From: Hymenopellis radicata
Lineage: Eukaryota; Basidiomycota; Agaricomycetes; Agaricales; Physalacriaceae
NCBI GenBank assembly: GCA_015501595.1
Contig: JADNRX010000194.1
Span: 1-64,000, forward strand
DNA: 64,000 nt
Direction: 5' to 3'
Shown: piece after piece, positions 1 through 64,000 of the stretch
Layout of the letters: each line of letters begins with the position of its first letter
Position numbering within the stretch: the stretch's first letter is position 1
Notes under the pieces: model-generated
Told to the model about the DNA's origin: nothing
What the model saw: only the letters and a program-made list of their open reading frames with translations
The model's database searches: none
Position numbers and translations under genes: made by a program

Positions 1-1225
1 GGTCTCAGCATTAGCAAAAATAACGGCACGGCTCCGCTAATAACGTTGTATGAAAGAACCCTGTTGTTAAAGCATGCACAGAGGCCTAGACACGGATCGT
101 AGGGATAGTTATCAAAGACGAAACCGGAATGGATGCGCAGAAAATGTGGCAAGCGCATAATCCCAACCTTAAGGAAGAATTGACCGTTGAATCGAGAGAG
201 AGGAATGTACTTCAGAATAAGTACTTAGAAGGATTAGTATTGAGATGAAGAGTTGGAGAGACGATGATATGTGAACCGCGCCGGGCAAGAATGCTCTGAA
301 GTAAGAGATTTGAATCGGAGTGGATGCTGGGAAAGTTGAAGTATATCGCTGAGAGTCAAAGGAATGGATTTCGCACTGCGGTGCCCTCAAGCACAATTGT
401 CCCAAAGGCTGTCTGAAGCGCAGGAAGGACGGAATCGACGAGCATGACAGTCTCTGGAGAGCGAGTCTTGCGCGGCATGATGGGGAAATTGTTATTACTA
501 AGGGAAAGATGGGGGAGAGGAAGTGCCACAGCAATCACACGAATACGTGGATCGTTGACTTGGGAGCCTGTATGTGACAGATATCGCGGCAACACAATGG
601 CCGGAGAGTTACAATTCTAAGCTGGCCGGTACGGATTGACCGGATTCAGATAGACGGGAGGAGAGCCTGAGGAAATGGAAATGGAAATGGAGCCTGAAGT
701 TGGCGACAGCTACTACGCGAATGCGTAGAGCGTCGACTTGCGAGCGACAGAGATCACGGCAATGAAATGGCCGAGAGTCACAATGTCAGTCTGTGGTATA
801 GAGACCGGAAAGTCGGTAGGGACTCAGAGAGAACTGCAATTCCGAGCAGAGATCGCGGGATTGTAATGGGTTACCGGAGAGTCGGGATGCTTAAAGGCAA
901 GGCGAATGGATGGATAATGGTGTATTGGGTAACTGAGAGACCGCGCGGCGCGGCGCACAGACGCGGAGTGCAGAGGACCAGGTCGACCCGCGAATTTGAT
1001 GTAAGATTTTCCGTGGATGCAGATGCAATCCGACGCAACAATAGCCTTGTAAGTAGGCATACAAAGATAGTAGTCACCTTCACACCAGCACGAATGAGAA
1101 TATGGGTACCATCTTCCGCCACCAATCTCTGGAGATCTCGCCATCCGCCTTCAATCATTTTCGCATACAACGTACGGACGCAATAATTCTTGAAAAACAC
1201 TATTCCTCCTACAAATGTAAACCGC
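1..1225. other. No supported gene
   Basis: Open frames here on both strands are short, carry no recognisable domain and cannot be joined by splice sites into a longer product. A loosely repeated phrase around 580-620, 750-795 and 850-890 (a GAGATCGCGGCAAT-like stretch followed by AATGGCCGGAGAGT-like sequence) suggests an old degenerate tandem repeat. Nothing else is visible. Confidence 0.4.
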
Positions 1226-3493
1226 TCAATCAACCGGTTCCCGAGGATACTTCCTCATAGTCGCCAAATAATCCTTATCATCCTCCAACGAAAACTCTGC
1301 AGGCTGCGACAGCGGAGTAACACCCACACCATGCGCCGCCAACAACTTGAGACGCTCCTTCGTAGCCTGTCTCTTCTTGTTGATGCTATAAAGCTTGATG
1401 CGATGACAAGACGACGTGACGTGCAAGTCCCAGCTATGCAAATGTCAATAAACTGTGATTACGAGGAAAGCAACTTACTTCCAAGCTGACCGCACAAACG
1501 TCGGTTCAGTGTTATTCGACGAGTCCCAGGTGCGGACGCAGAACTCGAGCCACCCTTCCGCGTCAACTGGGATGTCGATCTTCCAGAGCCGCCAGGCATG
1601 GTAGTGCTTTAAGTATTGCGGTCAGCGCGAGAGCGTGGCGCAGAAGAGAGCAATCACCTTCTCAGTCAGGTTGTCTTGATCGACGGCGTACCAAACACTT
1701 CCTCTGAAAGCTTTTTGAGGACGCAGTATCCAATGTCAACTTCGCAAACCTACCCATCTGGCGAGACTTCAACCCGTTCGACCCAGTTTCCACCTCCGCT
1801 GTAGGCCCATCCGCGAAGTGTGATGGTGCCTTCATGGACAACAACATCCTTGTCTTTCGGGGAGATGATGGCGCTCCTGCGAAACGTAGTTAGGGCGTAT
1901 ATCCTCAATCAAACTGCGACTTACGAGACCGGCATCTGCTGAATCGAAAATCCATTCGAGTACTTGGCGTTCTGTTTGCCAATCTGGGAAGCCGTCAGTG
2001 ATGTTCTTCAAGTAGCCAATTATGCAGCTGACCTGCGATGTGTAGTAGAGATACTCCTGAGCTTGCACAGGTCCCATACTCGGCTCAGCGAGCGCGTTGA
2101 TGCGGTACACCCATTTACAGCTCCTCGCCCCAATGTACCCGGTGACGATCATCCGAAGTGGGTAGCCATGCATCTTCGGAAGGGGCTCGCCATTCATCTC
2201 CCAAGCAAGAATGACTTCTTCATTATGTCGGACTTTACGCCACGGAACTGACACGGCGTAGTTGAAGACATTGTTCTTCCTATCATGGGATGAGCACTGA
2301 GTGAAAAGAGGAAGTGAGTGGCGCACTTAAAGTAAGTGTCGGCACCGATGAACTCGAGATGTTTACATTCGGGAAGTACTCCGCGCATGCGTGCTTGAGT
2401 ACCTTCTTGAGGGGTACACCACGATATACGGCTGTGCCACTTGAAAGAACATCGGATAGCGCTCAAGGGATTCAATACGAACGTCACCTACATGGCACCT
2501 TCACCTGGGGACGATGTCAGATCTCAATTGCAATCAGACGTGAAAGAAGCCGTACCCCACGGGGCGTTAATGAGCTCGTCGCCGTCTCCTGGATATTCTC
2601 GAATCTGTTCAATACGACGCTGAAGGTCAAAGTACATTAGACAGAATACAGCGACAGAGAAGAACATACCGTGCCACTGCATTGCAATGTGACAGTAACT
2701 TCGACTTGGCTGAATGCATATCAACGTCAGATTATGCTGTACCACGATGATCATGAGACAACCCACGGAAACTTGGCAGGATCCTTAAGATCCTTGAGCG
2801 ACAACTTCGCCGACGTGTTTACAAGACCGCCAATCTCCAACTCGAACGCATCCTCTTCAATGTCAGGTACACCGCCATGATTGCGAACGCTAAGAATATC
2901 TCAGCACCGAGCACGTCTCCTTCGTATTCATCACCCACAAATGAAACATATTGTCCGTGATCTTGCCTTGCAAAAGCTGCTCGCTCGTCGTTTCCCCATT
3001 ATACGGAAAATCAAGCAGATGGATCAAGTCCGGTTTCTCCTTCTGGACCGTCTCCCAGCTGAAGTCGACAATGTTCTTGAGGCCGAGGAGTTCGTGGTAC
3101 TCTTTCCATCGGTATCCTATCAAAATGGGGTTCGTATCGGGCAGAGGAACGAATTGAAACTCTGGGCACGGCAAGCCTCGTTGTCAGACACGAGGCTCAA
3201 GAGATCAGAGAAGCGCCGTCACCTGGTATGGGCGTGAACCCTTCTTTGTGTGCATTCAGAATTTGACGTGCCATCGTCTTGCGGTCGGGGTATTTTTCCC
3301 ATTCGACGTATCTAGATGCGATTCAGGACTCGCAAAGACGAGCCAGAGTCGGTTAAACTTACCCACTCCAGCCGAGCTTTTCCTCGGGAAACAACTTCGA
3401 GACGTCAAACGAGATAGAGGGCGACCTGAAGCGCGAAGAGTCCAGACTGGGAGAAGGGAGAGAACTCGTCGAGATGTTGCCGCGTACGCTCAT
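1226..3493 (-). CDS. Sulfite oxidase (molybdopterin-dependent), one apparent frameshift
   Basis: Oxidises sulfite to sulfate, the last step of sulfur amino-acid breakdown. About 13 short introns can be read. Start ATG at 3493 (MSVRGNIS). Conserved blocks in order are FHFVRNHGGVP with both halves joined across an intron, VTVTLQCSGTRR whose Cys is the expected molybdenum ligand, APWGEGAIGTAVYRGV, FIGADTYFK, NYAVSVPWRKVRHNEE, LAWEMNGEPLPKMHGYPLR, GYIGARSCKWV, and the dimerisation domain WAYSGGGNWVERVEVSPDGG..WRLWKIDIP. There is no cytochrome b5 or nitrate-reductase flavin domain, so it is a sulfite oxidase and not a nitrate reductase. Between LKHAC (about 2388) and KHLEF (about 2364) the frame changes by one base with no room for an intron. 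This is either a sequencing deletion or a real lesion; all other exons are intact. Confidence 0.9.
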
Positions 3494-4022
3494 GATGGTG
3501 GTGGTAGAAGGGCACAATGGTTATCCTCGAGGACGACACCTATCGTTTATATCGGTACTGGAGACAAACGTCAGTGTTTACGAACTCACGTTCCCCGTGA
3601 GTTATTGAATCTTGACATTGGGACCGAGTCTTCTCCCGTAATGGGAAAACCCTAACGCAGAAACGATGGGCGACCCCCGTCCCAAGCCGTTGTAAACTGG
3701 GAGCATGTATACCCGTCCCGATAGAATGTCGCGTTGAAAGAACGCAAATACGGGTACAAATCTATGATGGCGGTTCGACTTCGACTCTGGATTCTCGTGT
3801 GACCGATGTATCGTCACTTTAAACTGCCGAGTGATGATGACGCTGCCGCCGCCCTCACTGCAGGCTCAAATCCAGTGTAATAATAATGAAGTTGGTATTG
3901 GATGGGGTGCTGTTGGGTAGGTTCTGCCCAGGCCACCGCCCTCGGGATCTACAGTCTTAAACGCGGCGAGCTCGTCCCGGGGGTAGGAGTTTTGCGGTAG
4001 GAATATACCTTAGCCACGTTAT
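3494..4022. other. Intergenic, probable sulfite oxidase upstream region
   Basis: Lies between the start of the sulfite oxidase gene and the 3' end of the next minus-strand gene, so it should hold the sulfite oxidase promoter. I see no clear TATA box. A 71-codon minus frame at 3602-3817 has no support. Confidence 0.4.
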
Positions 4023-5438
4023 CTAGTTCCTACAACTCGGTAGTTCTTCGAAGAATAATGGCTCTTTCATCATGTCTGAGGACCTTTTCCGAAGCCGAGA
4101 ATAAAACTTCCGAGTTCTCTTCTTCCTTCTCTTTTCTTTTTTGGTGTAGAAGATCTCTCCTTTGGCCGGGACTCGGGAGAGAAGTAACGATGTCGAGCGG
4201 CCCTGATGTACTGCCTTGAGCAAAGGCTCTACACGCCGAACAACGTCATCGAACTTGCGCGGCTCAGTGAGGCGCGCACGGACTTGTGCAAGCCAGTCGG
4301 CCAACATTTTCTCGTCTCGGGTGCTCTCCGATTTGTAGTAGAGGCACCTCCTCCACAGCTCTTCGGCCTCGAGCGCAACTGAAAAGATCTCAGACTTAGG
4401 CTTCCTAAAGCCAGTGGAGTAATACCAGTTGGATGGAGGCGGATGCGTCTCGAGGAGGTCGATGAGGAGGGACATGTACAGAGTGGTCGGCGGGGAGATG
4501 GTGAGCAAGTGGGTTTTGTCGTCGAGACGACATAGGGTGGTGAGCATGTGCCACCGGAGAGTTACTTGTTGAGAGCTTCGCAAGCTTGTTGTAGGGTCTA
4601 GAATCCATACTAGATCCGTGTGCTCTCGGAGTGCCCAGACGGCGTCGACGAGGGCGTTTGTGTTCCAGCCATCAGGATATCCCACCTTTTGCAGGAACGA
4701 CGTGAGGTGGCATACTGTCAAGATAGCCTGCTGCTTGGAGGTGCTTTCAGGGCCCAAGGCCGTGACTGCTACGCGCCGCAATAGTGCGTCGAACGCGCCT
4801 TTCAGAGACAGCACAGAACTCCTGTACCGCCATAACGCCTCGACAAGAATCAAAGCCGCCATGTACTCTTTCCTTTCCGCCATCAGCTTCTTTACAAAGC
4901 CTTCCGCTTCGTCCACCGTGAACTTTTCGCTCTTCAGCAGCGTGAGCGCCCTCTCTGACCATGGATTACTCTGCACCGCACCCTTCTGCATAACGTCCTG
5001 GTCCTTGTGCTCCTGATTGATGGCCAGTTCGACCATCATTTCAATGACGCGCCAGCGTGTTCGAGGTTTAACATCGACCAAGTGCGCCTGGCCGCGTACT
5101 TCGGTGTTATAGCGAAGATTCCGAAGCCCAGAGATGATGTTGAACGCTTGCTGCCCGCGTGAGGGTATGAGTGTCGTGGCGCGTAGACAGTCGTGTATGA
5201 CGCCTGCTGCGGGGACGGCGAGTCGTCCCCCGACCCACAGAAGACGCGGCGGTGGGAATTCCCAGCCTGGCTTCTCGAATAGTACACGGACTTGTGAACG
5301 CCATTTGTTTAGATCGTATGGTTCCCTTTTCTGCGGCTGTTCCTCGTCCTGATCGCTCCGGCTTGTTGTGCTATAAGATGTTCTGTGAGGATATCGTATC
5401 GCAGCTATTTCTCGGCGCCATGGATATCGACATAGCAT
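4023..5438 (-). CDS. Orphan protein, possibly mitochondrial, intronless
   Basis: An uninterrupted frame of about 470 codons, unusual in this intron-rich neighbourhood. The longer frame runs up to 5615, but I prefer the ATG at 5438. It gives an N-terminus rich in Arg, Ser and Thr with almost no acidic residues (MLCRYPWRREIAAIRYPHRT), which resembles a mitochondrial presequence. The middle is helical and Leu/Ala-rich (for example VEALWRYRSSVLSLKGAFDA, LREHTDLVWILDP), possibly helical repeats. The C-terminus is very basic (KKEKRRKKRTRKFYSRLRKR). I recognise no domain. A role in mitochondrial RNA or ribosome biology would fit the presequence and basic tail but is only a guess. Confidence 0.75.
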   Translation of the reverse strand: MLCRYPWRREIAAIRYPHRTSYSTTSRSDQDEEQPQKREPYDLNKWRSQVRVLFEKPGWEFPPPRLLWVGGRLAVPAAGVIHDCLRATTLIPSRGQQAFNIISGLRNLRYNTEVRGQAHLVDVKPRTRWRVIEMMVELAINQEHKDQDVMQKGAVQSNPWSERALTLLKSEKFTVDEAEGFVKKLMAERKEYMAALILVEALWRYRSSVLSLKGAFDALLRRVAVTALGPESTSKQQAILTVCHLTSFLQKVGYPDGWNTNALVDAVWALREHTDLVWILDPTTSLRSSQQVTLRWHMLTTLCRLDDKTHLLTISPPTTLYMSLLIDLLETHPPPSNWYYSTGFRKPKSEIFSVALEAEELWRRCLYYKSESTRDEKMLADWLAQVRARLTEPRKFDDVVRRVEPLLKAVHQGRSTSLLLSRVPAKGEIFYTKKEKRRKKRTRKFYSRLRKRSSDMMKEPLFFEELPSCRN

Positions 5439-5627
5439 GCCGTTGAAGGACTTCTGTCGCGTGGGTGATACCTGCAAAGTTCCACCGCGATGGTCGAGGA
5501 AAAGGAATAACACATCACGTGGTTGGTTTTTGATTCCCGGTCCGTCAAAAATTAAAATGCCGGGAAGATCATTCAAAGAGATAAGTTCAAAAGAGCGCGC
5601 GAACCATATATACAAGTAATCAGATTA

Positions 5628-5900
5628 CTACGAGAATTCCTCAAGGTGTGTAACATTCACGCCCTTCTTCTTCAACTTCTTCAGGGCATCTTTGCCCACC
5701 AAGTTGAGTCTCGCGTCTGGGAACAGCTGCAACTTCCTGAACTTTCCCCGCTCCTCCGAACGATTCTTCTTGAGAAAGCGGCGGTGGTCATACGCACCGT
5801 CCATCTTTATTCGGAGGGTGCGCAGCCCAGGGAACTCTTCGTTGAGATTCCCCAAGAGCATTACACAGAGGCGCCACCCAGAAGACATCAAGTTTGTCAT
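5628..5900 (-). CDS. Short orphan frame, possible F-box-protein tail fragment
   Basis: Ninety codons ending 30 bases downstream of the stop of the next minus-strand gene. The sequence FPGLRTLRIKMDGAYDHRRF, then a Lys-rich end (DALKKLKKKGVNVTHLEEFS), resembles the C-terminal tail of Agaricomycete F-box/leucine-rich proteins, where a long N-terminal part would be expected. None is present upstream, so this may be a leftover fragment. No upstream exon could be joined. Confidence 0.3.
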   Translation of the reverse strand: MTNLMSSGWRLCVMLLGNLNEEFPGLRTLRIKMDGAYDHRRFLKKNRSEERGKFRKLQLFPDARLNLVGKDALKKLKKKGVNVTHLEEFS

Positions 5901-5932
5901 TGATTACTGAGTACTGAGCATATGGGTTGTAG

Positions 5933-7021
5933 TCAGTACATGCCTGCATTAGCCCTTGCGGCGGCGGCGTTATCCTGATCGAGCCTCCACCCCATGATGA
6001 TGCTCTCCCGAATTTCCTGCATACTTGCCGTCGTGGGTGAAAGAAAGGTAGGAAGTTTGAATCGAGCTCGTGTATCACTGTTGGGGACAAACGCCTCTGT
6101 CGCGAGTTGATAATCCCCTACGTTTGGCACCGTGTCAGTCCAATCACTAGTGTGAAGTTGAGTAGGGACGCGGCGGTGATGATCGCCTTCAGCCATTTCC
6201 CAGTGCTCGACCGTGATCCTTGGTTCGTTGCTTGCTGAATTCGGGGGCGGGGGAGCAATCACAATGATGATGACCAGCTTCACCTGGAACTGAGCCTACC
6301 AAGGCTTATATCAGGCAACAGCAGTCCACATTTTTAGCAAACTCACACTTGTCAACCACCACCATGCATCTGTCTGCAACTGGGCCAAATGCTCACTTGC
6401 ACCCACTTCGACCACGACACTGGGTGATGTGGCCCCCTTTGGGTAGAAGCATTCATCGGGCTGTTTCCGCTCCTTATTGGGAGTGGCGATGCGATGGGCT
6501 AGAGAAAGAAATAGATGAGAATCGCAAAAGGCAGCACACAAACTGACAAGGAACATACTGGTGCTCCCCAAGGACCGATAGAGATTGCGAGGCCACTGGG
6601 GTGGTTGCAGGACGCCGATGAAGGCTTCGTCGACGAATCGAATGAACGCGCGGCTCGCGGCGTCGTGGGCGCCGCCCGGCACCCACCTGATGATGAGTCC
6701 ATCATCAAAAGTGTAGCTAATGCTACAGCATTATGAGGTGACTGAACACAGCGAACCAAAATTGACGTACCGCAAGTCCCTTGAACAGGGCAGAGTCACG
6801 ATCATTTGCTCCAGCTCGTCGAGAGCGTCCGATTTAACAGAAAAACGGACACAGAATGGCTCTCTGCGGTGTTGTTCAGCAAAGAAGGTCTCGTGTAATG
6901 GATAGACGTACTGGGCTTCCCACTTGGTCAAAATATCCCGTTTAACATCGTCTGTGGTGAGAAACAGTCGAGGAGAGAGAGCCCGCTGTGTCGTCTGAGG
7001 AGTGGCGACGTTAGTGGCCAT
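5933..7021 (-). CDS. Uma2-like, putative PD-(D/E)XK nuclease-fold protein
   Basis: Four exons join cleanly. Exon 1 runs from ATG 7021 (MATNVATPQTTQRAL) to CSRDLR; exon 2 is ISYTFDDGLIIRWVPGGAHD...; exon 3 carries SPSVVVEVGASEHLAQL then DAWWWL; exon 4 starts AQFQVKLVIIIVIAPPPP and ends ARANAGMY. The total is about 300 residues. The pattern of VVVEVG..SE, then DA..WL, then VKLVIII recalls the core of Uma2/PD-(D/E)XK folds. I know this arrangement from a large lineage-expanded family of uncharacterised Agaricomycete proteins. The catalytic Asp is not obvious, so nuclease activity is uncertain. Substrate and role are unknown. No frameshift was seen. Confidence 0.65.
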
Positions 7022-7744
7022 CGAAATCGTGAAAAGGGTACTTCGCGTAGTAGTAGTAGTAAAGTCGGAAATCGAATCTGTCTCAGACACAGACTGGAGC
7101 GTAGTCGGATTAGGAAACAGAGGACAATGAGACTTACACCAAGCAGCAGCGCCAATTGCCTGTTCTTTCTCGCAGACTCTCGAAGTGTGGCGCACAAAAT
7201 TCATTATTAGCCCCAGCGCGATATTTGCCTGCTTCGTGGTGAATGCGACTGCTGTGGAACTTTCGTATAATCGATGATGACGATAGAACTAAAAGTTGCC
7301 TCTCTGAACTTGGGGAACATCTGGGAGCCGATATCTAGATATGAAGGGAGTAGTTCTTGCACATGATTCGGGTGATGGATGCACGAAGACTCTGACTTGA
7401 GCAGCATTCCTTCGCCGGCACCATGGGCTGCAGGATAATGGTATAGTTATATTAGCTGATGGCGAAGGCGCTTCCAGTGGAAGTGATGTAATGGGTCTGT
7501 GGATACGCTTTTCCTTGCTATGAAACGATAAGAGAATAATTATCGGGGAAAAGAGACGAAGCTACCGGAACGGGCTTTCGCGCATGAACACAATGGTGTA
7601 TCGCTAGGAAACCGCGTGTTATCAGCCTCAACGCGGGAAGTATTGACCAGCTCCGCCTAGCTGCCGCAAGTGGAATCAGTCCGGCACCGACTCAGTGAAC
7701 TGAGAAGTTCACTTTCTATGATCGCATGCGACTTCAGGTATCGT
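7022..7744. other. Intergenic, nothing recognised
   Basis: Presumed promoter of the Uma2-like gene in its first part. The remaining short frames on both strands have no domain or splice support. Confidence 0.35.
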
Positions 7745-8170
7745 TCAAGTTTCGTGTCCATCGTGCCCTCGCTCAAAGATCCTGATGATGTTGTCTTCGA
7801 TGATAATTGTCTCATCCTTTTCGTATAAGGGTGCGGCGTGATGCTCGCTGGTCATTTCAACCTCCATGACGACATTATAAGTGTCGCCCCCACTGTTGGC
7901 TTCCGCCAAGTGCACGAGATTCGTCCTGATACTTTGAAATGTGTTTGCGCGCGTTGACATTGGACATGGTGCTTCGCGACGTGACGAGGTACGGGTCCAT
8001 GGCATCGAAGATCCACTCCGGAGATCCGTCGAACACTTTTCGAACAGCGAGGCCACTTTGGTCGCTGGCTACGTTGAGTTTGAACCAGGTTTGAACAATA
8101 ACCGATACGTACCAATGAGATGGGTCGAATTGACGCTGCAGATTGCCTTGGTCACCGCAGCCTTCAACAT
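7745..8170 (-). CDS. Small NTF2/SnoaL-like protein, apparently frameshifted
   Basis: Start ATG at 8170 (MLKAAVTKAI), one intron (donor GTACGTATCG, acceptor AACGTAG), then a frame reading GLAVRKVFDGSPEWIFDAMDP. The second half of the protein is in another frame: SIRTNLVHLAEANSGGDTYNVVM..EMTSEHHAAPLYEKDE and the end RIFERGHDGHET. Both halves look coding, and one base added near 7930-7950 would join them. The EWIFDAMDP phrase and the alternating beta-strand end suggest a SnoaL-like NTF2 fold, which often binds small molecules. This is a weak assignment. It may be a decayed gene or carry a sequencing error. Confidence 0.4.
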
Positions 8171-8322
8171 TGCCCAAGGTTGCGCGCGCTATACCTTATG
8201 GGTACTTCCTGAAGAGCGGAAATGTAGTCTTCCTTGCGAGCTCAACGCGCTGAAGTCTTTGAAAGCAAAGTAATTAATTGCACAGACAAAAGAGCGGTAA
8301 AATATACACAGATTCAGAATGA

Positions 8323-8767
8323 TTACTGTTGGGACGTGGAAGGGGCAGGTGGTGGATGGGAGTATGTGTTGGCGTTGGCCTGGGAGCTGTAGTGTTCCCT
8401 CCGGATCGCCTCTTCCTGCGCATCGACTTCCATCAGCGCTTCGAGTAAGAGGCTGTGAGAGCGTAAGCAGTGGAATGAGAGAAATATCGGGGAATACGCA
8501 CTCAATCTCGTCCTGTAGCCGCTGCATAATAACCCCAGCACTCTGCAGGTCCTTTTCATGATTCGCGCGCGCTGCAGACACCCTCGTATACACCTCTCTC
8601 AGATTGTTAAACCTAGGTATCAATTAACAACGCATGCTCTAATAAACACATACAAGTACGCACTTTTCCTTATATCGGCCATTCGAGTTCGCCTGCGACT
8701 TGGCCAGGTCAGACAAGGACATGGCGGGCGGAAGGGGAGTCACCTTGCGGGGATTAGGCTGTTCCAT
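8323..8767 (-). CDS. Small conserved-looking coiled-coil protein, function unknown
   Basis: Three exons give about 115 residues. ATG 8767 gives MEQPNPRKVTPLPPAMSLSD.. to NGRYKEK; exon 2 reads FNNLREVYTRVSAARANHEKD..IMQRLQDEI; exon 3 reads LLLEALMEVDAQEEAIRREH and a Pro/Ser tail ending PSTSQQ. Residues 35-90 have heptad character and probably form a coiled coil. In-frame sequence continues upstream through SPSELTAKL as far as a TGA near 8845, so a longer N-terminus is possible. Its promoter region lies in or beside the outer end of the left inverted arm. I do not recognise the family. Confidence 0.55.
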
Positions 8768-9479
8768 CAACTTCGCTGTCAGTTCGGATGGGGAGCCAAA
8801 CAAGGACCACGGTGCGGCGTTCGAGACCGAGGCAGGCTGTCGTTTCTGCCGCGCTCACTGTCCTCGCATTAAATGCGCCACTCTGGGGCACGTCACCGAC
8901 AAGAAAAGGCTCTAAGCAACGACGTAAAGCGAACGTCAAGGCCGGTTGGAAATTCCAAGTCGGCAGTTCGGTCCGAGGCCGCCGTCAACAATCGGTCCGG
9001 ACGCCGAAGCAAGGGGAAGTATTTACACTTGCTATGTTCGCAAGCTGTCGCGATCGCTTTGTGGGCCCAGCCTGGGCCGAGCAGGACACACGGTTAGGCG
9101 GGAAAGCATCCATTTGATTGACGTTCTGATAATAATAGGACAGCGCTAAATGCACGATAACTCCCCGAGTGGCCCGCTTCATCCTCAGATGAAGACGTCG
9201 AAGCACGAGTCCATAGGAACTTTGCAATCAAAACTTCCACCGTGACCCAGCCTTTGCAGGTTGTCCAGTTCGACCACGACCATAGTTTCGGAAACTGTAC
9301 GATGCCTTTTACCGGCCCTTTGGTCTTCCAGCACTCGAGGATGCAACACTCTAGGCTCTGTTCATAATACTTCGCTGTACTGTTAACTGCCCCTGTGACT
9401 CTCGGGACCTACGAACATTGCCTTCTCTCAAGAGATACATGACCTGCTATCCGCTGCTTTGTTTACTTGCACTAGCCTT

Positions 9480-10690
9480 GGCGGCGTTCTCGTCTTCCAG
9501 TTTGCTGTTCCCCCGTATGCATAGGAGTGTCGACGTCTCCGTCTGTTGTACCCGCGTACTACCTGTCCGGCGTTCAAGTGATTATTCTTGGATCGCCCCG
9601 TTGCTTATGCCAAGTCGTACCAGTATGAAAGCTCTCAGTGAGCTCCTACGTTCTCTAAACCTGTGGTGAAGTCCACCATCCCCTCTTACTTCCCGAGGAC
9701 ACTTGTCCTATCGGAACAGCGCCTCATGGCTTCATTCCCTCACTCCTTTTTTTTTGTTCACTTGGATTGACACTCCAATGGGAGTCGGATCAGCTAGTGA
9801 GTGTGATTTATTCGAATGTAGTGTGTTACACGGGCAACCTTAAAGGTTCTACTTCTCGATTTCGAGGCCACTTGTCCTATCGGCACGACGCCTCATATCT
9901 TTCGGCGGTGTCGTTTCTTTTGGTACATGCGGTGAAGAGTCAAACAAGTCGGATGGGCTTTAGGCCTTTGATTTCTTTGAACATACTTAGTCTCTTGCAT
10001 GGGAACATCGAAGAGGCCGAACTGACTCTTCGATTTCGAGGACACCTGTCCTATCGGAACAGCGCCTCATTATAGATCGTCCCACGCGAGCTTTTTAGTT
10101 GAAACTTGACTTGGATTGTCACTCTAGAATAAAAGCAGGTTAACTATTTCTTTGACGTGATTGTGATTTTCTTTTGAATGTAGTTCTTGTGGCACGAGGA
10201 GCGTCAACCGTTATTCGAGTCGGCCTTGACTCAGATTTACCTTTTGGATTTTGAGGCCACTTGTCCTATCGGCAGGACGCCTCATGATTCCGAATGATGA
10301 CATCATTTTTGGTTTATGCAGACATGACTGGATCGAAGGCTCGAAGAGTCAAGCAAGCCGGATGCCAGCCTGCTTTAGTCCTCCAATTTCGAACATAGTC
10401 TCTTGCATGGGAACGTCGAAGTCGAGGCCACTTGTACTATCGGAACAGTGCCTTCATTAATGTGCGGCGATACGATACGATTTTTTCTGCATACACTCGG
10501 AGTGCTGTCTTGGTGGCGGCAAACTTGAAGTGGCAGATTGGCTTCCGCGGTGTGAGCGTTGTTGTCTCAGTCCGTAGTACTGGCTTGATTGAAGACTTGT
10601 GGGGTTTTATTCTGCTGAAGGACACAGGCGGTTGGCTGATTCTGAGATTGCACTTCGGGCCATGACGGTATCCGCCCTCAATGCAGCGAA
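9480..10690 (+). repeat. Outer hairpin-repeat block, left arm
   Basis: Contains five copies of the ~31-base hairpin repeat at about 9695, 9864, 10038, 10253 and 10424. They alternate between type 1 (CGGAACAG then YGCCTC) and type 2 (CGGCACGAC or CGGCAGGAC then GCCTC). Between them recur fixed phrases: GAAAGC then AGCTCACTGAGAGCT-type palindrome at 9630, TTTTAGTTG..CTTGGATTGTCACTC, GACATGACTGGATCGAAG, and a GTCGAAGAGGCC..CTCTTCGAT stem. The same order recurs in the inner block (13.39-14.13 kb) in direct orientation. No coding capacity is convincing here. Confidence 0.85.
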
Positions 10691-10984
10691 CCTTCACCCG
10701 CAGCACGCATCGAGGCTTTATTCAGCGTGCGCTTGCGATTGCTGGGAGAGAATGGGTGTTGGGTGATACTGAGGTGTGTCCAGAGGTTGGGCGAAAGCGA
10801 CGGAGCATTCCGCCAAGCCTTGTTCTCTTGCACCGGTTAACCAAATATCACTGTACGAGGAAGGCTAGGTATATACTTGTACAGGTTCATTTCAAGGGTC
10901 AAAATGTCTGTTCTAGTTACAGGCATAGTAGCTCTGGCCGTCCCACTGGACAGGCGTTCTCGACGACAACCAAGTTCCCCGCTT

Positions 10985-11697
10985 TCAGAAGAGTCTCGAA
11001 ATAAACGTCTTCTTACGTGCAGGTAAGGATGGTACGTACACCGGACCTCCCCACAGAACTGCGTGAATATATTGTGGGTGCAGTTGCATCGTAGGAAGCC
11101 CCGGAGGTGGGTAGTACGGAATGAAAAACTGTGGCGCATATGCCGGGTATGATTCAGCCGTGTGTGGAACGCCGAAGTGGTTGTCTGTCGAGTTCTGTAG
11201 ATGTTGTCAGCGCGTTACGGACGTGGCTCATATGGACTTACACCGACAAAGTGCCGTTGGTTTATAGAATAGGGACCTGGATCTTGGGACGCGAAACCAG
11301 TGGCGTTGTACATCATGCCAGTACTAGGAGGAATCACTGGATGCTGAACTGGCGTTTGAGCATAATCAGGTTGTATCTGTAGTGCACTAGAGGGAAAATA
11401 TGGAGGCTGGAAGCTAGAATGGCCCGGCGGAACACATGCTTGCACTGATGGCGGATAAAGTGGCGCCGCATATCCTCCTGGGAAGTAACCGTTCTCATAG
11501 ACGCCCACAGGATATCCTCCGCTTCCCAAATCGCCTATGGGCCCCATTTGGGCGCTTCCAACGTCCACCACAGAACTTGGACGCGCCGCCGCAAATGGTT
11601 CTAGATAACCTGGTTGCGACTGCGCTGCGTCCCATGTCCATCGCTGCATGTGCTGCCATGCTTCGGCGTCCTGATGAGGATATTCGTATTCCATCAT
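10985..11697 (-). pseudogene. Gene A, left copy: Tyr/Pro/Gly-rich protein with early stop
   Basis: Two exons. ATG 11697 gives MMEYEYPHQDAEAWQHMQRW, then WDAAQSQPGYLEP and a long Gly/Tyr/Pro-rich stretch. The second exon contains the LHPQ/VLWGGPVY-type region. In the right-arm copy the end reads RLFPRRGRLSSRTPVQWDGQ; here the codons after RLF read TGA, removing about 30 residues, while the sequence after the stop still matches the right arm. So this copy is probably inactive or truncated. Function unknown. Confidence 0.6.
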
Positions 11698-11843
11698 GTA
11701 GTAGAAAGAGAGAACAAAAGTTTTTGTGGCGACAAGATCTACAGATCTCGCGATCAACGCGAGGATCAAAATGTCCTTTGATCCCCGACCTGCGCTTCAA
11801 CCATCACCTCCACTGCCTCTAATCTCATCGTTAATACAGTATC

Positions 11844-12251
11844 ATGGCTGTCCTCCTGGCCGCGTCACTCACCTACTACGACGACAAAAAAGCCGTGCTC
11901 AAACACTGGAGCGACATCAATGCCCGGAATACCACACCACCATCAGCAATGATCTGACCGCCCTCTGCTTGCCTGGTGTTAAAAAGAAACATAAATGGAT
12001 AGACGCGGATGGTGTCGTGTCTCTGTGGTGGCTAGGGCGCAATTCGGACGGTGATGTCCGTTCGCGTCTCTTTTCAGTCATGTTATTCAAAGAGCTTCTA
12101 GGTCGGTCCAAAATTGCATCTCGGCTTGGAGCGACTCAAGAAGTACGTGAATCCCAAGGAGGGCTCGGAAGAGTTGCAGATGCTGTTGCTTTGTAAGATG
12201 TGCGTGCATTCTGTTATCTCGGCGTTCATTCACGTTCAACGGAGGAAATAG
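11844..12251 (+). pseudogene. Gene B, left copy: frameshifted
   Basis: Begins ATGGCTGTC at 11844 (MAVLLAASLTYYDDKKAVLK), as in the right arm. At about 11,933 the left copy reads TGCCCGG where the right copy has TGCCCCGG. The missing C shifts the frame and produces an early stop. Downstream sequence continues in the expected frame (TISNDLTALCLPGVKKKHKW), then an intron (donor GTCCGTTCG, weaker than the right-arm GTGCGTTCG) and the second exon GLERLKKYVNPKEGSEELQM ending HVQRRK. The lesion could be a sequencing error, but the right copy lacks it. Confidence 0.55.
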
Positions 12252-12518
12252 AAAGTCGATATCGATCTTGGAGCAGTTCGTTAATAATGCTATCTCCTCT
12301 CTCAACGCGTCGATATTCACACTTTCACAGAAGTAACAAGTCCGCTCCCAGTTTCGTGCCACCAACACGCGAAAAGGTACGTGTTCTTCGCGTGCAAACC
12401 TCGTGTAGAGGACCTCAAGAAGCACTAGCATCCGTCAACGTCTCCACGGTCCCACTCTTCATCTAAATCATCACCATCGCTCAAAGCCCATCTGAATTCT
12501 ATTATACTGAATAGCAAC

Positions 12519-12886
12519 ATGTCAGGGGACTCCGACAAACGAGAAGAGGGCGAAATCACCGCCACTCCTCCACCACCTCCAAAGCGACGACGCGCCCTCG
12601 CCATGGAGGTCGGAAATGACTTTGCCCTGCCCACAACTACTAAACAGGAGTCGGGTTCGTGGTTTCTTCGTCGCTCGACACCGTGTATTCATAAACGTCG
12701 GGTCTAGCTCTGCTAGCGCGCATTCACGAGTTGGAAGCCGAACTCGCTGCTGAGCGCCGCAAACGTAGAGACTGCGAACGTGCGCTCGAAGACATCCGCC
12801 GGGAATGCCGACATCCGTTTGTCGTTCCCGCAATATTCGATGCTGTCCTGGCTGTCTCGAAGCTCACGAACCAGCTTCAAAAGTGA
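12519..12886 (+). CDS. Gene D, left copy: small acidic/basic coiled-coil protein
   Basis: Two exons. The first gives MSGDSDKREEGEITATPPPP, a basic patch PKRRRALAMEVGNDFALP, and ends in KQESG. An intron from GTTCGTGG to CGGGTCTAG follows. The second exon reads IHELEAELAAERRKRRDCER..LEDIRRECRHPFVVPAIFDA and ends KLTNQLQK. Residues ~55-85 form a clear coiled coil; PKRRR is a possible nuclear signal. There is no basic-region zipper pattern or homeodomain. The right-arm copy (24,307-24,674) is also open. A decayed third relative (D') lies in each arm next to the F-box gene. Confidence 0.65.
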
Positions 12887-13389
12887 CTGTCAATTCCGCT
12901 GTCGGCTTCACCGACATGACCACGAAATGCGGCCTTGGGCCGTAAACATGCAAAGGACCAGGAAACAGGTCGGGGATTGACATCACCCTCTTTGTCCACT
13001 GACTCGGGGGACTTTCCATGCACACCTACTATAGTGTAGTGTATTCCGATTCAATTCAGAGGCCACTTATTCTACCGGACAAGCGGTCCAATTGAATGTA
13101 TGCTCGCTGAACACTTTTTGTTTCTTGTGGATTACTTGAAACCTCGAATCATGCTGAAGTTGTATTTACAGTCAAAGGAGAAGACGGCAGATTGGCTTAG
13201 CTGCATGGTCCGTCAATCAGCTGGACCTTGAGAGTTCTTTTTGCTCCCTAGACTCGTTTGCGGCAGACAAGTGACCACGCCAGACGCATGCAGTGGCTCG
13301 CGAGTCACCGCTGACATGAGCAAGATCAGGCGCTAGCACCATGGACTTTGAAAGATTACATTTCTCATCTCTCATAGTTGTCTCCGCGG

Positions 13390-14125
13390 CGCTCTCGTCT
13401 TCCGCATAGGAGCGTCGACGTCTCCGTCTGTGCAGTGCGCACCCGTTTACTACCTGTCCAGTGTTGTGATTCTTCTTGGACGCGTCCCTTATGCCAATTC
13501 GTACCGGTATGAAAGCTCTCAGTGAGCTCCCACGTTCTCGAAACCTGCGCTGAAGTCCACCATCCCCGTTTGCTTTCCGAGGACGCTTGTCCTAGCGGAA
13601 TAGCGCCTCATCATTGAGATGTCAAGATTGCTGCTCTTTTTAGTTGACTTGAATTGTCACTCCAGGATACAAGGCAGTCTTTGATGTGAGTGTGATTTTC
13701 TTTGAATGCAGTTTGTCGAAACATCAGAGGTTATACCAGCGGCCTTACATTCTTGATTTCGAGGCCACTTGTCCTATCGGCACGACGCCTCATGACTGTA
13801 TCCCGGTGAACTTGTTTTTGGTTTGTGCGGACATGACTGAAGACTCAATCAAGCCGGATGGACTTGAGTCCTCGAATGTAGTAGTCTCTCGCACAGGAAT
13901 GTCGAGGAGGCCAGACTTACTCTTCAATTTCGAGGCCACTTGTCCCATCGGAACAGTGCCTTTCCTCAATCGTGGCGGCCGGATATCACGCGCTATTTTT
14001 GTCGGAGTGAAGACAAGTGGTGGATTGGCATGACCATTTTTGTCTTGGTCTGGCTTGATTGGAGACTTTTCGCCACTGGGCGGTCCGCTATCAGTGCTGG
14101 GTATCGCCCCTCAATGCAGCGAATC
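13390..14125 (+). repeat. Inner hairpin-repeat block, left arm
   Basis: A shorter direct repeat of the 9.48-10.69 kb block. It starts with the same GCGGCG..CTCTCGTCTTCC phrase, has the AGCTCTCAGTGAGCT palindrome at 13,517, hairpins at about 13579 (type 1), 13761 (type 2) and 13932 (type 1), and ends with the same TCAATGCAGCGAA phrase. Two more divergent hairpins sit outside it at about 13059 and 14199. The two blocks bracket genes A, B and D within the arm. Confidence 0.85.
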
Positions 14126-14419
14126 CCCCGTGTGTCTTTTTTGAGGCCTGACTCTGCATGGGACTGATTCTGGCAGATAGTGCGACAGAAGAGATCCAAG
14201 GCGACTTGTCCTGCCGGATACAGCGCCTCAATGGGACCAGCCGCACAGGTACCGCCTTTTTTGTCCTCTGACTTTGGACTTTGAAGTATGTGTGAATAGT
14301 AAGACGTCTTCAATTGGCCTTCTTTTTGTTTCTTGCAGACCCCGCACTAGTACGCTGAAGTCGAAAGAAGGCGGATTCAAGTCGGCTTAGCCGCGTGTTT
14401 CAACTCAGGATTCTGACCA

Positions 14420-14830
14420 GTGTTCGTCGCGTGCAAACCGCATTTAAAAGACCCCAAGAAGCATTGCACCCTGACTCAGAATCATCAATACTGAAGTCCA
14501 TCTAGACTCTACTCCATGACACAACGTGACAGACCACTCTGATAAACGAGAAGACGGCAAAATCCCCCGCTTTCTTCGTCGGTCTACACACTGTATTCAT
14601 AAATGTCCAATCTAACCCTTCAAGCGTGCATTATCGAGTTGTTGAAGCCGAGCTCGCTGCTGAGCGTTGCAAACGCGCAGACTGCGAGCGCGCGCTTGAA
14701 ATGCCGACATCCGTTCGTCGTCCCCGCAATCTGACTGTCTCGAAGCTCACGAACAAGCGTCAAAAGTGACAGTTAATGTTGTCGTCTTCACCGACATGAC
14801 GACAAAATGCGGCCTCGGGCGTAGACATGC
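14420..14830 (+). pseudogene. Gene D', decayed copy of gene D and its flanks (left)
   Basis: Aligns by eye with 12,380-12,950: upstream CGCGTGCAAACC..AAGA(C)CCCAAGAAGCA, then GATAAACGAGAAGACGGCAAAATC (gene D start region without its ATG context), then the second-exon phrases GAGTTGTTGAAGCCGAGCTCGCTGCTGAGCG and AAGCTCACGAACAAGCGTCAAAAGTGA, then the same CTTCACCGACATGACGAC tail. The middle of both exons is deleted and the start is lost. It shows that a ~2 kb segment was tandemly duplicated before the whole arm was inverted and copied. Confidence 0.7.
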
Positions 14831-14965
14831 ATGCAACGAGCCAGACGCATTGAAGGATGGACCTTCTGTCCAAGTCAATATTCGCGAGGCCGGTCAAGGT
14901 CTTTGGAAGGATTCTGTTACGAAAAAGAGGTAAACAAACGTTGTACACATGGACATACAAGATTA

Positions 14966-16087
14966 TCATACCCGATTGGAATTGAACGTGGGTAGATTGA
15001 AAAATGGAGGACGTTCACGCAGGGCCTCTATCTTCTTGCCCCACTTTGAGGCTGCAGGTAGAACGGAGGGTATAGATACTTCCTCAAGCGACAATGATGT
15101 TACTTGGGAGAGTATCTGGAGCATGGCATCACAGAAGATTGGCTGCATAGCGCCTTCGAAGGAGATGATGCGCAATTGATCATTGGCGCTCAAGTCTAAT
15201 AATGTCGGAGCGACATCTAGAAACCCCGTTAGTATGACTATGGAGAAACAGAGACGATTGCGAGGCATACCTGGATTATTCCATCCGGGATAGAACGGTC
15301 CCGATGTCGGATGTAGAACGAGCTCGCAGAGATGAGAGCCAGCGCCTTGCAATAACCTGCGTACCGATTTCGTAGCTCTAAAGCCCGTCCCACCAAGCTT
15401 CAAGTACTCCAGCGGTATATCCACCCCGTCCGGAGTACCCGATATCCATTCCATGACCGACTCGATTACACTCACGCGCGGCCCGACAAGCGTGAACCGG
15501 CGGAGCGTCATGGGCACCCCTCGACCATGAAGCGCTGCGTCGGAGGGGAGCGCGTTCATGTTGGTGATCATTGTGAGGTAGATGAAGGTCAGGTCCTCCA
15601 AGACGGGGAACAGGGATATGACATCGGCCAGCTGGGCTAAATCCGAAAGCTTGGAGTGGTGCAGCTCGAGCGCGGTTACGCCTTGATAAGGACGTAGGGA
15701 CTCGCGCGCAATGGGCTTGCGCGTAGACCAGTCTATATTATTCAGACAGAGCTTGCACAGGTGTGGGAGCTTGGCGGTGACAGGCGCGAGCTGATCTAGG
15801 ATCTCGCAGTCTATGTGGCCTGTGTCCGGCTGCTGTTTCCTTTGGATTACCAGTGCCCGTACAAATTCCGGTAGGGTGGCCTTTGGTGAGGCGAAGAGAT
15901 CTACGAATCTCAAGGCGGTTTCGGGGCGGATAGTCACAGTGCCAAAGAGCATGCGCCGGCTGATGATGTGCCACGGGATGTTGATGAGGGAAACGGAAGC
16001 GAGGGTGCCGACGTCGAGGTTGAGAGAGTCCGGCTTGGTGGCATCTAGAATAGCTTCTATAATCTCGGGAGGGAGTTCGGAGGCCAT
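14966..16087 (-). CDS. F-box protein with LRR-like body, left copy
   Basis: ATG 16087 opens an F-box-like N-terminus: MASELPPEIIEAILDATKPD..LASVSLINIPWHIISRRMLF. Such a segment would bind Skp1 in an SCF ubiquitin ligase. The rest has irregular leucine-rich blocks (LCLNNIDW, ALELHHSKLSDLAQLADVIS, LTSLSLEEVSIPSV) for substrate binding. One 54-base in-frame intron lies near 15,218-15,271 (donor GTATGCC, acceptor TTTCTAG). The mature protein is about 355 residues. The frame is unbroken. F-box proteins are greatly expanded in Agaricomycetes; the target is unknown. It sits at the inner end of the arm, reading outward. Confidence 0.85.
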   Translation of the reverse strand: MASELPPEIIEAILDATKPDSLNLDVGTLASVSLINIPWHIISRRMLFGTVTIRPETALRFVDLFASPKATLPEFVRALVIQRKQQPDTGHIDCEILDQLAPVTAKLPHLCKLCLNNIDWSTRKPIARESLRPYQGVTALELHHSKLSDLAQLADVISLFPVLEDLTFIYLTMITNMNALPSDAALHGRGVPMTLRRFTLVGPRVSVIESVMEWISGTPDGVDIPLEYLKLGGTGFRATKSVRRLLQGAGSHLCELVLHPTSGPFYPGWNNPGMPRNRLCFSIVILTGFLDVAPTLLDLSANDQLRIISFEGAMQPIFCDAMLQILSQVTSLSLEEVSIPSVLPAASKWGKKIEALRERPPFFNLPTFNSNRV

Positions 16088-16090
16088 TAT

Positions 16091-17105
16091 GGTTATGGTT
16101 GTCGATGAGAGTAATTTATAAGGAGTGCACAGCTGAGCGCGGTCAGGGCGCGGTTAATAACTCCGCGCCGATCATACCGGAAATAGGAACTGTCGCTGTG
16201 AAAGACGCAACCAGGACGCAGCTACTATACTCCTCAGACAATACAAACTGTACACGCCGCAGCGAAGGTTAAGCCCATGCTCAGTGAACTTTCCATTAGG
16301 AAAGGTTGATTGCGAATGATAGGGCTATCAAATAATCAATGAAACTCAACCCTCCCAATGCTGTTGACAGATGTTGCACTGGACTGAATGCCATGGGTGC
16401 TTGGTCTCTTCTTGCTAAGTACTGTGGATTATGTTGGGTACTCGGTCCTGCGTCAGTATCGCGTCCCAGCGCAGCGTCGAACTCGTTGTATGGGCTACAC
16501 GTCGGCCTCGTCCTACTGACCGTCGGCGCTGTGTCAATCGCGTTCCAAGTCCAGTAGATATCGTCGTCCTTATTCAGGTCCTCGACCCGTCGTTGTCGTC
16601 CTCATGTGCCGATTGAAACCAGCTCGCGGCAAGGCGCGCGCTGCAATTTGGACTTGGATGGATTTTCATGCTGGAGACGATGGACGTCCGGAAAGCATTG
16701 GCGAGGAGTTACCATCCGGACTTCTATTCCGCATATTATTGTAAGTGCCTGCTCCCCCCCCCCCCACATCGACCAGGTCGTTCTTCGATCTGAAATGTGT
16801 TCCGAAGAATGTCGACAAACAACGCACATACATGATTCTCGCTGAGTCCCCTGAGACCAGCTTGTCGGAAGCAATAGGCGGGTTCGTCAAGGACGCGCAC
16901 GACGGCGCGGCCAGTACACATGACGTTTCCCGGCGGCGTGTCCTAAATGTCGGGCATCGAGAGGTGTGAGATAGACAACATAACAGTCTTCATACGAGCC
17001 ATCTGATCGGCGGCCTTACAAACTCTGTTGTTACTTTCTAAATACACCTGTGTGTTACACGCAGTCAACGTTGCTGCGAGATTCCTGTGTGATGGTAAGT
17101 GTAAT
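16091..17105. other. Spacer, no gene recognised
   Basis: Runs from the left F-box start to the DUF6534 stop. It contains an A/T-rich TTATAAATTA-like motif about 30 bases upstream of the F-box ATG (16,108-16,118) and a run of 13 C residues near 16,755. Short frames at 16.3-16.9 kb on both strands have no recognisable content. Confidence 0.4.
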
Positions 17106-18592
17106 TCAAGAAAGAAAGTCACGACCTACACCCACGGTCTTCATCTCGACACGGTCATCAGTGTTTCGGTCACTGAAGGCTTCCCTTGTAATCGAAACAA
17201 CGGGGCGCCCGATGGTAGGGTGCCTCCTCCCATCGGAGGCTACCTCGTCACGCCAGACGATACTCGGAAATGACACCATGTCTGCAGAGGACGTATATGT
17301 CGCGCGTCCGCCCACAATTCGGAGACGGGAGTTCAGAACCACGAAGATCATGTTGGCGTAAAGTTTTGGGATCAAGAGGGCGGTGCCTGCTTGGAACATA
17401 GTCCCTGGCAATGCGAAGAACAGAACGAGAGCGGTAATATTTACAAGAGCTACAAAAGCGTCGTATGTGATCAGCGTGCGAGAATCTGTTATGGGATACT
17501 ACAACGCACCGGTTACGCTTCCAGTCTCGATAGTCAGACGAATTAGCTTTGAGATCAGGGCATGTGTGTGGCGGAACCCAGTATCACTTTGTAAGAGCTG
17601 GAATCACATCAGAAATGTTCAGTACGGACCGGAGAGGACAGACCTACATAGTACGTCATGCAGGTGGCAATGAGGGTGTCACTCAAGGCAGCACCACCAC
17701 ACCAGACCTTTGCGAACAAGTTAGCTGAGATACGGAGATTTCTTGGCAAGTGCGTACTCCGACTGCAGTAGTGAGCCTTCGGTTGTTAACTCGAGTAAGA
17801 TTGCCGGCTGAAATGATTGAGCACAGGGATGTGTTGATTCGAAAGATGATCTCCACCTTCAAAGGTAAAAGCCCCAGCTACGAAGCCAGCGATAGAGCTT
17901 GTCAATGAAATCTGAGCAAGTTAGATGATGTCCATGCAGGCACAGTAGATATCACTTACGGCCAAGATTACCACAGGAAATGCCCGTCTTTTTGTAAACG
18001 TGTAGATACGATATGCATAGAATGTTTGACCGACAAATGCAACTGAAAGACCTATTAGCATTGAAGAATCTTCTGGATAGGAGTGAGCACATACCTAGTC
18101 CGCTTAATGTAGGGATAGAGAACCACTCGAAGTGGATGTCTGTAATTGCCTGTACATCGCCGAAACCGGATCCAAACATCGCAAAAGCGTCATGCATAAT
18201 AAGAACAGTCTGCACGAATTCCATAATATAGATGCCGTAGGCAAGACATTTGTTGAACAGCCGATCCTCTGGGAATGCCTCGTAATACAGGTCTGCGAAT
18301 TTTGTATCAGTGGCGCTGCGGAGAACTAGCCGGATGTGTGGCAAGGGAAAACCGCACAGAGTTGAACAGTGAGAGTACCAAAGAGACAGGCATTCATGAG
18401 AAAACCAATTATCTAAGTCACAGAAGGTTCGAAGAGACGTTCCAAAGCAGTTACAAGAATGCTTGCCATAGGTCCGGACCTATCAGCACACATTGAACAA
18501 CCCCTTGAGAACAACAGCAAAACAACTCACAGCGTCGCGATCTGCAGACCTGGAGGCAGAGATTCGACTGGGATCATCGTCTTCAAGGACAT
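17106..18592 (-). CDS. DUF6534 seven-helix-type integral membrane protein
   Basis: Assembled from about eight exons. ATG 18592 gives MSLKTMIPVESLPPGLQ. Next come IIGFLMNACLFGTLTVQLYL, YYEAFPEDRLFNKCLAYGIY, and the family hallmarks TVLIMHDAFAMFGSGFGDV and HFEWFSIPTLSGL. Then follow SVAFVGQTFYAYRIYTFTKR, ISLTSSIAGFVAGAF, WCGGAALSDTLIATCMTYY and ALVNITALVLFFALPGTMFQ, ending in LYANMIFVVLNSRLRIVGGR and a polar tail. This order of hydrophobic helices matches the DUF6534 family, very abundant in Agaricomycetes and of unknown function. No break was seen. It is the only intact gene in the spacer of the inverted duplication. Confidence 0.85.
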
Positions 18593-19308
18593 GGGTAGAG
18601 GACAACAGGCAGAACAGTTCTTAAGATATAGCACACATCCTGCTGATGCATCGGGGCATCGGTCACCCCGATCAACAGTAAAGCGTGGTTGAGAGGGGGA
18701 ATCATGAAGCTGATGAACAATGAGGTAGACATCCCGTGCTTGCCTGAGTACGTCCAATAGACGGACCGCCAAACGCCCAAGCACCCCACAGCTACTGACG
18801 ATCCTTCCACACTCCCCGGACACGTCCAACACGGCAACACGTTCAGCTAACCTATGCCCTTTGAATCAGTATTTGCCGGTAGACGCGGGAGGATGCAACC
18901 GCCGGACCTTAAAATGCTGAGATCAAGATCATACAAGAAGAGGATGTGTTCTGTGTTAATATCAATCGTACGGCAGTGCTGTTCATGGCGGTCGAAAGGA
19001 ACCGACCAGCGACCGATCAATGTCCCTTTTTCCGTCACGTGAAAACCATGTGACGAGTTCGCGGCTGTTCGAAATTCGACAGAGTGTCTGCGAGAAACAC
19101 TGTTTCCTTCCTCTTGTAGATTCTGATCACCTTCATCTAGTTCGTGTTTAGATCTTTGCAAGTGGATCAGTGTTGACGGTAGCACAGGACCTGAGAAGAT
19201 GCGACTCGGAGACTCGGACTCGGACTCGGACAGACCTCAGTCAACATAGTTCAGTACATAGTATTGATCTCGATATCATACGAGAACCAAGGATCCTCTA
19301 CGATGATA
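18593..19308. other. Intergenic, nothing recognised
   Basis: Upstream of the DUF6534 gene. It holds an E-box-like CACGTG near 19,036 and a short CGGACT microsatellite at about 19,205-19,230. The 112-codon minus frame at 18,847-19,185 has no domain. Confidence 0.35.
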
Positions 19309-20787
19309 CTATCACCCGCATTGATGTGGTTGCTGGACCGTCTGATACACGAGTAGCGCCGGTCGTGAGATGTGGATGACATCCTAACGAGAGATGAATC
19401 AGATTTGCTTAGACATGACACGAAGAAGAGGTTACCTTTTCCAAATCGATCTTGGCGTCTGCGCCCATACGTGTCTCCCGGATGAGATTGACGATGTATT
19501 TCTCGCCTTCGTCGCGGGATAGGTTGAGACGGTCGGAGAGTTCACTGGAGGATGTTGGTTAAGAGGAGAACTGGTTATAAAGGACGCACCCAATGTCAAT
19601 CTTTTGGTGGATACGGCAGTACGCCTCACTGATGAGGTACCGCGCGTTATCCAAAAACTCCTCACGGAAGTTTTGAATGAAAAAGTCATCACCAACGACA
19701 ACCTCAGCCTTGCAAGCTCTTTCTGCGCACTCTCAAAGTCAAACTCGACATAGAGCTCCTTCAAGAAATTCGTGACAGGATCAGAGTACTGATACTCCTC
19801 CATCTGAATAATCTTGACGACTTCTCGAACAGCATGCCGTACGCGCGAAGACGAGCCCGAGACGGATGCTTTCCTTGACAGAATAGCAGCTGCGGTAAGG
19901 TAGCGCAATATCCACGGGCATGCCGTTTGGATGGTGTTGAGGTAAATCGGGGAGAGGAATGTCTCGAGGAGGAGAGTGCGGCCCTGGGGGTGGTTGAAGT
20001 AGACGAACAGAGACCAGTGGACGAGCCATGTTCGCGAGTGCAGCTGCTTTAGCGCGGGTTCGGGGGCGGACGTGGATCTGGAAGGGGAGAGGAGGGGGAC
20101 GGGCGATCGCGAGTCGATGAGTCGCGCAGACTGTTGAGCTCCTCTAATGCGATGTCCTAGCGCCCGACTAGGATATTTGAGGCGAGCTTTCCCCAGTGCG
20201 CTGGAATGTTGAGATCGTTGTCCGTAGACAAGACACGAAAGTGGTACAGATAATCTGCTGCACCACTATAAGTTCCGTATGAGTATTGGAATTTTCCGAA
20301 TGTGCAAAGCCCAGTGATGTGCTCTAGAGTAACCTGATGAAACATCAATATAAAAACACGAAAATAAAAGCGACACGCACGTTGTAATTGTCTTTGAGAT
20401 ACTGCAGATTTTGGTTCTTGTCCTGGCACAGGGCTTGCGCCACATCCGGATTTTCGATGGCATCTAAAACCGCCTGCGCGAGGCTGCGCCTCATTCTGCA
20501 ACCGCTGATGCAAATTCTACGCATTCCCTTTAGCGTTTCCGTTTCAAAAATCCAACAAACATCGCACCTGCCGGAACCTGCTCATTCGGATATACCTTTT
20601 CGAAAAAAGACACCGCATAGTCGCATAGTCGAACATATTCGTGCCTTTTGCCAGTTCATACTGGGCAACTTGGATCTCGTGGGCGGAGTACAGGTCGGAT
20701 TCAGAGAGATGCGCAAGGAGGGGGAAGGCCAGATGGCGGTCGGTCCAGGTGCCCGATTATCTTGTTGGATAGGTCGTATTCTGCCAT
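19309..20787 (-). pseudogene. eIF3 subunit e (INT6) pseudogene, truncated
   Basis: eIF3e belongs to the translation-initiation complex eIF3. Recognisable parts from ATG 20787 ([16 protein letters not shown]) onward are [53 protein letters not shown], the WLVHWSLFVYFNHPQGRTLL block, RYLTAAAILSRK, DPVTNFLKELYVEFDFESAQ, and [20 protein letters not shown]. Lesions are a GACC tandem duplication near 20,740, an 8-base duplication at 20,614-20,629, TAG at 20,157 where Trp is expected after LVGR, and a one-base loss near 19,712. The 3' end stops after VYQTV, with the conserved remainder missing. Introns are retained, so it arose by DNA duplication. A working copy is presumably elsewhere. Confidence 0.88.
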
Positions 20788-20958
20788 GCTCGTTGTCGTC
20801 GGCGATGATGAGCAGAGTCAATTTTCGAACACAGCCACCTGGTGGAGATGGACGAATGTGGAAGGGAGATAAGATAAGTCAGTGAGTCTCCCACGGGCAC
20901 GTGCCTGAATCATGCTAAAGAATCACCTTCAACTTGTTCTTCACCAGCGACCACCACA

Positions 20959-22085
20959 ATGGCCGCCTCCGAACTCCCTCCCGAAATTATAGAAGCTATA
21001 CTAGATGCCACCAAGCCAGACTCTCTCAACCTCGACGTCGGCACCCTCGCTTCCGTTTCCCTCATCAACATCCCGTGGCACATCATCAGCCGGCGCATGC
21101 TCTTTGGCACTGTGGCTATCCTCCCGAAACCGCCTTGGGATTCGTAGATCTCTTCGCCTCACCAAAGATCACCCTACCGGAATTTGTACGGACACTGGTA
21201 ATCCAGAGGAAACAGCATCGGGACATGGGCTACATAGACTGCGAGATCCTAGATCAGCTCGCGCCTGTCACCGCCAAGCTCCCACGCCTGCGCAAGCTCT
21301 GTCTGAATACTATAGACTGGACTACGCGCAAGCCCATTGCGCGCGAGTCTCTATGTCCTTATCAAGGCGTAACCGCGCTCGAGCTACACCACTCCAAGCT
21401 CTCGGATTTAGCCCAGCTGGTCGATGTCATATCCCTGTTCCCCCTCTTGGAGGATTTACACTTTATACATCTGAACATGATCACAGACATGAACGCACCC
21501 TCCGAGGTGGCGCTCCACGGTCGAGGGGTGCCCATGACGCTGCGACGGTTTACCCTTGTCGGGCACCGCGTGAGTGTAACCGAGTCTGTCATGGCATGGA
21601 TATCAGGTACACCGGAGGGGCTGGATATTCTGCTAGAATACTTGGAGCTTCATGGGCGGGGATTTATAGCTACGAAGTCGCTAAGCAGGTTATTGCGGGG
21701 TGCTGGCTCTCATCTCCGCGAGCTCCTTTTAGATCCTAGATCGACGCCGTTCAGTCCTGCATGGAACAAATCAGGTATACCTTCCCATCTTCTTTGTTTC
21801 CTCATCGTCACCATGCTAATGGGGTGCCCAGATGTTGCTCCGGCAGTACTAGACTTGAGCGCCAACGACCAATTGCGCATCATCTCCTTCGAAGGCGCCA
21901 TGCAACCAATCTTCTGCGACGCCATGCTCCAGATACTCTCCCAAGTAACATCATTGTCGCTTGAGGAAGTATCTTTACCCCTCGTTCTACCTGCGGCCGC
22001 AAAGTCCTCAAAGTGGGGCGAGAAGCTAGAGGCATTGCGCGAACGTCCGTCCTTCGTCAATGTACTGAAGTTCAATACCAACTAA
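20959..22085 (+). pseudogene. F-box protein, right copy, frameshifted
   Basis: ATG 20959 starts MAASELPPEIIEAILDATKP as on the left. Near 21,122 this copy has ATCCTCCCGAAACC where the left has ATCCGCCCCGAAACC. Loss of one C in the C-run shifts the frame and stops the protein after ~62 residues. The remainder is fully open in the other frame (FVDLFASPKITLPEFVRTLV.. to FVNVLKFNTN), with the same intron (donor GTATACC, acceptor GTGCCCAG). If the missing C is a sequencing error, this is a working paralogue. Confidence 0.65.
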
Positions 22086-22289
22086 TCTGGTATGATATTT
22101 TTTATGTTCATGTGTACAACATCTGTTTACCCTCTTTCTGCAACAGGACCCGACAAAAGACCTTGACCGGCCTCGCGAATATTGACTTGGACAGAAGGTC
22201 CATCCTTCAATGCGTCTGGCTCGTTGCATGCATGTCTACGCCCGAGGCCGCATTTTGTCGTCATGTCGGTGAAGACGACAACATTAACT

Positions 22290-22720
22290 GTCACTTTTGA
22301 CGCTTGTTCGTGAGCTTCGAGACAGTCAGATTGCGGGGACGACGAACGGATGTCGGCATTTCAAGCGCGCGCTCGCAGTCTGCGCGTTTGCAACGCTCAG
22401 CAGCGAGCTCGGCTTCAACAACTCGATAATGCACGCTTGAAGGGCTAGATTGGACATTTATGAATACAGTGTGTAGACTGACGAAGAAAGCACGAACCCG
22501 ACGCCCTCTTTGTAGAAGGGCAACGTCATTTCCCACCTTCATGGCCAGAGGACGTCGTCGTCTTGGAGCTCAGGTAGTGGTGGTGGATTGGTGGGGGGAT
22601 TTTGCCCTCTTCTCGTTTATCAGAATGGTCTGTCACGTTGTGTCATGGAGTAGAGTCTAGATGGACTTCAGTATTGATGATTCTGAGTCAGGGTGCAATG
22701 CTTCTTGGGGTCTTTTAAAT
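22290..22720 (-). pseudogene. Gene D', decayed copy of gene D (right)
   Basis: Mirror of 14,420-14,830 with the same internal deletions. It retains the GTCAAAAGTGACAGTTAAT end, the TTGAAGCCGAGCTCGCTGCT phrase, and the TGATAAACGAGAAGAGGGCA start region without the original start codon. The two D' copies are very alike, so they decayed mostly before the arms were duplicated. Confidence 0.65.
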
Positions 22721-23037
22721 GCGGTTTGCACGCGACGAACACTGGTCAGAATCCTGAGTTGAAACACGCGGCTAAGCCGACTTGAATCCGCCTTCTTTCG
22801 ACTTCAGCGTACTAGTGCGGGGTCTGCAAGAAACAAAAAGAAGGCCAATCGAAGACGTCTTACTATTCACACATACTTCAAAGTCCAAAGTCAGAGGACA
22901 AAAAAAGGCGGTACCTGTGCGGCTGGTCCCATTGAGGCGCTGTATCCGGTAGGACAAGTCGCCTTGGATCTCTTCTGTCGCACTATCTGCCAGAATCAGT
23001 CCCATGCAGAGTCAGGCCTCAAAAAAGACACACGGGG

Positions 23038-23812
23038 GATTCGCTGCATTGAGGGGCGATACCCAGCACTGATAGCGGACCGCCCAGTGGCGAAAAGTCT
23101 CCAATCAAGCCAGACCAAGACAAAAATGGTCATGCCAATCCGCCACTGGTCTTCCCCCGAGACAGCACTCCCAGTATATGCACAAAAATAGTGCACAGTG
23201 AATCGGCCCGCACATACACTGTTCCGATAGGACAAGTGGCCTCGAAATCGAAGAGTAAGTCTGGCCTCTTCGACGTTCCTGTGCGAGAGACTACGTTCAG
23301 AGAAACTAAAGCCCATCCGGCTTGATTGACTCTTCAGTCATGTCCGTACAAACCAAAAACAAGAACTGGACCACCCAATATGCATGAGGCGTCGTGCCGA
23401 TAGGACAAGTGGCCTCGAAATCAAGAAGGTAAGGCCGCTGGTATAACCTTTGACGTTTCGACAAACTACATTCAAAGAAAATCACACTCACATCAAAGAA
23501 ATAGCTACGCTGCCTTGTATCCTGGTGTGACAATTTAAGTCAACTAACAAAACATAGGTTGCTATTCATTCCTATCAACGAGGCGCTATTCCGCTAGGAC
23601 AAGCGCCCCCGGAAAGCAAGCGGGGATGGTGGTCTTCAGCACAGGTTTCGCCGAGAACGTAGGGGGGCTTTTATGCTGGTGCGACTTGGCATACTATAAG
23701 CAAGGGACACGATCCAAGAAGAATCACAACACCGGACAGGTAGTAAACGGGTGCGCACTGCACAGACGGAGACGTCGACGCTCCTATGCGGAAGACGAGA
23801 GCGCCGCGGAGA
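23038..23812 (-). repeat. Inner hairpin-repeat block, right arm
   Basis: Inverted counterpart of 13.39-14.13 kb. Hairpins lie at about 23214 (type 1), 23386 (type 2) and 23580 (type 1), with divergent outliers at 22934 and 24107. It shares the GACTTTTCGCCACTGG and TTTGACGTTTCGACAAA-type phrases, in mirror order. Confidence 0.85.
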
Positions 23813-24306
23813 CAACTATGAGAGATGAGAAATGTAATCTTTCAAAGTCCATGCTGCTAGCGCCTGATCTTGCTCATGTCAGCGGTGACTCGCGAGCCTC
23901 TGCATGCGTCTGGCGTGGTCACTTGTCTGCCGCAAACGAGTCTAGGGAGCAAAAAGAACTCTCAAGGTCCAGCTGATTGACGGACCATGCAGCTAAGCCA
24001 ATCTGCCGTCTTCTCCTTTGACTGTAAATACAACTTCAGCATGATTCGAGGTTTCAAGTAATCCACAAGAAACAAAAAGTGTTCAGCGAGCATACATATA
24101 ATTGGATCGCTTGTCCGGTAGGATAAGTGGCCTCTGAATCGAATCGGAATACACTACACTATAGTAGGCGTGCATGGAAAATCCCCCGAGTCAGTGGACA
24201 AAGAGGGTGGTGTCAATCCCCGACCTGTTTCCTGGTCCTTTGCATGTTTACGGCCCAAGGCCGCATTTCGTCGTCATGTCGGCAAAGCCGACAGCGGAAT
24301 TAACGG

Positions 24307-24674
24307 TCACTTTTGAAGCTGGTTCGTGAGCTTCGAGACAGCCAGGACAGCATCGAAGATTGCAGGCACGACAAACGGATGTCGGCATTCCCGGCGGATG
24401 TCTTCGAGCGCACGTTCGCAGTCTCTACGTTTGCGGCGCTCAGCAGCGAGTTCGGCTTCCAGCTCGTTAATGCGCGCTTGAAGGGCTAGATCGGACGTTT
24501 ATATTTGTGGGGGATAGAGAGGCGAGGGAAGCACGAACCCGACTCCTGTTTAGTAGTTGAGGGTAAGGCAAAGTCATTTCCGACCTCCATGGCGAGGGCG
24601 CGTCGTCGCTTTGGAGGTGGTGGAGGAGTGGCGGTGATTTCGCCCTCTTCTCGTTTATCGGAGTCGCCTGACAT
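24307..24674 (-). CDS. Gene D, right copy: small coiled-coil protein
   Basis: ATG 24674, MSGDSDKREEGEITATPPPP, then PKRRRALAMEVGNDFALPST and the same intron position after KQESG. The second exon reads LQARINELEAELAAERRKRR..CERALEDIRRECRHPF and ends KLTNQLQK. Both copies are open and splice identically, and differences are mostly mild (LLARIHELE against LQARINELE). That suggests continued selection or recent duplication. Acidic N-terminus, basic patch, C-terminal coiled coil; no known family recognised. Confidence 0.65.
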
Positions 24675-24938
24675 ATTGTTATTCAATGAAGTAGACTTTG
24701 GATGGGCTTTTAGTGTTGATGATGTTTTAATCGAAGAAGACCGTGGGGACGTTGACGGGTGCTAGTGCTTCTTGAGGTCCTCTACACGCGGTTTGCACGC
24801 GAGGAACACGTACCTTTTCGCGTGTTGTGGGCACGAAACTGGGAGAGAGCCTGTTACTTCTGTGAAAGTGTGAATATTGACGCGTCGAGAGAGGAGAGAG
24901 CATTATTAACGAACTGTTCCAAGATCGATATCGACTTT

Positions 24939-25348
24939 CTATTTCCTCCGTTGAACGTGAATGAACGCCGAGATAAGAAAATGCACGCACATCTTGCAAA
25001 GCAACAGCATCTGGAACTCTTCAGAGCCCTCCTTGGGATTCACGTACTTGTTGAGTCGCTCCAAGCCGAGATGGAATTTTGGACCGACCTAGAAGCGCTT
25101 TGAATAACGTGGCCGAGAAAGAGACGCGAACGCACATCACCGTCCGAATTGCGCCCTAGCCACCACAGAGACACGACACCATCCGCGTCTATCCATTTAT
25201 GTTTCTTTTTAACACCAGGCAAACAGAGGGCGGTCAGATCATTGCTGATGGTGGTGTGGTATTCCGGGGCGTTGATGTCGCTCCAGTGTTTAAGCACGGC
25301 TTTTTTGTCATCGTAATATGTGAGTGACGCGGCCAGGAGGACAGCCAT
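24939..25348 (-). CDS. Gene B, right copy: orphan ~120-residue protein
   Basis: Two exons. ATG 25348 gives MAVLLAASLTYYDDKKAVLK, then EYHTTISNDLTALCLPGVKK, WIDADGVVSLWWLGRNSDGD. A 46-base intron follows (donor GTGCGTTCG, acceptor GCTTCTAG). The second exon reads VGPKFHLGLERLNKYVNPKE..EEFQMLLLCKMCVHFLISAF and ends HVQRRK. The hydrophobic end may be a membrane-associated helix. No family is recognised. An antisense frame of 114 codons overlaps it (24,759-25,103), also open in the left arm; the spliced sense reading is preferred because its donor and acceptor are good. Confidence 0.55.
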
Positions 25349-25498
25349 GATGCTACTGGATTCACGAGGAGATTAGAGGCAGTGGAGGTGATGGTTGAAG
25401 TGCAGGTCGGGGATCAAAAGGCCATTTTGATCCTCGCGTCGATCGCGAGATCTGTAGATCTTGTCGCCACAAAAACTTTTGTTCTCTCTTTCTACTAC

Positions 25499-26286
25499 AT
25501 GATGGAATACGAATATTCTCATCAGGGCCCCGAAGCATGGCGGCACATGCAGCGATGGACATGGGACGCAGCGCAATCGCAACCAGGTTACCTAGAACCA
25601 TTTGCGGCGGCGCGTCCAAGTTCTGTGGTGGACGTTGGAAGCGCCCAAATGGGTCCCATAGGCGATTTGGGAAGCGGAGGATATCCTCTGGGCGTGTACG
25701 AGAACGGTTACTTCCCAGGAGGATCTGCGACGTCACTTCATCCGCCAGTTTTGCAAGCATGTGTTCCGGGCCATTCTAGCTTCAACCAGCCTCCATATTT
25801 TCCGCCTAGTGCACTACAGATACAACCTGATTATGGCGTCTATCAAGCTCCAACACCAGTTCAGTATCCAGTGATCCCTCTTAGTACCGGCATGGGCAAC
25901 GCCAATGGTTTCACGTCCCAAGATCCAGGTCCCTATTCTATAAACCAAGGGCACTTTGTCGGTGTAAGTTCATATGAGCCACATCCGTAACACGCTGACA
26001 ACATCTACAGAACTCGACAGACAACCACTTCGGCGTTTCAGACGCGTTTGGATCATACCCGACACATGCGCCCCAATCTTTCATTCCGTACCCACCTCCA
26101 GAGCTTCCTACGATGCAACTGCACCCACAATATCTTCACGCAGTTCTGTGGGGAGGTCCGGTATACGCACCATCATTGCCTGCACGTAAAAAGACGTTTA
26201 TATCGAGACTCTTCCCAAGGCGGGGAAGGTTGTCGTCGAGAACGCCTGTCCAGTGGGACGGCCAGAGCTACTATGTCTGTAACTAG
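25499..26286 (+). CDS. Gene A, right copy: Tyr/Pro/Gly-rich protein
   Basis: Two exons. ATG 25499 gives MMEYEYSHQGPEAWRHMQRW, then WDAAQSQPGYLEPFAAARPS and a low-complexity Gly/Tyr/Pro/Ser stretch. An intron (donor GTAAGTTC, acceptor CATCTACAG) leads to NSTDNHFGVSDAFGSYPTHA, PYPPPELPTMQLHPQYLHAV, LWGGPVYAPSLPARKKTFIS and a basic end RLFPRRGRLSSR..WDGQSYYVCN. Length is about 245 residues. Mostly disordered with a short folded-looking C-terminus; composition recalls adaptor or RNA-binding disordered proteins, but no domain is recognised. It is the intact member of the A pair. Confidence 0.65.
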
Positions 26287-26487
26287 AACAGACATTAGTG
26301 ACACTTGAAATGAACCTGTACAAGTTATATGCTTTCCTCGTATGATATTTGGTTATTCCCGCGGCGCAAGAGAACAAGGCTTGGCGGAACGCTGCGTTGG
26401 TTTCGCCCAACCTCTGGACACACCCAACACCCATTGTCTCCCAGAAAAAGCAAGCGCACGCTGAATAAACGATGCGTGCTGCGGTGA

Positions 26488-27862
26488 AGGTTCGCTGCAT
26501 TGAGGGGCGACTCAGTACAGCTGCATTATGCCCCGAAGTGCAATCTCGTAGTAATCAGCGAACCGCCTGTGTCCTTCAGCAGAATAAAACCACAAAAGTT
26601 TTCAATCAAGCCAGGACTACGGACCGAGATAAAAACGCTCACACCGCGGAAGCCAATCCGCCACTTTGCCGCCACCAAGACAGCACTCCGAGTGTATGAA
26701 GGAAAAAGCGACGCGGATCTTTGCCATGAAGGCACTGTTCCGATAGTACAAGTGGCCTCGACTTCGACGTTCCCATGCAAGAGACTATGTTCGAAATTGG
26801 AGGACTAAAGCCTGGCATCCGGCTTGCTTGACTCTTCGAGCCTTCGATCCAGTCATGTCTGCATAAACCAAAAACATAGCATCGCTGAAACATGAGGCGC
26901 CGTGCCGATAGGACAAGTGGCTTCGAAATCGAGAAGTAGAACCTTTAACGTTGCCCGTGTAACACACTGCATTCAAATAAATCACACTCACTAGCTGATC
27001 TGCCTCCCATTGGAGTGTCAATCCAAGTGAACGAAAAAAATGCACCCGATTCTATGGTCATGAGGCGCTGTTCCGATGGGACAAGTGTCCTCGGAAAGTA
27101 AACAGGGATGGCGGACCTCAGCACAGGTTTCGAGAACGTGGGAGCTCGCTGAGAGCTTTCATACCGGTACGACTTGGCTTAAGCAAGGGGTGCAATCCAA
27201 GCTTGAAGAATCACAACACCGGAAGCCGATCCGCCACGTAGCTTCCCCAAGACAGCACTCCCAGTGTATGCAAAAAAAGCCGTTCTCTCTCACTGTCGAA
27301 TCGAGGCACTGTTCCGATAGACCAAGTGGCCCAAGAGTCAGTCTGGCCTCTTCCACGTTCCCATGCAAGTGACTATGTTCAAAGAAGCTGAAGGACTAAA
27401 GCCCATCTGTCTTGTTTGGCTCTTCAGTCATGTCCGCATAAACCAAAAGAAACGACATCGCCGAAGATGGGGCGTCGTGCCGATACGACAAGTGGCCTAG
27501 AAATCAAGAAGTAGAACCTTTAACGTTCGCCGTGTAAGACACTACATGCAAATAAAATCACACTCACTAGCTGATCCGCCTCCCATTGGAGTGACAATCC
27601 AAGTGAACGAAAAAAATCCGGTGATCCCGATTCCATCATGAGGCACTGTTCCGATAGGACAAGTGTCCTCGGAAAGTAAACAGGGATGACGGACCTCTGC
27701 ACAGGCTTCGAGAACGTAGGAGCTCGCTGAGAGCTTTCATACCGGTAATAAGCAAGGGACGCGTCCAAGAAGAATCACAACACCGGACAGGTAGTAAGCG
27801 GGTACACAGACTGAGACGCTATGCATACGGTGGAATACCAGACTGGAAGACGAGAGCGGCCG
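26488..27862 (-). repeat. Outer hairpin-repeat block, right arm
   Basis: Inverted counterpart of 9.48-10.69 kb but with six hairpins, at about 26728, 26894, 27062, 27303, 27468 and 27640. Read on the minus strand they form two type 1-2-1 trios in tandem; the left arm has a fused form of the same trios with five. Copy number therefore changes by whole trios. The AGCTC..GAGCT palindrome occurs twice (about 27,143 and 27,726). Confidence 0.85.
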
Positions 27863-28190
27863 CCGAGTAAACAAAGCAGGTAGTCAACGTTAGTAGGTCC
27901 CGACAGTCCACAGTACAGCGAAGTATTATGAACACAGTCTAGAGTGTTGCATCCTCGAGTGCTGGACGACCAAAAGACCGGTAAATGGCAGCGTACAGTT
28001 TCCGAGACGGTCGAACTTGACAACCTGCAAAGGGTGGATGTTTTTTACTGGAAGATGAAAGCGGACTAATCGGGGAGTTATCGTGCATTTAGCGCTGTGC
28101 GATTATTATCAGAACGTCAGTGGATGCTTTTTCGCCTAACCGTGTGTCCTGCCGGTCAGCCACAAAGCGACAGCTTGCGAACATAGCAAG

Positions 28191-28198
28191 TATAAATA
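28191..28198 (+). promoter_or_regulatory. TATA-like box at outer end of right arm
   Basis: TATAAATA inside AGCAAGTATAAATACTTCCC, facing out of the arm. The left arm has the matching outward-facing TGTAAATA near 9,020-9,027, one base weaker, upstream of the coiled-coil gene at 8.3-8.8 kb. Whether either is used is unknown. Confidence 0.4.
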
Positions 28199-28210
28199 CT
28201 TCCCTCGGAC

Positions 28211-28718
28211 TGACTTGGCGTTCTCAACAGTCAACAACCGCCTCAATAGACTGCAACCTCTTTGCCATAGACTCGAACGAACTTGGATGCGGTCTCCTAC
28301 TCTGTCAAACCGACTAACTCCTAGTGCGCTGGCCGGGTCCGATGAGCGCACCGAACCGTCCCGATTATCGCTCTTCAATTGAGCGAATTCACGTTTTGAT
28401 GTACTTACGCCATTCTACAGGGTGAACGGTGACGAACTCGGCGAAAACCAGATATACTCTAACGGTCAACGAGTCTGCCTTTTACACTGGAACACGGTAT
28501 TTCCTACTCAAGTCGTCGCTGTTCTAAAAACGAACCAAAGTGGAACCAAAGTTGTCAGTATATATCCTTGGTGTACCCAGTTTCCGATCAACTGGACTAC
28601 GACTGACAATTATCCGTAGCTCCGTCCTGATCAGGCTTCTAGTCTTATGCCAGCCTGATAAGAAGGATATAAGGCTCCATGCTCGTCTTTGACAAGATGA
28701 TTCCCATTCTTCCCCACA
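28211..28718 (+). other. Region between arm and methyltransferase, possible small exon
   Basis: A plus-strand frame preceded by an acceptor-like CATTCTACAG at 28,411-28,420 reads VNGDELGENQIYSNGQRVCL, HWNTVFPTQVVAVLKTNQSG and ends with TTTDNYP at 28,619. It looks coding in composition, but no first exon or start codon could be fixed. The last 100 bases should contain the promoter of the O-methyltransferase. Confidence 0.35.
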
Positions 28719-30586
28719 ATGACTTCCTCCCTTCCCATCTTGCGCACCCTCGCTGATCTCATCTCATCCGGTGTGAGAGATATCGAGGACACCTGTGCAC
28801 GCAAGAACCTGCGATTCCCAGGTCTAGATGGCGCCTTTGAAGGCACTCAGGATATGGAGGCAGCGAAAGACGTGCCTGAAATAGCTCAGGCTATTTGCAC
28901 TATCGTCGCTGCTGCAAGTCATCTGACGGCACTCGTACAGCCGGTGCAGACGTCTATGATGGCGGCTATAATGCAGGTACGTTGTCTTGGTACTGAAAAA
29001 CATGAAATAGCGGTCTTGACAGATGTCTCAGTATAACATATCCGCTGCATTATTCACGGCAGAAGCACTGAGCGTAACTGAAATACTTCGTGATGTTGGA
29101 AATGCTGTGAGCTTCGTTGGCTTTGCCACAACCATCTATTCATGGTGCTGGTAGGGTATGAACGTCATGGATATTGCTTCCCGTGCCGGGACTTCTCCGA
29201 AGAAACTGGGTGCAGTTTGCGATTCACGATCCGTCCACGACGCCGTCTAACAGTCTTTCAGGACATGTTTTGCGTCTTTTAGCAACGGAGCACATCTATA
29301 AGGAAGTAGCGCCAGACGTTTTTGCCAACAATCGCATATCGTGTTTGCTGGACTCTGGTAAGCCACTGTCAGAAGTGTTAGACCCGTTAGTATCTTGTTT
29401 CGTTAGCTCAATACGACGTACTGAACGCTTGATGTCCGATATGTAGCTCAAAGGATAAATACACGGCACCGTGCAGTCCTATGCCCGTTATGGTTCAAGG
29501 AATGTACGTCTTTTCGCATCCAACTCATTATTCGCGCTCTCTTGACCTACGCGACTACTTCAACAGGTGCGAGACAGCCAAATTCACTACGTATTTGCCC
29601 CAGTACATGTCAATTCCTGCATTCGCATTCTCCGACGACCAAAATAAAACTTTATTCAATATGGTCAACAAAACGGAATTAACATTCTTCGAGTATTTAG
29701 GACTGCCTGAGAACGCCCACATTAGGCAGAGATTTGGGCTCGCCATGGGCAATCAGGGAACTCCTCTCATGGACGGTAAGTCGTGTCTGTCAAGGGTTGT
29801 CCATTCTTTACCACGACTTTGCTCTAGGTTTTAATTGGCCTTCCCTTCCTGACAACGCTGTTGTGGTCGACGTTGGCGGTGGGGTTGGCAGGGCGTCTCT
29901 ACCCATCGCAAGGACGTGTCCTAAGCTCAGCATCAAAGTCCAAGATTTACCAATCCTTGAAAATGATGTACAAAACGTCAGTCTCTGCCCTCGCTCAATC
30001 CGCATATACCTGATCAACGGTTTAGTTCTGGAAAGACGAGTTCCCAGAAGTGCTACAAACCGGTCGTGTCGAGTTTCAAGGTCAGCCCGCGTTTTAGCTC
30101 TGGACGAATTGGTAATGATATTGTGGCGCACATTTAGCACAGGACTTCTTCGAAGTACAGCGCATCCAAAGTGCTGATGTGTATCTCCTTCGATCGGTAC
30201 TGCACGACTGGAGTGACGTTCACTGTGCGCGTATCCTCAGCCGCCTTCGAGAAGCAGCATGTCCACGATCCAAGCTCGTGATAATTGATGCAGTCCTTTC
30301 ATACGCCGTTCAATGCAACGATGGCGTTCTCCTAGCGAACCATGGACATGCGAATCTTACAGGGCACGCGTACTCGGTACATGTACGTGAATTATTCTTC
30401 CGACACTGCTTGGAATGTTGACTTTGGTATTAGATGATGTCTATGTTTAATGGTCAAGAACGGACACTGCCCGAGTTCGAGCGATTGTTTGCCGAGAGCG
30501 GATGGCGACTCGAGAGCGTGAAACGCCCTGATATGTCATACCAGTCTTTCATTGTTGCAATTCCTTCAGGTGTACCTGCAAACTAA
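28719..30586 (+). CDS. SAM-dependent O-methyltransferase (plant/fungal class)
   Basis: Methylates a hydroxyl group of a small aromatic or polyketide substrate. About ten exons splice in frame. ATG 28719 gives MTSSLPILRTLADLISSGVR. The N-terminal dimerisation region includes MNVMDIASRAGTSPKKLGHV and LATEHIYKEVAPDVFANNRI. The SAM site is VVVDVGGGVGRASLPIA, with LSIKVQDLP as the ribose-contact strand. The catalytic region is LLRSVLHDWSDVHCARILSR, with the general-base His in HDW. The end is MMSMFNGQERTLPEFERLFA..YQSFIVAIPSG. Everything needed for activity appears present. There is no clear biosynthetic cluster next to it (only a P450 27 kb away), so the substrate cannot be inferred. Confidence 0.85.
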
Positions 30587-30931
30587 GAATAATTATTAGG
30601 CCTCATTGTTCGAAGGATGTGCATTGTGATTCATTCCTGCTAGATCCCTCGTGCAGCGTGCCAGTGGTCCAGCCGTAGTTATCTTCGAGGTGGGATCGGC
30701 AAATTTCTGCGCCCATTGTCCACCGGGCGATAATACCACAAGATGGCCTGCTAAAACACTACCGTAACCATGCGTCCACATCTCGAGTCCACGTCCACTG
30801 ACCGAATGTGGCAAAGAAAGAAAGTGGGTTCCAAATTGGGTAACTGTGACTGGCATTCCATTGTGACAAGTTCGATCATGTGAACTTGGCAATGACAGTC
30901 AAGACGCGAACAAAGACTCGCGTCGTCGCGT
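30587..30931. other. Intergenic
   Basis: Between the methyltransferase stop and the kinase promoter. A 98-codon minus frame (30,596-30,892) has no domain and overlaps presumed regulatory DNA. Confidence 0.35.
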
Positions 30932-30939
30932 TATAAAAG
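30932..30939 (+). promoter_or_regulatory. TATA box of the FunK1 kinase gene
   Basis: TATAAAAG in GCGTTATAAAAGCGTGGG. With transcription expected about 30 bases downstream, the ATG at 30,952 would lie before or at the transcript start, so the in-frame ATG at 31,072 is the more likely first codon. Confidence 0.45.
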
Positions 30940-31071
30940 CGTGGGTTTCCTGTGTCTTTGTTTCCCAACCACTCTCTCATCACGGCGACTTTCCCCCAGC
31001 ATCAGACCGCGCCCGGGAGATTACTCTCAACACCTTGCAAATCGACCATAGTGACCCAACGAGGAGCCGCC

Positions 31072-33642
31072 ATGTTCCATATCGACGACCAGTGGATTTA
31101 TCGAAAGGAATCCACCGCTGGACGCACTGTTCAGGTCGCCGCCGATACCTTTCTTGACCACTATACCAATCTCCTCCACTCTCAGCAAGACACCAACGCC
31201 TTGGTCTCTCACGTTAAAAGAAAGCTCAAGGCATCGAAGGATTTGACCAGAAATGGCTGGGTCGCAACGAACGTTAAAGGGCCTACCGAAGATTCCGTTT
31301 CCAAGCGACTGGAGGACATCGCAGAGAGCATCCATGACCACTGCGTGGAGTGGAACAAGACGAAGCAGCATCCAAGCTCCAGAAACGCACGACTCGTCTC
31401 ATCTGTCAACCGGGCCATACAACGGCCTCTGGGGTTCGCGGGGGATCTATGAGGACAGATGCCCGGTTCATCCTCCTCGAGGAGGATGGCAAGGAAGTTG
31501 ATAGCAGGCATGTTCCGACATCGCAGTTGCTGCCGCTGCAGAATTCAAGACTCGTCTGACGCCAAGCTCCGTGTAGATGTATGTATTTTGGGTTTTACCA
31601 TTACGACTTGTTTTTAACCTGCGTTTTAGAACGAGAGCAAAGCTCTTGGAGCCATCGGTCACATATTCTACGCTGATCCGTGTCGCCGCTCTGTAATGGC
31701 CTTCACCATCGAGGACCACATGATGCGGTTCTGGTACTTTTCCAGATCGCACATCGCCGTATCCGCTGAATTCGATTACCACGCGGTGAGTTGACTTGAA
31801 CGCGTTTATCCCACCATTCTCTTACAGTTTGTCTCAGAATCCTAGGCTCTTCATTCATTTTGTCATCTTCATGACCTTCGCTTCCCTCGAAGACCTTGGA
31901 TACGACCCTACCGTTAAGCGCATTCATGTCGGCGAGGACCGGAGGAAATTCAATATTGCTTCACCGTCGGCGACAAAGTGTACCAGACCATTGGAGTCAT
32001 TCACGAAATGAACCTGGACATTGTTACTCGTGCCACGCGGGTATGGGAGTCGTAGAGCTCGGCCCGGGCAACGTACCCATCGGTGGAAGCAAGGTTTTGA
32101 AGGACGTTTGGCTTTACTTTGACGCAAAGCCGGAATCGGACATCTACAACGAGATCTTTGCAGCCCTTCGACAATTGGATGAAGATGGCAATGTTCCAGA
32201 GAGCGAGCGTCCTCCTCCGTTGCAGCCAGGTTCCTCCTTGGAGGAGGATGCGAAGAATTATTTCCTGACAATCGTTTCCGACTCCGTTGTCACGATAAAT
32301 GGACGGCCTGATGAGGCGCAGGAACCCCCAGCAGGTTATTCCGAGTTCTTCTATACTGAAGAAGAGGATAAGGTCGCGATGAGGGCTACCGTCGACGGTT
32401 CTAAACTAAAGAGGGCCGACGGAACTGCATATCCGCACAAGAAGAGGACGCATCGACGAATTGTGTTTGAGGAGGTGTGCCACACGCTCTACGAGATCTT
32501 CTCCTACGCCGATTTTACGAAGGGACTAGCACAGCTTGTCTACGGTAATGTTCGACTATTTTGTTCTCTTCCACAGAGCTGACGCAGTCTTGTCTCAGGC
32601 CTGGAATACATGCGCTTAGCAGGATTTGTTCATGGCGATATCAGCCCCGGGAATTGCCTCATTTACAAGGGCCAAACGAAGATCTCTGACCTTGAATATG
32701 CCCGCCCGTATGCTTTTCCGGGCCATGGCGCTGCCCCGCTCATCGTATGTTTTCCGTCATAAATGTTAGTATCTTGTGCTAATGCTGAGGTGTTAGGGCA
32801 CTCCGGGATTTATGGCAGTGGAGTATCAAGTAGGGACACATCTGTTTGAACCTCTTCCAGTCCTCAAACGTTTCCGCCCCGGGATGTCGTCGCCCCCCAA
32901 GAAGGCTCATTGGTTCAAGTTCAACTTTCTCCATGACCTCGAGTCCGTCCTCTGGATTTATCTCTGGTTCTTACTGAAAACTCTCCCCGAATCTTTCACC
33001 CCAGCGGAGGTTGAACGACATCGTAATCCTATCGTACGCCTCAATCATATGCTGTTTGATGGGTCCCTCAAACCCTCTGTTTGGCGTTTCTTCTTCATGG
33101 AGCATTGCGCGACTGATATGGGGCGTGAGTATAATGAAGTCATCACAGCTCTTACGGCGGTGTACGGCGTAGACTCCAAGCTACCCAAAGCCTTGGAATC
33201 CTTTCAATGCCTAGCTGGCTGTTACCATGAAGTGGAATCGTCGAAACCACTTCTTCCAGAGTCGCAACATATGACGCATTGGGACCGTAAAGTGTTTCTG
33301 CACGAGTACTATCAGTACATCCACTTTTACTTCATGGACGCGCACGAGCAGATGAAGGACAATACCGATAAAGCGATTCCGATCTGGTACACTGACCAGG
33401 AGGCGAAGCACAGGGCTCGGCAGGCAGCGCGCCCCTCGAAGAAGCGTTCCGCGGGGACTGGTCGGAACAAAAGGCCTCGGATGGGTGCGGACCAGGACAG
33501 TGAGGCATGTCTACCGCCTGTTGTCGAAGATGCCAAGGATGACGAGTCGGGCTGGGACTCAGATGCGCCACCGTCACCGACTGAAGAGAGCCAAAATCAG
33601 AAGGTTGGTGCAGGAAAGAGGAAGAGAGGCGGTCGGGCTTAG
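31072..33642 (+). CDS. FunK1-type protein kinase, several apparent frameshifts
   Basis: FunK1 kinases are a basidiomycete-expanded Ser/Thr kinase-like family. The N-terminal half reads MFHIDDQWIYRKESTAGRTV.., RTDARFILLEEDGKEVD, AFTIEDHMMRFWYFSRSHI, QYCFTVGDKVYQTIGVIHEM, VELGPGNVPIGGSKVLKDVW. It changes frame by one base at about 31,440 (G-run), 31,512, 31,950 and 32,052. The catalytic half is clean: LEYMRLAGFVHGDISPGNCL gives the catalytic loop (Asp and Asn present), ISDLEYA replaces the usual DFG with DLE, and GTPGFMAVEYQ is the activation-segment end. The tail is basic and acidic-patched (KKRSAGTGRNKRPRM). All four shifts need an added base. It is either a decaying gene or a poorly polished stretch. 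Confidence 0.8.
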
Positions 33643-34285
33643 GCTTACGCAGTTTTCCCCAGATATTTTTCTCTCGTATGTATTTATTCTATAGGAATCC
33701 ATGTTGTACTTTTCATCCGTCTTCTTCCTACACGACGCGATACTGCTCGTTCTGTGCCGCCGTGTCACTTAATAAAATCTTAAGAAATCGTCCGGAAGAA
33801 GACATCATTGCTCGAGTTTACAAGCAGCTCCGAGTCACTGCCCGTCAGAAGACAAACCGAGTCGCCAAGTTGAATCTGAGATTTCAGCCTGCCAGCACAT
33901 CCGCGTAGGCCCTCAAGACAGTTCGCCACAATTCGAGCCGGCTAAAGGCTGACCATCTTCTTCTCTAGCTCGTTGTCCCCCTTCAGCGTAAGCTCCGGGT
34001 CATGTTCATGGAATCATGGGACCTCCGTCTTCGGTGTTTTCAAGAAAGTAATGCAGATATGATACTCGAATCCATCGACTGGTATACAATAGCACCATAA
34101 TTCACGGTCGGATCGTAGCTTCAAGTCTCCTTCTCGAGAAAACAATAGCAACGCGAACCACCCTCACACATCCCAGGCCCTCCATTCCCAATCTGGCATT
34201 CTATACTCTCATAATTATACACTCTTGCACTAACACCGCCCATAAATTAAAAGTACCGTACCTAAAAGCACAAGCCCCCCCACTT
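33643..34285. other. Intergenic between convergent genes
   Basis: Separates the converging kinase and Vps10 genes. No coding frame is supported; it should contain both 3' untranslated regions. Confidence 0.4.
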
Positions 34286-37200
34286 TTAATCCCGCTCGTC
34301 CTCAAACCTTAAAATCTGCGCATCCTCATCGATCGGAATATTCCTATACCCCTCCTCGACCGGAACCCGACCCCGCGCGCTGCACATGCGACACCGTCCA
34401 CTCCCACGCGATGCCCGCGACGCCAATGACGAACCACGGCACCGACGCCAGCGTCTCCACGATCCCAGACCCGCCGCCCATGTTGCCGCGGTACATCGGC
34501 CCTCCCCCGTCGCCCGGTAACCGAATCTGTCCTCTCGCGAGCCCGCTCTTCTTGTAGTACCAGTACCCAACCAGCGCGGCGATCATGAACGGGACCATGA
34601 TCACGAACCACCAGAAGAACGCCCCATGCGCTTTGAACCCCGGGCACTCATGGCGCATCCCGCGATCCGGCCGCTCGCCGCCCTCACACGTCGAGTACGG
34701 GATCTTGCGGTACGCGGTGCGCTCGTACCAGTAGCCTTCGTCGTCGCAGGATGCGTCGTCGTCGGCTAATGGCGTCGTCCCAGGTACGAGGACACACTCG
34801 TCCGCGTCATTCTTCGCATAGTTGAATTCACTAGACATCGATGAGCTATGAAGGGCATAGAAAATAGATTCACGCACCACTCAAAGTCGACTTTGGCGCA
34901 AATACAGTTCTTCTCGACACGGCTCGCGGCCTTGGGCTGGTTCCCAACGACGCAGTTTGTGTTGCGCACACGGCGGTGGTAAAGAGTCTACAAATACATT
35001 AGCGCTTATATCAGTGAAGAAAGACGCGGCCCACCTGTCGACCAAAGAGACATTGCTCCGACCGCTCCTCGCTTGGACTCCACAGTTCAAAGTCGTCGTT
35101 ACCAGGATCCTCAACACTAAGTTGACCTGCACAACATCAGCGACAAAACCCCTCCCAAACACACGCGACTCACACATGGTGTGCGTCAACGCGCTGAAAT
35201 CAATATGAACAGCCACACTCGTCGCCGTGCTCGGATACTGCGCTAGCAAGATAAACTTGCGACTCGTATCGCTCGGCACAGTAACAATACTGTTCACCCG
35301 CATCTTGTCCTTCGTGAACGTATACTCCCTCCAGTTCAGCCCCTCATCAGTCGAGAACAAAACATGGTCCGTCGGCTCCTCATCATTCGCCATAATCAGT
35401 ATACTCCCAGAATCGCCAAACTCCCACAAATGCGCGTCCTTGTGCACTTCTTCCCAGGTGAACCCGCGTCACGACTGAGGAACGTGTCGGATTGAGTATA
35501 CGGTGCCAGCGAGGTGCCCACGTTCCCCACAGCCATAAGCAGACCGACGATGGAGGGGCTGCTGTATGTCGCGCGAGGATCTAAGCGCTCGGTGTATCCG
35601 TGGATATGCAATGCACAACTCTGTTAAAATGTTAGCATGCGCTATTGAGAATCAAGACCAACTGACCGTCGTATCACAATCATACTTATTCCCCTGCGAG
35701 TCCTTCGCTGGAGGCACCAATCGCTTCCATGTACTCCCTATATCAAACTGGTCAGTCAACATCTCATAAAATCACATTCCAACAAACCATCGTTATGCGT
35801 AATCCTCGTCTGCAAAGCCTTCTGACCGGTGACCACCGCCTCGTCAGTGTTCGCCACAATGTTAATGAGGGCAATCCCATCCAGCCCAATCATCTTCTCA
35901 AAATCGACGTAACCCCGATGATCACGATTGACATTCTCGATAGAAATCCCAAAGTACGTCCCATTGCTGTTAGACTTCAAGATCGTGCCCCAATACGGAC
36001 TGGGTGCCTCCGACATGGTCATATGCAAAAAGAGAGAATTGGTTGACGACTCGAGGACGGTGTACGCCTATACCAGACGTTAACAATGTATATCAAGACG
36101 GAATATAACGTACATGGGTCTCTGGATGCATGCTCGGCGGGAACTGACCAGTGGCGAAATTAACACCGTCAAGCGAGACCTGCAGCTCCAAGGAATGTCG
36201 AACAGGCATCAACTTAAGCAATGCGTCAGCGAATACTAGCCACCATAAAGAAACACACGGACCTCAGCGACGACCAGGAACTCCGAGAACTTGGCAAAGC
36301 CCACGACCTGGTCAAACAGCTTCTTCTTCTTCGTATAATACGACGAACCCTCGACAAGCTCCAACGGATTCTCAGCGAGGAAGAAGCGCTGATTGCCCTC
36401 CTTCTTCTGGTAGCTCTCGCACAAGATCTCCGTAGGGTCCGCCTTCAACCGCGTGTCGCGCGCCCAAGCGCAGTTGACGACGTATTTATCAACGATGGTC
36501 CACTTGCGGCCATTGTCCCGAGACCAATGCGCCTGAGCATGACAGTCACTCGTCATGCCACCTTCGCAGTTGCTGTTACCCGTCCATATGAGCTTGTCCG
36601 AGTCGGGCTGGAAGCGGAGCACCTGCGCGCGGAAAGTGTTGGGCGGGTTTGGAGCGAGGAACTTATTCCAAGAACGCCCCGAGTCGGTGGTGCTATAGAA
36701 CGTCTTCGTGCTCGTAATAAGGTATGCGCGGTCGTCGCTGTATGGGTGGTGATAAAAGGCTAAAAAGTTCTCGCCGGGGAACAGTTGGTTCCAGGTATAC
36801 CCTTCATTACTTGATTGCCAGATGGTGTTATCATCCAGCCGCACGAGAATGGTCTAGTCGAAACAGTGAGCAAACCACACGATGAGATTGTCTAGACACA
36901 CACCGTAGACTTCTTGAAGTATGCGTTCTGTGCGATGTGACTCGAGAATTCGAACTAAAGTTCTGTTAGCAAGAAGATTAGCACTAAAGAAGGCAACTCA
37001 CGGTTTGATGAAGAACCTGGCCTTCTTCAGGTTGAGCTTAATAGACCGTTAATGATCAGCATTGTTGTAGCGTAAAAGCACAAACCTTGCGAGCACTTCT
37101 TATCAACAAGCGCGTCCTTCGTCCCACCAGTACACGTGTTACCAGGAATCTTCCTCCAACCACTTGATCCCTTGTAGGTTTGTTCGGGACGCAGGCAAAT

Positions 37201-39258
37201 CCCAGGCGGAATGGATTCGGGACCCGAGGGCACACACTTACTGCCGTCACGGACAAAGTTGAAGTCACATTCGTAGTCCTCGTCAACGCAAGGGCAGTTA
37301 TCTTCATGCTCAATAGGGTCGGTGAATTTCTCTCCCACATAGCAGTCAGCGTTGGGCTTTCTGCGCTTGTACCATTGCTAATAAAAGATCAGAGACTTGT
37401 GCAATAAAATAATGCATCGCACAAACCTTGTGTCCCATCAAACATTCTCGATTCCCAGCGCGCGCATACCACTCCTCGAAGTCGTTATTACTGCATTTCC
37501 TTGAGCGAGTCGCAGCGAAATCCAGATGCACCACAACGAATCGTCCGACATCACCACTCTGGTCCTTCCTCGCGACCTGTCCCACCAACAAGAACTTTTG
37601 ACTCGTCGAGTCCGGCACAGTCGTAAGGGCGCGAGCGCGCATCTTGATCCCGAGATCATACTCCTTCCATGTGTTTCCAAGGTCCAGGGAGTAGACAACC
37701 TTGGAAACGCCATCCTCATCATTGACCGCAACGATGACACTGCCCGAATCGCCAAATTCGTATTTGTGGGCATCATCGCGGATCTTTCTCCATGTCACCC
37801 CGGCGTCCGTGCTGATGTAGGTGTCGCAATCTTCGTAGGGAAGGAGAACATCACCGATGGAGCCCACGCCCATGGCGAGACCGGGCGCAGGTGAAGAAAA
37901 TATGCGGCCAAAGTTGTGGGGAGTGGTGACGGAGTGAAGGTGTAGAGTGCAGTCAGACGCGCCGCAGTCGGGTGCTTTGATAGGCTGCCAAGAGCTACCA
38001 TCGTCGAAAGTGATATACGTCTTGAGTCGCTTTTCAGCTCCGCGACCTTCGACGTCCTCGGCGTTCGACACGACATTGGCCAAACCGACACCTTCTATTC
38101 CATAGAGTCGTTCGTAATCCACATAGCCCATTTCGTTGCGATTGGTATCCTTGAGACTCTCCACGAAAAATGTGCCATTGGAATTGCTCACGAAGAGCGT
38201 TCCAATTGCACTCTGATCCTGGAGGACGACGTCCACAGCGAGGGAATGGGTCGTGCTCTCGACAATAGTGTACGCGTTTTCGCGAAGCTGCGCCGATGAC
38301 GCGTGAGGGAATTGCGCCTTGGCCCAAGTTTTGGTATCGACCGTGACGTAGAGTAGCATGTCGCCATTGCTATTTCCAGAGAGATCCTTGAGTGCCACCA
38401 CTGCATATTTGCTGACAATGGCAAATGCGATGACACCCTTGGCGTTCTTGCCAATTCCGAGCTCCTCGACGCGCAGTTCGTCCTCAAAAAAGTCGGTACT
38501 GGAGAAGAGGCGGGATGAGGAGAGGGCATGGGCGCCGTTGACTGCACTAGTGTCGAAGGCTACGCAGTAGATCAGATCAGAATGGGCGTCGTGTTTAAAG
38601 TCGACACTGCTGTGAGCGAATTGGCAGCGAGATGTTTCGGAAAGAAGCAGCTTTGGCTCGTCGCTGAAGGCCTCCTTGGTGTAATATGTCTGTAATCAAT
38701 TAGTACGGCGTAAGCATCTATGCTGCGCACTTACCTCGTCATGGCAGACGTTCCCCCAACCTATGCGCTCGCATGCCGTGCCTTGGTACAGAATATATCC
38801 GAATTTCTTGGGATCTGAATGGAAAGAGAGCGGCCGCGATACAAGCGAAGGCTGTAGTGGAACCTCGAATGGCCGCCATGTCTTGCCGCGGTCCTCAGTG
38901 CGATAATGGCGCTTTCCTCTGGTAAGCACAAATGCCTGCGATCCGCGAATTAACACGTTTCTCCGCTGAACGAGGCTCCTGTACGCACATAACGATTGTC
39001 AAATGGATGTTCAATAACCATCGCAGCATCCCCCTTCGGGATATTCGGTGCTGCATTCCACGTCTTCCCCTCATCCTGGGTAACATACAGAGTTCCTTCA
39101 ACCGAGTCTAGATACACAGCTGTCTCGCTGTCGTCGAAGAAAAAGAGGCGCCCGGGGAGATTTTGGAACGAATTAATTGTGTGAGACGGATTCTGTGCCA
39201 GCACGACCGCAAACAGCGTCGAGAGCAGGCAACAGAGGTGCCATCCTCGTAGGATCAT
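34286..39258 (-). CDS. Vps10/sortilin-type vacuolar protein sorting receptor
   Basis: A type I membrane receptor of the late Golgi that carries vacuolar hydrolases to endosomes. ATG 39258 begins a signal peptide ([20 protein letters not shown]). Two Vps10 beta-propeller domains are visible. The first contains [40 protein letters not shown] and [16 protein letters not shown]. It is followed by the Cys-rich 10CC module [20 protein letters not shown]. The second contains [20 protein letters not shown] and a matching [20 protein letters not shown], then a second 10CC (FELW.., [20 protein letters not shown]). A membrane helix [20 protein letters not shown] precedes a tail ending [20 protein letters not shown]. 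One-base shifts occur near 35,462 and 34,378. About ten introns. Confidence 0.92.
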
Positions 39259-40448
39259 GGTGGTTAGTAGTTAAGAGAGACTATGCGCGTGTCTTGGTAC
39301 GCAGCTGCCCTTACGCGGTTGCACAGCCACCGTCGTTCTAGGCAAACTCCGGCCACGTCGTTCCTTGCGGAGGCTTTAAGGTTGTTCAATTGTCACCATC
39401 CTCCTTTGAGACAGCTTGTTTGGATTCTTGGTTTACCGGACGCTAAGGGGATACACGGACTTGATTGTCAGTAATGAACAGGTGTACTAGTACTACTGTT
39501 ATTCATAACACTGCCAGATGTTTCATCCCCGCCCCGCCACTCCTCTGTCTAGGCTGTGGGAAATCAAGTCACAATACCTCTGGTGTCTGCAGTTTTCGAA
39601 AATTCTGCGGGGCACATCTTTCAATCACTACGACGTCGCTGGGCCTATAGTTACCGCGACTTGTACACGGAGGTCATACTGACAGTCTGGCAGTGACAGT
39701 TGTGTTCAAGTTCCTTCCACATGGCTGAATGAATCACTCGAACACACCGTGGTCCTTGGAGTGAATTATTTGAGAGTTGAATCGTAAATGAAAGTCACGA
39801 GAATGGCCATGTTGAATCGTAACATGAATGCTTAACCCAGTTTCGTGATGATCTCCCAGACTAGCACTTAACTTTGCAAGTTACTTAAAGATAGAGCATG
39901 CTGGGTTGGATGCTGAGGCAGTGAAGGGCCCTCTCAACAATCAAGCAAAAGTCTTGATCCGGAACGATACGGCCAGTGTACGGCCAAATATATACATAGG
40001 ACTGCTGGAGGACATTTCAGTTAAATCATCCATGCCGACCAAAAAGAGAGAGACCCTCTTACACTTCGTTCAGACTACGCTGTCTGCAACAAAGGGAGAC
40101 GGGAGTAACCCCGTCCACAGGTCTGAGAAGACCGTAAAAAAGCAACATCATCCTAGACCGCAGACACGCTGAACGTCTCGGAATCCACGTCTGTAATGCG
40201 CGGCGGAATTTCTGAGAGTGACGAAAGTAGTAGGGCTCCAAAGCCCGAATCCTGAAAAGCGGTTTACGTCGAAGGTTAGGCCTAGTCCGATAACGAGAAT
40301 CAAGCAACATATGGATTGAGTCGCGACTCGGAGAGGACAGCTGCAGATCGCTACTATTAGTTGTCCAATAAGAGATGTATGCACCTTTTGCAGTGTTGAG
40401 GCTAAGCATAACATGTACCTCATGAGACCCTCAAATCGGAGATGTCAA
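39259..40448. other. Intergenic, nothing recognised
   Basis: Starts with the Vps10 upstream region. Short frames on both strands show no domain; no tRNA-like or repeated sequence was noticed. Confidence 0.35.
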
Positions 40449-40715
40449 CTAGCGACCTTCCCATATCCAAGTCTCGCGCCACGACTTCCCTTCACTGGGC
40501 TCGTGAGTTGTCGTTTCCGAGTCAAGTCTGAGTTGAATATATGCGCCTGTGTCTGCTTCATTACAGCGGGAAAGCGAAGAGAAGCATATAATGCACACAT
40601 TGTGCTCCTCCTCAAGTGCATCACAAAAATCTGTAAAAGCATTAAAGGGTCGAATGGCTATGGAAGGCCATTCAACCACGTTCATGACCCTTTCATAAAC
40701 AATAAATATAACCAT
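40449..40715 (-). repeat. Paralogous segment P1 flanking the malic-enzyme relic
   Basis: The minus frame reads AFTDFCDALEEEHNVCIICF, SSLSRC, and IQLRLDSETT. A related segment at 43.49-43.71 kb reads LEKHNACVICFASLSK.. LILDSIVTT in the same orientation. At DNA level GCGAAGAGAAGCATATAATG matches GCGAAGCGAAGCATATAACG. Together they bracket the malic-enzyme relic as direct repeats. The coding family is not recognised. Confidence 0.5.
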
Positions 40716-40773
40716 TTATTCACCATGTATAGACCTTCAACTGGCAATGAAAGTGAGAATAAATCATCAATTA

Positions 40774-42800
<2,027 letters not shown>

Positions 42801-43489
42801 GTGATGGGGAAGAGCAGGCGGGTCAATGCCGATGCAAGGCTTGAGCCAAACAATGTCAACGTAACTTGGCGCGTCATCCAGATTCCCGCTATCTCTATTA
42901 GGTCTCTCTCTTACCACCACCATCTCAAGCTCGGATACAGTCCGGCGAGGATGGATGGCCCGCGGCCGACTGCATGTCGCCGCTGCGCGATGTAGCCGAT
43001 GCTCGACTGTATGTCGGCGCTGTCATGAACATATCGCCCTGCTGCATGGTGCAGATGACTCTATGTCGCACTGCGAGCGCGACGGTGAGCTGCTTTACAC
43101 TTTTTCTGGGTTGCTGGCGCATTTTCAGTACGCAGATCCGACCTTGGAATCGCGGAACGAATGCGGCAATGCCGCCCGATTGCGCGTCCTTGTCTATCTC
43201 TATCCACCAACTCCAAGGTTATCCTGAACAGTGACCATGAGTGCATCCATGTCCATCGCCGCTGCCTCGCTTGCCGCTGTTATCTTTGTTCGCCGCCATC
43301 TCTGCCCGTCATTCGTCCTCTGTCGCGTAGAAGGACGGCTCTGCTCGCATCGCGAAGGGCGTGTCGAAGGCAAAGAACGACGACAAGGGTCGGATGTACC
43401 ACCAGGAGGACGGCAAGAGGACACATGAGGCGGTACGTCTCTTTTCCTGCTCCCATTTTGCAAATTTTGACGCATATATTCGCCTTTTT

Positions 43490-43705
43490 CTACGCAGTCG
43501 TCCTGCTCGATGCCAATCCCAATCGAGGTCGGCATCGGCGCAGCAATGATGTACCTCCATCGTCAAGCTCCAGAACAGTCGTTACGATGGAGTCAAGTAT
43601 GAGTGAATATATCGCCGTCTGCTTGGAAAGCGAAGCGAAGCATATAACGCACGCATTGTGCTTCTCAAGTTGCCGCCTCCAAGCAACATGGCGAATGATC
43701 TTGTC
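43490..43705 (-). repeat. Paralogous segment P2 flanking the malic-enzyme relic
   Basis: Counterpart of 40.45-40.72 kb (see P1), same orientation. On the opposite strand, 43,238-43,612 contains a possible two-exon reading starting MSASMSIAAASLAAVIFVRR, but no family is recognised and it overlaps this repeat. Confidence 0.45.
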
Positions 43706-44130
43706 GGCGACCGGAACATGTGCGGCTGACGTCGGTAGATGACGGGCAAAGACGAAGCAGGTCCTGGCCATCATGGTTTGTAGGTTTGTAGAAGAAGTGC
43801 CACGCGACGTCCTATCTGGCAACTGGCATCACGTTACCGCTGCCTGCCATCATGGCTGGACCTAAGGCTAAAGCATCTATGTTGCGTTCTCAAAGGCATG
43901 GTACTATGATAAACATATACTATGCTGACGGCGAGCAATATTGACCATCCTAGACATTTCTGCTCTGATGCCCCATTCCAGTGGGCAGGAACTCTTATAT
44001 TATGGGCGACCCATAAGCAACAATTCACCGGTAAATGTGGACATAGACTGAAAATAGATCACTGATAATAACTCTCCGCCTCGAGCTTGCATCATCACTA
44101 ACTAACATCATCAGATCAACACCACCATCA
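43706..44130. other. Unassigned stretch
   Basis: No supported gene. Short frames only. Confidence 0.3.
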
Positions 44131-44305
44131 TCGCACCAGTGCACCTCGACGAGAGCGCCGCTGCTCGTCAGGACGATCACCTTGGCTTGTTGTGTGTCTG
44201 CAATGAAGGCGGAGGGATAGTCGCACCAGTACGCCTCGACGAGAGCGCCGCTGCTCGTCAGGAAAACTGCGTGGGTGTCGCCTTGGCTGGTTGTGTGTCT
44301 GGTGC
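44131..44305. repeat. Two tandem copies of a ~90 bp unit
   Basis: TCGCACCAG(T)(G/A)CGCCTCGACGAGAGC-type sequence starts at 44,131 and again at 44,221, each followed by GCCGCTGCTCGTCAGGA and a CCTTGGCT(T/G)GTTGTGTGTC phrase. On the minus strand both units are open and encode LTSSGALVEAYWCD and LTSSGALVEVHWCD. So this may be a duplicated segment of a short protein (minus frames 44,025-44,720 look coding in part), but exons could not be joined. Confidence 0.6.
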
Positions 44306-45130
44306 AATGGGGGAGCGTCAGAGTCCACCTCGAGTAGGATAGCACTCCTCACCAGGACAGCGGCAGTCTGTGAGTCGTGTGCTGCTGGAGCGACGAGGCC
44401 AGCTTGATAGGAGGCCATCTGCGGGCTGTCACGGGCGTTGACGGGGACGATTCGGGTCTAAACCGTACGAGGAATGTCTGGTCTGCGGCTTCTGTTTCAA
44501 GGCGGCGAAGACAGAGCAGGCGGCCAGCGAAGGCGCGCAATCCTGCGGTTGTATTCACTTCCTGAAAATAGGCGCCGTTGTCCACGGAATGTTCGTGTGC
44601 TCGTTATGAGGACGCTGTTGAGCTCTTGGACACGGATGATTATACGGCTCTGGCTCTGCGGGGATTCGGCTAGTTGTGATGATAGTTGTGCCCTTGTAAT
44701 TTCCTTCTTAAAAACATTCAATCCGGCTTATTGGGATGGCTGCCATGGGGTCTGGTAGTCGTCCGTCACTCATCATGCAGTGTATGCAGGCGACGGCAAC
44801 TTGAGTGCCCACTCAAATGTGACATTGCTTGGTGGCCGCGGGCGTGTGGCCGGGACACGCGAGCGCGGAAGCACGACTGGAACTATAAAGTTACAGGAGT
44901 GTTAGCCCCAACTCATACTCATACTCATACTCACCATCGACGACACCCACCGATTATCATCAACTCGATAAAATATAAGTGGAAAGCATGTCGAAGGCGT
45001 TTCATAACTGTCCGTCTCTGATGACGGCCCTCCAGGCATTATCACCATCAACGGCAACCGACGATGCTCTTCGTTCGATCCGTTCTGTCCACCATCATCA
45101 ACACAACAGCTTTGTGATGTAGCATCGGAA
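44306..45130. other. Unassigned, possible fragments of a minus-strand gene
   Basis: The minus frame MNVFKKEITRAQLSSQLAES..RIIIRVQELNSVLITSTRTF (44,721 downward) has plausible coiled-coil character but no family. A CTCATA microsatellite lies at about 44,911-44,932. Confidence 0.3.
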
Positions 45131-45139
45131 CGGGAGCTC

Positions 45140-45595
45140 CAAGTCGTACCGACATGAAAGCTCTCAGTGAGCTTGAAACCTGCGCTCATGTCCACCATCC
45201 CCCTTTCCTTTCCGAGGGCACTTGTCCTATCGGAACAGTGCCTCATTGATAGCATCTAGGATCCACTAAACTTTTTAGTTGAGTTGAATTGTCACTTCAG
45301 AATACAAGGCGAATTAGCTTAGTCTTGTGATGTGGGTGTGAATGTAGTTTATTACGACTCAGACGATTTCGAGGTCACTTGTCCTATCGGCACGACGCCT
45401 TGATTATCAAAGTTCGCAATCGAACAACAGCGTTTTTTTGGCTTATGCGGACATGACTGGATCGAAAGTCAAGCAAGCCGGATGGGCTTTAGTCCTCCCA
45501 TTTCTTTCAACGTGCATAGTAGGAACGTCGAAGAGGCCAGACTTACTCTTCGAGTTCGAGGCCACTTGTCCTATCGGAACAGTGCCCCAATCGCG
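45140..45595 (+). repeat. Solo hairpin-repeat block outside the arms
   Basis: A type 1-2-1 trio of the hairpin repeat at about 45214, 45371 and 45558, with the same linkers as in the arms: the AAGCTCTCAGTGAGCTT palindrome at 45,161, TTTTTAGTTGAGTTGAATTG, GACATGACTGGATCGAA, and AACGTCGAAGAGGCCAGACT. It shows the trio is a mobile or dispersed unit independent of genes A, B and D. No terminal repeats or target duplication could be fixed. Confidence 0.85.
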
Positions 45596-45849
45596 TATAT
45601 CAGGTAAACTTTTTTTTACAGCACCTCACATGTGAGAAAGGCTGCTTCGGCTCTGCCTAACGCAACCGTATAACACTGAGTCTGGTGTGAAAAAGACTTC
45701 ACCTTGAATCAACTGAGCCAACGCAAAGGTGAAGTCGGCATAATCTCGAATGACATGTAAGGATTTCCCTACGCCGTGAAAGATACTCGTGCCCTTTTAT
45801 AAGTCATGGTCAGTTTCATTCGCTCATATAACCATTGACGGGTTGCGGG

Positions 45850-46092
45850 TCATGAGCTGTGCGCTCTCTGAAGCTTGCTAAAGTTGCCGGGCGGGCGTAG
45901 GAACTTGATGTGGTCAACCTCTTCTCCTGCCTCTGAGTCAGGCCAGACTCCCTCGTGGTGCCCAGTACTTGTCGCATCACAGTTCAGCTCTGTCGCTTCC
46001 CAGACTCGTGTAGTGCGAGTAACGATGCCGGGTGTGTGTGAATCGTCGACCAATGGAAGAATTTGGGACAGTGTGCCACTACGGGGAGTCAA
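45850..46092 (-). pseudogene. FunK1 kinase remnant
   Basis: The minus frame reads HTPGIVTRTTRVWEATEL, then a charged stretch with GEEVDHIKFLRPP. It resembles the MNLDIVTRATRVWESVEL region of the FunK1 gene at 31-33.6 kb. No kinase catalytic loop follows, so it is a short fragment left from a duplicated copy. Confidence 0.5.
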
Positions 46093-46392
46093 TACCGTGA
46101 CGGAGTTCCTAGTGTCTCGATGTGTACTTGGCCTGCAGAATTCTAGCTCCGACAGTCAACTTCTCGACAAGTCTTCGTGAGAAAAACGAGATAAATTACA
46201 ATTAAACCGAGTGTGCAAACAGTATGTACAACTATTCTAAATCCTTGTCGTAAATGTAGACAGTCCGTGATGCTGAGTCCGTGCCAAGAAGATCATAAAA
46301 TGAAGGAGTGGATATAGGTAAGTGTAAGGACTGTAGAGACTCGGATGAGAGGAGAGAGAGAGAGGATAGTCCAAAAGAAGCGGAAAATAGTC

Positions 46393-50062
<3,670 letters not shown>

Positions 50063-52244
50063 TCAGAGTGGTCGTTTCCCCAATGCCTCCAACGCAGCAT
50101 GCGTTTGGACATGCACCATATCCTACGAAACGAAATAAGGACAGGGCAGCCGAGCAAAATCGAAAAACCTACCTTCAAACTGTACTTGCCCTTCTTCCCC
50201 GAAGGACCAACTTCGAGGTGTTTCCCTGTGGGCAATTAGACATGACCCGGAACTTGATGATTGACACTTACCCGAAAGGACCAGCTCGAACTGTTCTCGA
50301 GCTTTATCCTCCTGTCCATGACGTGACAAGAATCTCCCATACTCATAATCTACCAGAGCCTGTTGAGTAGAAAGTAATTCCAAAAAAACTCGACGCACGG
50401 GCATAATAAACAACATGATGGTCGAGCTCAATCTTCGTTCCATGCTCAAAGACGGTAGTGAACGCCACCTCCGCTTGCTTGGCACACTCCACCTCCGACA
50501 TACCAGTCAGCTCCTCAACAGACGGTAAATCGGGTGGCAAAACAGCGTCGACATCCTGTAACGAGGTCAGCACCAATGACAATATGAAATGCTAAGAGAA
50601 ACGACTGACAGGGTACGCCAAATATCGCAGACAAACACCCTCTAAAAATTTAGACAGACATAGATCGTCGTGATATCCCCATAGCTTTTCCCGGCCTTTC
50701 AAGCCCTCCAAACAGCTCCTGATCTCAGGAAGCATTTTCTTCGCCAAGACCTCTCGAGGGGCGTGCGTGATAGCGAGGAATATGTAGCCAATCTCTAGGG
50801 CAGGGAGAACCAAGCGGTGCTCTTTCATGAACTTCCGCGCACGTCGCGACACCAGTTTCTCCAACGGGATACTCTTCCCTGCAATCTTCTGTAACAGGCC
50901 GGGAACCTTCTCCAAAAGTGCTGCCGCATCGTCAGCCGGACCGCTGCCTTGGAGCAGACACGCCGCGACGCCATACGTATATATGGCCTTGCTCCAAGAG
51001 GATTCCCTCTCCAGGTCACGCCAGGACGCCATGCTCTCCGACACATCCCATAACGCCAAGTTTGCTATCGCCATTTCCCAGTACGACATGGCGTAGAGAG
51101 TGGGGTACTGTGATTGTGCGGCAATGGATTTGTTGTAATAAACCAGAGCTTCCCTGGGCTGAGAGCGAACAACGAGGAGCCGACCTTGGGCCCATAATAT
51201 AAACACACTATTTGGATAGCGTTGAGAGTTCCATCGGACAATCTTGTCGGCCATCGTGATGTCTATACCGTCGAAACTGATGCTAGAAAGAAGAGTATGA
51301 AATGTTACGACCATCATGTCACATAGCAATCGGCGAACGCCTTCGTTTGCACCGGAAACCGTAGGTTCGTCGGATTCTTTCGACCATCCACCCGCTCTTT
51401 GGAGGACGTCGAGCGCCTCAGTACGATCCCCGTGGTACCCGAAAAGGTGGACGATAGTAATCACCTTGGATGGAAGGAGGGACAGGATAAGGCTGCTCAA
51501 TCCGTACCCGAAGTATACTCCTGACCGGAGATGCTCGTCCACTGTATCATCATGACCCGACGGAGATTCCTCGTCTAGTGTAGTAATATAGTTGTATAAG
51601 GAGCGATATATGTTGATAGTGGTGCGCATATTAAGCCTTGAGGCAATTCAGTAAATGCACTGCGAGCAGAGGAGTAAGACGTACACTTCCTTTATTAAGG
51701 AGAGCCAGTCACCCGAATACATGACCCCGAGGATGGCCTTTTCGAATAGCGTCTCAGCATAGATGAGCTCCGCGTGTCTCTCGAGCGGGGTCATGCTCTT
51801 GACGAAACCGACACCCGTCGGACTCAGCGATGAGACGACATAGCTTGCAAGTCTTGTTGTCAGCGATGCGCCCTTCTTGCGGTACTGACTCGCGACATAA
51901 TTTCCGTGTTTGGCGCGTTGCAAAGCGACGAGAATGTCCTCGTCCGCAAAAGACATGAGAGATTTGATGCACTGGAAGAGACCGTAGCAGGATGCGAAAT
52001 ACAGACGAGTCCTAAACGACAGTTAGCCGATGCCTAAGACCTGCATATATGCGCACTTTTCTGGATCGTTCTCGTCAATGTATGCTTCAGCCTCTACCAT
52101 CTGCGACGCGTAAAACGTGCTCAGCGCATATCCTGCCGCTGGTATGTCGTCGAGGGCATTGTCGCGGTCGTACGGCTGCGTTACTGTCGGCGGAGTCGGA
52201 GTCGGAGTCGGCGCGCCCTCTACTAGACCATTCGTCGTCGACAT
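50063..52244 (-). CDS. IML2/TTC39-family TPR protein
   Basis: IML2 in yeast acts at mitochondria and in clearing inclusion bodies via lipid droplets; TTC39 proteins are its animal relatives. ATG 52244 (MSTTNGLVEGAPTPTPTPPT). Family blocks are ALSTFYASQMVEAEAYIDEN, ALQRAKHGNYVASQYRKK, MTPLERHAELIYAETLFEKA, YFGYGLSSLILSLLPSKVIT and LFGYHGDRTEALDVLQRAGG. Also visible are SSISFDGIDITMADKIVR, YPNSVFILWAQGRLLVVRSQ, WSKAIYTYGVAACLLQ and the last exon KDMVHVQTHAALEALGKRPL. The helix pairs in the second half are TPR-like. Five or more introns; no frameshift noticed. Confidence 0.9.
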
Positions 52245-53163
52245 GGCCGTACAGGGGAGAGCCCGTACTTAACGGCTAGCGAAATCGCTCTTGTCATCAT
52301 GAATGCACAAATCGGACCGATACCGCGTGGTCGCATGATCTGACTCCTAATTTATTCTAGCGCCACACCTTGCCATTTATGGTGCGTGACGCTCCTTATT
52401 CGGGGCGATGTGTGTCACATCCGGGGACTTCAATCAACGACCTGTTCAACTTGATTAGCACCACTTTTGTAGGTGCCTACGTTTGAGTGAAACACGCCAC
52501 AATGGGTAGCGTATCATCGAACGCGAGCACCGCGGGCAGCAGCGCCAGTAGACGGCAAGTGGCAAGTGGTTATCGTCGTTGAGGAAGACAAGGCGGCGAT
52601 TCCCGATTTATTTGGCTCGTGCTTCTTGTTTACATACCATGTCCAAATTGTTCACAGAATTGAGGTTTGAAGCTTGAAGCACAGATCTAGACTGCCTTAT
52701 AGTCAGAAATCCTTCCTATATCGCTCTGATACAACACGGCCTTCAACGTTTCCGCAATCTTCTGAATGTGGCTTGATGATTATGTACAGTTCGATTTGAA
52801 GCTTTGAAGCCCAGTGTTCAAACCATCTACGCTACCCGTTGTAATTTCAACATTGTACTCGGGCTCAAGTTACAAGCTGTTCATTTTAAGATCACTGTTA
52901 ACAGCCGTTGACCAGACTGTAGACCGTGATTTCTCGAGCCTGCATTTAGCTTAAGAGATTGCTTGCAGTCAGGACAACTCACAAACTTCGAACTTTTGGC
53001 TCCGGCTGCCGAAAGCTATAGGAACCGTGCTCGTACTAGATGGAGGCTTGCGAAGATCGTGATTTCACGGGCTATCCTCGTAGGTCCAGTAAAAGTGATC
53101 ATAAATTAAAAATCCAATCCATAAAATCTAAATTAACGAAGGAGGTAGTAGTTGTAACAAGAC
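52245..53163. other. Intergenic, nothing recognised
   Basis: Upstream of the IML2-type gene and downstream of the LIS1 gene. It is A/T-richer than its flanks. No frame above 60 codons is supported. Confidence 0.45.
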
Positions 53164-54920
53164 TCATCGCGTCGGCACCCAAATCTTGACCGTCTAAGGG
53201 CCCACATAAGCAAAATGTACAACGGAAGACAACAACAACAACAACTGACCTGGTCACTGCTGCACGTCGCGATCACATTGACCAGTGGCGGTGGCGTGTC
53301 CGATTTATCCCCCGACTGCGAGACCGTCTGCCGTCCCCAAGTCATCGAAGTGACAAACCTCTCATGCGCCTCGATCTTCCTCGTGCACCGCCCGGTCTTG
53401 AGGTCCCATACGCGGAACGAGTGGTCATCCGAGGCAGTAAGAATGAACTGTCCATTCGGATGAAACACTATGGAACGAACCCAGTCATCGTGCCCGACCT
53501 GTGGCAGAGTGAGACAAAAACAAATCGTGAAAGCAAGGACGTACCAATGTATGCAGACATTGACCACGAACTGCGTCCCATATCTTGACGGTCTTGTCTC
53601 GCGCAGCCGTGACGGCAAACACTATAGATGCTTGACCGACAGCTTGAGCACCAGAAGGAGCCTGACGAATTGAATAGGTGTGGGCCAATCGAAACGCATA
53701 CTTACTTTAAGAGCCACCAATTCCCTAATGGCCGCGACTGCATGTGGAGGGCAAAATTGCGCCGCTTCTACAACATTATCGTGTCCTCGGAACTCTGTCT
53801 TTATCTCGCCTGATACGGCATCGACAATTTTCGCCGTCTGTCAAGTTGTCAGTGAACAGTTTCCAAAAAAACGGATTGATCATACATGGTCAGCAGAGCA
53901 TGTAAGAATATATCGCCCATCAAAGCTGGGTACTGCGCATCTAATCCATTCGTCGTGCGGGGAAATGACTTTGATACAATGACTGCAATTGTTCTTTCAG
54001 TATTACTCGATATACGCGCCGGTGGACATACGTAGTTGAAACCTCCCATATCCGGAGGGTGTGATCACGACTAGAGCTCAAAATCTTCTCGTCGCCAGGG
54101 AGGAATCGCGCCGACGATATGGAATGCTCGTGCCCTCGCAGGGTTGCAGAATTTTGGTAGGCGTTCTCAACATTCCATAATTTGATGAAGAGATCGTACG
54201 AGCAGGTAACTAGAATCCGGTGAAAAGCAAATAATTGCGCACGATGGAGACGCACCGAGCATGCTGCCGTTGGCATTGAACTGACAATCGGACACCCGCT
54301 TCGTGTGGGCTTTGAGAGTTCGCTCTAGCTCGCCCGTCTCCCAGTCCCATATCTTGACTGAACAGTCGTCGCTCGCTGTGGCTAAAACAGTGTAGAGGGG
54401 ATGGAATGCGACTGAATTGACACTGTCGCGATGTCCGGTAAGGGTGTGCTTTGCCGAGCCCACGGTTGGTATCCAGTCGGCGTCGTAACGCTTCCCTCCT
54501 GCGCCATTTGGAAGGTGCACCATGGTTGCGTTGTCCTCGAGCGCCTGTGCCAGCCGCGATTCCAGATCCATTATCTGCGCAATTGTCAGACGGAAATTTC
54601 CTGGAAAACCGGGTTGGCGACCGCACCTTCTTCTGCATCCTGATGACACTGGTCCATTTCTTAACTAGCAACCCGCTACTGCTCTGGCCCAAATCTGGCT
54701 GAAAGTCGGACTACTAGTCATTGATAAAGAAATGCGCGCGTTGACAGTGCAGCAGACTAACAGGTAACTCCTGCTTAAACTGTTCAAAGGTCTTGCTGAA
54801 ACCTCCGGTATTCAGGTAGTCCAGTATCGATTTATGTCTGCTCGTCGTCAGCGACAGCGAGCACGGATAACGCTCAGCTCACAAGTCATCTCGTTGTCGT
54901 TCAGAGAGCGTCGAAGCCAT
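53164..54920 (-). CDS. LIS1/PAC1 nuclear distribution protein
   Basis: Regulates cytoplasmic dynein and is needed for nuclear migration along hyphae. ATG 54920 gives MASTLSERQRDDLHKSILDY, the LisH motif, joined over an intron to NTGGFSKTFEQFKQELP. A short coiled coil includes LDLESRLAQALEDN. Seven WD40 blades can be followed: LTGHRDSVNSVAFHPLYTVL, LKAHTKRVSDCQFNANG, LRGHEHSISSARFLPGDEKI, ISPHDEWIRCAVPSFDGRYI, FRGHDNVVEAAQFCPPHA, VGHDDWVRSIVFHPNGQFIL and IEAHERFVTSMTW, ending DQ-TVKIWVPTR. The length is usual for the family. All exons splice without frameshift. It is the clearest fully intact housekeeping gene in the window. Confidence 0.95.
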
Positions 54921-55344
54921 GATGGTGGAAGCAAAGATAGATTTCAACATATCGATTGCCTTTCTGAGCGTCATAATTTCCACGTGGTTTCCACCTGCCA
55001 AATTTCGCCACACAAAACATTCGTGAGTTTACAGAACAGCTATACTAGAGAGAATTCAGAAGAGACTCAAGCACTCATTACTAGGCCAGACTCCTCATCT
55101 GTTTATGCACAGCTCCCTTTAGTAACCTCGCCATCGGAGGCTAGTCTACTACGCTTTTGAAGACCTGAGCAAGCGCCACCATTTTGTAGTAGCATAGCGA
55201 CACCTCGTCCTCTATTATCTGTACCCAAGGTGCAGTCATTGACATAGATTGTATTAGCGGGTGTCGTGAAAAAGCTGCTCGAGTCCTCCCAAGGGATTAT
55301 GCTATATCCTACATAGTAGTGATACAAAATCTACGGCTACTCAC
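54921..55344. other. Intergenic, probable LIS1 promoter and P450 3' region
   Basis: No supported frame. A 74-codon minus frame (55,103-55,327) has no domain. Confidence 0.4.
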
Positions 55345-57255
55345 CTACCGCCGCCGCTCTCGTCGCGAGAACCTGACCATCATGCTCCGAGGCTTATGCA
55401 TGAATCCCTCCGTGGTCTCCAACACGGGCGACTGCAGCTGTATGTCATAACGCAGAAGAACCGTGCCGAGCACCAATCGCATCTCCATGTATGCAAGACT
55501 GGCCATCAGTCATCAGTCAACAAAGTACGCAGGTGGAGCCGCTTACTTCCTACCAAGCTGCAAAGTGATGAGTGCTGAGCGTCGTATCAAGTTTGAACTT
55601 ACACAAGCGCGCGGGCCTTTCCCAAATGTCAACAAGCACGCCTTCAAGTCCTTTGATTCCAACCATCGTTCCGGTCGAAAGACCTCTGGATCGCCCCATA
55701 TACGCGCATCGTGTTGGATCGTCCACGCCGGTACCGACATCTCTGTCTACCAACCAACATCAACAACCCAAGTCAACCAACCTGCGCAGTTCACTCACCC
55801 CTTCCGGAAAGAACCGCCCACAACAATGCGCCCCACCAGCCGGGACAGATCTATGCAGACCAATAGCAGTAGTAGCGAATATTCTCAGCCTTTCGAAGGT
55901 ACTCAGAGGGAAGAAATCAAAAACAAATAAGTAAAATGATGTGTACACACCCTTCATCGATAGTCGCATCCAGATACGGAATGTCCTTGACATGCTCATA
56001 GCTCATCTCTGCACTATCCCCATCGAACGCCTCCTCGAGAACATCGAGAATCTCGCGATGCACACGCGGATGGGTCACAACAAGATGCAGAATCGCAGTC
56101 ATTGAATTCGACGTCGTGTCCGAGCCCGCAATCCTACGCACCGGTCAGTTGAATATCATAACTTGAATGAAGGAACTGACAGAAGCGTAACAGCTTCTGC
56201 CGTTAGCGCCGTGATTTGCTTGGCCGTCAGCTGCTCTGGATCTTCCTCGCGCGCTTTGACGAGCTTGCTCAAGATATCGTTCCTATCCGTGCCACACTTC
56301 AGTCGCTGAGTGACCCGCCGGCGCGCGAGATCCTCGAGCCCCGCAGAGCATCGTCGTCCGCGAATGAAGAACGGGTCCGGAATGAACTTGGTAATGCACT
56401 TGAACCACGGGTGCAGACCCAGTACCGCCGCGAGATGCTCACGCTGTTGCAGATCGCGATGAGATGGAGATGGTTATCTTGGCCATCCAAAAATGCACGT
56501 ACTTCATCAACGAGCGCGATCGCATGTTCATGCCCGACGCTTCCATCGTGCCGTTCAATAGAAACAACATCACTGCCCTATTAAAGCATGAGCCAACAAT
56601 GCTATCTCATCAAGTAGTAGAAGAACCTACACGTCTAACCATCCCTATCGCCTCCCCAAACGCCAAATCAGAAAGCACATCAAAAGCAAGGTAATTAAAC
56701 CACAGCAGCGCATCGGCCCATTCACCCGTCTCGCACATCTCATCCACCTTGCCCACGAAGGTGCCCATCACAACATGCATATAGTCCGTAAACTGCCCCA
56801 GCGCCTTTGCCGAAAACGTCCCCGACACCATCCTCCGCTTCTGCGCATGGTCCCGCCGATCCGTCGTCGAAAACACCGACGGCTCGCTGTCCTCCCCCAC
56901 AAACGCGGCATAAAACGCGGCCGACTTACTGAACGCGCGGGTGCCTTGGCCGTATATCACGGGTATCGCGTCCCGGTGCGCTGCCGAGATGTGATTGGGC
57001 GAGATCCGCACAAAGGTGCCGTATTTCTGGGAATCTGCGGATAAGAAGATGCGATTCGCGAATCAGCTTCGCGCGCACCTGGTGTAGCTCGTGGACGGCC
57101 AGGTAGCGGCGCCCCATGCGGGACTGGTACGCCAGCCAGAGTGGAGTACATCGAGCGAGGAGGGGTCCTGGGATGTCTCGAAAGGGATCCGTGTCGTGTA
57201 TCCTCCGAAGTATGAGACCCAGCGTGATGAGGACTAACAAGAGGAGGAGAATCAT
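55345..57255 (-). CDS. Cytochrome P450 monooxygenase with an 11-nt microexon
   Basis: A heme-thiolate monooxygenase, ER-anchored by the N-terminal helix (MILLLLLVLITLGLILRRI). Features in order: GPLLARCTPLWLAYQSRMGR; HAQKRRMVSGTFSAKALGQF (C-helix WxxxR-like region); I-helix IAGSDTTSNSMTAILH; K-helix with ERLR giving E..R; DPEVFRPERW (PERF-like); and the heme loop FGKGPRAC. The heme loop is completed only if an 11-base exon (55,547-55,557) is included between introns of 45 and 48 bases; this yields LGRN and then LAYMEMRL. The class resembles fungal benzoate-hydroxylase-like P450s (CYP53-type or relatives), but the substrate is not certain. The end is RRERRR at 55,345. Confidence 0.88.
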
Positions 57256-58355
57256 GGTGCTTTCGGGATGTGTTAGTCAATAGTATCTGCTAGATAGAAG
57301 ACGTTGACAGACGGGCTATGGTTTAACGCGAAGATTGTGTCCAGGTCAGGAAGAAGATTAACCATTGAACGCTATGAATGCTTAATGGAAAGATATAATA
57401 ATGCAGATGTGTTGTGATGCACCGGAGAAACATGGCTGCTTCGCACCTCTGTTTATAAACCGCCCGGTTTGCTGCATCGTTATTCGTCACATCCCACTGA
57501 TCTCGGGCGGGTAAAGATAGATAAGTTTTCAAGACCTGATACCAGTGGTTTGTCAAACGCGGGATGATTTGACGTGTGACTTACGTGGCGTACGTTATGA
57601 AGCCGGGCGTCTAGTGGGGCCTAATTTGGAAAGCGGGATTTCCGAAAGCTTTCAAGGAGATTCGAAAATCGGAAAGACCATGCCTGGGTCGATTAATCCG
57701 TCAGGAAAGGACGCTGACAGCGGAGAACCTTGCCCCATTTCGAGGATTCTATACGATTTCGGGAACGATGGAGACTCCTCGGTCACCAGGACGTCGAATA
57801 GTCGCTTATTTTCTCAACTGAGGCGAGTCTGCATTCTAGATAGGCACCATTCATGCTCTAGGAACATGCGAATATGCGTCATCACAAGAATCTAAATATT
57901 ACACGTTCAGCAAATCTTCCGGAACATAGAAGAGAAGCATACCTAACACATCAACTTGAAATGAACACAAAACATATAGGAATTTGAATGATGCCATCAT
58001 CAGGCTTCGACCAGAACGAAAGAAACTGAAGTCACGGTCATAGTGTTCAGCTGCTGGTACAGGACTGTAATGTCGTCCTAGACGACTTGGTTTGTCGTTG
58101 ATTTCTGCATTCCACAGCGACCAGCCAGTCGCGCAAATTGTCGAAGATGGGTCCAGACGAATGTTGTGACAAGGATGGGGTAATGGTGACAATCCGATTG
58201 AAACGATCTTCGGACTCCTACGTGGCATCCTTGTTATGGATAACACGCTGGACACGCTAGAGCAAGTTTCTTATGTTTAATTTTCGCTTTATTTTTCTTT
58301 ACCTGAAGTACCTACTTATGTATCGGCAGTGCGCAGCGTACAGCCTTCTCGAACA
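57256..58355. other. Unassigned intergenic stretch
   Basis: P450 upstream region, then frames of about 117 codons on plus (57,545-57,895) and minus (57,899-58,255) with no recognised domain and no partner exons. An uncharacterised small gene cannot be excluded. Confidence 0.3.
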
Positions 58356-58361
58356 CTATAA

Positions 58362-58579
58362 AGGTTTCGCTTCAACAGCGAAACCTCCTTACCTTTTACC
58401 TCCATGATTACACTGATTTACTTACTCTCGATTACTCTTTGATTACTTGTTTCTATTCCTTACTCGCGACTACAGACTAGTCGCAATACACTTCATCTTA
58501 ACTCATTCTCCGTGTGAATCCTACTTAGCCTACGAGCTACATTCTTCGACACGATCGAACCCTCTTCGCTACACGCGAA
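58362..58579. other. Cluster of four small hairpins with 5-base loops
   Basis: Perfect stems are AGGTTTCGCT/AGCGAAACCT (58,362-58,386), GCGACTA/TAGTCGC (58,466-58,484), TTCGA/TCGAA (58,545-58,559) and TTCGC/GCGAA (58,565-58,579). All have a five-base loop. A TATAAAG lies immediately upstream at about 58,358. No coding frame covers the region. It may be a structured RNA, a regulatory element or part of a MITE. Confidence 0.5.
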
Positions 58580-58859
58580 ACAACTTGAATTAACCGACAT
58601 TCACAACAATCCTCTTGTTAGCAGATAAACCAAGTCTATTAGGAAGAGAGGAAGGGGATGGAGCAGCAAGGGAGCGGAGCGCAATGCAGTCTGGATAAGG
58701 GCCGCATGGCCCCGGCCCCGAGGCGACTGTCCTAGAAAACGCAGACAGCTGCGATACCCACAAAAGTAGGAGTACAACGATGCATGTAGGAGCGAGGGCT
58801 GAGACTGAGATCAAGGAGGGCCCCATATTAGGAGTGCAACGACACATCAAGCAAGCCCA

Positions 58860-59220
58860 TGAATGGCTGCTGTGTTGTTGGTGCTCATAAGACGCGTCAC
58901 GTCATACAGGTGCGATGCGGGTGTGGGCTGGGTACAGGTGCGGGTGCGTGGATGCGCGGTGCCGGGTGCGGTCGCGGGGTTGGGGAGGACGCGATGCAGA
59001 TGCAAATGACGGTGGCTGCAAGACGCGTCATTCCGGTGCAGCGTTGGATGCGGGTATGCTGCTCTTGTGATGCGTGGCTGCGGAGACGCGACACAGATGG
59101 GGCGCGAGACGACGGCGTTCGGGTGCAGGTGCGGAAGTGGTGGAGGCAAACACGCCGGAATGCGGGGCCAAGAGCAACACGGGTGGAGAGACCATGTCCA
59201 GGGGGTTATGGTGCATGGGG
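58860..59220. repeat. G-rich, low-complexity tract on the plus strand
   Basis: Repeated GGTGCGGGTG and GCGGGGTTGGGG-like phrases, with AAGACGCGTCA at about 58,889 and again at 59,019. ACGCGT is an MCB-type motif in fungi, but here it is more likely part of the degenerate repeat. Minus frames are Pro/His/Arg-rich and look compositional only. Confidence 0.45.
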
Positions 59221-59629
59221 GAGCAGGCGCTGAGATACCCAGGCTGTACGACGCAATGATCCAGCGACCCGTGGATAATCAGAATCGAAGGAGGGGGACT
59301 CGGCAGATGCAAACAAGATGGACTGGCCGCAATACGGGGAAGAAGAAAAGACAGAAAGCAGAGTCCGCTGAGCGCGGCGGGGACTGGGTCGCGGTGGTCG
59401 AAAGCAAAGGTGCAATCGCACCACGTGTCGGTCCGAAGACATGCCGGTGGCGTACCTTACAATCCAAGCCTGCTGCATTCAAGACGCGAGCAAACGCTGA
59501 AAACGCGCGTCGCCATCGATGTCAGATTCATTATTATAAGGAAACTAAACCGCGCAACCACAACCGCTCTTGTTGAGGCTCCTCTGAACTTCATATCATT
59601 ACAAGGGATAGCCCTACCAACACTATCAC

Positions 59630-61218
59630 CTATGAATGCTCCTTCTGAATAAACTTGGCAATAGTCTGCAGCTGGATATTCGACGTCCCCTCATAGATCG
59701 CCCCAATCTTCGAATCTCGCCAATACTTCTCCACCCCGTCTCCCTCGTAAAACCGGTGCCGCCCATCCACTCAATCGCCTTGCCGCTCACACTCTCCGCG
59801 ACTTTGCTCGCCCACCACTTCGCCATAGCCGCCTCCTTCACGAAACTCAAACCCGACTCTTTCCGGCGGGCAGCGTTATATGTGAGCAGGCGTGCAGCCT
59901 CGATCTGTGTAGCGGCTTCTGCAAACTGGAACGCCATGCCCTGGAAAGTGCCGATGGGCTGACCAAATTGTGAACGCTGGTACGTGTATGGCACCGCCAA
60001 GTCGAATGCGCCCTGTGCGAGTCCGAGCATCTGGGCAGCGATTCCGATACGTCCTATTCAATGTGAGCCAGCATACTCAGAGGCGAACGAGGACATACCC
60101 TCATTTAAAATCTCAATCGCGATCTGGAAGACTTGTGAGATTCACGTCGGCGAAAGAAAGTAGAGAACCAACCTTGTAACCCTTTCCTTCACCACCAATA
60201 ATGTTTGCCGCCGGAATCTTCACGTCGTCAAAGCTCAAGGTACACGTCGAGGACGCGCGGATGCCCAGCTTCTCCTCCTTCTTGGCAATTTGGACGCCCA
60301 TGTCTTTAGTCGCAAGGAAACATGTTATGCCTTTGTAGCCCTTCGATGAGTCGATCTAAGAACGCGTCAGAACATACTACGCGTCAAGGACAAGCGAACA
60401 CCAACGTTGGCGAACACGAGGAATATCTCGGCTTCGTAAGAATTCGTGATCCACATCTTGGATCCGTTAATGATATAGTCGTCGCCTGACTTTGTCGCGC
60501 GGGTCTGCAGAGCGAATGCGTCTGATCCCGAGGCCGCCTCTGAGAGACAGAAAGATCCGAGCTATTCTAGCGTTAGCGGCAGCGTTGACGCAAGGAGGCA
60601 GTACTCACCTTGGACTCTGAAAGCTGTGGTAACCACTTTGCCTTCTGTTCTTCGGTGGCATACTTGCGGAGGACAGTGTTCACGAGGGTGTTGTGTACGT
60701 CACACAACACAGACACGGACGGGTCCACTTTCGCGAGCTCCTCAATGGCAATGATGGCAGACGTGAACGAAGACTCGGAGCCGCCGTGGTCTGCAGAAGT
60801 CTCTATACCCATCAACTAGACTAGCGTAAACGTCAATGCTGAAGTGTAGGGAACAGGAACGTACGCCCTGTTCAAAGAGTCCCTTTATAATGGACGGATC
60901 CATCATCTCATTCTCGTCCATTTCCCGTACTTTAGGCTTCACAACGTCGGTCGCAAAGCGTTGCACTGCCAAACGTGTGAGGTGGTCAACAAACCCAACA
61001 AAAGGACGACACACACCGCTCTCTCGTATCATATTCTCCTCTTCAGTAAACGTGTCAAGCGACGCTATCCGGGCGCCTTCGACATCCCTGCGCGCCCTTG
61101 TCGTCGCGAATCCCCTAAAACCATGCTATGAGCTCGCTGGCGGACAGTACGCACGGCCTTACCTGGCCACAGTGCGGCGCGGTACGGGCAGGGCAGTCTT
61201 CACAATGTGTCTGAACAT
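59630..61218 (-). CDS. Mitochondrial acyl-CoA dehydrogenase (short/branched-chain type)
   Basis: Catalyses the first FAD-dependent step of acyl-CoA oxidation, probably for 2-methyl-branched or short chains. ATG 61218 gives a mitochondrial presequence ([20 protein letters not shown]). Family blocks are [60 protein letters not shown], the FAD signature [36 protein letters not shown], and [20 protein letters not shown]. Further blocks are [20 protein letters not shown] and the active-site-region [13 protein letters not shown]. The last ~30 residues ([20 protein letters not shown]) are reached only if a G is added to the G-run near 59,735. Because these residues are strongly conserved, a sequencing deletion is likely there. 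Confidence 0.92.
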
Positions 61219-62505
61219 GGTGGTGGTGCTGGTGGTAAGAGGACAAGGAGTGTGTGGGCAACGGTCGGCTCAAGATAAAAGCTATACGATCTTGGCCGAG
61301 ATGAGAGAATGCACAGCGGAAATCAGCTGCCAGTGAGCTACCCCGCATTCCGCTCCGGGATCCGAACACCGGCTTTCGGCAGTGCCTCGAGCCGGAGCCA
61401 ATGTCTTGAGAGTGAAAGTAGGTGAAAGTTCTAAGTCGGTGACAATGGGCTTGTGGAAGCAGAGATACTAGTAAGCTCAACAAATCAAGGTCTAGTACAG
61501 TGTGGTCAACGAACGATCTTAAACATGGACGACTCGGTGTCGTAAGGCTACATCTGTGCTCCTGTGTCGAAAGTGTGCGACCGTTCTTTGGATGGTCTGA
61601 AGCTGGGCTCTGGTCTTGCCACACTCAGTAACTTATGGTCGGCCGTATGAAGGGTATTATGGTTGAAAAGTCGACCGTATTATATGAGAGGATCTCCGAG
61701 TCTGACTACAAAGCGGTGCATGCTTCAACCCAATTTCGTGAATGGTTTGGACAGAAGCATAAGCCATGGTCCTTCCAATTGACCGTAGTCCTCACGGAAA
61801 AACGTTTCGACGGGATCACTACTGCGAACATCGATAATGGTACATAGTTCTTCAACGCCGTAGAGCCTTGTAACCTTAGTATCGCGAAAAGCCTGTAAGC
61901 ATCAGACAGTTCGGAGATGTCGAAAGTGAAATCCGGGTCGGAAAGTTCTTGAATGATCATGATGCATTCGTTCATTGCTCAAGAGTCAGAATGGAACATG
62001 AATCATAACTTGTCCATCCACCTCAGAACCCCGTTTACCGTGTTGCGATCAAGTAGAAAAAAAGGCGACCGATGCATATCCCAAGAACAGTGTGTTATTG
62101 TGCGTACGTATGCGGATCACTGCAGAGGTGGCAAGCGACTGACAGATCGTCCACAGGTGAGCGGTGTCACAGGACAGTAAAAATGAGCCTGATTGGGTCG
62201 GAACAGACTCTAAATGCTAGGGGGGATGTAGTGGTCGTTGTTTAGTCCATAGGGGGAGTGAGTTTCGGCGTCTGCAAGGTAGATCGAAGAGAAGGATGCA
62301 TACACGTCTCGCGAAGACTGGAGCAACCACCGAGGAACGATCGATTGTGTGGCTATGCTATCTTGTTTGATCCCAACGTCCATGCCGATTTGTCTCTCTC
62401 CTTCTACGTCTTCTCCTTAGTCCTCCTTGGCGTCTTCCCTGCTCTGGCTGACTATCTCGACAATATACCTCGAGCTTGGCCTGTCGCTTCTACTTGTTTT
62501 GACTC
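61219..62505. other. Unassigned intergenic stretch
   Basis: The acyl-CoA dehydrogenase upstream region is at the left. A minus frame at 61,706-61,975 (MNECIMIIQELSDPDFTFDI, then YRLFAILRLQGSTALKNYVP) looks protein-like but is short and unrecognised. Confidence 0.35.
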
Positions 62506-64000
62506 TCACAAACCGAGACGCACGGAATAGGCACGGGCATCTCTCTTCCGTGTTCTCCGACCTGCTAAAGTAGACTGACTCTCTTGGTAGGTCTCAGAAT
62601 ATATACCCGACTCGCGGGCGTCGTTAACACGTACTACAATTACAGATATGAATACAAATACAACCATCATTGGTACCTTAAAGTTATAGCGCCAGATTTC
62701 CAGACCTAGTACCGGGGCGTGAGCCTCCCCTAGAGCGGCTAGGACCAGACTGATTATCGGGGGAGGCTTCGTCCCGCCACTCGCGAAAGGTTTCTTCTTC
62801 TTCTTCGCCTCCAATAATCCAGCAGCGTTCTGATTCTCGTTCTCCGTACTCGTCTTCTCCTTCTCTGCTTCCGTGCTTTGCTCAACTCGCCCTTCTTTCT
62901 TATCCTCTTTAGCCTTCTGATACCAGACGAAAGGCGTCCTGGGTTTCTCGCCGGGCTTTGCCTCTTCGTAGGTCTCTGGATCGGCCAACTTCTTCATCCA
63001 TTCCCCGACTGCTTTCTCAGCCCGTGTTTTCATTTCTCCGCCATACTCTCGGATCAGATCAATGTGGCGATTAAGCGTCACAATATCGCCAACATTCCGC
63101 AAGGAGTACTTCACTGGAGTACCATTTTGCGTCTTCGCGGCGGTCGATACCTTTGAGCAGACCTGGTGTATATGAATCTGAGGCTATGGATATTCACTGA
63201 GTCAGCTGTCTATCAACATAAGAATACTCATCTCTCACCTCGTAGCCTGAGGATTTATCGCCGGGAACAAGCCACCCCACGTACACTGTGATGATCTCGC
63301 GTTCCACCAAAAGCCCGTAAACGGGCCACTGGTCGGTATCCACATGGAAGGAATGGTTGAAGAAAAGTGCAGTTGCCATTTGGATGCCCAGCTGTCGGTA
63401 CGCATGCGCGACGCTCTCCTTCTTATACTCAACCAGGAGGAAGCAGAAGTCAAGTCCACCCCATAGTAGCTGTTCCCCGTCCTCGACCTTCGCGTTCAGA
63501 TCAGCGCTTACGATATTCATCATGTGGCGGTAAGTATTCAGGAATTCGCTCCTCGCCGTGGGCATCCCCATGATCTTTTTGTATGATTCCAAGTACTGAG
63601 TATTGTTCATGGAGATATTCACGCTAAGTGCCGCATCGGGAATGATGGTCTGTGGATTGACCTTGGGGTCTCTCTTGGCGTCAGCCCGTATATATGTGGG
63701 CAGACGGAACCGCGGTTCTAGCCTGGTGACCACTTTTAGTGTAACTCAATCATTTAGGACAGGGATACACACCTGATGTCGTCGTTCAAGCCAGCTTCTT
63801 CCCAAATGTCGTCGTTCAAGCCAGCTTCTTCCCAAATGTCGTCGTTCAAGCCAGCTTCTGCCACAGCTACCTTGCCTTCAAGGAATGCATCAACAGGGCT
63901 GCGTATAGTGGCCTCATTCGGACGTGGTAGGCTCTGGAGCATGGGAAGCGATTTCGATTTCTCAAGCTCCTTGAAGAGAGTCTGGCTTTTGCGAGTCTCC
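62506..64000 (-). CDS. Putative PD-(D/E)XK-fold protein, 5' part beyond window
   Basis: Open at the window edge (ETRKSQTLFKELEKSKSLPM..). A repeated segment (see the next entry) is followed by an intron (donor GTGTGTATC, acceptor GGTCACCAG). Then comes RLEPRFRLPTYIRADAKRD, TIIPDAALSVNISMN, and after ~70 residues CFLLVEYKKESVAHAYRQLG. PD followed by E-x-K in beta-strand context is the PD-(D/E)XK nuclease core; QL.Q.A downstream also fits. Next are YGLLVEREIITVYVGWLVPG, VKYSLRNVGDIVTLNRHIDL, a Glu/Lys-rich linker and a hydrophobic segment (VPMMVVFVFISVIVVRV). Many such fungal proteins are uncharacterised; enzymatic activity is unproven. Confidence 0.6.
63778..63862. repeat. 30-bp coding tandem repeat, ~2.8 copies
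   Basis: Units start at 63,778, 63,808 and 63,838, each GTCGTCGTTCAAGCCAGCTT plus TTCCCAAAT (last one partial). The first two are identical. In the minus-strand protein they encode EAGLNDDIWE repeats. The identity suggests recent slippage and likely length polymorphism. Confidence 0.9.

Follow-up and report, generated by a model that had tools for sequence, protein, structure and literature searches.

A gene-bearing palindrome in Hymenopellis radicata carries clusters of putative Pol III-type small-RNA units with a constant head and a variable tail

The window analysed here, a 64-kb stretch of a Hymenopellis radicata contig, contains a 19 kb palindrome made up of a left arm (9014..16093, + strand), a spacer of 4.9 kb (16094..20952) and a right arm (20953..28204, − strand). 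Such a structure had been proposed in a sequence-only reading, made without database searches, and is borne out by a self-BLAST of the window, in which the anti-diagonal is near-continuous and all self matches have E=0; the arm ends given earlier are correct to a few bases. Identity between the arms amounts to 89.7% (22594-26936 against 14568-10241) and 88.6% (20953-22491 against 16093-14569) in the main matches, and to 74% at the outer ends (27303-28204 against 10068-9014). The arms are gene-bearing and inverted around the shorter spacer, and their landmarks recur in the proposed mirror order: outer and inner blocks, genes A, B/D and D', and an F-box-like gene. The spacer itself matches DUF6534 weakly, under the Pfam cut-off, and other contigs hold 73–93% identical copies of parts of it. 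In line with the earlier statement that no transposase accounts for the structure, no Pfam transposase match was found in 20 scanned ORFs, which represent part of the window's ORFs.

Each arm contains an F-box/LRR-like gene (left copy 14969..16087, − strand, with one intron in the annotated protein P0001; right copy 20959..22085, + strand, annotated protein P0002). The frame of the right copy is broken near its 5' end relative to the copy on a second contig, C818, and the annotated model omits that part. The left-copy protein has no Pfam match at E<=0.1; the best PDB matches of its low-confidence model (pLDDT 63.7) are F-box-LRR and other LRR proteins, and two further relatives show 89% identity over 75% and 50% identity over 73% of its length. 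Gene A (left copy 10988..11697, − strand, two exons, annotated as P0005 with a different 3' end; right copy 25499..26286, + strand, P0006) and gene D (left copy 12519..12886, + strand, two exons, 104 aa, intron placed by eye; right copy 24310..24674, − strand, 3' end approximate) have no relatives outside H. radicata in a search of about 5.8 billion proteins, at limited search sensitivity. Across the four arms of the two contigs, dN/dS ranges from 0.30 to 0.59 for gene A and from 0.08 to 0.29 for gene D, and it is 0.25-0.55 for the F-box gene; judged by these ratios, gene D and the F-box gene look constrained. D' (14420..14830, + strand; 22229..22640, − strand) recurs in both arms as well, as a degenerate duplicate of D. 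The mirrored recurrence of the sequence called gene B also stands, its status as a gene being doubtful: open frames lie on both strands, one left-arm frame looks shifted, by eye, against the other three arms, and the four-arm codon test is dominated by noise.

The contig C818 carries the same palindrome (arms at C818:198162-204865 and C818:210328-216795) with the same borders and the same spacer orientation. Since these borders are shared and the arms differ by about 11%, an assembly fold-back is excluded, as had been claimed from arm divergence. The mushroom is probably dikaryotic, with both haplotype contigs carrying the palindrome, which must therefore be older than the split of the two haplotypes. 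When the outer portion of the left arm (9014-14565) was searched against the genome, matches of more than 500 bases were returned at this locus and on C818 only, the counts being lower bounds; a centromere-like inverted repeat, expected once per chromosome, is excluded by this single locus. Inversion of the spacer, suggested earlier as a possible behaviour, is not seen, the orientation being alike on both contigs (n=2).

Because both haplotype contigs are assembled in one fungus, arm and allele histories can be separated within a single genome. Comparison of the four arms revealed 255 allele-type, 42 arm-type and 28 crossed informative sites, which fall in 36 runs as opposed to a mean of 118 and a minimum of 103 in 2000 shuffles. 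Arm-type runs comprise 6 sites at 12.55-12.65 kb, 10 sites at 13.09-13.25 kb and 8 sites at 14.07-14.20 kb. The four arms are thus mosaic: at the F-box gene they group as alleles would, and mid-arm patches are common to the arms, which is the pattern expected from arm-to-arm gene conversion; the run statistics identify such tracts, and the exchange anticipated in the sequence-only reading is thereby substantiated. The arms would accordingly diverge at the F-box end, with the middle partly homogenised by conversion. Gene-bearing palindromes with arm-to-arm gene conversion are described for mammalian X/Y and willow W chromosomes (PMC8981503; PMC7023750), and the palindrome literature matched here deals mostly with sex chromosomes. 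As far as these sources describe them, the shared features are inverted gene-bearing arms with a spacer, presence on both haplotypes and conversion-like tracts, whereas the fungal palindrome differs in its 7 kb arms, its patchy conversion and its arm identity of about 89% in place of the mammalian-type >99%. The earlier remark that such palindromes are unusual in fungi holds to the extent that no comparable fungal palindrome occurs among the literature matches listed.

The blocks had been treated as plain repeats; they are indeed present, yet they turn out to be the most unusual part of the locus. They consist of units of about 55 nt, spaced approximately 170–215 bp apart, each with a constant 34-nt head followed by a variable tail of 13–33 nt and a T-run. 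Five units lie in the left outer block (9695..10486, + strand; starts 9695, 9864, 10038, 10253 and 10424) and further units in the left inner block (13579..14262, + strand; 13579, 13761, 13932 and 14198), the right inner block (22900..24134, − strand; 24134, 23610, 23416, 23243 and 22965) and the right outer block (26703..27670, − strand; 27670, 27499, 27333, 27092, 26924 and 26759), in addition to a lone divergent unit at 13059..13119 (+ strand). A third block lies outside the palindrome (45214..45617, + strand; units 45214, 45371 and 45558) and has a counterpart on contig C1067; self-BLAST likewise places block copies at 45139-45586 of the window, and others occur on further contigs. Throughout the genome, the 34-nt head has 71 matches on ten contigs at <=2 mismatches (reversed control: 0), and the pattern of head, gap and TTTT has 195 raw matches, in which overlapping T-run ends are counted repeatedly, as opposed to 5 with the reversed control. 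A second subfamily with a different head sequence and the same plan is found at 5 places on contigs C48 and C826. The head pattern has no matches in IMG/VR viral contigs, a collection from which records of the H. radicata genome are possibly excluded.

A hairpin is predicted for the head, which includes a motif resembling the Pol III A box. Heads fold better than their shuffles (mean z −2.39 over 52 heads, with 42 of them below −1), and covariation failed as proof of the hairpin, base-pair covariation being no better than in shuffles and RNAalifold giving no pairs. The A-box-like motif occupies a fixed position in 30 of 31 divergent units and scores on average 9.87 of 11 (three units at 11, 21 at 10 and seven at 9), as opposed to 8.23 in shuffled sequences and 8.61 in the best of 200 shuffles, so that the A box looked for in a Pol III small-RNA gene is present. 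Over the 100 nt downstream, too, motif matches lie above those in shuffled sequences, none of 200 being as high, perhaps due to further units lying there. The B box of such genes was missing, with no enrichment in the 100 nt upstream or downstream of the units, and the 31 divergent units have no conserved upstream position. Within 200 nt past the head of 63 units, runs of at least four T begin 5 times at 40-49, 50 times at 50-59 and 12 times at 60-69, with 10 or fewer in each later bin; this terminator-like run at a narrow distance is seen among preselected units, the collection having required a T-run within 110 nt and dropped others. No identity with a known Rfam family or a tRNA emerged: no match in the window reaches the Rfam gathering cut-off, the four weak matches below it at E<=10 (9000-16250 only) cover no unit, and ARAGORN in its bacterial setting finds no tRNA in the window and five loci. 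A protein-coding nature of the blocks appears unlikely as well, the frames being short and the unit lengths different.

In flank-matched pairs the tail varies more than its surroundings. A first test used 25 pairs with both flanks highly identical, a choice that favours conserved flanks, and was therefore repeated with selection on one flank; unit pairs are not independent in any of these tests. Among 80 pairs chosen for an upstream flank identity of >=0.8, tail identity is 0.60 compared with 0.79 in a length-matched, unselected window downstream (58 pairs with the lower value in the tail, 14 with the higher one there and 8 ties), and 51 pairs chosen by their downstream flank give the same 0.60 against 0.79 for the unselected flank (38, 9 and 4, respectively). 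Raising the threshold to >=0.9 gives 0.67 against 0.84 for upstream-chosen pairs (25 lower, 7 higher, 6 tied) and 0.67 against 0.89 for downstream-chosen pairs (18, 4 and 4). The random value is 0.43. In flank-matched pairs the head (0.93) lies above the flanks and the tail below them, and in the 25-pair set identity drops sharply at position +34, from 0.88 to 0.36. In that set tail differences comprise 30 transitions and 73 transversions, as opposed to 110 and 64 in the flanks; lacking the transition bias of the flanks, the tails therefore look replaced more than point-mutated. The contrast is weak in 17 positional allele pairs, matched by hand with no flank threshold from 24 window units (seven lacking a clear partner were omitted), where identity is 0.83 upstream, 0.94 in the head, 0.73 in the tail and 0.80 downstream, and three of the 17 tails are identical. 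The tails have a nearly even base composition, and a second hairpin in the tail is excluded (mean energy −1.95 as opposed to −2.01 shuffled, 59 tails).

The units are best read, from their sequence, as an undescribed family of small-RNA genes of Pol III type, and the literature matches listed contain no account of units of this kind. Each arm would bear two clusters of dispersed short transcription units, transcribed by Pol III into an RNA product of about 50–70 nt, with the T-run ending transcription. Plasmodium RUF6 is a multicopy Pol III noncoding RNA family, as is human snaR-A (PMC12647172). As far as the snaR-A source goes, the units resemble both in being short and multicopy, with an A-box-like motif, a T-run and clusters in paralogous blocks, and differ in their very small size, their variable 3' segment, the absence of a detected B box and of an Rfam match, and in that their transcription is inferred. 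CRISPR type V crRNAs and OMEGA/Fanzor guide RNAs consist of a constant 5' hairpin followed by a variable, guide-length 3' segment. The same order is predicted here, although these units are separate, about 170-215 bp apart, have their own T-runs and lie in fungal nuclear DNA in which no PF07282 domain was found. Fungal miRNA-like RNAs are small RNAs tied to hairpins (PMC9757828; PMC6145500), and those of Neurospora are transcribed by Pol III according to the title of a study cited in PMC9757828. The units would share with them the fungal, hairpin-associated small-RNA type, to judge from these sources, whereas in these units it is the constant segment that is predicted to form a hairpin, the variable one not being rich in hairpins.

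Taken jointly, an old segmental duplication in inverted orientation that both haplotypes carry, conversion between its arms and dispersed, very short Pol III-type units form the explanation that we consider probable. The units would be of greater import than the palindrome: a multicopy family of small-RNA type with one particular segment outpacing its neighbours calls for a diversifying process. The tail may have diversified since it carries specificity, through pairing with something, rather than being merely unconstrained. In a rather doubtful alternative, the units are Pol III genes with a functionless tail, the head being kept for the promoter while transcription-associated mutation or break repair scrambles an unselected segment. 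Mutation hot spots at small RNA genes are plausible given that AID targets such genes in yeast, according to the title of the study (PMC4359381), and the weak contrast in allele pairs, the nearly even composition of the tails, which are not rich in hairpins, and the lack of a self-target for four of five tails fit this alternative; it is opposed by the less scrambled DNA adjoining on both sides in flank-matched pairs and by the absence of transition bias in the tail changes, and it offers no reason for the retention of head, length range and T-run in tens of copies if the RNA had no use.

It appears very improbable that the units are what is left of a mobile or satellite-like repeat (MITE, SINE or SIRC-like) and the palindrome a repeat-mediated inverted duplication. 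Clusters do occur on several contigs with paralogous flanks, and contig C508 has a fragment of a hAT transposase close to units, but decay alone would not produce a head above and a tail below the flanks, nor does it suit the constant order of head, tail and T-run with an A-box-like motif. This motif and the T-run also set the units apart from the short interrupted repeat cassettes (SIRC) of Arabidopsis, as far as the source describes these, which are linked to MITEs and heterochromatin marks (PMC10342631). It is extremely improbable that nothing more is present than an ordinary segmental duplication in inverted orientation with blocks of non-functional low-copy repeats: inverted duplication and gene conversion are both commonplace, the protein search gave neither A nor D a relative beyond H. 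radicata, and D' has degenerated, but the block anatomy is non-random, and gene D and the F-box gene look constrained by the ratios given above.

Going beyond the Pol III-type family, a constant head with a variable tail is the design of a programmable RNA. It is conceivable, though quite unlikely, that the units make up a repertoire of guide RNAs in a eukaryotic nucleus, in which Pol III RNAs would combine a protein-binding constant head with an exchangeable specificity tail of about 20 nt, and palindromic arms and paralogous blocks would recombine the clusters to make and shuffle tails. Such a repertoire could act, for example, against foreign nucleic acid or in mycelial self/non-self recognition. 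A search for a TnpB-type partner (PF07282) gave no match in the H. radicata genome, where a divergent Fanzor could escape it, and matches in 6 of 14 control genomes, none shown to be eukaryotic. For four of five searched tails, genome matches at <=3 mismatches are confined to the units, without a self-target, and for the fifth, two contigs hold matches at 2 mismatches and a third contig holds 3-mismatch matches in two places. A comparison of 56 distinct tails with 17 local stretches at <=3 mismatches returned 12 lines, nine of which are the units themselves (overlapping loci) and three are 3-mismatch matches of 16-19-mers.

The 19 kb imperfect palindrome lies where the sequence-only reading had placed it, with inverted arms at 9014–16093 and 20953–28204 (self-BLAST) that are 88.6–89.7% identical in the main matches and 74% identical in the outermost kilobase, around a spacer of 4.9 kb. 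The landmark order proposed for each arm, running inward from an outer repeat block through genes A, B and D to an inner repeat block, D' and an F-box/LRR-like gene, is largely retained, except that B is doubtful as a gene and D' is degenerate. The F-box proteins match annotated Hymenopellis radicata proteins, the left copy (P0001) differing from the window frame, as judged by eye, solely by an intron, and genes A and D are likewise annotated in this species. The designation F-box/LRR-like is tentative: a Pfam scan of the gene gave no match at E ≤ 0.1, and a low-confidence protein model (pLDDT 63.7, built with four sequences) found its best PDB matches among F-box-LRR proteins and other LRR proteins, with TM-scores to the query below 0.5. 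Parts of the spacer (16100–20950) have copies of 73–93% identity on contigs C716, C754, C1323, C482, C628, C598 and C475, and a spacer frame gave a Pfam match to DUF6534 below the cut-off. The right flank (37349–51629) encodes sortilin/VPS10, GMC oxidoreductase and Iml2/TPR39 domains.

The assembly comprises 75.5 Mb in 1405 contigs, one of which, the second haplotype contig C818 (224,336 bases), carries a counterpart palindrome with arms at 198162–204865 and 210328–216795 (84–87% mutual identity in the main matches). This second occurrence confirms the earlier view that the structure is not an assembly foldback. The spacer has the same orientation on both contigs, so that the suggested inversion of the spacer left no sign in these two, and both flanks are shared at 88–95%. 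Because palindrome, orientation and flanks are all common to C818, the palindrome is older than the two haplotypes. A paper on Oudemansiella raphanipes describes H. radicata strain MG139 as dikaryotic, with a heterozygosity of 4.23%, and puts one of the monokaryon assemblies made in that study at 54.9 Mb (PMC9961838); H. radicata IJFM A160 was sequenced in another study (PMC8480192). The present assembly is presumably that of strain IJFM A160, and of a dikaryon. Window positions 1–3805 are inverted on C818 (189049–186126), with about 3 kb of C818-only sequence between the inverted stretch and the collinear part, so that close to the palindrome the haplotypes differ by an inversion or rearrangement.

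In a comparison of all four arms, the F-box part is 96–99% identical between alleles and 87–88% between arms, and the A-to-D part is 92–94% identical in all six pairwise comparisons. The alignment contains 325 informative sites (alleles group together at 255, the two arms of a contig at 42, and 28 are crossed), which form 36 runs as opposed to a mean of 118 and a minimum of 103 in 2000 shuffles. Arm-type runs lie at about 12.55–12.65, 13.09–13.25 and 14.07–14.20 kb and crossed runs at 9.49–9.60 and 10.80–11.16 kb, while the last 156 informative sites, at the F-box end, all group alleles. This clustering bears out the exchange by gene conversion that had been anticipated; judged from the alignment, the mosaic has the pattern of patchy conversion in the middle of the arms and not at the F-box end. 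The palindrome is a further case of the known gene-bearing palindromes, with partial conversion. As a measure of coding constraint, the dN/dS ratios are 0.08–0.29 for D, 0.25–0.55 for the F-box gene and 0.30–0.59 for A; the left-arm copy of A on C818 contains a stop within the first exon.

The outer and inner blocks are built of short units, which in the left-arm blocks are spaced 169–215 bp apart. The best interpretation of these units is a previously undescribed family of putative Pol III-type small-RNA genes that have a diversifying tail and would be transcribed. In each unit a constant head, about 34 nt long, is followed by 13–33 nt of very dissimilar sequence (the tail) and a T-run, giving 47–67 nt before the T-run (63 units read in six stretches). 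T-runs of at least four start 50–59 nt from the head start in 50 cases and at 60–69 nt in 12, with at most 10 per later bin. The head motif TG(T/G)C(C/T)TANCGG, which occupies a fixed place in 30 of the 31 divergent units, is close to the A box of tRNA genes; no B box is enriched within 100 nt up- or downstream. A-box-like matches downstream of units also exceed shuffles, perhaps due to neighboring units. Heads fold more stably than shuffles (mean z −2.39, 52 heads), covariation among them does not exceed shuffles, and RNAalifold predicted zero pairs. Neither an Rfam family (window) nor a tRNA (bacterial setting; window and five loci) was found.

Tails were compared with an equal-length window on the opposite side in 81 units with full flanks, the pairs being chosen on one flank only because they should not be selected by the flanks under comparison. 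In these pairs, which are not independent, tail identity was 0.60 against 0.79 downstream when the upstream flanks were at least 0.8 identical (n = 80; the tail had the lower value in 58 pairs and the higher in 14, with 8 ties), and 0.60 against 0.79 on the other side at downstream identity of at least 0.8 (n = 51; 38, 9 and 4). At thresholds of at least 0.9 the values were 0.67 against 0.84 (upstream; 25, 7 and 6) and 0.67 against 0.89 (downstream; 18, 4 and 4); random tails reach 0.43. In a biased set of 25 pairs, identity falls abruptly from 0.88 at +33 to 0.36 at +34, and differences comprise 30 transitions and 73 transversions in tails as opposed to 110 and 64 in flanks; tails therefore look more replaced than slowly mutated. 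A counterpoint comes from 17 positional allele pairs, hand-matched without threshold and leaving out 7 of 24 window units that had no clear partner: here the contrast is weaker (0.83 upstream, 0.94 in the head, 0.73 in the tail and 0.80 downstream), and three of the pairs have identical tails.

The tail may confer specificity and act in a guide-like way, or it may be a scrambled stretch free of constraint. Five tails were searched genome-wide with up to three mismatches, and four matched units only. The fifth (27617–27638, unit at 27670) has additional two-mismatch matches on C461 and C1168 and three-mismatch matches at two places on C866; the C461 match falls within an open frame that runs antisense to the tail. 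By rough estimate, finding one such match with five queries is only mildly surprising. A TnpB-type domain (PF07282) was not found in the genome.

With up to two mismatches, the head has 71 genome matches (0 for a reversed control) on ten contigs, C508, C512, C763, C818, C1067, C1218, C667, C1, C73 and C464. Some are allele pairs, as shown for C512/C818; for C763/C1218 and C73/C464 the identity of their tails suggests it. A head-gap-TTTT pattern gave 195 raw matches and 5 in the control, overlapping T-run ends being counted repeatedly, and among the matches listed C490 is an additional contig, while further contigs have single, looser matches that may be chance or tRNA genes. Between units on C508 lies a C-terminal fragment of a hAT transposase (locus L040, 1599–1877; about 38.6–38.9 kb). 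A second subfamily with a different head but the same plan occupies five distinct places on C48 and C826. Three of its units, with different tails before their T-runs, lie in locus L049 (C48, 7401–8200), where two of them are in facing orientation and share an arm match of 30 nt.
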